In this document: in pieces, positions 1-41,261 of the stretch
How the letters are laid out: each line of letters starts with the position of its first letter
How positions within the stretch are numbered: position 1 is the first letter of the stretch
Source: a virus
Virus record (IMG/VR): IMGVR_UViG_3300037586_002089
Span: 1 to 41,261 of that record
Direction: 5' to 3' (one strand)
Length of the DNA stretch: 41,261 nt
Position numbers and translations under genes: made by a program
Notes under the pieces: generated by a model
Database searches by the model: none
Seen by the model: only the letters and a program-made list of their open reading frames with translations
Told to the model about the DNA's origin: nothing

Positions 1-1
1 T

Positions 2-340
2 GAAATTGTGTTTGATAAAATTTATGTATTTCAGAATGAGAATGACCATCATCAATTAATATGTACGTATAATGTAGAATACGATGAAGATTTTGTAGAG
101 GGTATACCAGATACTATTTCGCTCCATAGAAAAAAGAATACAAATACTCTCTACACTATCAATGCACTTAATGATTTAATTCGTGAATTGAATAATGGTA
201 GATTAGATAAGACATTTCCTATTGAATGGGAAAATTATAAGAACTGTTTATTACTTACAAATGAAGAAGGACTGAATAAAATACCTACAAGAATTTATAC
301 CATAGTAGATGTAAAAACTTGGGAAAAAGAGAAAAAATAA
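2..340 (+). CDS. Unknown protein, 5'-truncated by window edge
   Basis: The reading frame is open to the left edge (codons GAA ATT precede a GTG at 8), so the gene probably begins outside the window; the GTG at 8 has no ribosome binding site in view. About 110 residues are visible, hydrophilic and rich in Asn, Asp, Glu and Lys, ending in a lysine-rich tail. No signal peptide, membrane segment, cysteine motif or known domain is recognised. It lies directly upstream of the gp32-type gene, separated by a 96-base gap that contains promoter-like sequence, so it probably belongs to a preceding transcription unit. Function unknown. Confidence 0.6.
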   Translation, partial: EIVFDKIYVFQNENDHHQLICTYNVEYDEDFVEGIPDTISLHRKKNTNTLYTINALNDLIRELNNGRLDKTFPIEWENYKNCLLLTNEEGLNKIPTRIYTIVDVKTWEKEKK

Positions 341-341
341 A

Positions 342-377
342 TTGTATTTTCGGATATTCGATTATACTTATTTATGA
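342..377 (+). promoter_or_regulatory. Possible promoter ahead of gp32 gene
   Basis: TTGTAT (342-347) could be a -35 and TATACT (363-368) a -10, but the spacer is only 15 bases. A second TATACT sits at 386-391. The layout TTGT followed about 28-29 bases later by TTTATGA is also seen ahead of the ribonucleotide reductase gene. Weak on its own; the similarity between gaps is the main support. Confidence 0.3.
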
Positions 378-391
378 ATCAGGGTTATACT

Positions 392-430
392 TGATTGAAA
401 ATTGAAAATTAATAACTTAGAAAATGGAGA
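392..430 (+). promoter_or_regulatory. A/U-rich gp32 mRNA leader with 7-base repeats and RBS
   Basis: ATTGAAA is repeated in tandem (394-400, 401-407) and followed by ATTAATA. The stretch has almost no G or C until the ribosome binding site GGAGA (426-430). In T4, gp32 represses its own translation by binding an unstructured A/U-rich leader; the same control here is inference. The RBS is 6 bases before ATG 437 but abuts ATG 431, so it favours the 437 start. Confidence 0.35.
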
Positions 431-436
431 ATGAAA

Positions 437-1198
437 ATGGATTTAAACGCAATTAAAAATCGTCTTAGTCAACTTCAGACTACAAACACTCGAACATCAA
501 ATCTTTGGAAACCTTCACCTGGTACTCAGGTGGTTAGGATAGTTCCTTATAAATTTAATAAGGACAATCCTTTCATTGAGTTGTACTTTCATTATGATTT
601 AGGTGGTAAGAATTATCTTTCACCTGTTTCATTTGGTAGACCCGACCCGATCGAAGAGTTTGCACAGAAACTTAAATCAACAGGTTCAAAAGATGATTAT
701 CGTCTTGGTAGAAAAGTTGAAGCAAAAATGAGAACTTTTGCTCCAGTTGTTGTCCGTGGTGAAGAATCACAGGGTGTACGTTTTTGGGGATTCGGAAAGA
801 CAGTTTATCAAGAACTACTTTCTATTATAGCAGACCCTGATTATGGTGATATTACTGACGCTGTAAGTGGTCGTGATGTCGGTGTAGAGTTCAAAACTGC
901 TGAAGAGACTGGGAAGAATTTTCCTTCAACGTCAATTAGGGTAAAACCTAACCAAACTCCAATTACAGAAGATGCGGCTGAACTTGAATCAATTACAGAA
1001 TCACAGAAAGACATTACTGAAATCTATCAGGAACTTTCTTATGATGATTTGACTCAAGCACTAAATGATTATCTTAATGGTGGTTCAACTGAAACTAAAA
1101 GTAAAGAAGAAACACCTAAAACAGATAGTCCTGTACCTAACGCAGTTAGTGATACTAAAGAAACATCAGCAGCATTTGATGATTTATTCAATAGTTAA
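437..1198 (+). CDS. 32: ssDNA-binding protein, gp32-like
   Basis: Single-stranded DNA-binding protein that coats replication and recombination intermediates and coordinates UvsX, helicase and polymerase. The protein (253 aa from ATG 437) has the gp32-style basic, aromatic N-terminal core (for example NLWKPSPGTQVVRIVPYKF, then FHYDLGGKNYLSPVSFG), and a long acidic, Ser/Thr-rich C-terminal region ending in AAFDDLFNS, the type of tail that recruits partner proteins. It contains no cysteine, so the zinc-binding subdomain of T4 gp32 is absent. Start 437 is chosen over in-frame ATG 431 because GGAGA at 426-430 is correctly spaced only for 437. It is followed by a structured element and then uvsX, a typical T4-like neighbourhood. 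Confidence 0.88.
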   Translation: MDLNAIKNRLSQLQTTNTRTSNLWKPSPGTQVVRIVPYKFNKDNPFIELYFHYDLGGKNYLSPVSFGRPDPIEEFAQKLKSTGSKDDYRLGRKVEAKMRTFAPVVVRGEESQGVRFWGFGKTVYQELLSIIADPDYGDITDAVSGRDVGVEFKTAEETGKNFPSTSIRVKPNQTPITEDAAELESITESQKDITEIYQELSYDDLTQALNDYLNGGSTETKSKEETPKTDSPVPNAVSDTKETSAAFDDLFNS

Positions 1199-1213
1199 AT
1201 AAAAAACAAGATC

Positions 1214-1280
1214 GTGGGTGGCAGTCTACAGATCGAAGACCAGAGTTGGCTGTTATTGTACGCCTAACCACCCACATTTT
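1214..1280 (+). ncRNA. Branched RNA structure with 3' T-run (terminator or leader RNA)
   Basis: An 8-bp perfect stem GTGGGTGG (1214-1221)/CCACCCAC (1268-1275) closes two hairpins: GTCT (1224-1227)/AGAC (1237-1240) with a 9-base loop, and TTGGC (1246-1250)/GCCTAA (1262-1267, one bulged T) with an 11-base loop. ATTTTT follows directly (1276-1281). GC-rich pairing stands out in this AT-rich gap. The T-run suggests rho-independent termination after gp32, but a simple terminator does not need a three-way junction, so a small RNA or a uvsX leader element is possible. It resembles a tRNA without a T-arm but is not called as one. No known family was recognised. Confidence 0.5.
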
Positions 1281-1307
1281 TACTAACAATAAAATTGGAG
1301 ATAATTT

Positions 1308-2399
1308 ATGTCAACAAGAGATGAATTAGCTGGTGTTTTAGCTGACACTTTAAATAAACAATTCAAGGATATGAAAGTAGCATATTTTTTGGATGGTACA
1401 GATATAACACCTACTGATATAAAAGATTTCGTATCTACCGGTTCTACTATATTAGATTTAGCAATATCAAATAAACCTAACGGTGGAATAGCTGTAGGTA
1501 GAATTACAGAAATCAACGGATTAGAGTCAAGTGGTAAATCACTACTTGGAGCTCATATCTTAGCTGAAACTCAAAGACGAGGTGGAGTAGCTGTATACAT
1601 TGATACTGAAACTTCAGTAAGTCCAGAATTTCTTAAAGCGATAGGCGTTGAAGTAGATAGTATGTTATATTTACATTTGGAAACTGTTGAAGATATATTT
1701 GAAGCAGTTGAAGAAATTGTTGTAAAAGTTCGTGAATCAGATAAAGATAGGTTAGTAACCATTCTTGTAGATTCACTTGCTGCAGCAACTACTAAAGTTG
1801 AGTTAGAAGCCGATTTTGATAAAGATGGTTGGGCTACTGCTAAAGCAATTATTATATCAAAAGCGATGAGGAAGATTACTCAAATGATTGGTAGAGAAAA
1901 GATAGCTTTAGTATTTACCAATCAACTTAGACAAAAACTCGGTGTAATGTTTGGAGACCCTTGGACTACAAGTGGTGGAAAGGCATTACCATTTCATGCA
2001 TCAACTCGTATTAGATTAAAGAATATCGGTCAAATTAAAGATGTTAAAAAGAATACTATTGGTATGAAAATGAAAGCTCAAGTCATTAAAAATAGACTTG
2101 GACCACCTATGAGACACGCAGATTTCGAATTATATTTTGAAACTGGTATTGATAATGAAGGTAGTTGGTTACAGGTATTAAAAGATCATAAACTTGTGAA
2201 ACAGGGTGGAGCGTGGTATACAATGCTTAATCATAAAGGTGAAGAACTTAAATTTCAATCTAAAGATTGGTCAAAACAACTTACTGATATTGAATTTAAA
2301 GAATATTGTTATAATTTAATTTGTGATAAAATGATTTTAAAATATGATAAGAATTTCGGTATTGATGATGTAGTTGTGGAAGAGGAATTTAGTGAGTAA
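1308..2399 (+). CDS. uvsX: UvsX RecA-like recombinase
   Basis: Strand-exchange ATPase of the RecA/Rad51 superfamily, used by T4-like phages for recombination-dependent replication and repair; it acts on gp32-coated ssDNA. The protein is 363 aa. Visible motifs are Walker A GLESSGKS at residues 71-78, a catalytic Glu region in YIDTETSVS (about 98-106), and Walker B ILVDSLAAA at 152-160, followed by a TNQLRQKLG stretch typical of RecA loop regions. The acidic C-terminus (VVVEEEFSE) is usual. ATG 1308 has TTGGAG at 1295-1300 with 7-base spacing. The gene follows the structured element at 1214-1280 and overlaps the exonuclease gene by 8 bases, suggesting translational coupling. Confidence 0.95.
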   Translation: MSTRDELAGVLADTLNKQFKDMKVAYFLDGTDITPTDIKDFVSTGSTILDLAISNKPNGGIAVGRITEINGLESSGKSLLGAHILAETQRRGGVAVYIDTETSVSPEFLKAIGVEVDSMLYLHLETVEDIFEAVEEIVVKVRESDKDRLVTILVDSLAAATTKVELEADFDKDGWATAKAIIISKAMRKITQMIGREKIALVFTNQLRQKLGVMFGDPWTTSGGKALPFHASTRIRLKNIGQIKDVKKNTIGMKMKAQVIKNRLGPPMRHADFELYFETGIDNEGSWLQVLKDHKLVKQGGAWYTMLNHKGEELKFQSKDWSKQLTDIEFKEYCYNLICDKMILKYDKNFGIDDVVVEEEFSE

Positions 2400-3408
2400 T
2401 GCAAAGTATTTATCTATATTTGAGGAAATAAAGAAAAAAGGTGGCTCATTAGACGAAGGTGAACCTAACGATAAGGTACTTATAATAGATGGCTTAAATA
2501 CTTTTATTAGAGTATTTAGTGTTATACCAACTACCAATGATGATGGTATTCATGTTGGTGGAATAGTCGGTTTTCTAAGAAGTATTGGTTACACCATAAA
2601 TATGATTAGGCCTACTCGAACTATCATAGTATTTGATGGGAAGGGTGGGTCTACTCATCGTCGCAAATTATATCCAAAGTATAAAGATAAACGTAAAACA
2701 AAATATAGAGTAAATCGTTCATACGACTTCGCATCTCCTGAAGATGAGAAACAGAATATGATAATGCAGTTACAGAGAATAGTTGAGTATTTAGAGACAC
2801 TACCTGTAACTGTTTTGTCCTATGATAATATTGAGGCTGATGATACGATAGGTTATCTTTGTAGACAAGTTCTTACTGAATCAGAAATTATAGTTATGTC
2901 TACAGATAAAGATTTTCTTCAGTTGGCAAATGCTAGAATTAAAATATGGAGTCCGACTAAAAAGAAAATGTATGATGAGAAAGCTGTGTTAGATGAATAT
3001 GGTATAACATCTCATAATCTTATTTGGTATAGAGTATTAGATGGTGATAAATCAGATAACATACCTGGTGTAAGAGGTTTAGGATTAAAAACTATACAAA
3101 AGAAATTACCGTTTTTGAGTGAAAATCGTATAGTTGAGATGGATGAAGTTATTACAGAATTACCAGAATCAAAAGATGTTATAGAATTAAATTATAAATT
3201 AATGCAATTATCAGATGTACATATAACTGGTTCAACTAAAACAAAAATAATTGAAAAAATGCGTGAACCTATCAATAGATTAATAAAGTTTAAATTTCAA
3301 AAAATGTTTTTAGAGGATAAGTTATTTACTGCACTACCTAATGTAATAAGTTGGTTAGCAAATACATTTAATCAATTGAATCATTATGCTGAGAAAACGC
3401 ATGAGTAA
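2392..3408 (+). CDS. rnh: RNase H / 5'-3' FEN-type exonuclease
   Basis: Flap-endonuclease-family nuclease that removes RNA primers from Okazaki fragments in T4-like replication. Metal-binding acidic motifs are in order: VLIIDGLNTFIR, TIIVFDGKGGSTHRRKLYPK, NIEADDTIG, STDKDFLQL, and the helix-hairpin-helix-like DGDKSDNIPGVRGLGLKT. All expected aspartates appear present. I choose GTG 2392 (338 aa, MSNAKYLSIFEE), because GAGGAA at 2382-2387 is correctly spaced and the overlap with uvsX is only 8 bases; an upstream TTG at 2374 has no such support. It overlaps the following methyltransferase start by 8 bases, so translation is probably coupled. Confidence 0.93.
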   Translation: MSNAKYLSIFEEIKKKGGSLDEGEPNDKVLIIDGLNTFIRVFSVIPTTNDDGIHVGGIVGFLRSIGYTINMIRPTRTIIVFDGKGGSTHRRKLYPKYKDKRKTKYRVNRSYDFASPEDEKQNMIMQLQRIVEYLETLPVTVLSYDNIEADDTIGYLCRQVLTESEIIVMSTDKDFLQLANARIKIWSPTKKKMYDEKAVLDEYGITSHNLIWYRVLDGDKSDNIPGVRGLGLKTIQKKLPFLSENRIVEMDEVITELPESKDVIELNYKLMQLSDVHITGSTKTKIIEKMREPINRLIKFKFQKMFLEDKLFTALPNVISWLANTFNQLNHYAEKTHE

Positions 3409-4273
3409 AGAGTATAAGAAAGTATTACCATTAAAAGATAATGAAAAAGTTATAGATCAAATCGGTTGGTTACCTTTATCTGTTGTTGAACCTACAAGGA
3501 AGACTAAAAAAATATGGAAAAATGCTTATTTAAATGACGGATTAGATGAACAACGTAGGAGTGAAGAAGCAAAGTATTTAAGTGGATTGGGATTTAGTGA
3601 ATTCCACGCGGGTCTAACAGAAGATATAATACATTACTGGTCAGTAGTTGATAGTGTAGTAGTTGATCCATTTGCAGGTAGGGCTACAAGAGCATTTGTA
3701 ACTACTAAGTTAGGTAGAAAATATTATGGTTATGATATATCACCTAAGACAGTTGAAAGAGTTAAAAAACATTTAGACAGTTACAACATTGACACTACTA
3801 TTTATTTAGAGAATGGTTGTGAAATGAAACATACTGCAAATGATTTTGCAGATTTAGTTATGACTTGTCCACCGTATCATCAATTAGAAAAATATGAATC
3901 TGTTGAAAATCAACTATCAGATATAAAAGATTATGAAGCGTTTTTAGGAATGTTAAAGGTATGCGCAGTAAATATAAAAAGAGTTTTAAAACCAGGTGGA
4001 TTTTTAGTTTGGGTATGCGCAGATTGGAGAGATAGTAATGAGTTTCGTTCATTTCATACTGATTCAATTAGAATGTTTAAGAATGTAGGATTAAAGTATC
4101 ACGATATAATAGTGATGAAAAATAAAAGTCCGTTTGCTAGTATGCAGATTGGTAAAGTAGCCGCAAATAGATATACAAGTAAAATTCATGAATATATTTT
4201 AGTGTTTAGAAAAGAGGGAGAATTGAAATATCCGTCAGAACATATAAGAAAACAAGTAAGTAAATGGTGGTAA
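3401..4273 (+). CDS. DNA methyltransferase (N4-cytosine/N6-adenine type)
   Basis: Predicted SAM-dependent DNA amino-methyltransferase, 290 aa from ATG 3401. The SAM-binding motif I is DPFAGRATRAF (from residue 89) with YYGYDISP following; the catalytic motif IV is TCPPYHQLEKY (from residue 155), a variant of the (D/N/S)PPY motif. Motif IV here precedes a conserved VLKPGGFLVWVCADW segment, and the C-terminus has IHEYILVFRK, usual for this fold. No specificity domain or restriction partner is visible, so it looks like an orphan enzyme, possibly for evading host restriction or marking phage DNA. ATG 3401 overlaps the rnh stop by 8 bases; the alternative ATG at 3386 is less well placed. Target base and sequence are not deducible. 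Confidence 0.82.
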   Translation: MSKEYKKVLPLKDNEKVIDQIGWLPLSVVEPTRKTKKIWKNAYLNDGLDEQRRSEEAKYLSGLGFSEFHAGLTEDIIHYWSVVDSVVVDPFAGRATRAFVTTKLGRKYYGYDISPKTVERVKKHLDSYNIDTTIYLENGCEMKHTANDFADLVMTCPPYHQLEKYESVENQLSDIKDYEAFLGMLKVCAVNIKRVLKPGGFLVWVCADWRDSNEFRSFHTDSIRMFKNVGLKYHDIIVMKNKSPFASMQIGKVAANRYTSKIHEYILVFRKEGELKYPSEHIRKQVSKWW

Positions 4274-4274
4274 A

Positions 4275-5642
4275 ATGAGTGAAACATTAACACACTTCGG
4301 AACATCATTTCAATCTAAGATTATAGCATCGCTTTTATTAGATGTAAAATTTATTCAAACTATTAGTGATATATTAGATTCATCTATGTTTGATTCTGAT
4401 TCTAATAAATGGTTAGTTAAAACAATTAGAGATTATTATTATGAATATAAAAAACAACCGACACTTGAAGTTTTAAAATTTAAAGTTGATGAAATAGAGA
4501 ATGATATATTAAAAGTCGGAGTCGTAGATAAATTAAGAGAAGTTTGGAAAAATGTAGAGGCTACAGATTTAGAATTTGTTCAATCTGAAACATTAGATTT
4601 TTGTAAAAATCAAACATTAAAAAGTGCAATCTTAGAATCAGTTGATTTATTAGAAAATAAAAATTATGAAGGTATAAAAACTATTATTGATGAAGCGATG
4701 AAGGCTGGTACTACAAGAGATTTAGGACATGATTATATTACATCGTTAGAAGAGAGATTAACGAAGTCAGCGAGAGATACTATAAAAACACCCTGGGATG
4801 TTATTAATGAAATAATGGATGGTGGATTAGGTACTGGTGAATTAGGTGTTATAGTAGCACCAGCTGGTATAGGTAAATCTTGGACATTACAAGCTATAGG
4901 AGCTGGAGCGTTAAAGAATAAAAAATCTATTGTACATTATACATTAGAATTAAACGAGAATTATGTTGGTTTAAGATATGACTCTATTTTTAGTGGAGTA
5001 ACAACTTCAAATGTTAAGTATTATAAAGAAGATGTTGAAAAAAAGATATCAACTCTTGGTGGTAAATTATTAATAAAATATTTTCCAACAAAGGCAGCTT
5101 CAGTTCAAACAATAGGATCTCATTTAAAACAAATAGAATTAAGTGGTAATAAACCAGATTTGGTTTTAGTTGATTATGCGGATATAGTAAAACCTACGGG
5201 ACAATTTAGAGAAAAACGACATGCGATTGGTAATATATATGAAGATTTAAGAGGACTTGCAGGTGAAGTAGAAGTTCCAATATGGACAGCTTCACAAGCG
5301 AATCGTTCAGCGTTAGAAGAAGAAATTATTGGTGCAGATAAAGTTGCTGAAGATTATTCAAAGGTTATGACTTCAGATTTTGTTATGAGTATGAGTAGAA
5401 AAGTAGAAGATAAAATAGCTAATACTGGTAGATTCCATATAATTAAAAACAGATTTGGTATAGATGGAGTTACATATCCATCTACTATTAATACGAATAT
5501 TGGTCAAGTTCAGATATATGAAGGTAGTAGTCAGTTTGGTAAAGAAGCACAAAGTAAAATGGATAACAAAGAAGAATTTTTAAGAAAAGAATTAGCTAAC
5601 AAATATAAAGATATGGAAAATAAAGTAGAAGGATTTGAATAA
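4275..5642 (+). CDS. 41: Replicative DNA helicase, gp41/DnaB-like
   Basis: Hexameric 5'-3' replicative helicase of the DnaB/gp41 group, which unwinds DNA ahead of gp43. The protein is 455 aa, close to T4 gp41. The N-terminal part is helical and DnaB-like; the RecA-like C-terminal domain carries Walker A APAGIGKS at residues 195-202, Walker B LVLVDYADI at 296-304, and the sensor region IWTASQANRSA downstream. The ATG lies 1 base after the methyltransferase stop and uses GGTGG (4266-4270) as its ribosome binding site. No primase gene (gp61) is found in this window, so it must lie elsewhere. Confidence 0.93.
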   Translation: MSETLTHFGTSFQSKIIASLLLDVKFIQTISDILDSSMFDSDSNKWLVKTIRDYYYEYKKQPTLEVLKFKVDEIENDILKVGVVDKLREVWKNVEATDLEFVQSETLDFCKNQTLKSAILESVDLLENKNYEGIKTIIDEAMKAGTTRDLGHDYITSLEERLTKSARDTIKTPWDVINEIMDGGLGTGELGVIVAPAGIGKSWTLQAIGAGALKNKKSIVHYTLELNENYVGLRYDSIFSGVTTSNVKYYKEDVEKKISTLGGKLLIKYFPTKAASVQTIGSHLKQIELSGNKPDLVLVDYADIVKPTGQFREKRHAIGNIYEDLRGLAGEVEVPIWTASQANRSALEEEIIGADKVAEDYSKVMTSDFVMSMSRKVEDKIANTGRFHIIKNRFGIDGVTYPSTINTNIGQVQIYEGSSQFGKEAQSKMDNKEEFLRKELANKYKDMENKVEGFE

Positions 5643-5643
5643 A

Positions 5644-5673
5644 TTGTGATTTTAGTTTTGTATATATTATATT
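5644..5673 (+). promoter_or_regulatory. Probable promoter for the RNR gene
   Basis: TTGTGA (5644-5649), an 18-base spacer and TATATT (5668-5673) form a sigma70-like promoter in the 75-base gap after the helicase gene. The gap also holds TGTATATAT (5659-5667), a 9-mer shared with the element ahead of gp45. The RNR ribosome binding site is AGGAG (5705-5709). A tiny out-of-frame ATG AAT GGT TAA (5714-5725) overlaps the true start. Confidence 0.45.
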
Positions 5674-5717
5674 TATGATTGTTACACGATTAAGATTACA
5701 ACGTAGGAGTTAAATGA

Positions 5718-7709
5718 ATGGTTAAATTTCAGTTATCAGAAAATTTTATAGATAAGTATAAAAGAAAAAGACCACCCTTCGGTTTCAATGGATTAGGTGA
5801 ATTAGTTTATATGAGAACATATTCTCGTATTAAAAAAAATGGTAAAAATGAAAGATGGTGGGAAACTGTTCGTAGAGTTGTAGAAGGTACATATTCTATG
5901 CAGATGTACTGGATTGAATCTCATAAGTTAGGTTGGAATCCCTGGCAAGCACAGCGGTCAGCACAAGAAATGTATGACCGTATTTTTTATATGAAATTTT
6001 TACCACCAGGTCGAGGTCTTTGGGCTATGGGAACCGCTATTACAGAAGAAAAAGGGTTGTATGCGGCACTTAATAATTGTGCATTCGTATCTACTTCTAC
6101 ACTTAAAGAGGATTATGCAAAACCATTTTGTTTCCTTATGGATGCAAGTATGTTAGGTGTAGGTGTAGGTTTCGATACAAAAGGTGCTGGTGAAATTATT
6201 ATTAAAGGTATCAATCGAGACAGAAAAGAAGAAATTTATATGATACCTGATACACGTGAGGGTTGGGTAGAATCATTAAGACTATTACTGGAAAGTTACT
6301 TTCATGGAATGCCATTAATAGAGTTCGACTATAATCAAATTAGAGACGCTGGTGAACCGATTAGGGGGTTTGGTGGAGTATCAAGTGGACACGAACCATT
6401 AAAAGAAATTCATGAAGAGATTAGAGAAGTTTTAGATAAAAATACAGGTGAACCGATTACTGTTACTACTATTGTTGATATTATGAATCTAATAGGAAAA
6501 TGTGTAGTTGCAGGTAATGTTCGTAGAACTGCAGAAATTGTATTTGGTGATCCATATGATGAGGAATATTTAGATTTAAAAAACTATAAAGTAAATAAAC
6601 ATAGAGAAACATACGGCTGGACTTCTAACAATTCAATATACGCAGAACTTGGTATGGATTATACTGATGTATGTAAACGAATAAATGATAATGGAGAACC
6701 TGGATTTGCTTGGTTAGAAAATATGAGAAGTTATAGTAGATTAAAAAATGGTAAAGATGACAAAGACCATAGAGCAGCTGGTGGTAATCCTTGTCTTGAA
6801 CAAACACTTGAATCATATGAGTTATGTTGTTTAGTAGAGACATTTCCTAACAATCACGAATCTTTAGATGATTATAAGAGGACATTAAAATATGCTTATC
6901 TCTACGCTAAGACTGTAACACTTGGTAAAACACATTGGCCTGATACTAATAGAGTTATGTTGAGAAATCGTAGAATTGGATGTAGTGTAAGTGGGGTAGC
7001 TCAATTTATTACGAAACATGGGATGGAAGACCTAAGAAAATGGTTAGAAAAGGGATATAAGACAATACAAAATTGGGATTGTGTATATTCAGATTGGTTA
7101 GCAGTACCTCGTTCAATTAAAACTACTTCAGTTAAGCCAAGTGGTACAGTTTCACTCTTAGTAGGAGCAACTCCTGGAATGCATTATCCTGAGAGTCGTT
7201 TTTACATACGTAGAATGAGATTATCAAAACATTCAGAGTTAATAGAACCATTAAAAAAGGCAAATTATACAATAGAACCAGCTTTTGGTTCTGAAGATTC
7301 TACAGTTGTGGTTGAAATTCCAGTTGATGTTGGTGAAGATATAAGAACAGCGGCCGAACTTTCGATTTGGGAACAATTCAGTTTAGCTGCATTCTTACAA
7401 CGACATTGGGCAGATAATCAAGTTAGTTGTACTGCTACATTCGACCCTGAAACTGAATCGCACGAATTACCACACGTGTTAAACTATTTTCAATATAGAT
7501 TAAAAGGTATTTCACTATTACCAAGACACCCATCAGGAGCATATAAACAAATGCCTTATGAAGCAATTGATGAAAAAAAATATAATACTGAAGTTGGTAG
7601 ACTTAAATATTTAAGTTTTGTTGGTGTTGAAGGTGAAGAAGCAGAAGTAGATAAGTTTTGTAATAATGACGCGTGTGAATTACCTGGAGAACCCGTAAAA
7701 AACGCTTGA
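5718..7709 (+). CDS. nrdJ: Adenosylcobalamin-dependent ribonucleoside-triphosphate reductase (class II)
   Basis: Reduces ribonucleoside triphosphates to dNTPs using coenzyme B12, supplying phage replication. The 663 aa protein is of the monomeric type known from Lactobacillus leichmannii (739 aa there). The active-site loop GGNPCLEQ places the thiyl cysteine at C359 and the glutamate at E361. The redox pair is C121 (in NNCAFVST) and C370, whose spacing to C359 matches the reference enzyme's C408/C419. The C-terminal relay pair is C648/C653 (CNNDAC). A VKPSGTVSLL segment is the phosphate-binding loop typical of the family. No class I nrdA/nrdB is in the window. ATG 5718 is preferred by AGGAG 8 bases upstream. 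It probably has its own promoter. Confidence 0.94.
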   Translation: MVKFQLSENFIDKYKRKRPPFGFNGLGELVYMRTYSRIKKNGKNERWWETVRRVVEGTYSMQMYWIESHKLGWNPWQAQRSAQEMYDRIFYMKFLPPGRGLWAMGTAITEEKGLYAALNNCAFVSTSTLKEDYAKPFCFLMDASMLGVGVGFDTKGAGEIIIKGINRDRKEEIYMIPDTREGWVESLRLLLESYFHGMPLIEFDYNQIRDAGEPIRGFGGVSSGHEPLKEIHEEIREVLDKNTGEPITVTTIVDIMNLIGKCVVAGNVRRTAEIVFGDPYDEEYLDLKNYKVNKHRETYGWTSNNSIYAELGMDYTDVCKRINDNGEPGFAWLENMRSYSRLKNGKDDKDHRAAGGNPCLEQTLESYELCCLVETFPNNHESLDDYKRTLKYAYLYAKTVTLGKTHWPDTNRVMLRNRRIGCSVSGVAQFITKHGMEDLRKWLEKGYKTIQNWDCVYSDWLAVPRSIKTTSVKPSGTVSLLVGATPGMHYPESRFYIRRMRLSKHSELIEPLKKANYTIEPAFGSEDSTVVVEIPVDVGEDIRTAAELSIWEQFSLAAFLQRHWADNQVSCTATFDPETESHELPHVLNYFQYRLKGISLLPRHPSGAYKQMPYEAIDEKKYNTEVGRLKYLSFVGVEGEEAEVDKFCNNDACELPGEPVKNA

Positions 7710-7735
7710 CTTGTATAGGTTTTTATTCGTATATT
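7706..7735 (+). promoter_or_regulatory. Probable promoter for DNA polymerase gene
   Basis: TTGACT (7706-7711), an 18-base spacer and TATATT (7730-7735) form the best sigma70-like promoter in the window. The -35 overlaps the RNR stop codon. The spacing is the same as in the promoter ahead of the RNR gene. The predicted start of transcription (about 7742) leaves GAGGTG (7751-7756) inside the message. Confidence 0.5.
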
Positions 7736-7750
7736 CATATAACATAAATA

Positions 7751-7799
7751 GAGGTGTATAATTTACCAGAATATATTTTACGATAGAAGATCAAATAAA
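7751..7799 (+). promoter_or_regulatory. RBS and probable non-AUG start / N-terminal extension of DNA polymerase
   Basis: GAGGTG (7751-7756) is a good ribosome binding site but is 43 bases from ATG 7800, which itself has none. The polymerase frame stays open upstream from 7752 with no ATG, GTG or TTG; AUU at 7761 is correctly spaced from GAGGTG, and AUA at 7758 and 7773 are alternatives. The added residues would read YQNIFYDRRSNK before MHIWDD, which looks like a normal polymerase N-terminus rather than leader sequence. Confidence 0.5.
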
Positions 7800-10268
7800 A
7801 TGCATATTTGGGACGATAAGTTTGGTTATAAAAACTTTCGTTATAAAAAATATGCCTACGTTAAAAATAAGATAGGTACTCATATATCACTATATGGTGA
7901 TAAATTAAAAAGAATAGGTAAGTGGGATGCTGACCAACCAGAGTTATTTGAATCAGATGTGAATCCAGAGATTAGAGTATTAGTTGATAACTATACTGAT
8001 TCAGATGATATATCTATAGGTCATAAAGTAATGATTTTTGATATTGAAGTTGAAGTTACAGATGGATTTCCAGATATAGAAAAGGCTGAAAACAAAATAA
8101 CTTCAATAGCATTTAATGATTCAATAATAGGTAAATATTATTGTTATGTTCTTGATGAAGAGATGAAGTTAGATAAAGATTTCGATGAAGATGTTATAGT
8201 AAAAACATTTACAAGTGAGTTCGAATTATTACAACAGTTTTTTATAAAGTATAAAGAAATCCAACCTACAATTTTAACAGGATGGAATGTAGAATTTTTT
8301 GATATAAGTTATTTGTATAATAGAGCAGTTCAAATTGTAGGTCAAACAATATCTAATTTTTTATCACCGATTGGTATTGTTCAATGGAGTGATTTTGTTA
8401 AGAGATATAAAATTGCAGGTGTTAGTGTTTTAGATTATTTAGCTTTGTATAAAAGATTTACATTTAGTGAAAGACCATCGTATAGATTAGACGCGATAAG
8501 TGAATATGAGTTGGGAGAGAAAAAAGTTTCATATGAAGGTACACTAAATGATTTATATGATAATGATTTAAAAACATTTGTAGAGTATAATTTACAGGAT
8601 GTAAAACTTGTTAAAAAACTTGATGATAAATTAGATTTTATAGGTATCGCTAGAGGATTAGCTCATTTAGGTCATATACCGTATGAAAATGTATTTATGT
8701 CATCACGTTATTTAGAAGGAGCTATTTTAGTTTATCTCAGAAAAAATAATATTGTTGCACCTAATAAACCTAAAAAAGAAGATACTAAAAAAATAGAAAA
8801 ATTTGTTGGAGCATATGTTCAAGAACCACAACGAGGTAAACATGATTGGGTTTATGATTTAGATATTACTTCTATGTATCCGTCATGTATTATGTCATTG
8901 AACATATCACCGGAAACTAAACTTGGTAAAATTGAAGGATGGAATCCAGAAGAATTTTTAAAAAAAGATAATAAAAAAACTTATTCATTAACTCATAACA
9001 GTAAATTTTTAGGTAAATATACTGAAACAGAATTAAAGAATATGTTAGAGAATGAAAACATAGGTGTTGCAACAAACGGTGTAATGTACCGGACAGATAA
9101 AGATGGATTGTTAGCAGCATTGTTGAGAAAATGGTTTGATGAACGAGTTGAATACCGTAAATTATCTAAAAAGTTTTATGAACAAGGAGATAAAGAAAAA
9201 TCAGAATATTTTGATAGAAGACAGTATTTACAGAAAGTGGTATTGAATAGTTTGTATGGTGTTTTAGGTTTACCAGTATTTAGATTTTATGATGTTGATA
9301 ACGCTGAAGCGGTTACATATACAGGACAGTCTTTAATAAAATTTACTAAGAAGATTACAAACCACTATTATAATAAAGAACTCGGTGATACTACAGATCA
9401 TTGTATTTATATTGATACTGATTCAGTTTTTTATTCAGCTACACCTTTAGTGAAGAAACGATTTCCTAAAATGATGGAAAGTGGTAAATTTAATGACGAG
9501 TTTATGATGAAACAAATACTTGATATAGCTGATGATGTTCAGAAGTATTTAAATAAAAGTTATGAATATTTTGCTAAGAAATTTTGTAATTTAGATAAAC
9601 ATAGGTTTGAAATTAAACAAGAAGTTATAGCGAAGAGTGGTTTATTCGTTACAAAGAAAAGATATGGATTAAAGATTATTAACGATACTGGTAGAAAAGT
9701 AAATAAATTAATGGTAAAAGGTTTAGATACAGTTCGTTCAAGTTTTCCTGTAGCTATGAGAGAGATGTTAAGTAAATTATTAGAAGATATTTTAATGGAT
9801 GTACCAAAAGATAAGTTAGATAAGTTTATTATTAATTTTAAAAATAGTATGAAACTTATGGAGTTTGATAAGATAGCAATACCGACAAGTGTAAAGGGTA
9901 TTCTTAAATATAGAAATAAAGAGGGTGATATATTTAAATCTCATCGGTTAGGAACACCAGTTCACGTAAAAAGTTCTTTATATTATAATGATTTTTTAAA
10001 ATATAAAAAAATATCAAAGAGATATAAACCAATAGCTAATGGTGATAAAATTAAATGGGTTTATCTGAAACAAAATCCGTTGGGATTAGATACTATTGCT
10101 TATAAAGGATATGAAGATCCTATTGATATATTGAACTTTATACGTCAATATATAAATTATGATAAAATTTATAAACAAGCATTACACAAAAAAATTATGA
10201 TGTTATATGGTAGTATGAATTGGGATGAACCAACAGATTCATCTAAAACAATAGAAAGATTTTTTTGA
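7800..10268 (+). CDS. 43: DNA polymerase, family B (gp43-like)
   Basis: Replicative DNA polymerase with 3'-5' proofreading. From ATG 7800 it is 822 aa, slightly shorter than T4 gp43. Exonuclease motifs: FDIEVEV (D81, E83), TGWNVEFFDISYLYNR (from about 160) and YNLQDVKLVKKL (about 263-274). Polymerase motifs: A DLDITSMYPS (353-362), B KVVLNSLYGVLG (479-490) and C YIDTDS (537-542). All catalytic aspartates are visible, so the enzyme should be active. The first exonuclease aspartate lies about 30 residues earlier than in T4, consistent with a missing N-terminal piece; the true start is probably upstream at a non-AUG codon (see the separate entry). It is followed by clamp and clamp-loader genes. 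Confidence 0.96.
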   Translation: MHIWDDKFGYKNFRYKKYAYVKNKIGTHISLYGDKLKRIGKWDADQPELFESDVNPEIRVLVDNYTDSDDISIGHKVMIFDIEVEVTDGFPDIEKAENKITSIAFNDSIIGKYYCYVLDEEMKLDKDFDEDVIVKTFTSEFELLQQFFIKYKEIQPTILTGWNVEFFDISYLYNRAVQIVGQTISNFLSPIGIVQWSDFVKRYKIAGVSVLDYLALYKRFTFSERPSYRLDAISEYELGEKKVSYEGTLNDLYDNDLKTFVEYNLQDVKLVKKLDDKLDFIGIARGLAHLGHIPYENVFMSSRYLEGAILVYLRKNNIVAPNKPKKEDTKKIEKFVGAYVQEPQRGKHDWVYDLDITSMYPSCIMSLNISPETKLGKIEGWNPEEFLKKDNKKTYSLTHNSKFLGKYTETELKNMLENENIGVATNGVMYRTDKDGLLAALLRKWFDERVEYRKLSKKFYEQGDKEKSEYFDRRQYLQKVVLNSLYGVLGLPVFRFYDVDNAEAVTYTGQSLIKFTKKITNHYYNKELGDTTDHCIYIDTDSVFYSATPLVKKRFPKMMESGKFNDEFMMKQILDIADDVQKYLNKSYEYFAKKFCNLDKHRFEIKQEVIAKSGLFVTKKRYGLKIINDTGRKVNKLMVKGLDTVRSSFPVAMREMLSKLLEDILMDVPKDKLDKFIINFKNSMKLMEFDKIAIPTSVKGILKYRNKEGDIFKSHRLGTPVHVKSSLYYNDFLKYKKISKRYKPIANGDKIKWVYLKQNPLGLDTIAYKGYEDPIDILNFIRQYINYDKIYKQALHKKIMMLYGSMNWDEPTDSSKTIERFF

Positions 10269-10286
10269 TTTTCAATAAGTTAATCA

Positions 10287-10302
10287 ATATATATGTATAT
10301 AT
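10287..10302 (+). promoter_or_regulatory. Near-palindromic AT element ahead of gp45
   Basis: ATATATATGTATATAT occupies this position in the 57-base gap before the clamp gene. Its exact 16-base reverse complement lies at 15010-15025, ahead of the ribbon-helix-helix gene. It may be a promoter core or an operator. A TATAAT at 10306-10311 is too close to the AGGAG ribosome binding site (10316-10320) to serve as the clamp gene's -10. The flanks show no good -35. Confidence 0.35.
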
Positions 10303-10325
10303 GGTTATAATTAACAGGAGAAGTT

Positions 10326-11054
10326 ATGATAAATAAACAAAAGTTAGTACGTTTTATAAATAAGTACTATCTAAATGGCACAGTAGATTCAGTAGTATTC
10401 AATAGTAGTGCATCTACTCAACAATTAGGTACAAGATTTGTATCAGGTGATAAAAGTTTGTTGGGTGTAGTGAAAATGGATAGTTGGAATTATGAAGAAG
10501 CAGATATAGGTGTTTATGATACTGAACAATTATTAAGGTTGTTGTCTGTATTAGATGAGAACATTGAATTTTCTATAAATAAGGCAGGTGATAAGGCTAT
10601 ATCAATTAGATTATCAGATGCATATTCTTCTGTTAATTATATGTTAAGTGATACATCTATTATTAATGAACCACCTCAATTAAAAAATATACCTAATTTT
10701 GAACTGGGTATAAATGTAACTTCACAACTTATTAATAAGTTCATTCACGGTAAGTCAGCATTAGTTGAGACAGATACATTTACTGTAATTACAGATGAAA
10801 CGTCAGCTAAATTAGTTATTGGTTATTCAGCTGTAAATACAAATAGAGTTGTTATTCCTGTAACAACTACAGAATTTGAAAAAATTGATAACATTTCTTT
10901 CAATGCCAATCTATTTAAAGAAGTACTGAGTGCGAATAAAGAATGTGAAAGCGCATTATTACAAATTGCAAGTGAAGGTTTGGCAAAGATTAGTTTTAAG
11001 ATAGATAATTTTACATCTACTTATTGGTTAGTAGCAGCGAGTGAAGTTGATTAA
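10326..11054 (+). CDS. 45: Sliding clamp, gp45-like
   Basis: DNA polymerase processivity clamp of the T4 gp45/PCNA type; it forms a ring that tethers gp43 to DNA and, in T4, also activates late transcription. The 242 aa length is close to T4 gp45 (228 aa). The sequence shows the repeated beta-alpha pattern of clamp domains, for example VVKMDSWNYEEADIGVYDTEQLLRLLSVL in the first half and VVIPVTTTEFEKIDNISFNANLFKEVLSAN in the second. The placement directly before gp44 supports the call. The ATG has AGGAG at 10316-10320, and the stop overlaps the gp44 ATG by one base (TAATG). Confidence 0.92.
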   Translation: MINKQKLVRFINKYYLNGTVDSVVFNSSASTQQLGTRFVSGDKSLLGVVKMDSWNYEEADIGVYDTEQLLRLLSVLDENIEFSINKAGDKAISIRLSDAYSSVNYMLSDTSIINEPPQLKNIPNFELGINVTSQLINKFIHGKSALVETDTFTVITDETSAKLVIGYSAVNTNRVVIPVTTTEFEKIDNISFNANLFKEVLSANKECESALLQIASEGLAKISFKIDNFTSTYWLVAASEVD

Positions 11055-11968
11055 TGTCAAATACTTTATGGGTTGAAAAATATCGGCCTTCATCTATTGA
11101 TACTTATATCGGGAACGAACACCTACTCGATAAAGTATCAGTTTACCTCGAGAGTGGAGACTTACCGCATCTTTTATTATATGGAAGAGCCGGTACAGGT
11201 AAGACCACTCTCGCCAAAATTCTTGTAAAGAATATCGAATGTGATTATCTTTATATAAATGCGAGTGATGAAAATAATGTAGATACAGTTAGAACTAAAG
11301 TAAAGAATTTTGCTTCTACAGTAGGTTTTAAAGATTTTAAAATAATTATTTTAGATGAATGTGATTACATCACACCTAATGCACAGGCAGCACTACGTAA
11401 TTTAATGGAAACATTTAGTAAACATTGTAGATTTATATTGACTTGTAATTATGTAGAGAGAATTATTGATCCGATACAATCTCGTTGTCAATCATTTCAG
11501 ATTATTCCACCATCAAAGAAAGAAGTAGCAGTACATTTATCAAATATACTACAGAATGAGAATGTAAAATTTGAGGTAGATGATGTAGCTACTATTGTAA
11601 ATGGAACTTATCCAGATATAAGAAAAGTTATAAATACTTCACAAAGAAATGTTGTTAATAAATCTTTAAAATTAGATACTGGTAGTATCATTCAAAATGA
11701 TTATAAATTAAAATTATTAGAAATATTAAAAACACAAGATAAGAAAAATGCATTTAAAAACATAAGACAATTAATAACAGATTCACAGATTAGAGATTTC
11801 GCAGATTTATTTAGATTATTATATGATGAAGTTGATTCTTATGGACAAGGACATATAGCAGAATGTATTTTAGTGATAGCGAAGTATGAATTATCAGATA
11901 GTCAAGTAGTTGATAAAGAGATTAATGTTATGGCTATGTTAATTGAACTATTAGGAGTAATAAAATGA
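11054..11968 (+). CDS. 44: Clamp loader ATPase subunit, gp44-like
   Basis: AAA+ ATPase that, with gp62, opens and loads the gp45 ring on primed DNA. The 304 aa protein shows an N-terminal WVEKYRPSSIDTYIG signature of RFC/gp44 proteins, Walker A GRAGTGKT at residues 44-51, Walker B IIILDECD at 97-104, and the SRC arginine-finger motif at 143-145 (QSRCQSF). The C-terminal part is the helical collar region. Its start overlaps the clamp stop by one base and its own stop overlaps the next gene as ATGA, so the clamp, loader and zinc-ribbon genes are likely co-translated. Confidence 0.95.
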   Translation: MSNTLWVEKYRPSSIDTYIGNEHLLDKVSVYLESGDLPHLLLYGRAGTGKTTLAKILVKNIECDYLYINASDENNVDTVRTKVKNFASTVGFKDFKIIILDECDYITPNAQAALRNLMETFSKHCRFILTCNYVERIIDPIQSRCQSFQIIPPSKKEVAVHLSNILQNENVKFEVDDVATIVNGTYPDIRKVINTSQRNVVNKSLKLDTGSIIQNDYKLKLLEILKTQDKKNAFKNIRQLITDSQIRDFADLFRLLYDEVDSYGQGHIAECILVIAKYELSDSQVVDKEINVMAMLIELLGVIK

Positions 11969-12255
11969 GTATGCATCCAAAAAAACCATTACCAAAAGCA
12001 CAAGTTAAAGTAGATTTAACACAAGCAGAAACTATGAAATGTGAACATTGTGGAAACTATTTATTTATTGGTTCTACAATTATAAAAAGATTATCACCTA
12101 TAGTTTCGCCTACAGGTGAAGAAGCATTAATACCGATTGATGTTTATAGTTGTGGAAATTGCGGTAGAGTTCCTAAATCAATGTTAGAAGGCTCTGGGGT
12201 AACTGAGGTAGACGAAGAACCTAAAGAGGATAAGTTATTTCGTGCCGATTTATGA
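11965..12255 (+). CDS. Small zinc-ribbon protein
   Basis: A 96 aa protein with two CxxC pairs, C26/C29 (CEHCG) and C63/C66 (CGNCG), separated by 33 residues, which is the layout of a zinc ribbon. The N-terminus is Pro/Lys-rich (MHPKKPLPKAQVK) and the C-terminus acidic (EVDEEPKEDK). Proteins of this size between clamp loader subunits are known in T4-like marine phages, but I do not recognise a defined function; a role in DNA or protein binding within the replisome or in late transcription is only a guess. It overlaps gp44 by 4 bases and the FmdB-like gene by 14 bases. Confidence 0.75.
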   Translation: MSMHPKKPLPKAQVKVDLTQAETMKCEHCGNYLFIGSTIIKRLSPIVSPTGEEALIPIDVYSCGNCGRVPKSMLEGSGVTEVDEEPKEDKLFRADL

Positions 12256-12502
12256 GTATGTTTGTCCAACTTGTGGACATCAAGAAGAAGTATTACAACC
12301 TATAGATGCTTTACCATTAAAATGTCATAAAGAATCTAAAGGCTATTTTTGTAATTCTGAAATGAAAAAGAAGTTTTCGAAAACATCAGTTATATTTAAA
12401 GGTAGTGGATTTTATGAAACGGACTATAAAAAAACCTCAAACAGTAAAGAAGAAAAATCTATTCCAACATCTGAATCAAGTAACAACGATTCAGAAACCT
12501 AA
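12242..12502 (+). CDS. FmdB-family zinc-ribbon protein
   Basis: An 86 aa protein beginning MPIYEYVCPTCGHQEE, the signature of the FmdB putative regulatory family. Cysteines C8, C11, C28 and C37 could bind zinc. The central FKGSGFYETDYKK stretch is also typical, followed by a Ser/Asn/Glu-rich low-complexity tail. The start is GTG 12242, giving the family's usual MPIYEY N-terminus and a 14-base overlap with the preceding gene. The 3' third of the gene is overlapped out of frame by the gp62-like gene. The biochemical role of FmdB proteins is poorly defined; transcriptional regulation is the family annotation. Confidence 0.8.
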   Translation: MPIYEYVCPTCGHQEEVLQPIDALPLKCHKESKGYFCNSEMKKKFSKTSVIFKGSGFYETDYKKTSNSKEEKSIPTSESSNNDSET

Positions 12503-12929
12503 TTATTGGGATACACTTTCTGTAGAGGATAAAAAAACTTGGTCTAATTATATGATACATAGATTTTTATCTATGAAAATGGAATGGGTAGAAGTAGTAA
12601 ATGAGTTACAAAAGTATAATTTACAATCAAAAGATTTATATAAACTTTATATAAATATTTTACCAAAAAGTAGACAATATTTAAAATATGTAAAAGGGAG
12701 AAATCAAATGGATTATCCAAATTGGTTAATTAATATAGTAGCTAATCACGAAGAGGTTAGTAAAAAAGAAGCATATGATATGATTGAAATGTATATGCTT
12801 ACAGAAGGTGGTATGTTAGAATTAGGACAGCTCTGCCAAAAGTGGGGTGTTGAACCTGAAAAAATAGAAGAGGCTGGATTGAATGTACTTGGTACTATTG
12901 GAGGCTATACTGCAGGCGAAGTAGGATGA
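12414..12929 (+). CDS. 62: Probable clamp loader small subunit, gp62-like
   Basis: A 171 aa (from ATG 12414) helical protein whose central part, NYWDTLSVEDKKTWSNYMIHRFLSM then VVNELQKYNL and LYINILPKSRQYLKYVKG, resembles the gp62 clamp-loader subunit of T4-like phages (T4 gp62 is 187 aa). Position a few genes after gp44 supports this. gp62 would join gp44 in a pentameric loader for the clamp. The start is uncertain: GTG 12405 and ATG 12414 are in frame, with a GGTAGTGG stretch upstream. Either start means about 90 bases of out-of-frame overlap with the FmdB-like gene. The family-like part starts only after about residue 30, so a later non-AUG start cannot be excluded. Confidence 0.65.
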   Translation: MKRTIKKPQTVKKKNLFQHLNQVTTIQKPNYWDTLSVEDKKTWSNYMIHRFLSMKMEWVEVVNELQKYNLQSKDLYKLYINILPKSRQYLKYVKGRNQMDYPNWLINIVANHEEVSKKEAYDMIEMYMLTEGGMLELGQLCQKWGVEPEKIEEAGLNVLGTIGGYTAGEVG

Positions 12930-13321
12930 AAGTTATAACAGACTCTAAAACAGTCAAAAAGTATGCAAAAAATAATCCTGATTTGACAATAGTTGAACAA
13001 ATGGAACTTGAATGGCCTGAGATGACACAAGAGTTTAAGAAGATTCAACGAGAACAATATGAGTTATTTCTTCACAAACAACACGATTATGGTCCTGGTA
13101 ATATTTCAGTCGGTACGCAATTACAAACTGAGGCAGAAGTAAAGTTATCACTTCAAGGTTTATTTTTTCGAATGAATGATAAAATTCAGAGAATTAAAAC
13201 ATTGTTATTAAATGGTGGTAAACAAGCTGTAAAAGATGAACCATTAGAAGATGCTTATTTAGATGTTTCGAATTATGGGGTTATGGCTACTATAGTATCA
13301 CGAGGAAAATGGGGTAAATGA
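12926..13321 (+). CDS. Nmad1 / DUF1599-like protein
   Basis: A 131 aa protein with the segment HDYGPGNISVG, then KLSLQGLFFRMNDKIQRIKTLLLNGG and EDAYLDVSNYGVMATIV, matching the nucleotide modification associated domain 1 (DUF1599) pattern: a helical fold with conserved acidic residues and a D-K-R helix. Such proteins occur in phages and are associated by gene context with DNA base modification or nucleotide metabolism; the reaction is not established. Here it shares the genome with a DNA methyltransferase and many glycosyltransferases, but the immediate neighbours are replication genes. It overlaps both neighbours as ATGA, so it is embedded in the replication operon. Confidence 0.72.
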   Translation: MKVITDSKTVKKYAKNNPDLTIVEQMELEWPEMTQEFKKIQREQYELFLHKQHDYGPGNISVGTQLQTEAEVKLSLQGLFFRMNDKIQRIKTLLLNGGKQAVKDEPLEDAYLDVSNYGVMATIVSRGKWGK

Positions 13322-14181
13322 AACGAATAAGTTATAGTCAATATAATCAATGGATTACTTGTCCACATAAATGGAAATTAAATTATATTGACGATTTAGG
13401 CGAATATACTGATAGCATTCATACATTATTTGGAACTTCAATGCATGAAGTTCTTCAAACATATCTTACAGTAATGTATAATGATACAATTAAAATGGCT
13501 GATGCGTTATTTTTAGATGAAATGTTATTACATAGAATGAAAGAAAATTATGTTAAAATTATGAAAACTAATGGTGGTGAAGTTTTTTGTGGACAACATG
13601 ATATGGAAGAATTTTATAGACATGGATTAATTATATTAGACTGGTTTAAAAAGAAACGAGGTATGTATTTTAGTAAAAAGGGTTATGAGTTAATCGGTAT
13701 AGAAGTTCCAATAGAATATAAGTTACCTAATAATATTACTTTTATTGGTTATATGGATGTAGTTTTACATGATGTAAAAAGAGATAGGTATAAAATTATA
13801 GATATTAAAACTTCTACAATGGGGTGGAACAAATATCAGAAGGCTGATAAAAATAAAACCGATCAGTTGTTATTATATAAACAATTTTATAGCGCACAGA
13901 ATGATATTCCGATAGACAAAGTTGATATAGAGTATTTTATTGTTAAGAGGAAATTATATGAAAAAGTAGATTTTCCACAACGTAGAGTTCAAACATTTAC
14001 ACCAGCAAGTGGTAAACCAAGTATTAATAAAGTACTTAATAATTTAAATCAATTTATTAAGGAATCTTTTATTGGTGGAGAATATAATACTCAACATACT
14101 TATATGAAACAACCATCTAAAAAGAATTGTAGGTTTTGTGTATTTAATCAAACTGAACATTGCGACGCAGGAGTTTTATAA
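13318..14181 (+). CDS. PD-(D/E)XK nuclease, Cas4/RecB-like, probable Fe-S protein
   Basis: A 287 aa predicted exonuclease of the RecB/Cas4 superfamily. The N-terminus SYSQYNQWITCPHKWKLNY is the standard entry motif, followed by a GTSMHEVL helix with H43, the catalytic FIGYMDVV (D147) and IIDIKTS (D162, K164), and a downstream Q/Y helix (KTDQLLLYKQF). Cysteines C15, C271, C274 and C282 (CRFCVFNQTEHC) fit the four-cysteine Fe-S cluster that staples the N- and C-terminal ends in Cas4, AddB and Dna2. No CRISPR array or other cas gene is present. In a phage replication operon it more likely processes DNA ends or recombination intermediates. ATGA overlap upstream. Confidence 0.82.
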   Translation: MKRISYSQYNQWITCPHKWKLNYIDDLGEYTDSIHTLFGTSMHEVLQTYLTVMYNDTIKMADALFLDEMLLHRMKENYVKIMKTNGGEVFCGQHDMEEFYRHGLIILDWFKKKRGMYFSKKGYELIGIEVPIEYKLPNNITFIGYMDVVLHDVKRDRYKIIDIKTSTMGWNKYQKADKNKTDQLLLYKQFYSAQNDIPIDKVDIEYFIVKRKLYEKVDFPQRRVQTFTPASGKPSINKVLNNLNQFIKESFIGGEYNTQHTYMKQPSKKNCRFCVFNQTEHCDAGVL

Positions 14182-14603
14182 TGTTATCTAAATGTAGTCT
14201 ACGACTGAAGCTTTCTGATTTTATAAATACAGATATAGAAAATCAAGTTATGGAAAAAATTAATCAAGCTCATGCTGGGTTGAACACCCCTATATTGTTA
14301 TATTTGTGGTATGAAGAAGGTGAAATAAAAAGTAAAGATTTAAAAGATTTTTTAGTGAGGTGGGAAGATAAGTTACAGTTTAAAACAATTATAAAACAAG
14401 GTCACAACATTCGACCTTATGAATTTATATTTTGGGATATACTTCCAGTTGACGCACCAAGTAATGAATGGCAAAGATTTACTTACAATTATGTAAATGA
14501 AGAAAATATAATAGAAGGCTTGAAAAAGTTTTATGAATATACGAAATTTATTACAACAGATAAACCATTTAAAAAACAAAAAAGAAATGACTACGAAGAT
14601 TAA
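14181..14603 (+). CDS. Unknown protein
   Basis: A 140 aa protein (start ATG 14181, with CAGGAG just upstream and a TAATG overlap with the nuclease stop). It is mixed alpha/beta by composition, with a conserved-looking WYEEGEIKSKDLKDFLVRWEDKL segment and aromatic-rich GHNIRPYEFIFWDILPVDAPSNEWQRF. The C-terminus is lysine-rich. No signal peptide, membrane segment or known motif was recognised. The tight coupling to the nuclease gene suggests a partner or a DNA-transaction role, but this is only context. Confidence 0.65.
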   Translation: MLSKCSLRLKLSDFINTDIENQVMEKINQAHAGLNTPILLYLWYEEGEIKSKDLKDFLVRWEDKLQFKTIIKQGHNIRPYEFIFWDILPVDAPSNEWQRFTYNYVNEENIIEGLKKFYEYTKFITTDKPFKKQKRNDYED

Positions 14604-15000
14604 AATTGGTATTGTAGGTAGTAGAAGCTATACTAATAAGAAAAAGATAAAAGATTTATTACATGAAATAAAAGAAAAATATGGTGATGAAGTAGAAATA
14701 GTAAGTGGTGGACAAAAAGATGGTGCTGACGGTTATGCAAAGAAATTTACATTAGAATTTGATATGGAATATATAGAATTTCCACCGGCTCATTATAGTT
14801 GGAATATGCATTGTAAACTACCAGCTACAAAATATAATAAACCTTATTATGTTACAAACTATTTTAAAAGAAATAAACAGATAGCTGAGTATAGTGATAT
14901 AATTGTAGCCTTTATACCAGACGGAGTAGAATCAAAAGGAACAATGAATACAATTAGTCACGCTGAACGGTTGAAAAAAATGATTAAAATAATTAATTAA
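14587..15000 (+). CDS. SLOG-fold (DUF2493/DprA-related) nucleotide-binding protein
   Basis: A 137 aa protein (start ATG 14587). The Rossmann-like start KIKIGIVGSRSYTNKKKI and the following IVSGGQKDGADGYAKKF are the characteristic loops of the SLOG superfamily (GSR and SGG-x-GAD motifs), as in DUF2493 and LOG/DprA-related proteins. A later ADIIVAF-like element is seen as YSDIIVAFIPDG with KGTMNTI. SLOG proteins bind nucleotides or nucleotide-derived signals, and some process them; a role in nucleotide metabolism or counter-defence is possible but not shown. It overlaps the preceding gene by 17 bases and has no clear ribosome binding site. It is the last gene of the replication block. Confidence 0.7.
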   Translation: MTTKIKIGIVGSRSYTNKKKIKDLLHEIKEKYGDEVEIVSGGQKDGADGYAKKFTLEFDMEYIEFPPAHYSWNMHCKLPATKYNKPYYVTNYFKRNKQIAEYSDIIVAFIPDGVESKGTMNTISHAERLKKMIKIIN

Positions 15001-15009
15001 CATATATTT

Positions 15010-15025
15010 ATATATACATATATAT
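15010..15025 (+). promoter_or_regulatory. AT element, inverted copy of the one before gp45
   Basis: ATATATACATATATAT here is the exact reverse complement of 10287-10302. It lies in the 43-base gap before the ribbon-helix-helix gene, whose ribosome binding site AGAGG is at 15029-15033. A possible -10 TATATT is at 15003-15008, with no good -35. It could be an operator for the adjacent regulator. Confidence 0.35.
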
Positions 15026-15043
15026 TATAGAGGTTTTAGAAAT

Positions 15044-15235
15044 ATGGATTACAAATTAACTTCAGTTAAAATACTGAAAGAGTTATACAGAAATTTCAAA
15101 ATGAATACATTGGATGATGAGTTTACTTTACAAAAATTAGTAAATCGTTCAATGGATTTATATTTATTAGATAAGAATTTCAAAGGTCAAATTAAAAATT
15201 GGAATAATTTGAAAGTTAGTGGGAGTAGATTATGA
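15044..15235 (+). CDS. Small ribbon-helix-helix-like DNA-binding protein
   Basis: A 63 aa protein. The N-terminal YKLTSVKILKELYRNFKMN (strand then helix) and FTLQKLVNRSMDLYLLD (second helix) match the ribbon-helix-helix pattern of small phage and plasmid regulators of the Arc/MetJ type. It would act as a dimer on palindromic DNA, possibly on the near-palindromic AT element just upstream. It opens the short module between the replication genes and the sugar island, and its stop overlaps the next start as ATGA. The regulatory role is inferred from fold and position. Confidence 0.68.
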   Translation: MDYKLTSVKILKELYRNFKMNTLDDEFTLQKLVNRSMDLYLLDKNFKGQIKNWNNLKVSGSRL

Positions 15236-15384
15236 AGAATACTGGAAGTATGACAAATAATAAAAATGTTGAGAGACTATTACATGATATACATAGAATA
15301 ATGATTAGAATGGAAGAACGCTTGAATGTCATAGAAAAAAGTATTAAAAAAGAAGAAGTCAAAAAACAGTTGTTGAATGATTAA
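15232..15384 (+). CDS. Short coiled-coil protein (50 aa)
   Basis: ATG 15232 overlaps the preceding TGA (ATGA) and has a strong GGGAG at 15221-15225. The 50-residue product begins MKNTGSMTNNKNVERLL and is almost entirely charged helix with heptad-like spacing (LLHDIHRIMIRMEERLNVIEKSI), predicting a coiled coil. No enzyme motif. Co-translation with the ribbon-helix-helix protein suggests they act together or form a regulatory pair. Without its good start context this would be dismissed as too short. Confidence 0.65.
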   Translation: MKNTGSMTNNKNVERLLHDIHRIMIRMEERLNVIEKSIKKEEVKKQLLND

Positions 15385-15401
15385 AACATAAGTGAGGTTA
15401 T

Positions 15402-16823
15402 ATGTCTAAAAAGAAAATTTTATTATTATCAGATGATTTAAGAATGAGTTCTGGCATTGGTACAATGTCAAAAGAGTTTGTATTAGGTACACTACAACAT
15501 TATGATTGGGTTCAGATTGGCGGAGCTATAAAACACCCAGAAGAGGGTAAGGTTGTTGATATGAATGAATCTTGTCGTAATGAAACGGGTATAGAAGATG
15601 CCAGTTTAACGATATATCCTATTAATGGCTATGGTAATTCTGAATTACTTAGAAGTGTTGTACAACGAGAAAAACCTGATGCTATTTTACATTATACAGA
15701 CCCAAGATTTTGGGGTTGGTTATATGAAATGGAACATGAAATTCGACAAGAAATACCGATTTTTTATTATAATATATGGGATGATTGGCCAGCACCACAG
15801 TATAATCAATGGTTTTATGAGTCATGTGATGTAATTATGAATATTTCTAAACAGACTTATGCTATTGTAAAAGATGTTTGGACTAAACATCCACCCGAAG
15901 ATTGGCAAACTACTTATTTACCACATGGTGTAAGTACTAAATACTTTTATCCTATAAGTGTTTTTGATGACGAATATAAAAGAGTTGAAAGTATGAGACA
16001 ACAACTTACAGATGACAATGTTGAATTTATTCTTTTTTATAATAATAGAAATATTAGAAGAAAAATGCCAGGAGATATTATTTTAGCGTTTAAAGTATTT
16101 TGTGATATGTTATCGAAAGAAGAAGCTAAAAAATGTGCTTTGTTAATGCATACTCAACCACGAGATGAAAATGGTACAGATTTACCGGCAGTAGCTAAAG
16201 CAATGTGTCCAGATTTAAAAGTTTATTTTAGTGATAAAAAGTTAGAACCTCATCAATTGAATCATTTATATAATATGGCTGATGTAACTATTAACATAGC
16301 TTCTAATGAAGGATTTGGTTTAGGTACTTGTGAGTCTTTAATGGCTGGAACACCTATTATTGTAAATGTTACAGGTGGATTACAAGACCAGTGTGGATTT
16401 AAATTAGTAAATTGGGCTCCAGATGGTTCAGGTCATACATTAGGAAAATATTTAACTGAAAAAGATTATTTAGAAATAAAATCATTACATGACGATAGGA
16501 AGTGGAAAGACAATAAAGATTTAACTTGGGGTGAATGGGTAAAACCAGTATGGCCTTCTAATAGAGCTTTAGTGGGTTCAATACCAACACCTTATATTTT
16601 CGATGATAGATGTAGATTTGATGATGTGGCAGTTCTTATTAAAGAGTGGTACGATATGGGTTCAGATAAACGTCGAGAATGCGGTGTGAAGGGACATGAA
16701 TTTGTTAATAGTGATGATGCAATGATGACAAGTGAAGCTATGTGTCAAAATTTTATTGCCCACATGGATAAAGGATTTGAAATGTGGAAACCAAGAAAAC
16801 GTTATAGTATGTTTAAGGCGTAG
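15402..16823 (+). CDS. Glycosyltransferase, GT-B fold (GT4-like)
   Basis: A 473 aa predicted retaining glycosyltransferase. The N-terminal domain starts ILLLSDDLRMSSGIGTMSKEFV, the acceptor-side Rossmann start with a glycine-rich loop. The C-terminal domain has the donor-binding EGFGLGTCESLMAGTP at residues 303-318, with the two acidic residues (E303, E311) of GT4 enzymes. A TNIA-type strand precedes it (ADVTINIASNEG). No signal peptide or membrane segment, so it is cytosolic. It is the first enzyme of the sugar island, with GAGG at about 15393-15396 as ribosome binding site, and is followed 8 bases later by a second GT-B gene. Donor and acceptor unknown. Confidence 0.87.
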   Translation: MSKKKILLLSDDLRMSSGIGTMSKEFVLGTLQHYDWVQIGGAIKHPEEGKVVDMNESCRNETGIEDASLTIYPINGYGNSELLRSVVQREKPDAILHYTDPRFWGWLYEMEHEIRQEIPIFYYNIWDDWPAPQYNQWFYESCDVIMNISKQTYAIVKDVWTKHPPEDWQTTYLPHGVSTKYFYPISVFDDEYKRVESMRQQLTDDNVEFILFYNNRNIRRKMPGDIILAFKVFCDMLSKEEAKKCALLMHTQPRDENGTDLPAVAKAMCPDLKVYFSDKKLEPHQLNHLYNMADVTINIASNEGFGLGTCESLMAGTPIIVNVTGGLQDQCGFKLVNWAPDGSGHTLGKYLTEKDYLEIKSLHDDRKWKDNKDLTWGEWVKPVWPSNRALVGSIPTPYIFDDRCRFDDVAVLIKEWYDMGSDKRRECGVKGHEFVNSDDAMMTSEAMCQNFIAHMDKGFEMWKPRKRYSMFKA

Positions 16824-16831
16824 GAGTTATA

Positions 16832-18160
16832 ATGAGTAAACCAGTATGTTTAGTAACAGCACCAGTTGCTACAAGAAGTGGATATGGTGCACACAGTAGA
16901 GATATATGTAGAGCATTAATAGAGTTAGATAGATATGATGTAAAAATCTGGCCAGTCCGTTGGGGAAGTTGTTCTATGAACGCTTTGCATGAAGATGATC
17001 CTAATGATAAAATTATTATTGATAGAATGTTACAAGAACCTACTTTATCAAAACAACCAGAGTTACATTTTCATATAGTAATACCAAATGAGTTTCAACA
17101 AATGGGAAAATATAATATTGGTGTTACAGCTGGATTAGAAAAAACAGTATGTCCACCCCAATGGATTGAAGGTATGAATAGAATGGATATGAATATAGTA
17201 CCTTCAAATTTTGTGAAAGAAGTAATGACCAGCATTGGTTTTGATATAGCAGATGATAAAACTAAAGAGGCAAAAGGACATTTAAAAGTTGAAAAACCAA
17301 TTGAAGTTTTATTTGAAGGTGTAGATACTACTATTTTTAAAAAAACTAAAGAATTTACACAAGATTTAGTTACTGAATTAAAACAAGTAGAAGAACCTTT
17401 TAATTTTCTATATGTAGGACATTGGTTGCAGGGTGGTTTAGGGGAAGATAGAAAAGATACAGGTATGTTACTGAAAGTTTTTCTTGAAACATTTAAAAAT
17501 AAGAAAAAGAAACCTGGACTTATTATGAAAACAAGTGGTGCAACAGTTTCAGTACTTGATAGAGAAGATATATTAAAGAAAATAACTGATATAAAAGAAA
17601 CAATAAAAGGTGATTTACCAAATGTTTATTTATTGCACGGTGATTTAACAGATGATGAAATGAATGGGTTATATAACCATCCAAAAGTTAAAGCACACGT
17701 AACGTTAACTCACGGAGAAGGATATGGTAGACCTTTACTTGAAGCTAGTATAAGTGGAAAACCAGTTATTGCTTCAAATTGGAGTGGACATTTAGATTTT
17801 TTATCTAAAGATAATGCTATTTTACTTGGAGGTGGTTTAGATGAAGTACCGAAGAGAGCATTTCCTGATGATATGTATGCAGAAAGTTCACAATGGTTTA
17901 CTGTAAATTATCCAGAGGCATCAGTTGTAATGAAAAATGTATATGATAATTATAAAAAGTATACTCTTAATGCAAATAAACTTTCAAAGATAAATAAATC
18001 TAAATTTTCATTACAAGCAATGACAAAAGAACTTGGAAAAATGTTAGATAAATACGTTCCAGAGTTTCCAGAAGAAGTTGAACTCAAGTTACCAAAATTA
18101 AAGAAAGTAGGTTCAACTCAACAACCTAAAATAAAATTACCAAAATTAAAGAAGGTTTAA
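16832..18160 (+). CDS. Glycosyltransferase, GT-B fold (GT4-like), with C-terminal lysine repeats
   Basis: A 442 aa predicted glycosyltransferase. The N-terminus VCLVTAPVATRSGYGAHSRDICRAL is the acceptor-domain start, and THGEGYGRPLLEASISGKPVIAS is the donor-binding motif of GT4. An FLYVGHWLQGGLGEDRKDTGMLL segment starts the C-terminal domain. The last 26 residues contain two copies of KLPKLKKV separated by GSTQQPKI, a basic repeat absent from ordinary GT4 enzymes and possibly used for binding membrane, nucleic acid or partner. The gene follows another GT-B gene and likely acts in the same glycan assembly. Donor and acceptor unknown. Confidence 0.86.
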   Translation: MSKPVCLVTAPVATRSGYGAHSRDICRALIELDRYDVKIWPVRWGSCSMNALHEDDPNDKIIIDRMLQEPTLSKQPELHFHIVIPNEFQQMGKYNIGVTAGLEKTVCPPQWIEGMNRMDMNIVPSNFVKEVMTSIGFDIADDKTKEAKGHLKVEKPIEVLFEGVDTTIFKKTKEFTQDLVTELKQVEEPFNFLYVGHWLQGGLGEDRKDTGMLLKVFLETFKNKKKKPGLIMKTSGATVSVLDREDILKKITDIKETIKGDLPNVYLLHGDLTDDEMNGLYNHPKVKAHVTLTHGEGYGRPLLEASISGKPVIASNWSGHLDFLSKDNAILLGGGLDEVPKRAFPDDMYAESSQWFTVNYPEASVVMKNVYDNYKKYTLNANKLSKINKSKFSLQAMTKELGKMLDKYVPEFPEEVELKLPKLKKVGSTQQPKIKLPKLKKV

Positions 18161-18163
18161 ATT

Positions 18164-18376
18164 ATGTATAAAAGATTGTTAAAACTTTTAGATAGAAATA
18201 GAAATAAAAAATTAGATTGGTATGAAGTAGTATTTCCAACACCAGATATAAATAAAAATGAAAACGTTGATTGGTGGGAAGTGGTAATAGGTATTATGTT
18301 TATGATAATATTTTACGGACTTTTAATAGGTGGTGCTGTTTGCCTCAATTATCTATCAAATAAATACGGATTTTAA
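18164..18376 (+). CDS. Small membrane protein with two EF-hand-like loops
   Basis: A 70 aa protein. Residues 10-21 (DRNRNKKLDWYE) and 28-39 (DINKNENVDWWE) each fit the 12-residue calcium-binding loop pattern: D at 1, N at 3 and 5, a hydrophobic at 8, D at 9, E at 12. Residues about 40-62 form one strongly hydrophobic membrane segment (VVIGIMFMIIFYGLLIGGAV), followed by a short tail. Basic N-terminus (MYKRLLKLLDRNRNKK) suggests it is the cytosolic side. It sits 3 bases after a glycosyltransferase gene. Calcium binding and any role as anchor for the glycosylation enzymes are inference. Confidence 0.68.
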   Translation: MYKRLLKLLDRNRNKKLDWYEVVFPTPDINKNENVDWWEVVIGIMFMIIFYGLLIGGAVCLNYLSNKYGF

Positions 18377-18378
18377 AA

Positions 18379-18828
18379 ATGGAAAGAGTTATAGATTGTC
18401 CAGTATGTTACGATACTGATAATTGTTTTGAAGATATACAAGAAAATTATAGTTCATATTTATGTTTTCATTGTGGGTTTATGAGTGATTCAAGATATGA
18501 GATTAGTAGTTTACAATTAGTAGAAAATTTAAAAAAATCACCAAGATTAGTTCAGAAGTTAAAATTTGAAGATAAACATAGAAATATAGTGTGGTTTCCA
18601 TCAGTAATTAATATGGGTGAATTAGGAATGATATTTCCAGAAGGAACACCTGAGGAATATGTTTGGAAATATGCAAAAGTTGTTGATATTCCTAAAGAAG
18701 AACAACATAAATATGATAATTATGATAAGAGACTTGAAGTTGAAAATGCGAAAGAGTATGGTCAATATGAGTTTTTAGAAGCGTGTAAAGAAATGGGAAT
18801 AACAAGAGATTTAAAACAGAATGCCTAA
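18379..18828 (+). CDS. Zinc-ribbon-containing unknown protein
   Basis: A 149 aa protein with an N-terminal four-cysteine ribbon: C7/C10 (CPVC) and C29/C32 (CFHC). The rest contains NIVWFPSVINMGELGMIFPEGTPEEYVWKYAKVV, which looks like a compact conserved domain, then a charged helical C-terminus (VENAKEYGQYEFLEACKEMGI). Likely a phage-specific conserved protein; I do not recognise a function. It overlaps the next gene by 8 bases and appears in an operon with glycosyltransferases, although nothing in it points to sugar chemistry. Confidence 0.68.
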   Translation: MERVIDCPVCYDTDNCFEDIQENYSSYLCFHCGFMSDSRYEISSLQLVENLKKSPRLVQKLKFEDKHRNIVWFPSVINMGELGMIFPEGTPEEYVWKYAKVVDIPKEEQHKYDNYDKRLEVENAKEYGQYEFLEACKEMGITRDLKQNA

Positions 18829-19303
18829 ACAAATATATACTTGGAGTAAAGTGAGAGCAGGAGATATAGTATCTTTTAGATATAAAGGAAAAGGTACTGT
18901 AGGATATTTAAATACAGTTCTTGTGTTGAATCCGAGAATGCCATATATAAGAAAAGATAAAACCAAAACTTTTCATTTAATAGGATTAAAATTAGAAAGT
19001 AGAGGTAATATACCTACAATTAGAAATAAACCAAAACTTGTTGAACTTTTAGAAAGAATTGGCACTGTTCAAATTATAAGTGAAGATGGTATTTATAGAG
19101 TTGAAATACCAGGAGTTGGACCACGAGGAGTTAGAAAAGCAACTTATAATAAATTAAAACAACGTATTGGAAGATATTCAGTATATAGAACTTATGATTA
19201 TAAAGAGGCTAGAAAATCACAAGTATTTTTAGAGCCAATCGTTTTACCAAAAGAATTTAAAGAGGTTTTAAGTGAAGATATCCTACGCAATAACAGTATG
19301 TAG
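18821..19303 (+). CDS. Unknown basic beta-rich protein
   Basis: A 160 aa basic protein. The N-terminal half (YTWSKVRAGDIVSFRYKGKGTVGYLNTVLVLNPRMPY, then TFHLIGLKLESRG) looks like a small beta-barrel, SH3/KOW-like by pattern. Later GIYRVEIPGVGPRGVRKATY precedes a Lys/Arg-rich helix. Similar proteins occur in T4-like marine phages as conserved hypotheticals; nucleic-acid binding is plausible from the charge but not shown. It overlaps the upstream gene by 8 bases and the downstream glycosyltransferase by 32 bases. Confidence 0.62.
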   Translation: MPKQIYTWSKVRAGDIVSFRYKGKGTVGYLNTVLVLNPRMPYIRKDKTKTFHLIGLKLESRGNIPTIRNKPKLVELLERIGTVQIISEDGIYRVEIPGVGPRGVRKATYNKLKQRIGRYSVYRTYDYKEARKSQVFLEPIVLPKEFKEVLSEDILRNNSM

Positions 19304-19898
19304 TGAGTTAGAAGAAATACAAAGGTTACTTACATTTCTATTAAAATATAAAAGAAGTGAAGATGAAATAGTAGTAACTTTTGATCACAAGAATGGTACT
19401 CAAGACGTAGAAAAATATCTTAGAAGCCAATCAACAAATAATAATTTTAGTTGGCATACACCTCAACCATCATTCGATAAAGATTTTTCTAAATTAAAAA
19501 ATTATACTAAATCAATGTGTAATGGTGATTATATATTTCACCTTGACGCTGATGAATACCCACATGAAATATTAATGGAACAGTTACCAAGTGTAATTGA
19601 AACTAATGAGGTAGATTTAATTTGGGTACCAAGAGTAAATACAGTAGAAGGTCTTACAGAAGAATGGGCTAGTAAGTGGGGTTGGAGAGTTTCAGATAAA
19701 GGTTGGGTAAACTATCCTGATTATCAGGCTCGTGTTTTCAAAAACATATCAGAAATTAAATGGATAAAACCTGTACATGAAGTTATTACAGGTCATAAAA
19801 CATTAGCTCATTTACCACCAGTAGAAGAATTATCTTTATATCATCCCAAAACAATAGAAAAACAAGTTAAACAAAATGAGTTATACAGTAGCATATGA
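19272..19898 (+). CDS. Glycosyltransferase family 2-like
   Basis: A 208 aa GT-A fold transferase. It begins KISYAITVCSELEEIQRLLTFLLKY, the nucleotide-binding start of GT2 enzymes, and carries the metal-binding HLDADEYP (DxD). A later VHEVITG segment resembles the WaaE/KdtX-type LPS glycosyltransferases. GTG 19272 is the start, with AGAGG at 19261-19265 six bases upstream; this causes a 32-base overlap with the preceding gene. It is short for the family, and no membrane segment is seen. Sugar donor and acceptor unknown. Confidence 0.82.
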   Translation: MKISYAITVCSELEEIQRLLTFLLKYKRSEDEIVVTFDHKNGTQDVEKYLRSQSTNNNFSWHTPQPSFDKDFSKLKNYTKSMCNGDYIFHLDADEYPHEILMEQLPSVIETNEVDLIWVPRVNTVEGLTEEWASKWGWRVSDKGWVNYPDYQARVFKNISEIKWIKPVHEVITGHKTLAHLPPVEELSLYHPKTIEKQVKQNELYSSI

Positions 19899-20635
19899 AA
19901 AATGTTTTAATATATAATATAGTTGAAGATAAAAAGAGGTATGATAATAAACTTTTATTTAATTACTTTAGAGCTCAAGTTGATAATAGTTTAAGACTTG
20001 GTTGGAATAAAGAAGATATAATTATAGGTACTAATTTTGATTTCGAACACGAAGGTGTAAAGAATATAGAACTTAAAAATGTATGTACAACAAATATATT
20101 TAATAATAAATGGTATGGTATATTAGAATTAATGGAAGGTGGTTATTTAGAAGATGATTTTTGGTTTCACGATCAAGATTCTTGGCAAGTAAATAAAGTA
20201 ACGTTTCCTGAGTTTGATGGTGAGATTGGAGGATGTACATATGTTTATACACCTGAATGGAATACTTGTTCAATGTTTTTAAAACAAACATCTACGCAAG
20301 TTGTTAATTATGTAGTTGATTTTATGGAACTTAATAAAGAATCTGATTTTTATAGTGATGAAAATTATATATCAATTTTAAGAAATAATAGTGCTATAAC
20401 AACTTTATTGACAACACTTAATAACAAATATAATGTTGGATTAACACATATGGAACAAAGATATGAAGCTGCTGATAAACCTGTATGTTCATTAGGATTT
20501 CAACCACACGTTCAAAATTCTTGGGATGTTTTTGTAGATGGAAAAAATGATTTAAATATTAAATTAGTTGATGAATTATTATTAGATATATTTAAGAAAT
20601 ATAAATTAACACCAGAGAATATTAATGAAGGATAA
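19895..20635 (+). CDS. Putative glycosyltransferase (GT-A-like)
   Basis: A 246 aa protein. It begins NVLIYNIVEDKKRYDNKLLFNYFRAQVDNSLRLGW and has EDDFWFHDQDSWQVN, in which the D-x-D-like HDQDSW falls where GT-A enzymes bind the metal-nucleotide. Sequence similarity to a named family is not obvious to me, so the call rests on the motif and on the surrounding transferase genes. Overlaps the preceding gene as ATGA and the next by 11 bases. Confidence 0.55.
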   Translation: MKNVLIYNIVEDKKRYDNKLLFNYFRAQVDNSLRLGWNKEDIIIGTNFDFEHEGVKNIELKNVCTTNIFNNKWYGILELMEGGYLEDDFWFHDQDSWQVNKVTFPEFDGEIGGCTYVYTPEWNTCSMFLKQTSTQVVNYVVDFMELNKESDFYSDENYISILRNNSAITTLLTTLNNKYNVGLTHMEQRYEAADKPVCSLGFQPHVQNSWDVFVDGKNDLNIKLVDELLLDIFKKYKLTPENINEG

Positions 20636-21653
20636 AGTTATAATATTCGGACCGTGGTGTGGTGAATTTAGTTATGAGTTAAGTTGGTGGAATCCAGGTA
20701 TAAGAAAAATAAGAAAAGAAAAGTATAAAGATTATTACGCAGTACATATTGGATATAGAGGTCGAAGAGCAATGTACAAAGATTTTATAGAAGACTATGT
20801 ATCATACCCAAAAGAACTTGAGGAGACATTAAAATTTCCAGCGGCCGGAGGACAACACGTAATTGATGTAGGTGAAGTAGTACCTGAAAACTTAAAAGAA
20901 TTTATGTATAGAGTAGCGTCACGGTATCAGTATAAAAAACATTATGTCGGTGGAGGATCTGAAGAAATTTTATTATATAATGTAGACCCCCAAATGTTTG
21001 TAGGTGGTAGACATATTCATGACGAAGAACCAGACGGTGATTATATAAATTATGAAGTTGATTCAGAAATGTATAATGAAATTAAAACTGAAATAAAAAA
21101 TTATTTTTCAAATGGTAGAGATACAATCGCACTTATGGCTAGAATTAGAGATAGAAATAGAGGTGAGAATACAGGTGGATGTTATCTAAATTGGAAACCA
21201 GAAAGTTGGGAAATATTTTTAGATAGAGTTATAAATGAATTGGAAACAAATATAGTTGTTATAAGTCTTTCGACGAGCGGAGCTTCGGGTGGGGCTATGA
21301 GTTTTGAAGATACAGAGTTGTATAAAAATAATAAAGAAAATATAATGACAATAAATTTTGATGATGATGATGATTCGTTAGATAGACAATTAGCATTATT
21401 AAAGGCTACTAAATGTAGTATTTATGGAGCAAGTGGTTCAGCAGTACTACCATTTTTTGTAAAGACACCAACTTTTACTCAACAAACAGCAGAAGAAGGG
21501 TTTAGATTGAAGTATAAATGGGAAAGAGATTTAACAGATAATTTAAAAAATATAAAAATATTTGATAAATATCATAGTGGAGAAGAAGTATATAATTCAC
21601 CACCGTATGAGTTATTTGAAGAGTTTAAAAATTTTTATAGGAGTTTACAATGA
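20625..21653 (+). CDS. Putative GT-B-like glycosyltransferase
   Basis: A 342 aa protein starting VIIFGPWCGEFSYELSWWNPGIRKIRKEKYKDYYAVHIGY, a start seen in surface-polysaccharide cluster proteins. The C-terminal half has IALMARIRDRNRGENTGGCYLNW and then INVVISLSTSG-like and KATKCSIYGASGSAVLPFFVKTPTF segments, the pattern of a GT-B donor domain related to GT9/fucosyltransferase-type proteins, where ASGS/A would contact the donor. The family is not firmly identified. ATG 20625 overlaps the previous stop by 11 bases. Confidence 0.55.
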   Translation: MKDKVIIFGPWCGEFSYELSWWNPGIRKIRKEKYKDYYAVHIGYRGRRAMYKDFIEDYVSYPKELEETLKFPAAGGQHVIDVGEVVPENLKEFMYRVASRYQYKKHYVGGGSEEILLYNVDPQMFVGGRHIHDEEPDGDYINYEVDSEMYNEIKTEIKNYFSNGRDTIALMARIRDRNRGENTGGCYLNWKPESWEIFLDRVINELETNIVVISLSTSGASGGAMSFEDTELYKNNKENIMTINFDDDDDSLDRQLALLKATKCSIYGASGSAVLPFFVKTPTFTQQTAEEGFRLKYKWERDLTDNLKNIKIFDKYHSGEEVYNSPPYELFEEFKNFYRSLQ

Positions 21654-21871
21654 CAGGTCTTAAATCAAGTGTAGCACAAAAAGGTAGATATGTTACTCAA
21701 ATAATACATTTTATAGGGGGTCATTGTAAAACAATACACGGAGTAGATACAGAAACTATTGAACAGGGCCAATTTACTAAATTTCATACAAAAGATAATG
21801 TAATGGTTTTAATTCACGACCCAAATGTTTTAATGATTGAAGTTTTTGAAGAGAATGAAAATGAAGATTAG
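21650..21871 (+). CDS. Unknown small protein
   Basis: A 73 aa protein predicted to be mostly beta strand (YVTQIIHFIGGHCKTIHGVD, then NVMVLIHDPNVLMIEVFEE), with an acidic C-terminus ENENED. No known motif, signal peptide or membrane segment. The start overlaps the previous stop as ATGA and the end overlaps the aminotransferase start by 11 bases, which supports a real, translated gene in the sugar operon. Its pattern could suit a small binding or accessory protein, but no function is assigned. Confidence 0.6.
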   Translation: MTGLKSSVAQKGRYVTQIIHFIGGHCKTIHGVDTETIEQGQFTKFHTKDNVMVLIHDPNVLMIEVFEENENED

Positions 21872-22970
21872 AGAAACTATGTTACCAGTATTAGGACCTA
21901 AAGGTGGTGAAGAAGAAGTACAGGCTTTACGTGAAGTTATAGAAAGTGGCTGGTGGGGAAAAGGACCAAAGGTACAGGAGTTTGAAGAGAAGTTCGCTGA
22001 GATGGTAGGACATAAATATGCTGTAGCAGTTACAAGTAATTCACACGGACAAGATTTAGTAATGAAAGCTATGGGTTGGAAGGGTATAGATGTAATTAAT
22101 CCAGCTATATCTTTTATAGCAACTGCTATGATACCTTTATGGAATAATTTTACTTCTAATATAGTTGATGTAAAACGAGACACGTTATGTATTGATCCTG
22201 AAGATGTTGAAAGATATAAAAAACCAAATAGTGAGTTAATGATAGCTGTAGATGAAGCTGGGGTTTTTGCTGATTATAAAGAGTTAAGAAAAGTATTTGA
22301 TGGATTTATACTTCAAGATACCGCTCACAGTTGTTATACACCAGGGGCTGGGTTAGATGGAGATTGTGCAGTATGGTCTTTTCAAGCAGTAAAGACAATG
22401 CCTGCAGGAGACGGTGGAATGATTACTACAGATGATAAACAGTTAGCTGATAGATGTAGAGAAATGACGTGGTTTGGTGTATCTTCAACTTGGAGTAGGT
22501 CAAAAAAGGGGTTAGACGGTAAACCAGGTTATTCGTGGGATTATAAAGTAAATGTTTTGGGGTACAAATATTATATGATAGATATTATTGCTGCTATATG
22601 TTTAGAACAGATGAAAAAATTACCAGAACATTTAAAATTTAGAAGACACGTACAGTCAAGATATAATAAAGAATTAAATCCGTTAGTACAAAGACCACCA
22701 CATTCTGAAACTGTTCAATATTATGTAACCAGAGTACCAGCTAATCATAGAGATATTTTAATAGAGTATTTGGCTGATAAAAATATTCATACTTCTGTTC
22801 ATTTCAAACCGTTATATAAGTATGATATTTTAAAACATGATAGAGAATATCCAGTTTCTGATACTGAGTGGTTGAAATTTTTGACATTACCTTGTAATAA
22901 TAGAATGAAGGAAGAAGATATTGATTATGTAATTTATTGGGTTAACAAGTATTTTGAAGAGAATTTTTAG
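21861..22970 (+). CDS. DegT/DnrJ/EryC1-family PLP aminotransferase
   Basis: A 369 aa sugar aminotransferase (type I fold), which adds an amino group to a 4-keto or 3-keto NDP-sugar using PLP. The PLP lysine is K178 in SFQAVKTMPAGDGG, and D153 in LQDTAHS contacts the cofactor ring. The N-terminal MLPVLGPKGGEEEVQALREVIESGWWGKG is the family's standard start. ATG 21861 is chosen: GAAGAG (21848-21853) lies 7 bases upstream. No epimerase or dehydratase is adjacent, so its substrate sugar is unclear; its second family member at 35850 sits in a clearer pathway. The stop overlaps the next GTG (TAGTG). Confidence 0.9.
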   Translation: MKIRETMLPVLGPKGGEEEVQALREVIESGWWGKGPKVQEFEEKFAEMVGHKYAVAVTSNSHGQDLVMKAMGWKGIDVINPAISFIATAMIPLWNNFTSNIVDVKRDTLCIDPEDVERYKKPNSELMIAVDEAGVFADYKELRKVFDGFILQDTAHSCYTPGAGLDGDCAVWSFQAVKTMPAGDGGMITTDDKQLADRCREMTWFGVSSTWSRSKKGLDGKPGYSWDYKVNVLGYKYYMIDIIAAICLEQMKKLPEHLKFRRHVQSRYNKELNPLVQRPPHSETVQYYVTRVPANHRDILIEYLADKNIHTSVHFKPLYKYDILKHDREYPVSDTEWLKFLTLPCNNRMKEEDIDYVIYWVNKYFEENF

Positions 22971-23830
22971 TGTACTCTGATTTATATAAAATAAATAATA
23001 CAATAAATTTAGATCCACATTCTTGTTTCAGAGATAATAATACATATCCAGAATTTCAAGAAGATTTAATTAAATTTAAATCACATCTAAAACAACTTGT
23101 ACACGTTAAAGCTTCTAAAACGTTTTATAAATTCGGAGACGGAGATTATTATTTCTTGACTAAAAATGGAGTCGGTAGTGCAAAACCAGGTAATAGAGCT
23201 TTAAGTTTACCATTTGAAGAAATTAATCATCAAGATTTTGTAGATGGAGCTAAACTAAATGATTATTATATGTGTGAAATATATCCAGAGAATAGAAGAA
23301 TGTTTACAGATGTAATACCAGATATAGAGATACATTATCCAGCTGAATATGGTTACAGTTTAGTTTCTAATAAATGGTTTTTTAAAGAATTTGGTAATAG
23401 TATTGGTTTGATAGGAGCTAGTGAAAAATTGTATTTGATTGAAGAACTTATGCAGTATGATGAATATAAAGAATATTTAGGATTAGATAATTTTAATGAT
23501 TATATACACTTTCCACAAAAGTATGCATGTGATGATGTAAATTTAGTTGAAGATTTTGTAGGTAAACAATTAAAAGAATCAACATCAAAAATATTTCTTT
23601 TAGGTATAGGACATTCTAAATCTGCATTACTGTATAGATTTAAAAAATATACTAATGCTATTTTTATGGATGTAGGAGCTGGTATAGATAATATAGCAGG
23701 TTGTATAAATATAAACAGACCTTATGCAGGAGATTGGACTAACTATAGAATCAAAGATTATGATTATTCTAATATTGATTATCTTAGATATAGCGGTGAA
23801 GGTAAAACTATAGTTTTAGGTGATGCGTAA
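22970..23830 (+). CDS. GT-D-like glycosyltransferase (DUF1792-related)
   Basis: A 286 aa protein with the two elements that mark the GT-D fold: FYKFGDGDYYFLT near residue 52, equivalent to the RxGDGE motif, and the C-terminal SALLYRFKKYTNAIFMDVGAGIDN, equivalent to the GPSA...DIG region. GT-D enzymes transfer sugars, for example in adhesin glycosylation in streptococci. Here it lies among other transferases. GTG 22970 uses the G of the preceding TAG stop. The family assignment is moderately sure; donor and acceptor are unknown. Confidence 0.7.
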   Translation: MYSDLYKINNTINLDPHSCFRDNNTYPEFQEDLIKFKSHLKQLVHVKASKTFYKFGDGDYYFLTKNGVGSAKPGNRALSLPFEEINHQDFVDGAKLNDYYMCEIYPENRRMFTDVIPDIEIHYPAEYGYSLVSNKWFFKEFGNSIGLIGASEKLYLIEELMQYDEYKEYLGLDNFNDYIHFPQKYACDDVNLVEDFVGKQLKESTSKIFLLGIGHSKSALLYRFKKYTNAIFMDVGAGIDNIAGCININRPYAGDWTNYRIKDYDYSNIDYLRYSGEGKTIVLGDA

Positions 23831-24498
23831 TGGATTTTACATTTGGAATTATCACTAATAGTTTAGTTACGAATGTAGTTATAGATTCTATATTAAAACA
23901 GAATATAATAAATTATGAAATTGTTGTAGTTGGTGGTAGAGATGAATATCGAAGTGAAATAAAATATGTACCGTTTGATGAAGGTACAGGTAATTATACA
24001 GTTAAGAAAAATTTAATTACTCAAAATGCTAAATATGATAATATTGTATTTTTACATGATTATTTTTATTTAGAAGACGACTGGTATATAGGATTTCAAA
24101 AATTTGGAGATGAATGGGATATTTGTATGAATATAATAAAAAATCTTGACGGTAGTAGGTTTCGAGATTGGTGTGCTTATGATGACCCTGAACTTAATTT
24201 TCCTGGTGGAGCTCAAGAAGTTCAAACAAGACCAGTTATTACAGACCCTAATCATAGGTTAAGATTACCATCATACGATTATAATAAATTTGAATATATG
24301 TATATTTCAGGTGGTTATTGGGTAGCTAAAAAATATGTAATGGAAGATGAACCGTTAAATGAAAATTTAAATTGGGGTGAATCTGAAGATGTAGAATGGT
24401 CAAAACGAGTACTACCTAAATATGAGTATAAAATGAATCAACATTCATCAATTAGAAGTTTAAAAGATAAACGATTATCCGCGGAGTATGTAGCATGA
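23830..24498 (+). CDS. Glycosyltransferase, GT2-like
   Basis: A 222 aa GT-A protein. It begins FTFGIITNSLVTNVVIDSILKQNIINYEIVVVGGRDEY, the usual GT2 beta-alpha-beta start, and NIVFLHDYFYLEDDWYIGFQKFG gives the metal-site region with an HDYFYLEDDW acidic cluster. ISGGYWVAKKYVM and ESEDVEWSKRVLPKY follow in positions where GT2 enzymes place the acceptor helix and catalytic base (ED). The gene starts on the last base of the previous stop (TAATG) and overlaps the next by ATGA. Confidence 0.75.
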   Translation: MDFTFGIITNSLVTNVVIDSILKQNIINYEIVVVGGRDEYRSEIKYVPFDEGTGNYTVKKNLITQNAKYDNIVFLHDYFYLEDDWYIGFQKFGDEWDICMNIIKNLDGSRFRDWCAYDDPELNFPGGAQEVQTRPVITDPNHRLRLPSYDYNKFEYMYISGGYWVAKKYVMEDEPLNENLNWGESEDVEWSKRVLPKYEYKMNQHSSIRSLKDKRLSAEYVA

Positions 24499-25214
24499 AA
24501 GTATTTGTAGCAACTTGTGATGATTATGTTAGTGCATTAACACCATATGCATATTTATTTAATAAATTTTGGTCTGATGATATAGAAGTAACAGTTCTTA
24601 ATAGAGGAACAATTAGTGAATATGAACTTCCAAAAAACTTTAGTATTATAGCTTTGGGTTCAAATAATGGGTCAAAAGGATGGACTACTGATTTCCATAA
24701 TTATTTTAGTACAGTTGAAGATGATTATTTTATATTTATGCAAGAAGACCACTTTTTTATAAAACCATTTAATGAATATGTTTATGAACAACTATTAACT
24801 TGTTTAGATGATAATATAGGTCGTATTGACCTTACAAATAATTCAATTAATAAATCTTATACAACTTATAGAACAATAATAGACCCTATATATGGTCAGA
24901 GTGATGTAGAAGTTACTGAACTAAGTCAAACATCAATGTATAGAGTTTGTTGTCAACCATCTATTTGGTCAAAAGAATATATGTTGAAATATATGAAACC
25001 AGGTTTAGGAGGACCGTGGGAATTTGAATTACAAGATTATTACAATGATGGATATAAAATATTAGGAACGAATCGTAATTATCCAGTAGTGGTAAGTAAC
25101 GCATTAGTTAAAGGTGAATATAGTAAACATTGGTATAAGTGCATACACGGAGATGATTATTTTGAGTTAGATGATATTATAATTAAACATATGAAGGAAA
25201 ATCAAATAATATGA
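24495..25214 (+). CDS. Glycosyltransferase, GT-A-like
   Basis: A 239 aa protein. It starts KVFVATCDDYVSALTPYAYLFNKFWSDDIEVTVLNRG and has DYFIFMQEDHFFIKPF, where QEDHF fills the D-x-D metal position, and TSMYRVCCQPSIWSKEYMLKYM with GGPWEFELQDYYNDGY as a plausible acceptor/catalytic region. It resembles short phage and LPS-cluster transferases. It overlaps its neighbours as ATGA at both ends, so it belongs to one translational series with the genes around it. Donor sugar unknown. Confidence 0.68.
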   Translation: MKVFVATCDDYVSALTPYAYLFNKFWSDDIEVTVLNRGTISEYELPKNFSIIALGSNNGSKGWTTDFHNYFSTVEDDYFIFMQEDHFFIKPFNEYVYEQLLTCLDDNIGRIDLTNNSINKSYTTYRTIIDPIYGQSDVEVTELSQTSMYRVCCQPSIWSKEYMLKYMKPGLGGPWEFELQDYYNDGYKILGTNRNYPVVVSNALVKGEYSKHWYKCIHGDDYFELDDIIIKHMKENQII

Positions 25215-26308
25215 ATATTTTAATACCAATGGCAGGAGCGGGTTCAAGATTTAAAATAAAAGGGTATGATATACCTAAACCATTAATTAAAGTAGGTAAT
25301 AAATTAATGGTTGAGTTGGCAGTAGAGTCTTTAGATATTGAAGGTCAGTACATATTTATCGTTAGAAAATATGAAAATGAAGAACATAATATTTTATTGA
25401 AAGAAACTTTAAATAAAATTACAGACAAACCTATAATTTACGAAGTAGATTATTTAACTGAAGGAGCTACCGCTACGTGTTTATTAGCGAAAGAATCAAT
25501 AAATAATAATGAACCGTTAATTATAACAAATTGCGATCAAGTTTTAGATTGGTCATCAGATAAATTTATAAATTCAATAAATGAAGAAGATGATGGAGTA
25601 GTTATAACTTATGATTCAAGTAGTCCTAAAAATAGTTATATAAAAGTAGATGAAGATGGGTTAGGTTTAGAGTTAGCAGAAAAAAAACCTATAAGTAATT
25701 TAGCGTTAATTGGATTACATTATTGGAAACACGGTAAAGATTTTATAGTTTCAGCTGAAGAACTGATTAGTAGAGGTAATAAATCTGGAAATGAATATTA
25801 TATAGCACCAACATATAATATATTAATTGAAAATAGTAAAAAAATAAGAAATTATCATTTTGAAAGTGGACAATATCATTCTTTAGGTTCACCTGAAGAT
25901 TATAAAAATTATTTGGGAAAACAAAGAGAATATAAACAAAATAAACCGAAAACTATAATATGTGATTTAGACGGAACAATACTAAAACATTCACATAGAT
26001 TTTCTGTTGTTACACGTAATAAAGCAGAAATATTACCAGGTGTGTTAGAAAAATTTGATGAATGGGATTCAACAGGATGTAGGATTATTTTAATGACCGG
26101 TAGGAAAGAAAGTGCACGAGAAATGACAGAAAAAGATTTAAGAGAATTAGGGTTGTGTTGGGATCAATTAATAATGAATGTAGGTAATGGTGCGAGAGTT
26201 TTAATTAATGATAAATTAACAAAATGGTTACCAGATAGAGCTATAAGTGTTAATGTAGAAACAGATAAAGGATTTGAAACTATTGATTGGGAGGAGATTG
26301 GAATATAA
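25211..26308 (+). CDS. Nucleotidyltransferase-HAD phosphatase fusion
   Basis: A 365 aa two-domain protein. Residues 1 to about 235 are a sugar-phosphate nucleotidyltransferase: MNILIPMAGAGSRFKIKGYDIPKPL is the nucleotide-binding loop and IITNCDQ (about 105-110) the metal-binding site. Residues about 246-365 are a HAD-superfamily domain: IICDLDGTIL (D252, D254) and RIILMTGRK as motif II. It should activate a sugar phosphate to an NDP-sugar and dephosphorylate a related compound. Similar pairs occur in capsule and heptose pathways. The gene at 26650 has the two domains in the reverse order. ATG overlaps the preceding stop. Confidence 0.88.
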   Translation: MNILIPMAGAGSRFKIKGYDIPKPLIKVGNKLMVELAVESLDIEGQYIFIVRKYENEEHNILLKETLNKITDKPIIYEVDYLTEGATATCLLAKESINNNEPLIITNCDQVLDWSSDKFINSINEEDDGVVITYDSSSPKNSYIKVDEDGLGLELAEKKPISNLALIGLHYWKHGKDFIVSAEELISRGNKSGNEYYIAPTYNILIENSKKIRNYHFESGQYHSLGSPEDYKNYLGKQREYKQNKPKTIICDLDGTILKHSHRFSVVTRNKAEILPGVLEKFDEWDSTGCRIILMTGRKESAREMTEKDLRELGLCWDQLIMNVGNGARVLINDKLTKWLPDRAISVNVETDKGFETIDWEEIGI

Positions 26309-26637
26309 TGGATATATTTAAACTTAAAGATATGTTTAAGGGTTGGTTTGTTGGAGACTTTGAACCTACAGCATATAAAACAAAAGATTTTGAAGTTTGT
26401 TATAGAGTACACCCAAAAGGTGAACAATGGGAATGGCATTATCATAAAGATATTACTGAAATAAATTTATTAGTTAGTGGTAAAATGATAATGCAGGGGA
26501 AAGAGTTAAACACAGGAGATATTTTTATTGTTAAACCATATGAAATAGCAGACCCAGATTTTTTAGAAGATTGTGGTATTATATGTGTAAAAACTCCGAG
26601 TAAAGTCGGTGATAAAGTAGTATTTAAAGTTGATTAA
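26308..26637 (+). CDS. Small cupin protein
   Basis: A 109 aa protein (ATG 26308, with GGAGGAG at 26290-26296, TAATG overlap). The EWHYHKDITEINLLVSGKMIMQGKELNTGDIFIVKPYEIADPDF stretch is a single cupin barrel: H-x-H, E, then the G(D)xxxxP turn of motif 1 and the second motif further on. Cupins in sugar clusters serve as epimerases, isomerases or metal-bound enzymes, but this one has no clear subfamily. Placed between the two nucleotidyltransferase/HAD genes, so it likely acts on the same sugar. Confidence 0.75.
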   Translation: MDIFKLKDMFKGWFVGDFEPTAYKTKDFEVCYRVHPKGEQWEWHYHKDITEINLLVSGKMIMQGKELNTGDIFIVKPYEIADPDFLEDCGIICVKTPSKVGDKVVFKVD

Positions 26638-26649
26638 AGGGGAGTTATT

Positions 26650-28065
26650 GTGGATAAAAATAATGTAAATACAACACGTATTAAATTAATAATTTTTGAT
26701 TTAGATGGAGTATTAGTTGACGCAAGAGAAATACATTATGAAGCGTTGAATAAAGCGTTATCACATATAAATCAAAAATATATTATAAATCGAGATGAAC
26801 ATTTGTCAACATACGACGGATTATCAACTACTAAAAAATTAAATATGCTTACAACAAATAAAGGACTACCTGAAAACTTACATGATACTGTATGGAAATT
26901 AAAACAAGAAATGACCTTAAAGATTATTGATGGATTTAATGTAGATGATAGAATCAGAGGTATACTAAGAAGTTTAAAATCAGAAGGTTATAAATTAGCA
27001 TGTGCAACTAATTCAATTAGAGAAACGGCTAAATTACAATTAATTAGAAAAGGTTTTTTTGAATATATTGATTTTATGTATTCTAATCAGGATGTAAAAA
27101 ATTCAAAACCAAATTCAGAAATGTATTTAAAGTGTATGATTAAGGCGGAAGTAAATCCAAATGAAACTGTAATTGTAGAAGATTCACATATAGGTAGAAA
27201 AGGTGCTTTAAGTAGTGGAGCAATTTTATGTTCTGTAAAAAATACTGAAGATGTTAGTTATGATAAAATTAAAAAAGTAATTAAGACAACGGATAGAGAT
27301 GGAGAAATTAAACCTAAGTGGCAAGGAGATACAATGAATGTATTAATACCGATGGCAGGAGCCGGAAAACGATTTGAAAAAGTTGGTTATAGTTTTCCAA
27401 AACCATTAGTTGATGTAGAAGGAAAACCCATGATACAACTGGTAGTGGAAAGTTTAAACATAGAAGCTAAGTATATTTATGTTGTACAAAAAAAACATTA
27501 TGAAAAGTATAATTTAAAACATTTATTAAACTTAATTTCACCCAACTGTGAAATTGTACAGATAGATGGAATAACTGAAGGTGCGGCGTGTACAACATTA
27601 TTAGCAGAAAAATATATTAATAATGATGAACCATTATTAATGGCAAATTCAGACCAGTATCTTGATTGGAATAGTAATGAGTTTATGTATTCTATGATAG
27701 CAGATGATATTGATGGAGGGATATTAACATTTAAATCAACACACCCGAAATGGAGTTTTGCAAAACTTGATGATAACGGATACGTTGAAAGAGTAGCTGA
27801 GAAAGACCCAATTAGTAATATAGCTACAGTTGGTGTATATTTTTGGACAAGAGGTTCTGATTATATAAAATATTGTAAACAAATGTTAGATAAAGATGTT
27901 AGAACTAATAATGAATTTTATGTATGTCCTGTTTATAATGAAGCAATAGAAGATGGTAAAAAGATAAAGACATATCATATTGATAGAAAACAGATGTGGG
28001 GATTAGGAACACCAGAAGATTTAGATAGATATGTAAAAGAATTTGAGAGTAGGAATGCAACTTAA
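26650..28065 (+). CDS. HAD phosphatase-nucleotidyltransferase fusion
   Basis: A 471 aa two-domain protein. Residues 1 to about 225 form a HAD domain of the beta-phosphoglucomutase/phosphatase type: IIFDLDGVLVDAREIHYEALN (D17, D19), LACATNSIRETA (motif II), a KPNSEMYLKCM helix with motif III lysine, and VIVEDSHIG (motif IV). Residues 229-471 form a nucleotidyltransferase with MNVLIPMAGAGKRFEK (the loop) and LLMANSDQYLDW. This half is a close paralogue of the N-terminal half of the protein at 25211. The start is GTG 26650 with GGGGAG upstream. An ATG at residue 229 has its own AAGGAG, so the second domain may also be made separately. Confidence 0.88.
   Translation: MDKNNVNTTRIKLIIFDLDGVLVDAREIHYEALNKALSHINQKYIINRDEHLSTYDGLSTTKKLNMLTTNKGLPENLHDTVWKLKQEMTLKIIDGFNVDDRIRGILRSLKSEGYKLACATNSIRETAKLQLIRKGFFEYIDFMYSNQDVKNSKPNSEMYLKCMIKAEVNPNETVIVEDSHIGRKGALSSGAILCSVKNTEDVSYDKIKKVIKTTDRDGEIKPKWQGDTMNVLIPMAGAGKRFEKVGYSFPKPLVDVEGKPMIQLVVESLNIEAKYIYVVQKKHYEKYNLKHLLNLISPNCEIVQIDGITEGAACTTLLAEKYINNDEPLLMANSDQYLDWNSNEFMYSMIADDIDGGILTFKSTHPKWSFAKLDDNGYVERVAEKDPISNIATVGVYFWTRGSDYIKYCKQMLDKDVRTNNEFYVCPVYNEAIEDGKKIKTYHIDRKQMWGLGTPEDLDRYVKEFESRNAT
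27323..27336 (+). promoter_or_regulatory. Internal ribosome binding site and start within the HAD-NT fusion
   Basis: AAGGAG (27323-27328) lies 5 bases before the in-frame ATG 27334, exactly where the nucleotidyltransferase domain begins (MNVLIPMAG). It would let a separate 243-residue nucleotidyltransferase be translated from the same message. The same MN(I/V)LIPMAG start is the true N-terminus of the sister gene at 25211. It may be the relic of two genes that were fused by loss of a stop codon. Confidence 0.5.
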
Positions 28066-28795
28066 ATTAGAAGATATATTAAATCACAAAAAATTAGATT
28101 ATTCATTAGAAGTTGTAGAATCTATCAATAAAGATATGATTGGTAGAGTAGCTATGAATGCTGAACACGGAGCAACTCATATTTTATATTTAGTTAAAGA
28201 GTTGATGGGAGATACGTGTAAGAAAGTTTTAGATATTGGAACTTTATGGGGCGGTTCTATGTTAACAATGATGCAGACTGTATACAAATCACATTATGTT
28301 TCAATTGATTATTTTAATGGTTACTATAAAAGTAGAACAGGACTTACAGAAGACCCTGTAAGTGGGGGGACTAACACAATTTCTTCAGTAAATAGTAATG
28401 TAGTAAAACATAATAAACATAAACATTTATATAATCTGATAGAAGGTTCATCACACGATTCATCAGTTATTGAAAAAGTTAATTCTATATTAGGGAGTTC
28501 AATAGATTTATTATTTATAGACGGAGACCATACAAAAAAGGGTGTAATACAAGATTGGGATGACTATGCTAAACTTGTAAGTGAAGGTGGTATAGTAATA
28601 TTTGATGATTATTGGTCAGGAAATTTAGCAGAACACGCATGGGTACATAAAGCTCATTGGACTGAACCTAAAGCGATGGATATAGTGGGGGCTTATGAAG
28701 AAATAAAAACACGTTCAGATTTTTTAACAGAGTGGACAGAAGTAGGATTGATAAAAGATAAAAAAATAGTACAAAGGAAAAAAGATGGAATCTAA
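28055..28795 (+). CDS. Class I SAM-dependent methyltransferase
   Basis: A 246 aa protein of the Methyltransf_24/CmcI-like group. KKVLDIGTLWGGSMLTMMQT is motif I (SAM-binding GxxxGG), LLFIDGDHTKKGVIQDWDDY is the acidic-metal region (D-H), and GGIVIFDDYWSG is the product-release segment. Such enzymes methylate sugar hydroxyls or polyketides; here a sugar is likely. ATG 28055 is chosen over TTG 28043 because of the GAGAG and AGG sequences just upstream; it overlaps the previous gene by 11 bases. Confidence 0.84.
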   Translation: MQLKLEDILNHKKLDYSLEVVESINKDMIGRVAMNAEHGATHILYLVKELMGDTCKKVLDIGTLWGGSMLTMMQTVYKSHYVSIDYFNGYYKSRTGLTEDPVSGGTNTISSVNSNVVKHNKHKHLYNLIEGSSHDSSVIEKVNSILGSSIDLLFIDGDHTKKGVIQDWDDYAKLVSEGGIVIFDDYWSGNLAEHAWVHKAHWTEPKAMDIVGAYEEIKTRSDFLTEWTEVGLIKDKKIVQRKKDGI

Positions 28796-29768
28796 ATTTA
28801 CATTAGAATATCTAAAATCTATAGAGAGAGATGAATTTATACATTGGACTGGTGTTCATGTCGGACCAGGTACGGGTAAATGGGGATTTAATATAGGACA
28901 TATTTGGAATGATAAATTAAAATCATTTTTAAAAGAAAATAAAAAAGTTAAATTCATTACTGATACACAAGGAGATTCACCTAATTGGATGAGTAGATAT
29001 TTTGAAGATTATGATATTATTTTGGGTACAAATGATGATGCGGGTATATTAAAAGTAACAGATAAACAATCAACTGGAGTTAAAGGTGTACTAATTGATA
29101 ATATAAATTCATTTTTAGCAAAAACTAAAAGAACTGTAAATTTAGATGTGGAAGATTTATATGTGGTAACTTCACCAGAACCACACGGAGGTAATTTTCC
29201 TGAAATATATGATATATACAATACACCGAAAAATATAAAAAGAATATATAGTAAAGGTTTGATGTGTGTTGATAATGATAAATTTAGACCCGTACCAAAC
29301 GGTTTATGTAATATTACAATCGAACTAATAAGAGATAAAGTATTATTTAATGAAAAAAAGAGAGATGATAATTTAGTCGTCTTTAATTTCAGATTAGGTA
29401 CTAACGCGGAACGAGATGAAATTGTGTACTATTTCCGAGATAAAAGTTGGGCAACTGAAGGTGTAGGTAGACAGTTTGAATATTTGAGAGAAATGTATCA
29501 TCATAAATTTGCAATCTCACCTGAGAGTTGTTGTGCGGATTCACATAGAACTTGGGAAGCTATGTACATTGGTGTTATACCTATTGTTCAAAAGACACTC
29601 GGTATGAGTTGGTACGATGATTTACCTATATTACAAGTTGATGATATATGTAGTCTTACAGAAGAATTTTTAGAAGACAAATATAAAGAAATGATGGATA
29701 AAGAATATAATTTAGAAAAGTTAAAAATGTCATATTGGTTGAATCAAATAAGTGAAGATATTAAATAA
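28785..29768 (+). CDS. Exostosin-like glycosyltransferase
   Basis: A 327 aa protein with C-terminal homology to the exostosin (GT47-like) family: HKFAISPESCCADSHRTWEAMYIGVIPIVQK (about 247-277) with a donor-binding RTWEAMYIG helix, then WYDDLPILQVDDICSLTEEFLEDKY. The N-terminal half is a GT-B acceptor domain (KVKFITDTQGDSPNWMSRYFEDYDIILG). It lies in a run of transferases. Overlap with the methyltransferase is 11 bases. Sugar specificity not deducible. Confidence 0.78.
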   Translation: MESKFTLEYLKSIERDEFIHWTGVHVGPGTGKWGFNIGHIWNDKLKSFLKENKKVKFITDTQGDSPNWMSRYFEDYDIILGTNDDAGILKVTDKQSTGVKGVLIDNINSFLAKTKRTVNLDVEDLYVVTSPEPHGGNFPEIYDIYNTPKNIKRIYSKGLMCVDNDKFRPVPNGLCNITIELIRDKVLFNEKKRDDNLVVFNFRLGTNAERDEIVYYFRDKSWATEGVGRQFEYLREMYHHKFAISPESCCADSHRTWEAMYIGVIPIVQKTLGMSWYDDLPILQVDDICSLTEEFLEDKYKEMMDKEYNLEKLKMSYWLNQISEDIK

Positions 29769-30493
29769 TGGTAGAAAAAAATTACTATAAAGATAAAAAA
29801 GAAAGATGTTTTGTAGTTGGTACAGGTACTTCATTAAATGAATTAGATTTATCATTATTAAAAGATGAAGTTACAATAGGTATTAATTTAATTTTACTTA
29901 AAGAAGATTTTACACCAGATTATCTCTGTATAGCAGATACTACAGTTATGGAAAACCATTATCATGCTATTTTTAATGATAAAATGAATGACGGCTGGTA
30001 TGTGATATGTAACAGATGTATGATTGCAGATAAATATTCGAACGGACACGGTAATTGTCATAACAATCCTGGTTCTACTTGTAGAGGAATTAATTTAGAT
30101 AGTAAATATGAAAATATTTATATAGTTAAACACAATGAAAAAAGTGGTATTCATATAAATCATATGGAAAATAGAGAAACGTTATTAAAAACAGATGAGT
30201 ATTATATAGATACAAATTTAGAAACAATTACAGCGTATGGAGGAAGCACTATAGATAACTTAGCTATACCTTTAGCAGTATACTTAGGATTTAAGGATAT
30301 TTATTTGTTAGGTTGTGATGGTGGTTGGGACCACTTTTATGATAGTGTAAGAAAAGAAGGAAAACGAGAATGGATAAATTATAATCACGTTAAAAAAGAA
30401 CTTGACAAGCATAGCATAAATTTAATAAATTGTGATGCAACAAACACCTTTCCTGAACTTGAATATCAAAAATTAGAGGATATTTTAAAATGA
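29768..30493 (+). CDS. MptE/DUF115- or GT42-like glycosyltransferase
   Basis: A 241 aa protein. CFVVGTGTSLNELDLSLLKDEVTIGINLILLKEDFTPDYLCIAD is the start of the MptE-like/DUF115 and GT42 sialyltransferase-type fold (GxGxSL, then xGxN and PDY.x.D). IDNLAIPLAVYLGFKDIYLLGCDGGWDHF is the second half-signature. In polysaccharide clusters such proteins may be sugar (sialic-acid-type) transferases; in archaea MptE is a pterin pyrophosphokinase. The next genes include a CMP-sugar synthetase-like protein, so a CMP-sugar transferase is a fair guess. The stop overlaps the YjbQ gene as ATGA. Confidence 0.65.
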   Translation: MVEKNYYKDKKERCFVVGTGTSLNELDLSLLKDEVTIGINLILLKEDFTPDYLCIADTTVMENHYHAIFNDKMNDGWYVICNRCMIADKYSNGHGNCHNNPGSTCRGINLDSKYENIYIVKHNEKSGIHINHMENRETLLKTDEYYIDTNLETITAYGGSTIDNLAIPLAVYLGFKDIYLLGCDGGWDHFYDSVRKEGKREWINYNHVKKELDKHSINLINCDATNTFPELEYQKLEDILK

Positions 30494-30942
30494 AAAAAAC
30501 TATTAAAATAAAAACAGATAAACTTTTTACAATACTTACACCTGAAGTTGCTGCGTATGCAAAAGAGTGGGGTAAAAGTGGATTAGTTAATATGTACACA
30601 ACACATACTACTACTTCATTGAGAGTACTTGAAAATGAAACATTGCATCACGCTGATATAAGATTTTGGCTTGATAAATATTTACCAAAACATAAACCAG
30701 AAAATAGAAGATATCTACATGATTTGATATCCTTACGTAATGACGTACCTCAAGGAGAAAGAATTAATGCATACGCTCATATGAGAACACTATTTTTTAA
30801 TACATCAGAAATAGTACCAATTGAAAATGGTGAATTGATGTTGGGTAAGTGGCAAGATATACATTTTATAGAGTTAGATCCAGGTGATGAAGTTTATCCA
30901 CTTCAAGAGAGAACTATTGTTTGTACATTTATTGAAGAATGA
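30490..30942 (+). CDS. YjbQ / UPF0047-family protein
   Basis: A 150 aa protein with the YjbQ signature: NMYTTHTTTSLRVLENE (HTT motif), INAYAHMRTLFFNTSEIVPIENGELMLGKWQDIHFIELDPGD (the H and the GxWQ-I motif). The family has a trimeric fold, and some members complement thiamine-phosphate synthase mutants, but the main role is unclear. It sits in the middle of sugar genes with ATGA overlaps on both sides, so it is co-translated with them; a metabolic or repair function for the sugar pathway is inference only. Confidence 0.88.
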   Translation: MKKTIKIKTDKLFTILTPEVAAYAKEWGKSGLVNMYTTHTTTSLRVLENETLHHADIRFWLDKYLPKHKPENRRYLHDLISLRNDVPQGERINAYAHMRTLFFNTSEIVPIENGELMLGKWQDIHFIELDPGDEVYPLQERTIVCTFIEE

Positions 30943-31607
30943 AATTTTTTATAATAATAAAAGAAGAATCAGAAAGATTACCCAATAAAAACTTTCTTAC
31001 TTTAGGTGGTATACCATTATATAGGCATTTGTTAAATGAGTTGGCACTCGAAGATGTATATATAGATACAGATAGTGATAGAATATTTAATGAATGTAAA
31101 ACTTTAACTAATATAACTTGTTATAAAAGAGATTCAAGATTTGTTGAGATGGAGAATAATATTGAATTTGGAGTAAGTCCGGTACTATTTATGATTGAAA
31201 ACTTTTTAAATAAATTTGTTGTTGATGAAGATGAAATAATAATAACACCTCATGTAACATCACCTTTTATAAAGTTAAAAACTATACTAAAAGCTACTGA
31301 AATGTCAACTAAAGGTTATGATACAGTATGTGCGTGTACAGAACATAAAGAATTTACATATTTCAAAGGACAACCGGTAAATTTTAATCCTGAAGAAGTT
31401 CCTAAAACACAGAATTTAGAACCAGTTATAATGGGTAATGGAGCTTTCTTTATATTCACGAAAAAAGAATTTATGAAGAATAAGAATAGAACGAGTGAAA
31501 ATAATTATTTTTATCCGATACAATTACCTGAGAGTATAGAGATAGATACTTTTGAAGATTTTAAACTAGCAGAGTTATATAGTGAAAGAAACAATAGAAT
31601 TAGTTGA
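30939..31607 (+). CDS. CMP-sugar synthetase-like cytidylyltransferase
   Basis: A 222 aa protein of the NeuA/KdsB type. It begins FFIIIKEESERLPNKNFLTLGGIPLYRHLL, in which ERLPNKN is the family's CTP-binding loop, and has DVYIDTDSDRIF and EIIITPHVTSPFI (QxTSP-like) with GNGAFFIFTKKEF as later elements. It would activate a keto-acid sugar (a sialic, ulosonic or similar acid) with CTP. No NeuB-type synthase is in the window, but the next gene is a DRE-TIM aldolase which might supply the keto-acid. ATGA overlap with YjbQ. The usual N-terminal R of the family is present in SERLPNKN. Confidence 0.82.
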   Translation: MKFFIIIKEESERLPNKNFLTLGGIPLYRHLLNELALEDVYIDTDSDRIFNECKTLTNITCYKRDSRFVEMENNIEFGVSPVLFMIENFLNKFVVDEDEIIITPHVTSPFIKLKTILKATEMSTKGYDTVCACTEHKEFTYFKGQPVNFNPEEVPKTQNLEPVIMGNGAFFIFTKKEFMKNKNRTSENNYFYPIQLPESIEIDTFEDFKLAELYSERNNRIS

Positions 31608-32556
31608 TGTTACATTAAGAGACGGTGGATTTACTTGTGATTTCGATTGGCCAATAGAATTTGCACAAGAGTATTATAATTTAATGAGTGAATTAGATGT
31701 TAGTTATGTAGAGATGGGTTATTGGAAACAAACAGCGAAAAGTAAGAATAGATTTTTTAATTTAGATATAGATACAGTCAAAAAAGTTACAGGTGAACAA
31801 GGTAAAAATAATATATCTGTTATGATTGACTATTCTTATTGTAGTAAAGATTTAAACGACTATCCTACAGATAATCAAAATGAAATTAAAATGATTAGAA
31901 TGACTTGTAGAAAAGATATGGTTAAAGAGGGATTTGAATTTGCCGTTAAACTAAAAAAACATACTGGTTTAGTTATAGCATTTAATCTTTTTAATACGAC
32001 CAATTATATAGATGATGAACTCAATTCTGCACTTGATATTGTTCTTGATTCTGATTTTGATATTATAGGTTTTGCAGATACACACGGACATTTAAATTTA
32101 CATAGAGATATAAAAAGATATGAACAATTTTTCAAGAGGATAATAGATTCTGGAAAGAAAACTTGTTTTCATCTACACAATCATACTGGTAAAGCTTATA
32201 TGAATTATATTAAGTGTCTTGAAAGTCCTTATGTAGATTACTGTGATACATCAGTAATGTCTCTTGGAAAGGGTGCCGGTAATTTAAAATTAGAGAATGT
32301 ACTTGATGATGATAAAGCATTGAAATTGAATGAGTTTATTCACAAATATTATGAAGCCTTATTTAAGAAAACAGTAAGTCCATATCTTATGGTAACTGGA
32401 AGATATGGTATTACAGACCACTATGCAACACAAGCTAGAAAATTAAATGTACCAATGAGTAAGTTTATTCTATTTTGTGATTTAGTAAAAGGATTAGATA
32501 GAGATAATTTTAATAAAGAATTGTTGTTACTATATTATCATGGAGTGGAAATATAA
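31582..32556 (+). CDS. DRE-TIM metallolyase / aldolase (HMGL-like)
   Basis: A 324 aa TIM-barrel enzyme. LVDVTLRDGGFTCDF is the DRE/LRDG motif of the HMGL-like and 4-hydroxy-2-oxovalerate aldolase superfamily, and CFHLHNHTGKAY is the metal-binding HxH pair. GFADTHGHLN, with the HGH, lies on the same barrel. It would make or break a C-C bond with pyruvate or an acyl-CoA. In LPS and capsule clusters a related 'aldolase catalytic domain' protein often sits by CMP-sugar synthetases. GTG 31582 overlaps the previous gene by 26 bases. The substrate is unknown. Confidence 0.83.
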   Translation: MKETIELVDVTLRDGGFTCDFDWPIEFAQEYYNLMSELDVSYVEMGYWKQTAKSKNRFFNLDIDTVKKVTGEQGKNNISVMIDYSYCSKDLNDYPTDNQNEIKMIRMTCRKDMVKEGFEFAVKLKKHTGLVIAFNLFNTTNYIDDELNSALDIVLDSDFDIIGFADTHGHLNLHRDIKRYEQFFKRIIDSGKKTCFHLHNHTGKAYMNYIKCLESPYVDYCDTSVMSLGKGAGNLKLENVLDDDKALKLNEFIHKYYEALFKKTVSPYLMVTGRYGITDHYATQARKLNVPMSKFILFCDLVKGLDRDNFNKELLLLYYHGVEI

Positions 32557-33251
32557 TGAAGAATGTTTTAATCACAGGAATGAGTGCTGGATTAGGGAAA
32601 GCTTTAGCTGAAAAGTACTCTGAGACAGGATATACCGTATCTGGATTGAGTAGAAGCGAAGTTAAAGGGTATAATCATATTGAATGTGATCTTATATGGA
32701 AACATCAAATTCCTGAAAAATTACGAACTTTGCTAAAAGATGTAAGTGAAATTGATGTGGTTATCCTTAATGCGGGTGTTCTCGGTCAAATTGAATTTTC
32801 AAATAAAGTAGTTTTACCCGAACTAGAAAGAGTACTTGATATTAATACATTATCTAATAAAATGATTATTGATTATTTAATTAATAAGAAAATTGAAGTT
32901 AAACAAGTAGTAGCAATATCTTCGGGTGCAGCAATTAATACATATACAGGTTGGGGAAATTATTCTATTTCTAAAGCAGCACTTAATATGATGATGAAAG
33001 TTTATGCAATTGAAAATCCTAAAACACATTTTTTATCACTTTCACCAGGACCAGTAAATACTTCAATGCAAGATTTTATATGTGAAGAAGTAGATGGGGA
33101 GAAATTTGAATGGAAAAAAAAGTTTGTAGAATTAAGAGAAAATAATGAAGCTCCTTCTGCAGATGAGGCTGCAGAGAAGATTTATGAGTTATTACCACAA
33201 TTAAAAGAAGAACTTGAAAGTGGTAGTTTTATAGATGTGAGGGAGTTATAG
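32556..33251 (+). CDS. Short-chain dehydrogenase/reductase
   Basis: A 231 aa SDR. KNVLITGMSAGLGKALAEKY is the NAD(P)-binding TGxxxGxG, ILNAGVLG is the NAG motif, and AISSGAAINTYTGWGNYSISKAALN carries the catalytic Ser and YSISK (Tyr-x3-Lys). All catalytic residues are present. SLSPGPVNTSM matches the PG motif. It would reduce a keto group, probably in the CMP-sugar branch, given that the aldolase and CMP-sugar synthetase are just upstream. Starts on the last base of the previous stop (TAATG). Confidence 0.88.
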   Translation: MKNVLITGMSAGLGKALAEKYSETGYTVSGLSRSEVKGYNHIECDLIWKHQIPEKLRTLLKDVSEIDVVILNAGVLGQIEFSNKVVLPELERVLDINTLSNKMIIDYLINKKIEVKQVVAISSGAAINTYTGWGNYSISKAALNMMMKVYAIENPKTHFLSLSPGPVNTSMQDFICEEVDGEKFEWKKKFVELRENNEAPSADEAAEKIYELLPQLKEELESGSFIDVREL

Positions 33252-33704
33252 ATGATTTTTATAGCACATAGAGGAAATACAAACGGTAAAGAGTCAAAAC
33301 TTGAAAATGGTCAAGGATATTGTGAAGAAGCTATTGAACAAGGTTTTGATGTAGAGATTGATGTTCATTGGTATGAGGGAATATTTTGGACTGGACATGA
33401 TAGACCTCAATATAGAGTTAGAACAGATTTTCTAAAAAGAAAAGAAGTTTGGTGTCACGCTAAAGATATTCAGGTATTATATGAACTACAAAAGATAGAA
33501 GCTCATTGTTTCTTTCATCAAAAAGATGATGTTACATTGACTTCACACGGTTATTTATGGACATATCCAACGTACCCATTAACAGAAAAATCAATATGTG
33601 TATTACCAGAAATACAAAGAATAAGTAAGACAGCTTATAGTAACTGTGCAGGTATTTGTAGTGATTATATAATAAAAGAAAAAAATAAAATGGAGATAGA
33701 TTAA
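33252..33704 (+). CDS. Short GDPD-like phosphodiesterase
   Basis: A 150 aa protein with the glycerophosphodiester phosphodiesterase catalytic motif: FIAHRGN (HR), then AIEQGFDVEIDVHWYEGIFWTGHDRP (E-x-D and the second His). The usual family length is about 240-300 aa, so this is a trimmed version of the TIM barrel; the later part (CFFHQKDDVTLTSHGYLWTYP) is still recognisable. It may hydrolyse a phosphodiester on a sugar carrier or a glycerol-phosphate unit. It follows the SDR with a 0-base gap and is part of the same module. Confidence 0.74.
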   Translation: MIFIAHRGNTNGKESKLENGQGYCEEAIEQGFDVEIDVHWYEGIFWTGHDRPQYRVRTDFLKRKEVWCHAKDIQVLYELQKIEAHCFFHQKDDVTLTSHGYLWTYPTYPLTEKSICVLPEIQRISKTAYSNCAGICSDYIIKEKNKMEID

Positions 33705-33705
33705 T

Positions 33706-34179
33706 ATGAAAGAAAAAGAATATGAAGATGCTTTTATAACTAAAGAGTTGACAATTCATTCAGATGATAGAGGATTTTTAATGGAAATATTGAGAATGGA
33801 TGATCCTATTTATAAAAAATTCGGTCAAGTATATATCACTTGCTGCGAACCAGGTTTTGTAAAAGCTTGGCATTATCATAGAATAAAAACAGATTATTTT
33901 ACTTGTATTAATGGTACAGCTCGAATTGTTGTATTTGATGATAGAGATGGTTCACCGACATACGGTGAATTAAAAGAATATATTGTAAACAAAGATAATC
34001 CAGTATTAGTAAAAATACCAACAGGTTGTTATCACGGTTTTGAAGCTGTAGGTAAAGAGGATGCTTATATTATTAGTATTACAACTGAACCGTATCATCA
34101 TGAAGAACTCGATGAATACAGAATACCGTTTAATGATGAATTAATACCATTTGAATGGGATGGTAAGACAGGATTTTAA
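33706..34179 (+). CDS. dTDP-4-keto-sugar 3,5-epimerase-like cupin (RmlC/EvaD-like)
   Basis: A 157 aa cupin related to dTDP-4-dehydrorhamnose 3,5-epimerase. ITKELTIHSDDRGFLMEI is the N-terminal start with the conserved DDRG, KAWHYHRIKTDYFTCINGTARIVVFD carries the catalytic His region, and IPTGCYHGFEAVG, then PFNDELIPFEWDG, are the later conserved parts (nDp-I-p-W). In the pathway it would invert C3 and/or C5 of a 4-keto-6-deoxy NDP-sugar. It heads the four-gene deoxy-amino-sugar group. Weak ribosome binding site GGAGA about 9 bases upstream. Confidence 0.87.
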   Translation: MKEKEYEDAFITKELTIHSDDRGFLMEILRMDDPIYKKFGQVYITCCEPGFVKAWHYHRIKTDYFTCINGTARIVVFDDRDGSPTYGELKEYIVNKDNPVLVKIPTGCYHGFEAVGKEDAYIISITTEPYHHEELDEYRIPFNDELIPFEWDGKTGF

Positions 34180-35076
34180 ATGACTTCTTATGAAGGATTA
34201 AATATATTAATAACAGGTAGTACAGGTTATATAGGTTCAACTTTAGTAAAGTCGTTTAATTCCATTGATTGTAATTTAATTATTTCTACCGGTGATGTAT
34301 CTAAAAAAGAAACTTGGAATGATATTATAAAAGATGATATTGATATTATTTTTCATTTAGCAGCTGTAGAAGTAGAACATGAAACACCAGAAAGAGATTT
34401 AAATGTAAATTCAGTATCAGTTTTACATATGTTACAAACTTGTGTTGAGAAAAGATGTAATCCAAAAATTATTTTTGCAAGTTCAACTAATGTATTTGGA
34501 ATAGTAAATGAAGATAAAGTAAATGAAAACACAAAAGCAAAACCAGCAGCAGAATGGTCAGCACACAAACTACTTTCAGAACATTATTTAAAAATATATA
34601 ACGAAAAGTTTGGATTGAAAAGTATTATTTTACGATTACCAAATATCTACGGTCCTGTTCGAGATAAAGATATAAATAGAAAAACGTCAGGTTCATTGAT
34701 TGCCAGAGTCATAAAATATGGAATTGAACATAAACAATTAAAGTTATTTAAGAATAGAAATTGTTATAGAGATTATGTTTATATTGATGATATAGTTAAA
34801 GCTTTTATAAAGACAGGTTTAGCTAATGATGATATTTTTGATGGTAGATTTTTTGTAGTAGGAAGTAATAAATTAACAACTATATCAGATATGTGGAACA
34901 CTATAGCCTCTGTACTAACAGATGTTACAGTCACGGAAGATGATACTATTGATTTGAATCCCATTGAAATGCGTAGTTATGTAGGAGATTATAGGTTATT
35001 AGAAGAAGTAATTGGTTGGCAACCAAGAGTTAATTTACAAGATGGAGTTAAGTTAACAGTTGAGAGTTTAAAATGA
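34180..35076 (+). CDS. NAD-dependent NDP-sugar epimerase/reductase
   Basis: A 298 aa extended SDR. NILITGSTGYIGSTLVKSF is the NAD(P)-binding TGxxGxxG and IIFASSTNVFG the catalytic Ser/Thr region. RLPNIYGPV and RDYVYIDDIVKAF are typical substrate-binding motifs. The active-site YxxxK is WSAHK here: W126 replaces the Tyr while K130 is kept. That change should weaken ordinary dehydrogenase/reductase chemistry. The gene is placed as the 4-keto-reductase or epimerase step of the deoxy-amino-sugar group. It overlaps the dehydratase start by 4 bases. Confidence 0.85.
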   Translation: MTSYEGLNILITGSTGYIGSTLVKSFNSIDCNLIISTGDVSKKETWNDIIKDDIDIIFHLAAVEVEHETPERDLNVNSVSVLHMLQTCVEKRCNPKIIFASSTNVFGIVNEDKVNENTKAKPAAEWSAHKLLSEHYLKIYNEKFGLKSIILRLPNIYGPVRDKDINRKTSGSLIARVIKYGIEHKQLKLFKNRNCYRDYVYIDDIVKAFIKTGLANDDIFDGRFFVVGSNKLTTISDMWNTIASVLTDVTVTEDDTIDLNPIEMRSYVGDYRLLEEVIGWQPRVNLQDGVKLTVESLK

Positions 35077-35840
35077 AACAAGATAAATATTTAAAACAGT
35101 TAAATAAATATAAAAAACATATTTTAGGTTTAAATATGACAAGTAAAATTGATGAAAATCAATTAGAGTTTCATTTTGAAACTTTAAAAGATTGGTCAAC
35201 TTTTCATACATTTGAAGATATAGAAAAATGGTATCAAAGTGTACTTGATAAAAAAGAAATGGTTATTGAAGAAATATCTTTGAAAGACTGTAGTGAATGG
35301 ATTTTTGATGGAGATATTATATATCATACAAGTGGTGAATTTTATTCAGTTCAAGCACTTAGAGTACACACTAAAATTAGAGAAGCAAAAAGAGGATGGG
35401 ACCAACCCCTTTTTAAACAAGTTGGTTTAGATGGTGGTATACTCGGGATTGTTAGAAAAAGATTTGAAGGAATACCACATTATTTATTGGAAGCCAAATC
35501 AGAACCGGGTAATGTAAATTTAGTTCAAATTAGTCCAACATTACAAGCTACATTCAGTAATATAAACGCAGCTCATTTAGGTAATGTTCCAAATTATTTA
35601 AATATTTTTCAGAATGCGGAAAAAGTAGGTAAAGTTTTATTGAAGAAATGGCAATCTGAAGACGGTGGTAGATTTTATAGTAAACGAAATTTGAATATGA
35701 TAGTAGAAGTAGAAGAAGAGTATAATATTACTTTTAAAAATGATAATTTTATTTGGATGAGTATGTATCAAATAAAACAATGTTTAGAAAAAGAATCTTG
35801 GGTAGCTAATTCAGTTAGAACTATCATATCACACGTATAG
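35073..35840 (+). CDS. NDP-hexose 2,3-dehydratase, single-repeat
   Basis: A 255 aa member of the NDP-hexose 2,3-dehydratase family (EvaA/TylX3 group), which removes the C2 hydroxyl of NDP-4-keto-6-deoxyglucose. The signature lies at HTSGEFYSVQALRVHTK, RGWDQPLFKQ, and AKSEPGNVN (141-149) with QISPTLQAT (152-160). The known antibiotic-pathway enzymes have two such repeats in about 470 aa; this gene encodes only one. It would be active as a dimer, if at all. It overlaps the previous gene by ATGA and precedes the aminotransferase by 9 bases. Confidence 0.93.
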   Translation: MKQDKYLKQLNKYKKHILGLNMTSKIDENQLEFHFETLKDWSTFHTFEDIEKWYQSVLDKKEMVIEEISLKDCSEWIFDGDIIYHTSGEFYSVQALRVHTKIREAKRGWDQPLFKQVGLDGGILGIVRKRFEGIPHYLLEAKSEPGNVNLVQISPTLQATFSNINAAHLGNVPNYLNIFQNAEKVGKVLLKKWQSEDGGRFYSKRNLNMIVEVEEEYNITFKNDNFIWMSMYQIKQCLEKESWVANSVRTIISHV

Positions 35841-35849
35841 GAGACAATT

Positions 35850-36980
35850 ATGATAAAAGTATGGGATTATAAAAAAGAATATGAAGCATTAAGAGAAGAA
35901 ATTTTAGATGCAGTAGATAACGTGTTTAGTGGAGGAACATTGGTTTTTGGTCCAAGAGTAGAAGAGTTTGAAGAAAAATTTTCTAAATATTGTGATTCAA
36001 AGTTTGGTATAGGAGTAGGTAATTGTACAGATGCATTGTACATTGCTTTAAAAGCTATGAATATCGGTACAGGAGATGAAGTTATTACTGTATCAAACAC
36101 AGCAGTTCCTACTGTAACAGCTATTGTAATGACTGGAGCAACACCTGTATTTGTTGATGTTGATAGATATTTTTTAATGGATGTAGTAGAATTACAGAGT
36201 GCAATACATAATGAAACTAAAGCAATTATACCAGTCCATTTGTTTGGACAAATGTGTGATATGGGTATTATTATGAATACTGCTCACGAGAATAATTTAC
36301 GAGTTATTGAAGATTGTGCACAATCACACGGTGCTACTTATAACGGTAGAAAAGCAGGTTCAATAGGTGATGTTGGTTGTTTTTCTTTTTATCCAACTAA
36401 AATATTTGGTGCTTATGGTGATGGTGGTTTTATTACAACTAATGATGAGAAGTTATATGATAAGATGAATCGTATGAGATTTTTTGGAATGGAAAGAAAA
36501 AAAATGTCATCAGGTCATTGGAATGGTAAATATTATGCATTAGAACATGGACCAGATACTTGTAATTCTAGGTTAGATGAAGTACATGCAGCAATACTAC
36601 TTAAAAAACTTAATTATATAGATGAATGGATAGATAGAAGAAGACAGATTGCAGAAAGATATAATGAAGAATTATCAGATACAGAATTAGTTTTACCTGA
36701 AGAATGTTACTACAATAGACATGGATATTATATATATGTGGTTGCTCATCCTGATAGGGATAGAATAATGAAAGATTTAACTGAAAGAGACATACATTTA
36801 AATATAAGTTACCCGTGGCCAGTTCATACTATGATAGGATATGAATATTTAGGTTGGAAAGATGGAGATTTACCAATAACTGAAAAATTAGCTAATGAAA
36901 TATTTTCATTACCAATGTATCCTACATTAACTGATGATGAACAAACAGAAGTTATTAAAGTTTTGAAAGAGATTGTATGA
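35850..36980 (+). CDS. DegT-family NDP-sugar aminotransferase
   Basis: A 376 aa PLP enzyme. The lysine is K184 in SFYPTKIFGAYGDGG, with D155 in IEDCAQSHGA contacting PLP. The start (LVFGPRVEEFEEKFSKYCDSKFGIGVGNCTDALYIALKA) and the ATPVFVDVD strand are those of sugar 3-aminotransferases (QdtB/FdtB/EvaB type). Following a 2,3-dehydratase, it would put an amino group on C3 to give a 2,3,6-trideoxy-3-amino sugar. GGAG about 10 bases before the ATG. Its stop overlaps the next gene as ATGA. Confidence 0.93.
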   Translation: MIKVWDYKKEYEALREEILDAVDNVFSGGTLVFGPRVEEFEEKFSKYCDSKFGIGVGNCTDALYIALKAMNIGTGDEVITVSNTAVPTVTAIVMTGATPVFVDVDRYFLMDVVELQSAIHNETKAIIPVHLFGQMCDMGIIMNTAHENNLRVIEDCAQSHGATYNGRKAGSIGDVGCFSFYPTKIFGAYGDGGFITTNDEKLYDKMNRMRFFGMERKKMSSGHWNGKYYALEHGPDTCNSRLDEVHAAILLKKLNYIDEWIDRRRQIAERYNEELSDTELVLPEECYYNRHGYYIYVVAHPDRDRIMKDLTERDIHLNISYPWPVHTMIGYEYLGWKDGDLPITEKLANEIFSLPMYPTLTDDEQTEVIKVLKEIV

Positions 36981-37888
36981 AATTAGCTGTAGTAATTAAT
37001 GGGTGGCACTTTCCACTAAAATTTTATCAACAGGTAAGAACACAAAAAATACCGAAAGATTGGGAAGTTGATTATTTTTGTGTTTCTCATAGAGAACCTG
37101 AAGTATCTGATATAGAGAAACAAAAATTTTTATCTCAATTAAGTAATGGTACTTTAGAAAAAATAGATAAAATTTTATACGAAAAAATAGCTACTGTTAA
37201 TTATCTTGAAGAAAATGGTTGGCATTATATATTAGAACCAAATACTTGTGGTGATTGGGCTATTACAAATCAATGGTTAGAAAAAAATAACTATAAGAAT
37301 TATGATATGCTTTTATTTTCACATGATGATAATTTCGTTTTTAACGATAATTTGTTTATTGATGTATTAGATAATAAAATTGAAACTTTATTTAGAAATG
37401 ATTATTCTATGAATGATTTACCAGAATTTAAAAACGCAGGACCGGGTGATTATTCAGAAGTTAAAAATGATGGTGAGTGGTTAATATTATCAAATGGTAT
37501 AGTAAATATGACTGGTAAAGTTCGTGGGTCATTTGATTTCTTTAAACCAGAAATAATTGAAAAAATGGGTGGTAAATTTGATATAGATAATATTGAATTA
37601 GATAGAACAGGTGAAACTGACAATGCAGGTATAGGTTATTATGGTACTACGTACCCAACAGGTGGTCTTAGTATAAAAGATTGGGAAAAACCAGTTCAAA
37701 ATTTTTATGGGTTCATGGTAAGAAATGGTTATTTAGATACAATTAGATATATTTCACCAGCATATAGAGTTAGTAAATATTGTTTAGAAGGTGAACGAGG
37801 TTTATTATCAAATAGAGCTACACCTCAAGGTTCATTATATCATTCAACAGTAGAAAGATTATTAGAAGAAGGGTTGTTAAATGTTTAG
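36977..37888 (+). CDS. Putative glycosyltransferase (GT-A-like)
   Basis: A 303 aa protein without a family I recognise. KLAVVINGWHFPLKFYQQVR is a Rossmann-like start, and MLLFSHDDNFVFNDN supplies an acidic DDN pair in the position of the GT-A metal site; MNDLPEFKNAGPGDYSE and SIKDWEKPVQNFYGFMVRNGYLD are further conserved-looking parts. The context (just after the amino-sugar genes) suggests it attaches that sugar to its acceptor. Overlaps previous gene as ATGA and the next by 8 bases. Uncertain. Confidence 0.55.
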   Translation: MKLAVVINGWHFPLKFYQQVRTQKIPKDWEVDYFCVSHREPEVSDIEKQKFLSQLSNGTLEKIDKILYEKIATVNYLEENGWHYILEPNTCGDWAITNQWLEKNNYKNYDMLLFSHDDNFVFNDNLFIDVLDNKIETLFRNDYSMNDLPEFKNAGPGDYSEVKNDGEWLILSNGIVNMTGKVRGSFDFFKPEIIEKMGGKFDIDNIELDRTGETDNAGIGYYGTTYPTGGLSIKDWEKPVQNFYGFMVRNGYLDTIRYISPAYRVSKYCLEGERGLLSNRATPQGSLYHSTVERLLEEGLLNV

Positions 37889-38624
37889 TTATAACGAATT
37901 CAAAAATATTATCAATTTAATTAAAGTAAATCTACCTATTGTTGATTTTGCTGATGTAAATGGTGATACAACATCATTTTGTGTACTTAGACATGATATA
38001 GAATTTTCAGTTGATAGAGCTCTTAAAATGGCAAGAATAGAAGCTGATGAATTAGGTGTAGTTTCTACTTATACTGTTCAACTAAGAAATAATACATACA
38101 ACGCATTATCAGAAAAAAATATTAAGGCTGTTCAAGAAATTCGTGATTTGGGACATAAGATAGGATTACATCAAAATCCACCAAATTTAGGAGCTGAAAA
38201 AATAACAAAAAATATTTTGAAAGATATTGAAGTGCTAGAACATTATTATGGATTTAAAATAGATAGATTTGCATTTCATAGACCTAATGTAAATCCACAA
38301 TTATTATCTTGGTATGTGAAAATTGAAGAGTTGATTAATTGTAATGGTGAATTGTTTTTTGAATATGTAGAAGGACCTCTACCAGAAGATTTAAATGTAA
38401 CTTATTTATCAGATTCAAATCATCAATGGAAATTCGGACACCCATTGAAATTAAATTTTAATAAAGTTAAAAAACTTCATGTATTAATGCATCCATATTC
38501 ATGGTCAGAATATGGATATTCAAATTATGGTAATTTTGTTTCGTTAACACAGGAGAGAAACGAAGAACTATTAGATTCAATGAATAGTGAAACAAGTACT
38601 TTTCCACAGGAGTTGTTAAATTGA
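37881..38624 (+). CDS. Polysaccharide deacetylase-like protein
   Basis: A 247 aa protein with the (beta/alpha) deacetylase pattern: FCVLRHDIEFSVDRALKMA is motif 1 (HD), followed by LGHKIGLHQNPP (the GxH motif) and FAFHRPNVNP, and LHVLMHPYSWSEYG as the C-terminal His motif. It would remove an N- or O-acetyl group from a sugar. No signal peptide, so it acts on cytosolic precursors. Overlaps the previous gene by 8 bases; the next gene begins at TTG overlapping its stop. Confidence 0.78.
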   Translation: MFSYNEFKNIINLIKVNLPIVDFADVNGDTTSFCVLRHDIEFSVDRALKMARIEADELGVVSTYTVQLRNNTYNALSEKNIKAVQEIRDLGHKIGLHQNPPNLGAEKITKNILKDIEVLEHYYGFKIDRFAFHRPNVNPQLLSWYVKIEELINCNGELFFEYVEGPLPEDLNVTYLSDSNHQWKFGHPLKLNFNKVKKLHVLMHPYSWSEYGYSNYGNFVSLTQERNEELLDSMNSETSTFPQELLN

Positions 38625-39988
38625 AAAAAAATGTTGTTTGGTGGCCCGCAGTAGTAAATACAGAACATACAGAAAAGTATGGGGGTTATGAATATTTTCA
38701 ATATTCAAGAAACACGTGGGAATACTGGTGTGAACGAAATGACTGTTTATTTGTACCGTTTACTGAACCAGTAGAAAAAGATTTATTTAAGTATAGAGTA
38801 AATTGGCAAAAGGCTATTTTCTTATTCGATGAACTTGAAAGAAGAAATATAGAATATGATCAGGTAGCACTGGTTGATAGTTCTTTTATGATTAGATGGG
38901 ATACACCTAACTTTTTCGAGCTAACAGATAGAAGATTCACTGCGTGGAGAGATATGGATAATATGAGGTGGATATATGAAAGTATTCAAGGATATAAAGA
39001 TATATTCGGAGGTTTTGAATTGGATATGACTAAGTACGTAAACTCTGGATTTATGGTGTTTAATGAAAAACATAAAGATTTATTCAATAACTTTAAACAG
39101 TTTTATATAGATAACATAGAAGAATTTGTTAAACTACAAGATGAAGTTGTAAAGAAAGGTACAGAACAAACACCTATGAATTATTGGTTACAGACGAATA
39201 ACATTGATATAAATACAGATTTACCTTTACCATTTAAATTAACACATTTACAAAGGAAGGAATTATTTAATTTTAACTGGCAACTTGATGAAGATAAGAC
39301 ACCTTTTTTTATAAAGTATGGATATAACTGTAGCTTTAATGGCATACCTAAAGATAATAGAACTAAGTTAATGCAACAAACATGGGATATGATAAAAAGT
39401 AGGTACAATTATGATGAAATAAAATATGATAAAATTTTAGATTTAATGCCACATAAAGATACAGCAAAATACACTACGAGTAGAAAATTTAAGAGAGATA
39501 TTTTAAAAACTTTTACTCATAAGAAATACAAAGATTTAACAATGATAGAATTAGGTAGTTGTCAGGGTAATTCAACTGTAGTTTATAGTAATGTATTTAA
39601 AAAAGTATATGGAGTTGAAAAAGATAGTTGGAATATAGAACAAGCTGAAAAGAAATGTAAAGATAGAGATAATGTAGAATTTATACAAAAAGACATTTAT
39701 ACAGAAGAATGGGATTTTCCACAGGTAGATGTTGTGATGATAGATGCGGGTCATACATACGAACACGTGAAACACGATATACCAAAAGTTATGGATTATT
39801 TTAATAAACCAATTATCATTATGGATGATTATGGTAATCCGAAAGTTGAAATTCAAAAAGCTATTTATGAAATTGTTACTACAGGTGCTGTATCATTAGA
39901 TACGTTTATAGGTGAGAAACGAGGTTTTAAAACAGCAGCTGGTTGGACTATGAATGACAGAGAAGGTTGTATCTTAAATTTAAAATGA
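38621..39988 (+). CDS. Glycosyltransferase-methyltransferase fusion
   Basis: A 455 aa two-domain protein. The N-terminal half (to about residue 270) is a GT-A-like domain, with YDQVALVDSSFMIRWDTPNFFEL, where the D-x-S stands for the DxD, and NSGFMVFNEKH. The C-terminal half is a class I SAM methyltransferase: MIELGSCQGNSTVVYSNVF (motif I), VVMIDAGHTYEHVKHDI and IIIMDDYGNP. It should transfer a sugar and methylate it, or work on the same acceptor. The start is TTG 38621 with AGGAG about 8 bases upstream, overlapping the preceding stop (TTGA). The N-terminal half is related to the partial gene at 40898. Confidence 0.82.
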   Translation: MKKNVVWWPAVVNTEHTEKYGGYEYFQYSRNTWEYWCERNDCLFVPFTEPVEKDLFKYRVNWQKAIFLFDELERRNIEYDQVALVDSSFMIRWDTPNFFELTDRRFTAWRDMDNMRWIYESIQGYKDIFGGFELDMTKYVNSGFMVFNEKHKDLFNNFKQFYIDNIEEFVKLQDEVVKKGTEQTPMNYWLQTNNIDINTDLPLPFKLTHLQRKELFNFNWQLDEDKTPFFIKYGYNCSFNGIPKDNRTKLMQQTWDMIKSRYNYDEIKYDKILDLMPHKDTAKYTTSRKFKRDILKTFTHKKYKDLTMIELGSCQGNSTVVYSNVFKKVYGVEKDSWNIEQAEKKCKDRDNVEFIQKDIYTEEWDFPQVDVVMIDAGHTYEHVKHDIPKVMDYFNKPIIIMDDYGNPKVEIQKAIYEIVTTGAVSLDTFIGEKRGFKTAAGWTMNDREGCILNLK

Positions 39989-40908
39989 GTAATATAAAAA
40001 GTCATATTAATTCTACTAAATTTTTACTAAAAGATATGTGTTATTCTGTTGATAACAACTTTATTTATATGAAACCAGCGAAAACAGCTGGAACTACAAT
40101 TTATAGACGTATGTTTCGATTAGACGTAGTTAAAGAAGGTACAGCTGGTGAAGGTGCACGATTACCACCATATAAACAGGAACCTAAAAAACAAATTGTA
40201 AAGGGTATGGGATTAGTTCCAGATTGTAGTTGTCAAAAAGACGATAAAGTAAAGTTTGATACTTGGTGGAGTAACTTGACAAATGAAGAAATTAAAAATG
40301 ATTATTTTAAATTTGTTTTTGTTAGAAATCCGTTTGATAGATTAGTTTCTGCGTACAGCCATCTGCGAGAAGATATAACATGGTCTTCTTATAGGAAAAC
40401 ACCCATGTATAGTGGTGTCCGTGACCCGCGGGTACCGGGCGTAGGGAGTGACGCTGACGAATATTTAATTAAAACACGTGCTAATAATTTTAATAAAATC
40501 GCATCTAAAGCGCTATCATTACAAGAAAGGAAGATGTGGCAAACACGTGATAGTCGTTATTATAGTTCACCAGATTTTAAGACATTTGTAAAAAGAAATT
40601 TACTTGATAGTAAAGGTTATCCTTCAAATTCACATTGGTTGAATCAAAGTTATTATGCAGAAGTAGATGAAGAACTATTTGTAGATTTTATAGGAAAGTT
40701 TGAAAATTTAAATAAAGATTTTAAAGTGTTGTGTGATAAATTAAATTTGGAGTATGAGTTATTAAAAATTCATGGTTATACTGGATTACCAACAGTTCGT
40801 TTTGGTGGAAGTCATAGTAATTATAAAACTTATTATGATGATGAAACAATAGAATTAGTTTCAAATGTATATCGTAGAGATTTGGAGTTATTTGATTATG
40901 AATACTAA
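39985..40908 (+). CDS. Sulfotransferase family 2-like protein
   Basis: A 307 aa protein (ATG 39985, ATGA overlap). YMKPAKTAGTTIYRRMF (from about residue 29) is the 5'-phosphosulfate binding loop (K-x-x-x-T-x-T), and FVFVRNPFDRLVSAYSHL (from about 111) is the 3'-phosphate motif of PAPS-dependent carbohydrate sulfotransferases. GTGACP-like regulatory parts are not seen. It would add a sulfate to a glycan. The region at 40411-40460, encoding SGVRDPRVPGVGSDADEYL, is GC-rich (34 of 50) in an AT-rich genome. The reading frame is intact through it. Confidence 0.87.
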   Translation: MSNIKSHINSTKFLLKDMCYSVDNNFIYMKPAKTAGTTIYRRMFRLDVVKEGTAGEGARLPPYKQEPKKQIVKGMGLVPDCSCQKDDKVKFDTWWSNLTNEEIKNDYFKFVFVRNPFDRLVSAYSHLREDITWSSYRKTPMYSGVRDPRVPGVGSDADEYLIKTRANNFNKIASKALSLQERKMWQTRDSRYYSSPDFKTFVKRNLLDSKGYPSNSHWLNQSYYAEVDEELFVDFIGKFENLNKDFKVLCDKLNLEYELLKIHGYTGLPTVRFGGSHSNYKTYYDDETIELVSNVYRRDLELFDYEY

Positions 40909-41261
40909 GAATTTAGTTTTTATGATGGATATTGATTTAGGTGGTGATGGTAGATATTCAAGTAGTAGAAGATATGCTTACAAGTATTCAATAGATAGTT
41001 GGAAAAGATGGTGTGATAAAAATAATTGTGAGTTATTTGTGTTAAATGATTTAGTTTTGGAAAAAGAGAAAATGGCTATTTGTTGGCAAAGATATTATTT
41101 ATTTGACATATTAGACTCAAATGAAATAGAATATGACCAAGTTTTAATGATTGATGCAGATACAATAGTACATCCAGAGTGTCCTAACTTTTTTGATATG
41201 AGTGAAGGTAAATTATGTGGAGCACAATTTGATGGTAGTTGGGATTGGGTTTTAAGAAGTT
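40898..41261 (+). CDS. Glycosyltransferase, partial (window edge)
   Basis: ATG 40898 overlaps the sulfotransferase stop by 11 bases, with GGAG just upstream. The frame remains open to the right edge, so the gene is cut. The product begins MNTKNLVFMMDIDLGGDG and has YDQVLMIDADTIVHPECPNFFDM, a classic DxD metal site of GT-A transferases. Compared with the N-terminal half of the gene at 38621 (YDQVALVDSSFMIRWDTPNFFEL) it is a paralogue that keeps the DxD. Expected to be a nucleotide-sugar transferase; whether it too carries a methyltransferase domain is out of view. Confidence 0.8.
   Translation, partial: MNTKNLVFMMDIDLGGDGRYSSSRRYAYKYSIDSWKRWCDKNNCELFVLNDLVLEKEKMAICWQRYYLFDILDSNEIEYDQVLMIDADTIVHPECPNFFDMSEGKLCGAQFDGSWDWVLRS

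Follow-up and report, generated by a model that had tools for sequence, protein, structure and literature searches.

The question raised by this locus is whether so long a run of apparent sugar genes, lying behind the replication genes of a T4-like phage, truly belongs to the phage, and, if so, what it builds and where the product is attached. The window (the whole analysed stretch of DNA, 41,261 nucleotides) shows PHROGs matches to UvsX, a gp32-like SSB, DNA polymerase, clamp and clamp loader, which confirmed the T4-like replication context. The ORF map likewise bore out the initial annotation of 33 consecutive genes following the replication block on one strand with tight overlaps: from 15,402 to the contig end there are 33 consecutive plus-strand ORFs of at least 70 aa each, with gaps between neighbors of no more than 12 nt and overlaps in most pairs (starts were set mechanically, and small overlaps may be wrong). 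Position 41,261 is the end of the contig only, not of the island; the last ORF, o51, is cut there, and in a near-identical twin contig the island continues to about 49,580, giving a total of 34.2 kb (Table 1).

The claim that the great majority of these genes are sugar-related stands in part. The locus is a real glycan gene island, but only 17 of the 33 ORFs passed the Pfam cut-off (o19, o24, o28, o32, o34, o35, o37–o41, o43–o46, o49 and o50), and the matches of three of these (o38, o40 and o41) are not sugar-specific. Another four ORFs (o20, o33, o36 and o51) had weak matches below the cut-off, and 12 had no Pfam match (o21, o22, o23, o25, o26, o27, o29, o30, o31, o42, o47 and o48). A PHROGs search with ten unassigned island proteins returned no named function, and the PF01755 profile had no match in the window and none in its control either.

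Table 1. Features of the window and of the glycan gene island
Feature	Coordinates	Strand	Assignment	Basis and occurrence
T4-like replication block	1–15,235	+	SSB, UvsX-like recombinase, exonuclease, DNA methylase, DnaB-type helicase, ribonucleotide reductase, DNA polymerase, clamp, clamp loader, o15, o18	flanks island in relatives
o15	13,318–14,181	+	PD-(D/E)XK nuclease	part of replication block
o18	15,044–15,235	+	small ORF	end of replication block
o19	15,402–16,823	+	left-anchor glycosyltransferase (Glycos_transf_1, GT1)	Pfam; 18/19 islands
o20	16,832–18,160	+	left-anchor glycosyltransferase	weak Pfam match below cut-off; 19/19 islands
o20 C-terminal tandem motif	18,072–18,156	+	KLPKLKKV twice, variable linker	direct repeat D1
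o21	18,164–18,376	+	70 aa, one hydrophobic segment	few relatives
o22, o23	18,379–19,303	+	left-anchor conserved proteins	no Pfam match; each in 14/19 islands
o24	19,272–19,898	+	left-anchor GT2	Pfam; 19/19 islands
o25, o26, o27	19,895–21,871	+	unannotated cargo	no Pfam; common to few relatives
o28	21,837–22,970	+	DegT/DnrJ/EryC1 aminotransferase	Pfam
o29, o30, o31	22,970–25,214	+	unannotated cargo	no Pfam match
o32, o33, o34	25,211–28,065	+	sugar-phosphate activation: NTP-transferase-like + HAD; cupin-like; HAD + NTP_transferase	Pfam (o33 below cut-off)
o35, o36	28,043–29,768	+	methyltransferase (Methyltransf_24/CmcI-like); weak RXYLT1_C match	Pfam
o37	29,768–30,493	+	MptE-like	Pfam
o38–o41	30,490–33,251	+	cassette: UPF0047/YjbQ, CTP_transf_3 cytidylyltransferase, HMGL-type aldolase, SDR	Pfam
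o42	33,252–33,704	+	start resembles glycerophosphodiesterase	by eye; no Pfam match
o43–o46	33,706–36,980	+	3,5-epimerase-like (dTDP sugar isomerase), NAD-epimerase/dehydratase, NDP-hexose 2,3-dehydratase, DegT aminotransferase	Pfam
o47	36,977–37,888	+	unannotated	7/19 islands
o48	37,881–38,624	+	CE4-type deacetylase fold	fold like CE4 polysaccharide deacetylases; no Pfam; 5/19 islands
o49	38,621–39,988	+	long unassigned N-terminal part, C-terminal methyltransferase	Pfam; 9/19 islands
o50	39,967–40,908	+	Sulfotransfer_2 sulfotransferase	Pfam
o51	40,865–41,261	+	weakly GT8-like	contig-cut, 270 aa complete in twin; 17/19 islands

The contig itself proved genuine. A chimeric assembly, in which a phage would have been joined to a bacterial polysaccharide locus near 15.0–15.4 kb, was rejected and has a negligible probability, because o18 is followed by o19 in 31 of 31 relatives reaching beyond o18 and because bases 14,901–15,600 are identical in contigs from two other metagenomes. 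The G+C profile has no step at 15.0–15.4 kb, and nothing was found in favor of a chimera.

Nineteen phages carry an island between the same flanking genes, with sizes of 6.3–40.5 kb. The sizes are minima for G003, G013, G021 and G033, whose islands are truncated on the left side at or within o19, that of G033 on the right side too. A check for conservation or variability, proposed in the initial annotation, had a clear outcome across these 19 islands: the ends are conserved and the middle is variable. The backbone families comprise o19, o20 and o24 at the left end and o51, a GT2 anchor and a 325-aa family at the right end. Each is present in 16–19 of the 19 islands, the right-hand GT2 anchor in 17; the intervening genes for nucleotide sugars, methylation, sulfation and outer sugars turn over. 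The comparison covered ORFs of at least 60 aa that did not overlap a longer one, and 124 of its 219 gene families were restricted to a single island. The searches covered the best 80 of the 182 viral stretches that carry a related polymerase, the best 80 of 166 with the right anchor and the best 80 of 297 with the receptor described below, and tblastn matches covering less than 50% of the query were dropped. Neutral DNA serving only as stuffer for a headful-packaged capsid, an idea raised for cyanophage LPS genes in the available part of PMC3037559, is a very improbable explanation, given the identical backbone held at one site across phages and the dN/dS values of 0.05–0.36 in 24 of 25 gene pairs, which indicate purifying selection. 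The 70-aa o21 is the exception (1.24). Stuffer DNA was therefore rejected for the shared genes, which the 25 pairs cover; o32, o33, o36, o43–o46 and o50 are window-only genes.

The o43–o46 genes are predicted from their sequences to encode a 3-amino-2,3,6-trideoxyhexose pathway. The o45 protein aligns with both halves of EvaA (4j7g; E 1.4e-54) and is likewise accompanied by an epimerase, an NAD-dependent epimerase/dehydratase and a DegT aminotransferase, but it has 255 aa and a single PF03559 domain, whereas EvaA has 471 aa and two. The names assigned to window ORFs include neither a glucose-1-phosphate thymidylyltransferase nor a 4,6-dehydratase. The gene family of the aminotransferase o28 has a second copy at about 44,519 in the twin contig. 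As o43–o46 resemble antibiotic deoxysugar genes, o45 is related to EvaA and a secondary-metabolite role has been proposed for a cyanophage cluster (PMC7824862, available part), the product could be a diffusible or cell-bound, antibiotic-like glycoside. We regard this as highly unlikely, since the window's annotated ORFs include no polyketide or peptide-synthase gene and the remaining 18 islands compared contain no homolog of o43–o46 at 30% identity.

The o38–o41 cassette has an identical gene order in all eight viral loci found via o40, and also in L109, a contig titled as a Pacearchaeota MAG and the sole one obtained by scanning genome contigs with o40. L109 carries dense genes on one strand; it is probably a misbinned phage contig that gives no donor or host. 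Among the remaining middle genes, o29 contains an FGDGD stretch, which may be of the kind present in GT-D enzymes, and the top Foldseek matches of o37 were the Campylobacter Cst-I sialyltransferases 2p56 and 2p2v, at weak E values of 0.04–0.05 with a model pLDDT of 60.8. PDB profile searches gave one weak glycosyltransferase match for the 325-aa family (A5; E 0.0052) and weak or no matches for o48 (A8), o31 (A9), o29 (A10), o37 (A11) and o51 (A13).

Because flippase, WecA-type and PglC-type enzymes were absent from 20 of 20 records searched with the profiles Polysacc_synt (PF01943), Glycos_transf_4 and Bac_transf (controls positive in 13, 12 and 9 of 14 genomes, respectively), the assembly line looks soluble. 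Of 555 ORFs in the 19 islands, 545 have no hydrophobic membrane segment and nine have one; the sole ORF with two is an antisense ORF. The 20 records and 555 ORFs thus contain neither the initiating phosphoglycosyltransferase nor the many-helix flippase or polymerase of a Wzx/Wzy-type locus. We favor, with a confidence slightly short of even, an oligosaccharide assembly line of soluble enzymes encoded by the phage, whose backbone is fixed and whose decoration can be exchanged, acting most likely on a virion fiber. In the cytosol, the backbone enzymes would assemble an invariant linkage oligosaccharide, to which the variable enzymes would add the unusual outer sugars that they make. The o38–o41 cassette may supply a CMP-activated sugar and o43–o46 an EvaA-type aminodeoxyhexose, and the outer sugars would then be methylated, deacetylated and sulfated. 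The sulfotransferase o50 supports such an assembly line together with an APS kinase (PAPS supply), which comes after the right anchor in the twin contig.

The initial annotation had left the acceptor open between virion protein, DNA and host surface; the evidence favors a protein or a lipid on the cytosolic face and offers little for DNA. The likeliest acceptor would be a protein of the virion, with the very long Ser/Thr-rich fiber proteins as prime candidates. A search of structural proteins for Ser/Thr-rich fibers was successful in G022, a 164.8-kb relative that shares 50–67% identity with the window in seven anchor genes and also encodes a T4-type portal, major head protein, baseplate wedge and head–tail adaptor, outside the window's own span. 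Its fiber-like proteins of 2,091 and 4,583 aa contain 24.8% and 23.0% Ser+Thr, compared with 9.9–11.3% in the polymerase, reductase and portal; the content is also fairly high in the head protein (17.1%) and the sheath-like protein (18.9%). Ser/Thr-rich fibers occur in phages without such islands as well. On a virion, the variable sugars might act like a phage serotype, altering receptor use or recognition.

The main rival is remodeling of the host surface, in which the enzymes would extend or replace host LPS/LOS or capsule during infection via host carrier and export, blocking superinfecting phages or predators, and island turnover would follow phage–phage competition. This is how the P-SSM2 clusters and pelagimyophage islands are read in the available parts of PMC2984593, PMC7029224 and PMC7824862; moreover, LPS-remodeling loci typically contain epimerases and enzymes of the GT8-like and GT4-like kinds. 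The relatives also encode outer-membrane proteins, namely a SusC-like TonB-dependent receptor and small lipoprotein-like proteins, which point to remodeling of the host envelope in this lineage. The absence of an initiating transferase or flippase family in the 20 records and of a polytopic membrane protein in the 19 islands argues the other way, and so does the retention of the backbone genes from marine contigs to a Flavobacterium phage, though the LPS cores of their hosts should differ. The missing membrane proteins still leave room for a host surface, because soluble glycosyltransferases could extend lipid A-core on the cytosolic face via host export. Host-surface remodeling is a plausible reading that we place appreciably below even.

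Sugars might instead protect phage DNA from restriction, as T4 glucosylates its own DNA, and the window does encode a 'nucleotide modification associated' domain in o14 (PF07659) and a DNA methylase, o05. For known DNA glucosylation, one or two transferases suffice, as opposed to the dozen genes present here with deoxysugar, sulfation and deacetylation functions. The window showed no base-hydroxymethylating enzyme, and Flavobacterium phage immuto shares the locus yet has a separate 7-deazaguanine DNA pathway, making DNA modification very improbable.

The initial annotation also considered the island unusually large for a T4-like phage, but such islands have precedents among marine representatives. 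Sizable LPS clusters have been published for marine T4-like phages, and the present locus is a further variant: the available part of PMC2984593 reports 24 LPS genes in two clusters of P-SSM2, and that of PMC7029224 an average of 44.6 kb for pelagimyophage islands. The cyanomyovirus clusters (P-SSM2, S-SSM7) are likewise large blocks of sugar-nucleotide and glycosyltransferase genes, but adjoin hli03 or phoH (PMC3037559, available part), whereas the present block follows replication genes, and P-SSM2 has no o19 match at E 1e-5. The pelagimyophage host recognition cluster, also a large hypervariable island with glycosyltransferases, is described in that part of PMC7029224 as lying among structural genes, from VrlC to gp14, with tail fibers. 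The present island, in contrast, has no fiber gene among the window ORFs and lies more than 30 kb from the fiber-like genes in G022. The cultured phage immuto (Immutovirus) has homologs of o15, o18, o19, o20, o22, o24, o27 and the right-anchor GT2 in the same order (o19, o20 and o24 correspond to KNV73_gp181, gp180 and gp178), but its island measures only 10.8 kb with different cargo, and its replication genes differ, with a family A DNA polymerase annotated.

A likeness in working only, with no homology claimed, exists to the chlorovirus PBCV-1, whose glycosylation is virus-encoded and organelle-independent with a core conserved in all members (PMC7826918, available part). PBCV-1 is a eukaryotic algal virus with N-linked glycans on its major capsid protein. 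A conserved core with variable decorating enzymes was found at the gene level across the 19 islands. By analogy, the locus might be a phage counterpart of chlorovirus-type self-glycosylation, in which the phage's own soluble enzymes would place a constant linkage oligosaccharide with exchangeable sulfated or aminodeoxy outer sugars on virion fibers, o19 and o20 would be steered by the KLPKLKKV tail, and swaps in the middle of the locus would change the 'serotype'; we put this forward tentatively, as possible but on balance doubtful. Within it, o38–o41 would make a CMP-activated sugar by a route not yet described, using an HMGL-type aldolase.

We infer a host of the FCB group from two phages, Flavobacterium phage immuto and Rhodothermus phage RM378, and from the SusC-like receptor that the relatives encode. 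The nearest polymerase, that of Microcystis phage Mel-JY01 (45.5%), counts against such a host. The identity of o19 is 46% in phage immuto and 50% in Mel-JY01; its matches comprise 10 records, among which the cyanobacterial phages are Mel-JY01 and S-CBS4 (25%). No description of the present locus or of a phage-encoded TonB-dependent receptor was found in the open-access literature.

These results suggest that a family of T4-related ocean phages makes a changeable sugar coat or sugar tag of its own. They turn the anecdotal 'LPS cluster' into a defined locus with fixed ends, recognizable in many phages including the cultured immuto, and bring the long-open question of the purpose of marine phage sugar genes within reach of laboratory tests. 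Sugars located on the virion would mean that phages have serotype-like loci, as known for bacterial surface polysaccharides.

Regarding expression, no T4 late-promoter TATAAATA site is shared upstream of o19 among the 19 upstream stretches listed, and the TATAAATA motif in G022 is not enriched on the coding strand (16 plus, 22 minus), giving no support for late expression. In the favored assembly line, the twin tail of o20 may recruit the first enzymes to the acceptor or a partner. As a separate observation, the twin docking-like tail (KLPKLKKV) is confined to o19 and o20 in the fetched DNA: the LPKL[KQRE] motif had 100 matches in 4.6 Mb, all on o19 or o20 and none elsewhere.

The island of 33 ORFs (o19–o51) follows a T4-like replication block in the window, a linear phage record of 41,261 bases in IMG/VR. 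Pfam matches passed the cut-offs for 17 of these ORFs and were weak for four; 12 were left without a name. G001 (the twin), a contig that is nearly identical but comes from a different metagenome, runs beyond the window's end. It completes o51 and adds a methyltransferase, a GNAT, another DegT enzyme (85% like o28), an epimerase of the Polysacc_synt_2 family, a protein resembling UDP-glucose dehydrogenase and a GT2, after which an APS kinase follows. A chimeric junction at o18/o19, the possibility attached to the initial annotation, was ruled out: o19 directly follows the small ORF o18 in all 31 loci that reach 900 bases or more past o18, counted among the best 80 of 182 polymerase loci. The bases around the junction are identical in contigs from two other metagenomes.

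The island was compared across 19 phages: the window extended by its twin (counted as one), two named phages (Flavobacterium phage immuto and Microcystis phage Mel-JY01) and 16 metagenomic contigs. As far as the contigs reach, the order o15 (nuclease), o18, o19, o20, o22, o24, cargo and right-anchor GT2 is kept, except that within this set o22 was undetected in G024, G041 and Mel-JY01 and o18 in Mel-JY01, whose right anchor is a partial match at 25%. Island lengths range from 6.3 to 40.5 kb, some being minima, since the left end is truncated in four islands and the right end in one. Clustering of the 555 island ORFs at 35% identity and 70% coverage gave 219 families, 124 of them confined to one island. 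The most widespread were o20 and o24 (19 of 19 islands), o19 (18), the right anchor and o51 (17 each), a 325-aa family (16), o22 and o23 (14 each) and a 324-aa family (13). No homologue of o32, o33, o36, o43–o46 or o50 was found in the other 18 islands (30% identity, 70% of length); among the best 80 of 166 right-anchor loci, relatives of o45 occur in five (35–38% identity) and of o50 in six, the twin's contig included. Between the window and G003, dN/dS was 0.05–0.36 in 24 of 25 gene pairs, so these genes are maintained; the sole exception is o21 (1.24).

Large LPS clusters of marine T4-like phages have been published (PMC2984593, PMC3037559, PMC7029224, PMC7824862). The window's island differs from them in place and content: in pelagimyophages the island is embedded in the structural genes and includes fibres (PMC7029224), and in cyanophages the clusters are found close to hli03 or phoH (PMC3037559). 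Matches to o19 are rare (10 of 50,697 phage records, immuto accounting for four); DegT enzymes like o46 occur in 92. The locus is thus a variant, new in place and content, of the published clusters, and phage immuto renders it open to testing.

The ORFs o43–o46 are taken to form an EvaA-type pathway leading to a 3-amino-2,3,6-trideoxyhexose, for which host enzymes would need to supply the substrate. The ORF o45 matches the EvaA 2,3-dehydratase (4j7g; E 1.4e-54), with a single domain where EvaA has two. The o38–o41 cassette (UPF0047, cytidylyltransferase, HMGL-type aldolase and SDR) has the same order in all eight viral loci found with o40, twin counted, and in L109, a contig titled Pacearchaeota MAG that looks like a misbinned phage contig. 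Among solved structures, o40 is closest to a putative aldolase (3dxi) and to 4-hydroxy-2-oxovalerate aldolases. For the adjoining o37, the top fold matches are Campylobacter Cst-I sialyltransferases, albeit weak (E 0.04–0.05; model pLDDT 60.8), and such an enzyme would suit a CMP-activated sugar. The fold of o48 is CE4 deacetylase-like: eight chains match at E below 0.001, the best of them at 1.8e-5 (pLDDT of the model, 68.8). Pfam identifies o50 as a sulfotransferase, for which the twin's predicted APS kinase could supply PAPS; among 20 records, the sulfotransferase family passes the cut-off in two, the window and its twin, and APS kinase does so in four.

A direct repeat encodes KLPKLKKV twice at the C-terminal end of o20. 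Scanning ORFs of at least 100 codons in 4.6 Mb of fetched DNA for the core LPKL[KQRE] gave 100 matches (places repeat, as loci overlap), all on o19 or o20. Among 34 distinct complete o19–o20 pairs, the total is two or three copies in 28, and four others combine a single strict copy with one of the variants LPKLT, LPKLN and LPTLK; the strict pattern is absent from the pairs of immuto, which has the look-alikes LPTLKK and IPRLKK, and Mel-JY01. One copy lies at the start of o19 in two pairs (L301, L311) and, in the 19-phage set, in G036, G037 and G038. Because the motif is short, confined to one enzyme pair, joined by a variable linker and movable between o19 and o20 in one copy, the tail looks like a candidate recruitment tag; being basic and hydrophobic, it might alternatively bind membrane.

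A Kyte-Doolittle scan of the 555 island ORFs found no hydrophobic segment in 545, one in nine and two in one antisense ORF, and the Bac_transf, Polysacc_synt and WecA-type families were found in none of 20 records, in which controls gave matches. On these results, the phage supplies no recognisable machinery for lipid-carrier initiation, flipping or polymerisation. That leaves two readings: the sugars may be added to a cytosolic protein, which would be a virion protein, or, only a little less probably, host lipid A-core may be extended at the inner face. We tentatively prefer the virion, at slightly below even chances, on two grounds: phages with different hosts share the backbone, and chloroviruses likewise use virus-encoded enzymes to build a constant glycan core (PMC7826918). 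The 164.8-kb relative G022 has T4-type portal, head and baseplate genes, and its candidate acceptors are fibre-like proteins of up to 4,583 aa with 15.6–24.8% Ser+Thr, compared with 9.9–11.3% in polymerase, reductase and portal and 17.1% in the head protein. Tandem, very long fibre-like genes of 1,738–2,091 aa each were also observed there; an endosialidase-type chaperone domain occurs in one of them, and one matches tail spikes repeatedly.

Separately, a full-length TonB-dependent receptor of about 925 aa, absent from the window, lies in relatives between ribonucleotide reductase and DNA polymerase (o07/o08). It has CarboxypepD_reg and Plug domains and SusC-like PDB matches, and identity to the first of five is 68–84%. 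As a rule, outer-membrane barrels end in Phe. Among the best 80 of 297 viral stretches encoding the receptor, 67 end in Phe and 74 adjoin o07 or o08. Both genes are present in 58 polymerase loci (from the best 80 of 182); between them lies the receptor in 10 of these and, in other relatives, a glutamine synthetase gene in five. The receptor was found in no isolated, named phage, the 13 matching records being all fecal or uncultured (identity at most 31%); a phage-encoded outer-membrane receptor merits separate study. In one relative, the ribonucleotide reductase bears an intein-like insertion, by eye. Directly past the island's right end, L096 encodes a small protein without Pfam match that, judged by eye, has a lipoprotein-like signal; similar proteins occur in G003, G005, G012 and G017. 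In G012, a protein of glycosyl hydrolase family 6 (E 7.6e-46) is encoded upstream of the replication block, near NagB-like and PIG-L-like genes.

Coordinates of the island and of features observed in its relatives
Feature	Sequence	Coordinates	Strand	Remark
T4-like replication block	window	1-15,235		
Island o19-o51	window	15,402 to contig end	plus	largest gap 12 nt
Island with twin added	window numbering	15,402-49,580		34.2 kb; 42 ORFs of at least 60 aa
Junction stretch	window	14,901-15,600		identical in L002 and L003
KLPKLKKV direct repeat	window	18072-18156		
324-aa family	twin	42280-43254		
325-aa family	twin	46542-47519		
Tandem fibre-like genes	L285	11829-17969; 555-6608		G022
Receptor	L044	6298-9096		
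Receptor	L054	7045-9807		
Receptor	L057	3942-6713		
Receptor	L068	5148-7928		
Receptor	L077	7060-9849		
Glutamine synthetase	L005	2645-3664		Pfam
Glutamine synthetase	L063	from ~8967		Pfam
Intein-like insertion	L037	6874 onward		
Glycosyl hydrolase family 6	L105	13502-14335	minus	G012
Small protein past right end	L096	13362-13886		
Contig with o38-o41	L109	1-13414

Follow-up and report, generated by a model that had tools for sequence, protein, structure and literature searches.

The window (the whole 41,261-nt stretch analyzed here, record IMGVR_UViG_3300037586_002089) is by its PHROGs matches a fragment of a T4-like phage, with SSB (gp32), UvsX, exonuclease, DnaB-type helicase, family B DNA polymerase and clamp loader genes; the phage is marine and infects bacteria. 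The relevant features are:

21837..40908, + strand: uninterrupted run of 23 glycan/sugar-nucleotide genes that includes the cassette (no gap >12 nt)
32556..33251, + strand: classical SDR with an intact YxxxK (YSISK; PF00106, E=1e-22), the one further obvious candidate for a ketoreductase in the vicinity
33706..34179, + strand: RmlC-like cupin, putative dTDP-4-keto-6-deoxyhexose (3,)5-epimerase, 157 aa (dTDP_sugar_isom, PF00908)
34180..35076, + strand: extended SDR of the NAD-dependent epimerase family, 298 aa (Epimerase, PF01370, E=4e-36)
35073..35840, + strand: single-domain NDP-hexose 2,3-dehydratase homolog, 255 aa, corresponding to half of EvaA (PF03559, fold and tree)
35850..36980, + strand: DegT/DnrJ/EryC1/StrS PLP aminotransferase, predicted sugar C3-aminotransferase type, 376 aa (PF01041, E=7e-108)
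36977..37888, + strand: candidate transferase gene that overlaps the DegT gene by 4 nt

The four cassette genes (33706..36980) are consecutive on one strand, as the initial annotation had them, with spacings of 0, -4 and +9 nt, and their Pfam matches all lie above the curated cut-offs. Gene spacing does not fix the borders of the cassette, since the whole operon is one long glycan run; the gene that follows it, at 36977, had no match in Pfam or PHROG searches. The same genes recur in another contig of this phage, IMGVR_UViG_3300006927_002472, which shows 8 differences over 16.2 kb; the recurrence rules out a local assembly artefact, and with two contigs and strong profile matches in hand, chance or mis-assembly is rejected as an explanation.

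The 35073 protein is a genuine homolog of the NDP-hexose 2,3-dehydratases, and its sequence and modeled structure predict dehydration at C2. It matches the Hexose_dehydrat profile PF03559 with E=2.8e-59 and 200 bits (curated cut-off 25) over profile positions 3-202 of 203, and this is the only PF03559 match in the record; the protein thus has one such domain rather than the tandem pair of EvaA, the dTDP-4-keto-6-deoxyglucose 2,3-dehydratase of chloroeremomycin synthesis (PDB 4J7G/4J7H). It aligns with each half of EvaA, at about 37% identity to domain 1 and 27% to domain 2. Its Glu144 and Glu196 correspond in the alignment to E139 and E190, the catalytic glutamates of EvaA pocket A, mutation of which abolishes EvaA activity (PMC8987622), and both are invariant in 14 of 14 single-domain proteins and 13 of 13 first domains. 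The AlphaFold2 model reaches a pLDDT of 90.1 and a pTM of 0.87 (an alignment of 14 rows gave a pLDDT of 66, and adding first domains raised it to 90). EvaA is the top PDB match by sequence and by fold (Foldseek, 4j7h, E=1e-14, TM 0.72 (TMq)), and the two share the Nudix-type fold and the EPGN motif. Profile, catalytic residues and predicted fold therefore all agree with the dehydratase identity first proposed from the open reading frame. The resemblance to EvaA is one of homology and not orthology, however; EvaA is a two-domain protein whose second pocket is vestigial, whereas the phage protein belongs to a single-domain sister lineage in another clade. Nor does the suggested affinity with actinomycete antibiotic clusters hold for this enzyme, whose closest kin lie instead in marine bacterial and archaeal sugar clusters.

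The 35850 protein is predicted from its sequence to be a C3-type sugar aminotransferase. Its PLP lysine, K184, is invariant in the alignment, and its closest solved relatives, which include QdtB, DesV and WlaRG, are DegT family members with the same lysine. In a tree whose small reference set was drawn from PDB alignments, it clusters with these three C3 enzymes with support of 100/99, which upholds the C3 assignment and disfavors a C4 aminotransferase. QdtB and WlaRG act downstream of a 3,4-ketoisomerase; in the phage, by contrast, the 2,3-dehydratase would provide the 3-keto group.

The other two genes fit their proposed roles less well. The RmlC-like protein belongs to the PF00908 superfamily (E=5e-17, 62.5 bits, cut-off 27), and its His56 and Tyr130 align with the RmlC catalytic His/Tyr, but it falls far below the RmlC equivalog threshold (TIGR01221, 49 bits, cut-off 155.75). 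Its closest relative, 39% identical, is the sole RmlC-type gene beside rfbA/rfbB/rfbD on a Peribacillus plasmid, and likewise in a similar Priestia cluster. The 34180 protein is an SDR family member with a GxxGxxG motif, but in both contigs Trp (W126) replaces the catalytic Tyr of YxxxK, which makes the EvaE-like reductase role given to it doubtful; lacking the TDE motif as well, it is rejected as a 4,6-dehydratase. Single-sequence pattern scans of viral contigs for these two proteins hit nothing beyond the phage's own second contig. Both are tied to the pathway chiefly by adjacency inside the long glycan operon.

During infection, the cassette probably carries out part of the synthesis of a nucleotide-linked 2,3,6-trideoxy-3-aminohexose. 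The predicted route would begin with an NDP-4-keto-6-deoxyhexose, probably dTDP-linked, supplied either by RmlA/RmlB of the host or by a phage gene as yet unseen. The single-domain dehydratase, with Glu144/Glu196 as general acid/base, would eliminate water across C2/C3 to give NDP-3,4-diketo-2,6-dideoxyhexose, and the adjacent DegT enzyme would aminate C3 directly; no 3-ketoreductase was detected in the available sequence of this phage. The RmlC-like protein would probably epimerize C5, and C4 may be reduced by some SDR (34180 lacks the catalytic Tyr, and 32556 is an alternative), after which a glycosyltransferase from the same run could attach the sugar to a glycan of the host surface or the virion. 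Genes of the EvaA, EvaB and EvaD types are adjacent here as in the TDP-L-epivancosamine pathway (EvaA-E); the phage set differs in its single-domain dehydratase, its SDR without catalytic Tyr, its location in a phage genome and the lack of a recognizable EvaC, as no PF08484 gene (EvaC-type C3-methyltransferase) is present in the incomplete genomes of the window phage (G000/G001), whereas G002 and G004 have one. The 3-amino-2,3,6-trideoxyhexose pathway of the initial annotation is thus largely right in its dehydratase, its C3-type DegT enzyme and its antibiotic-deoxysugar character, but the reductase role of the SDR is doubtful, and the placement of the SDR and the RmlC-like protein rests mainly on adjacency.

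A scan of genomes with a single sequence as query gave no matches, and one with an alignment of phage members did. The dehydratase-DegT pair recurs in a second phage, L022 (56% and 75% identical, respectively), in the same order and with 9-nt spacing in both, and neither the RmlC-like nor the SDR gene lies next to it in that fragment. This recurrence of the pair alone, and the variation in island content among L004, L021, L022 and the window within what is here a single run without borders, would be expected if only the dehydratase and DegT enzyme formed a unit and the RmlC-like and SDR genes served other sugars of a shuffled glycan island. Such an arrangement is a real possibility, if on the unlikely side of even; against it, the four genes are immediately adjacent, with spacings at the RmlC-like and SDR genes of 0 and -4 nt, and in L004 the gene right after the dehydratase codes for an RmlC-type epimerase, with another such gene in the L030 cluster.

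The partners of the dehydratase in related viruses fit known chemistry. In related phages its partner is a TcaB9-like C3-methyltransferase (E=1e-73) or a KijD10-like 3-ketoreductase (E=7.5e-37), the latter in L021, and EvaC-type C3-methyltransferases are found in L004 and L022. Independently of these, jumbo phages encode a two-domain dehydratase with an adjacent Gfo/Idh 3-ketoreductase and a C4-aminotransferase that groups with DesI, and in bacteria with an adjacent Gfo/Idh gene the C4 enzymes group with WecE. The window phage has a C3-type aminotransferase and, in the window and its second contig, no Gfo/Idh gene, which we count as fitting the partner logic of the pathway. The rule that joins Gfo/Idh genes to C4 enzymes is not absolute, because loci L030 and L031 contain C3-type DegT genes as well as a Gfo/Idh gene.

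The single-domain dehydratases form one clade (support 100/98) outside domain 1 of the two-domain enzymes; it includes proteins of marine bacteria and of archaea as well as those of at least four phage contigs. The cellular members (Catenovulum, Sphingopyxis, Poseidoniales, Actinomarina and Aenigmatarchaeota loci) are 36-48% identical over the alignment; their clusters differ from that of the phage in mostly having a Gfo/Idh 3-ketoreductase and RmlA/RmlB, with C4-type DegT genes in L023, L026 and L027. The singles keep RE(103-104) and GGR(198-200), which domain 2 retains but domain 1 has lost altogether or for the most part, and also EPGN/KRN, for which the reverse holds: present in domain 1, gone from domain 2. 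These patterns suggest that the single-domain enzyme is the pre-duplication form of the EvaA type. Relative to the duplication the tree has no root, and midpoint rooting, which places domain 2 outside, could accommodate singles that are truncated EvaA-type enzymes whose second domain was lost. We consider this unlikely: an AU test rejects trees that force the phage singles to join domain 1 (p-AU 0.002), and truncation would require reversals, because the singles hold residues of both EvaA halves.

The upstream steps had been noted as missing from the window, and indeed no convincing RmlA or RmlB (4,6-dehydratase) is present in it or in a 9-kb extension (about 50 kb of an incomplete genome); the NTP transferases of the window are too weak to be taken as RmlA (about 55 bits vs 320 for TIGR01208). 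With RmlA/RmlB lacking, a GDP-mannose 4,6-dehydratase-like gene in L004 (371 bits, cut-off 415) and a GMD/GalE-like SDR in L021, the dehydratase might use another sugar nucleotide such as GDP-4-keto-6-deoxymannose and yield a GDP-linked deoxysugar instead of a dTDP-linked 3-amino sugar. This seems quite improbable, since dTDP sugars are the substrates of EvaA and its relatives, the window DegT enzyme clusters with dTDP-sugar C3 enzymes, and RmlB/RmlA-type genes neighbor the cellular single-domain genes, the L030 RmlB exceeding the TIGR01181 cut-off.

That the island is host-acquired cargo or decaying stuffer DNA that goes unused, as the W126 replacement might hint and as one published study leaves open for cyanophage LPS gene clusters (PMC3037559), is very improbable, given that every gene is open in two contigs, that the catalytic residues of the dehydratase and DegT proteins are preserved at 52-75% identity across phages, and that the enzymes recur independently with chemically sensible partners.

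The phage carries signature enzymes by which soil bacteria build rare amino sugars for antibiotics, those of the vancomycin group among them. Searches of 50,697 phage records, of PHROGs and of predicted structures from viruses yielded no 2,3-dehydratase, and none was found in the literature on phages, in a search mostly outside subscription papers. Sugar-nucleotide gene islands are carried by other viruses, for example the LPS gene clusters of T4-like cyanophages P-SSM2 and S-SSM7 (PMC3037559) and the rare amino-sugar pathways of Megavirinae (PMC10117803), but the available text of these accounts reports no 2,3-dehydratase.

A broader reading has, in our judgment, close to an even chance, just on the low side. 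The single-domain 2,3-dehydratases would be an overlooked and widespread living form of pre-duplication EvaA, homodimers with complete active sites, that in T4-like phages form the core of a deoxysugar toolkit with exchangeable parts (with C3-aminotransferase, 3-ketoreductase or C3-methyltransferase partners), jumbo phages having gained the two-domain form separately, and antibiotic-type sugars would be made for the phages' own glycans. If true, this places in phages an enzyme class characterized from antibiotic gene clusters. The published view of the second EvaA pocket as a relic of gene duplication could also be tested directly on the single-domain enzymes, since they seem to unite features split between the two EvaA halves. 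Phage sugar islands exchange partner enzymes in a chemically consistent manner, and this consistency suggests selection for the sugar itself, which might serve, for example, to change the host receptor, to block superinfection or to coat the virion.

The 41,261-base IMG/VR record has a uniform G+C content of 29%, and PHROGs matches to a T4-like replication core in its first 12 kb (SSB, UvsX, exonuclease, DnaB-type helicase, family B polymerase and clamp loader) mark it as a T4-like phage. Glycosyltransferases and sugar genes occupy the window from 15402 onward, and 23 genes between 21837 and 40908 follow one another in unbroken succession, with every gap ≤12 nt. The phage genome is a fragment; a second contig of the same phage (IMGVR_UViG_3300006927_002472; 8 differences in 16,189 aligned bases) reaches 9 kb beyond the window. 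The 23-gene run includes the proposed deoxyamino sugar cassette, whose four genes lie where they were first placed:

33706-34179, + strand, RmlC-like protein
34180-35076, + strand, SDR protein
35073-35840, + strand, 2,3-dehydratase homologue of 255 aa (PF03559)
35850-36980, + strand, DegT aminotransferase, C3 type by tree grouping

The dehydratase assignment stands on both family and fold. In Pfam the protein hits PF03559 alone, at 200 bits against a cut-off of 25, and its sole PDB match by sequence is EvaA, both halves of which align onto one and the same phage stretch. EvaA has two similar domains: pocket A is active and cannot do without E139 and E190, while pocket B has been interpreted as an inactive relic of gene duplication (PMC8987622). 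In the EvaA alignment these two glutamates correspond to phage E144 and E196, which are invariant across 14 single-domain relatives. An earlier AlphaFold2 model from 14 aligned rows was poor; with 22 rows the model reached pLDDT 90.1 and pTM 0.87, and its top PDB match was again EvaA (E 1e-14, TM 0.72, 3.0 Å); Nudix hydrolases, NUDT5 and GDP-mannose hydrolase among them, came next.

Viral contigs searched by motif and by alignment yielded single-domain relatives in three related phages, L021, L022 and L004 (61, 56 and 52% identical, respectively); two-domain proteins turned up separately, in other phage contigs. Among 84,980 prokaryote genomes, in pattern scans that were not exhaustive, single-domain relatives occur in Poseidoniales, Pseudomonadales, Sphingopyxis, Novosphingobium, Catenovulum, Actinomarina and one Aenigmatarchaeota genome. 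Each of the eight such genomes tested has a single PF03559 match, which leaves no separately encoded second half. Further surveys suggest rarity: PF03559 dehydratases were found in none of 397 other Pseudomonadota, in none of another 144 genomes from the phylum of the Poseidoniales, and in six of 295 other Actinomycetota (all six with paired domains in a single frame). A maximum-likelihood tree separates singles (100/98), first domains (97/95) and second domains (100/98), with the four phage singles in one clade (100/97); a constraint grouping the phage singles with first domains was rejected (p-AU 0.002). EPGN, H168 and KRN (204-206) are common to singles and first domains but lost from second domains; RE (103-104) and GGR (198-200) are common to singles and second domains but largely lost from first domains. 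On the simplest reading of these residues, the single-domain protein would retain an ancestral set that the EvaA halves split between them; because the dehydratase tree is unrooted, that such a protein preceded the duplication is something we infer.

The window DegT clusters with the C3-aminotransferases QdtB, DesV and WlaRG (100/99), separate from the C4 enzymes ArnB, PerA, WecE and DesI, which favors a C3-type over a C4-type enzyme, in agreement with the pathway first proposed. The 2,3-dehydratase product is a 3,4-diketo sugar; reduction at C3 leaves C4 for amination, and where a 3-ketoreductase is absent C3 can be aminated directly. No Gfo/Idh (3-ketoreductase-type) gene and no TcaB9/EvaC-kind methyltransferase (PF08484) was found in the incomplete genome represented by the window and second contig. 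L022 has the dehydratase-DegT pair in the same order and with the same 9-nt spacing (56 and 75% identical to the window proteins, respectively), with a PF08484 methyltransferase upstream. In L021, a Gfo/Idh enzyme immediately follows the dehydratase (best PDB match 3RBV, the sugar 3-ketoreductase KijD10, E=7.5e-37). In L004, a TcaB9-like methyltransferase (E=1e-73 to TcaB9) precedes the dehydratase, RmlC (PF00908, E=3e-58) follows it, and Gfo/Idh and GMD-like genes lie close by. Jumbo phage contigs of up to 254 kb carry, beside tail sheath/topoisomerase genes, a compact triad of two-domain 2,3-dehydratase, Gfo/Idh 3-ketoreductase and DesI-like DegT, in that order:

L006, 392-3748
L010, 1344-4703
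L018, 5526-8936

Their DegT groups with the C4 enzyme DesI (97/93), and the triad is an independent phage acquisition. Gfo/Idh genes and DegT genes that group with WecE (C4) neighbor the dehydratase in Catenovulum, a gammaproteobacterium and Poseidoniales. Most loci thus agree with this partner logic, the exceptions being L030 and L031, loci with C3-type DegT genes that also hold Gfo/Idh. A Poseidoniales single-cell genome fuses DegT and dehydratase into a 672-aa protein (L023, 8678-10696). In two bacteria, cupin genes (L024, 1721-2161; L025, 9536-9949) lie between RmlA-type and dehydratase genes, and the L025 cupin belongs to the FdtA-type 3,4-ketoisomerase family.

Of the other two cassette genes, the RmlC/EvaD-like protein scores under the RmlC equivalog cut-off, but its closest kin (39%, Bacillaceae plasmids) are the sole RmlC-type genes beside rfbA-rfbB-rfbD or equivalents, and His56 and Tyr130 are retained, so a role as dTDP-4-keto-6-deoxyhexose epimerase is plausible. 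In both contigs the SDR at 34180 carries Trp126 at the catalytic Tyr position, where a distant relative from phage has Tyr, and the TDE motif typical of 4,6-dehydratases is missing; calling this SDR a reductase is unwarranted on present evidence. No convincing RmlA or RmlB gene was found in the window, as first noted, or in the 9-kb extension of this fragmentary genome.

The island, including the second-contig extension (L042), holds further features:

30939-33251, PseF-like cytidylyltransferase, HMGL-like aldolase and classical SDR in succession
39967-40908, sulfotransferase-family gene
L042, 157-684, APS-kinase-like gene
25211-26308 and 26650-28065, two nucleotidyltransferase/HAD-phosphatase fusions with domain order reversed (transferase parts about 45% identical)
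21837-22970 and L042, 4603-5733, two DegT copies, 86% identical

The first group, whose aldolase has a single weak match among 50,697 phage records, is possibly a second, unrelated pathway toward a CMP-activated compound. The presence of sulfotransferase-family and APS-kinase-like genes in one island hints at possible sulfation of the phage glycan. The L042 DegT copy is followed by a PseB-like UDP-GlcNAc 4,6-dehydratase (SDR), and together they look like a distinct UDP-sugar route.

The 50,697 phage records contain no 2,3-dehydratase, single- or two-domain, and PHROGs contains none; predicted viral structures gave only ordinary Nudix proteins as top matches (about 10% identity), and literature searches yielded no phage example. 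The substrate, product stereochemistry and acceptor of the cassette sugar are points that we infer. Virus-borne sugar islands as such are already described: LPS clusters in cyanophages (PMC3037559) and, in giant viruses, rare amino sugars (PMC10117803).
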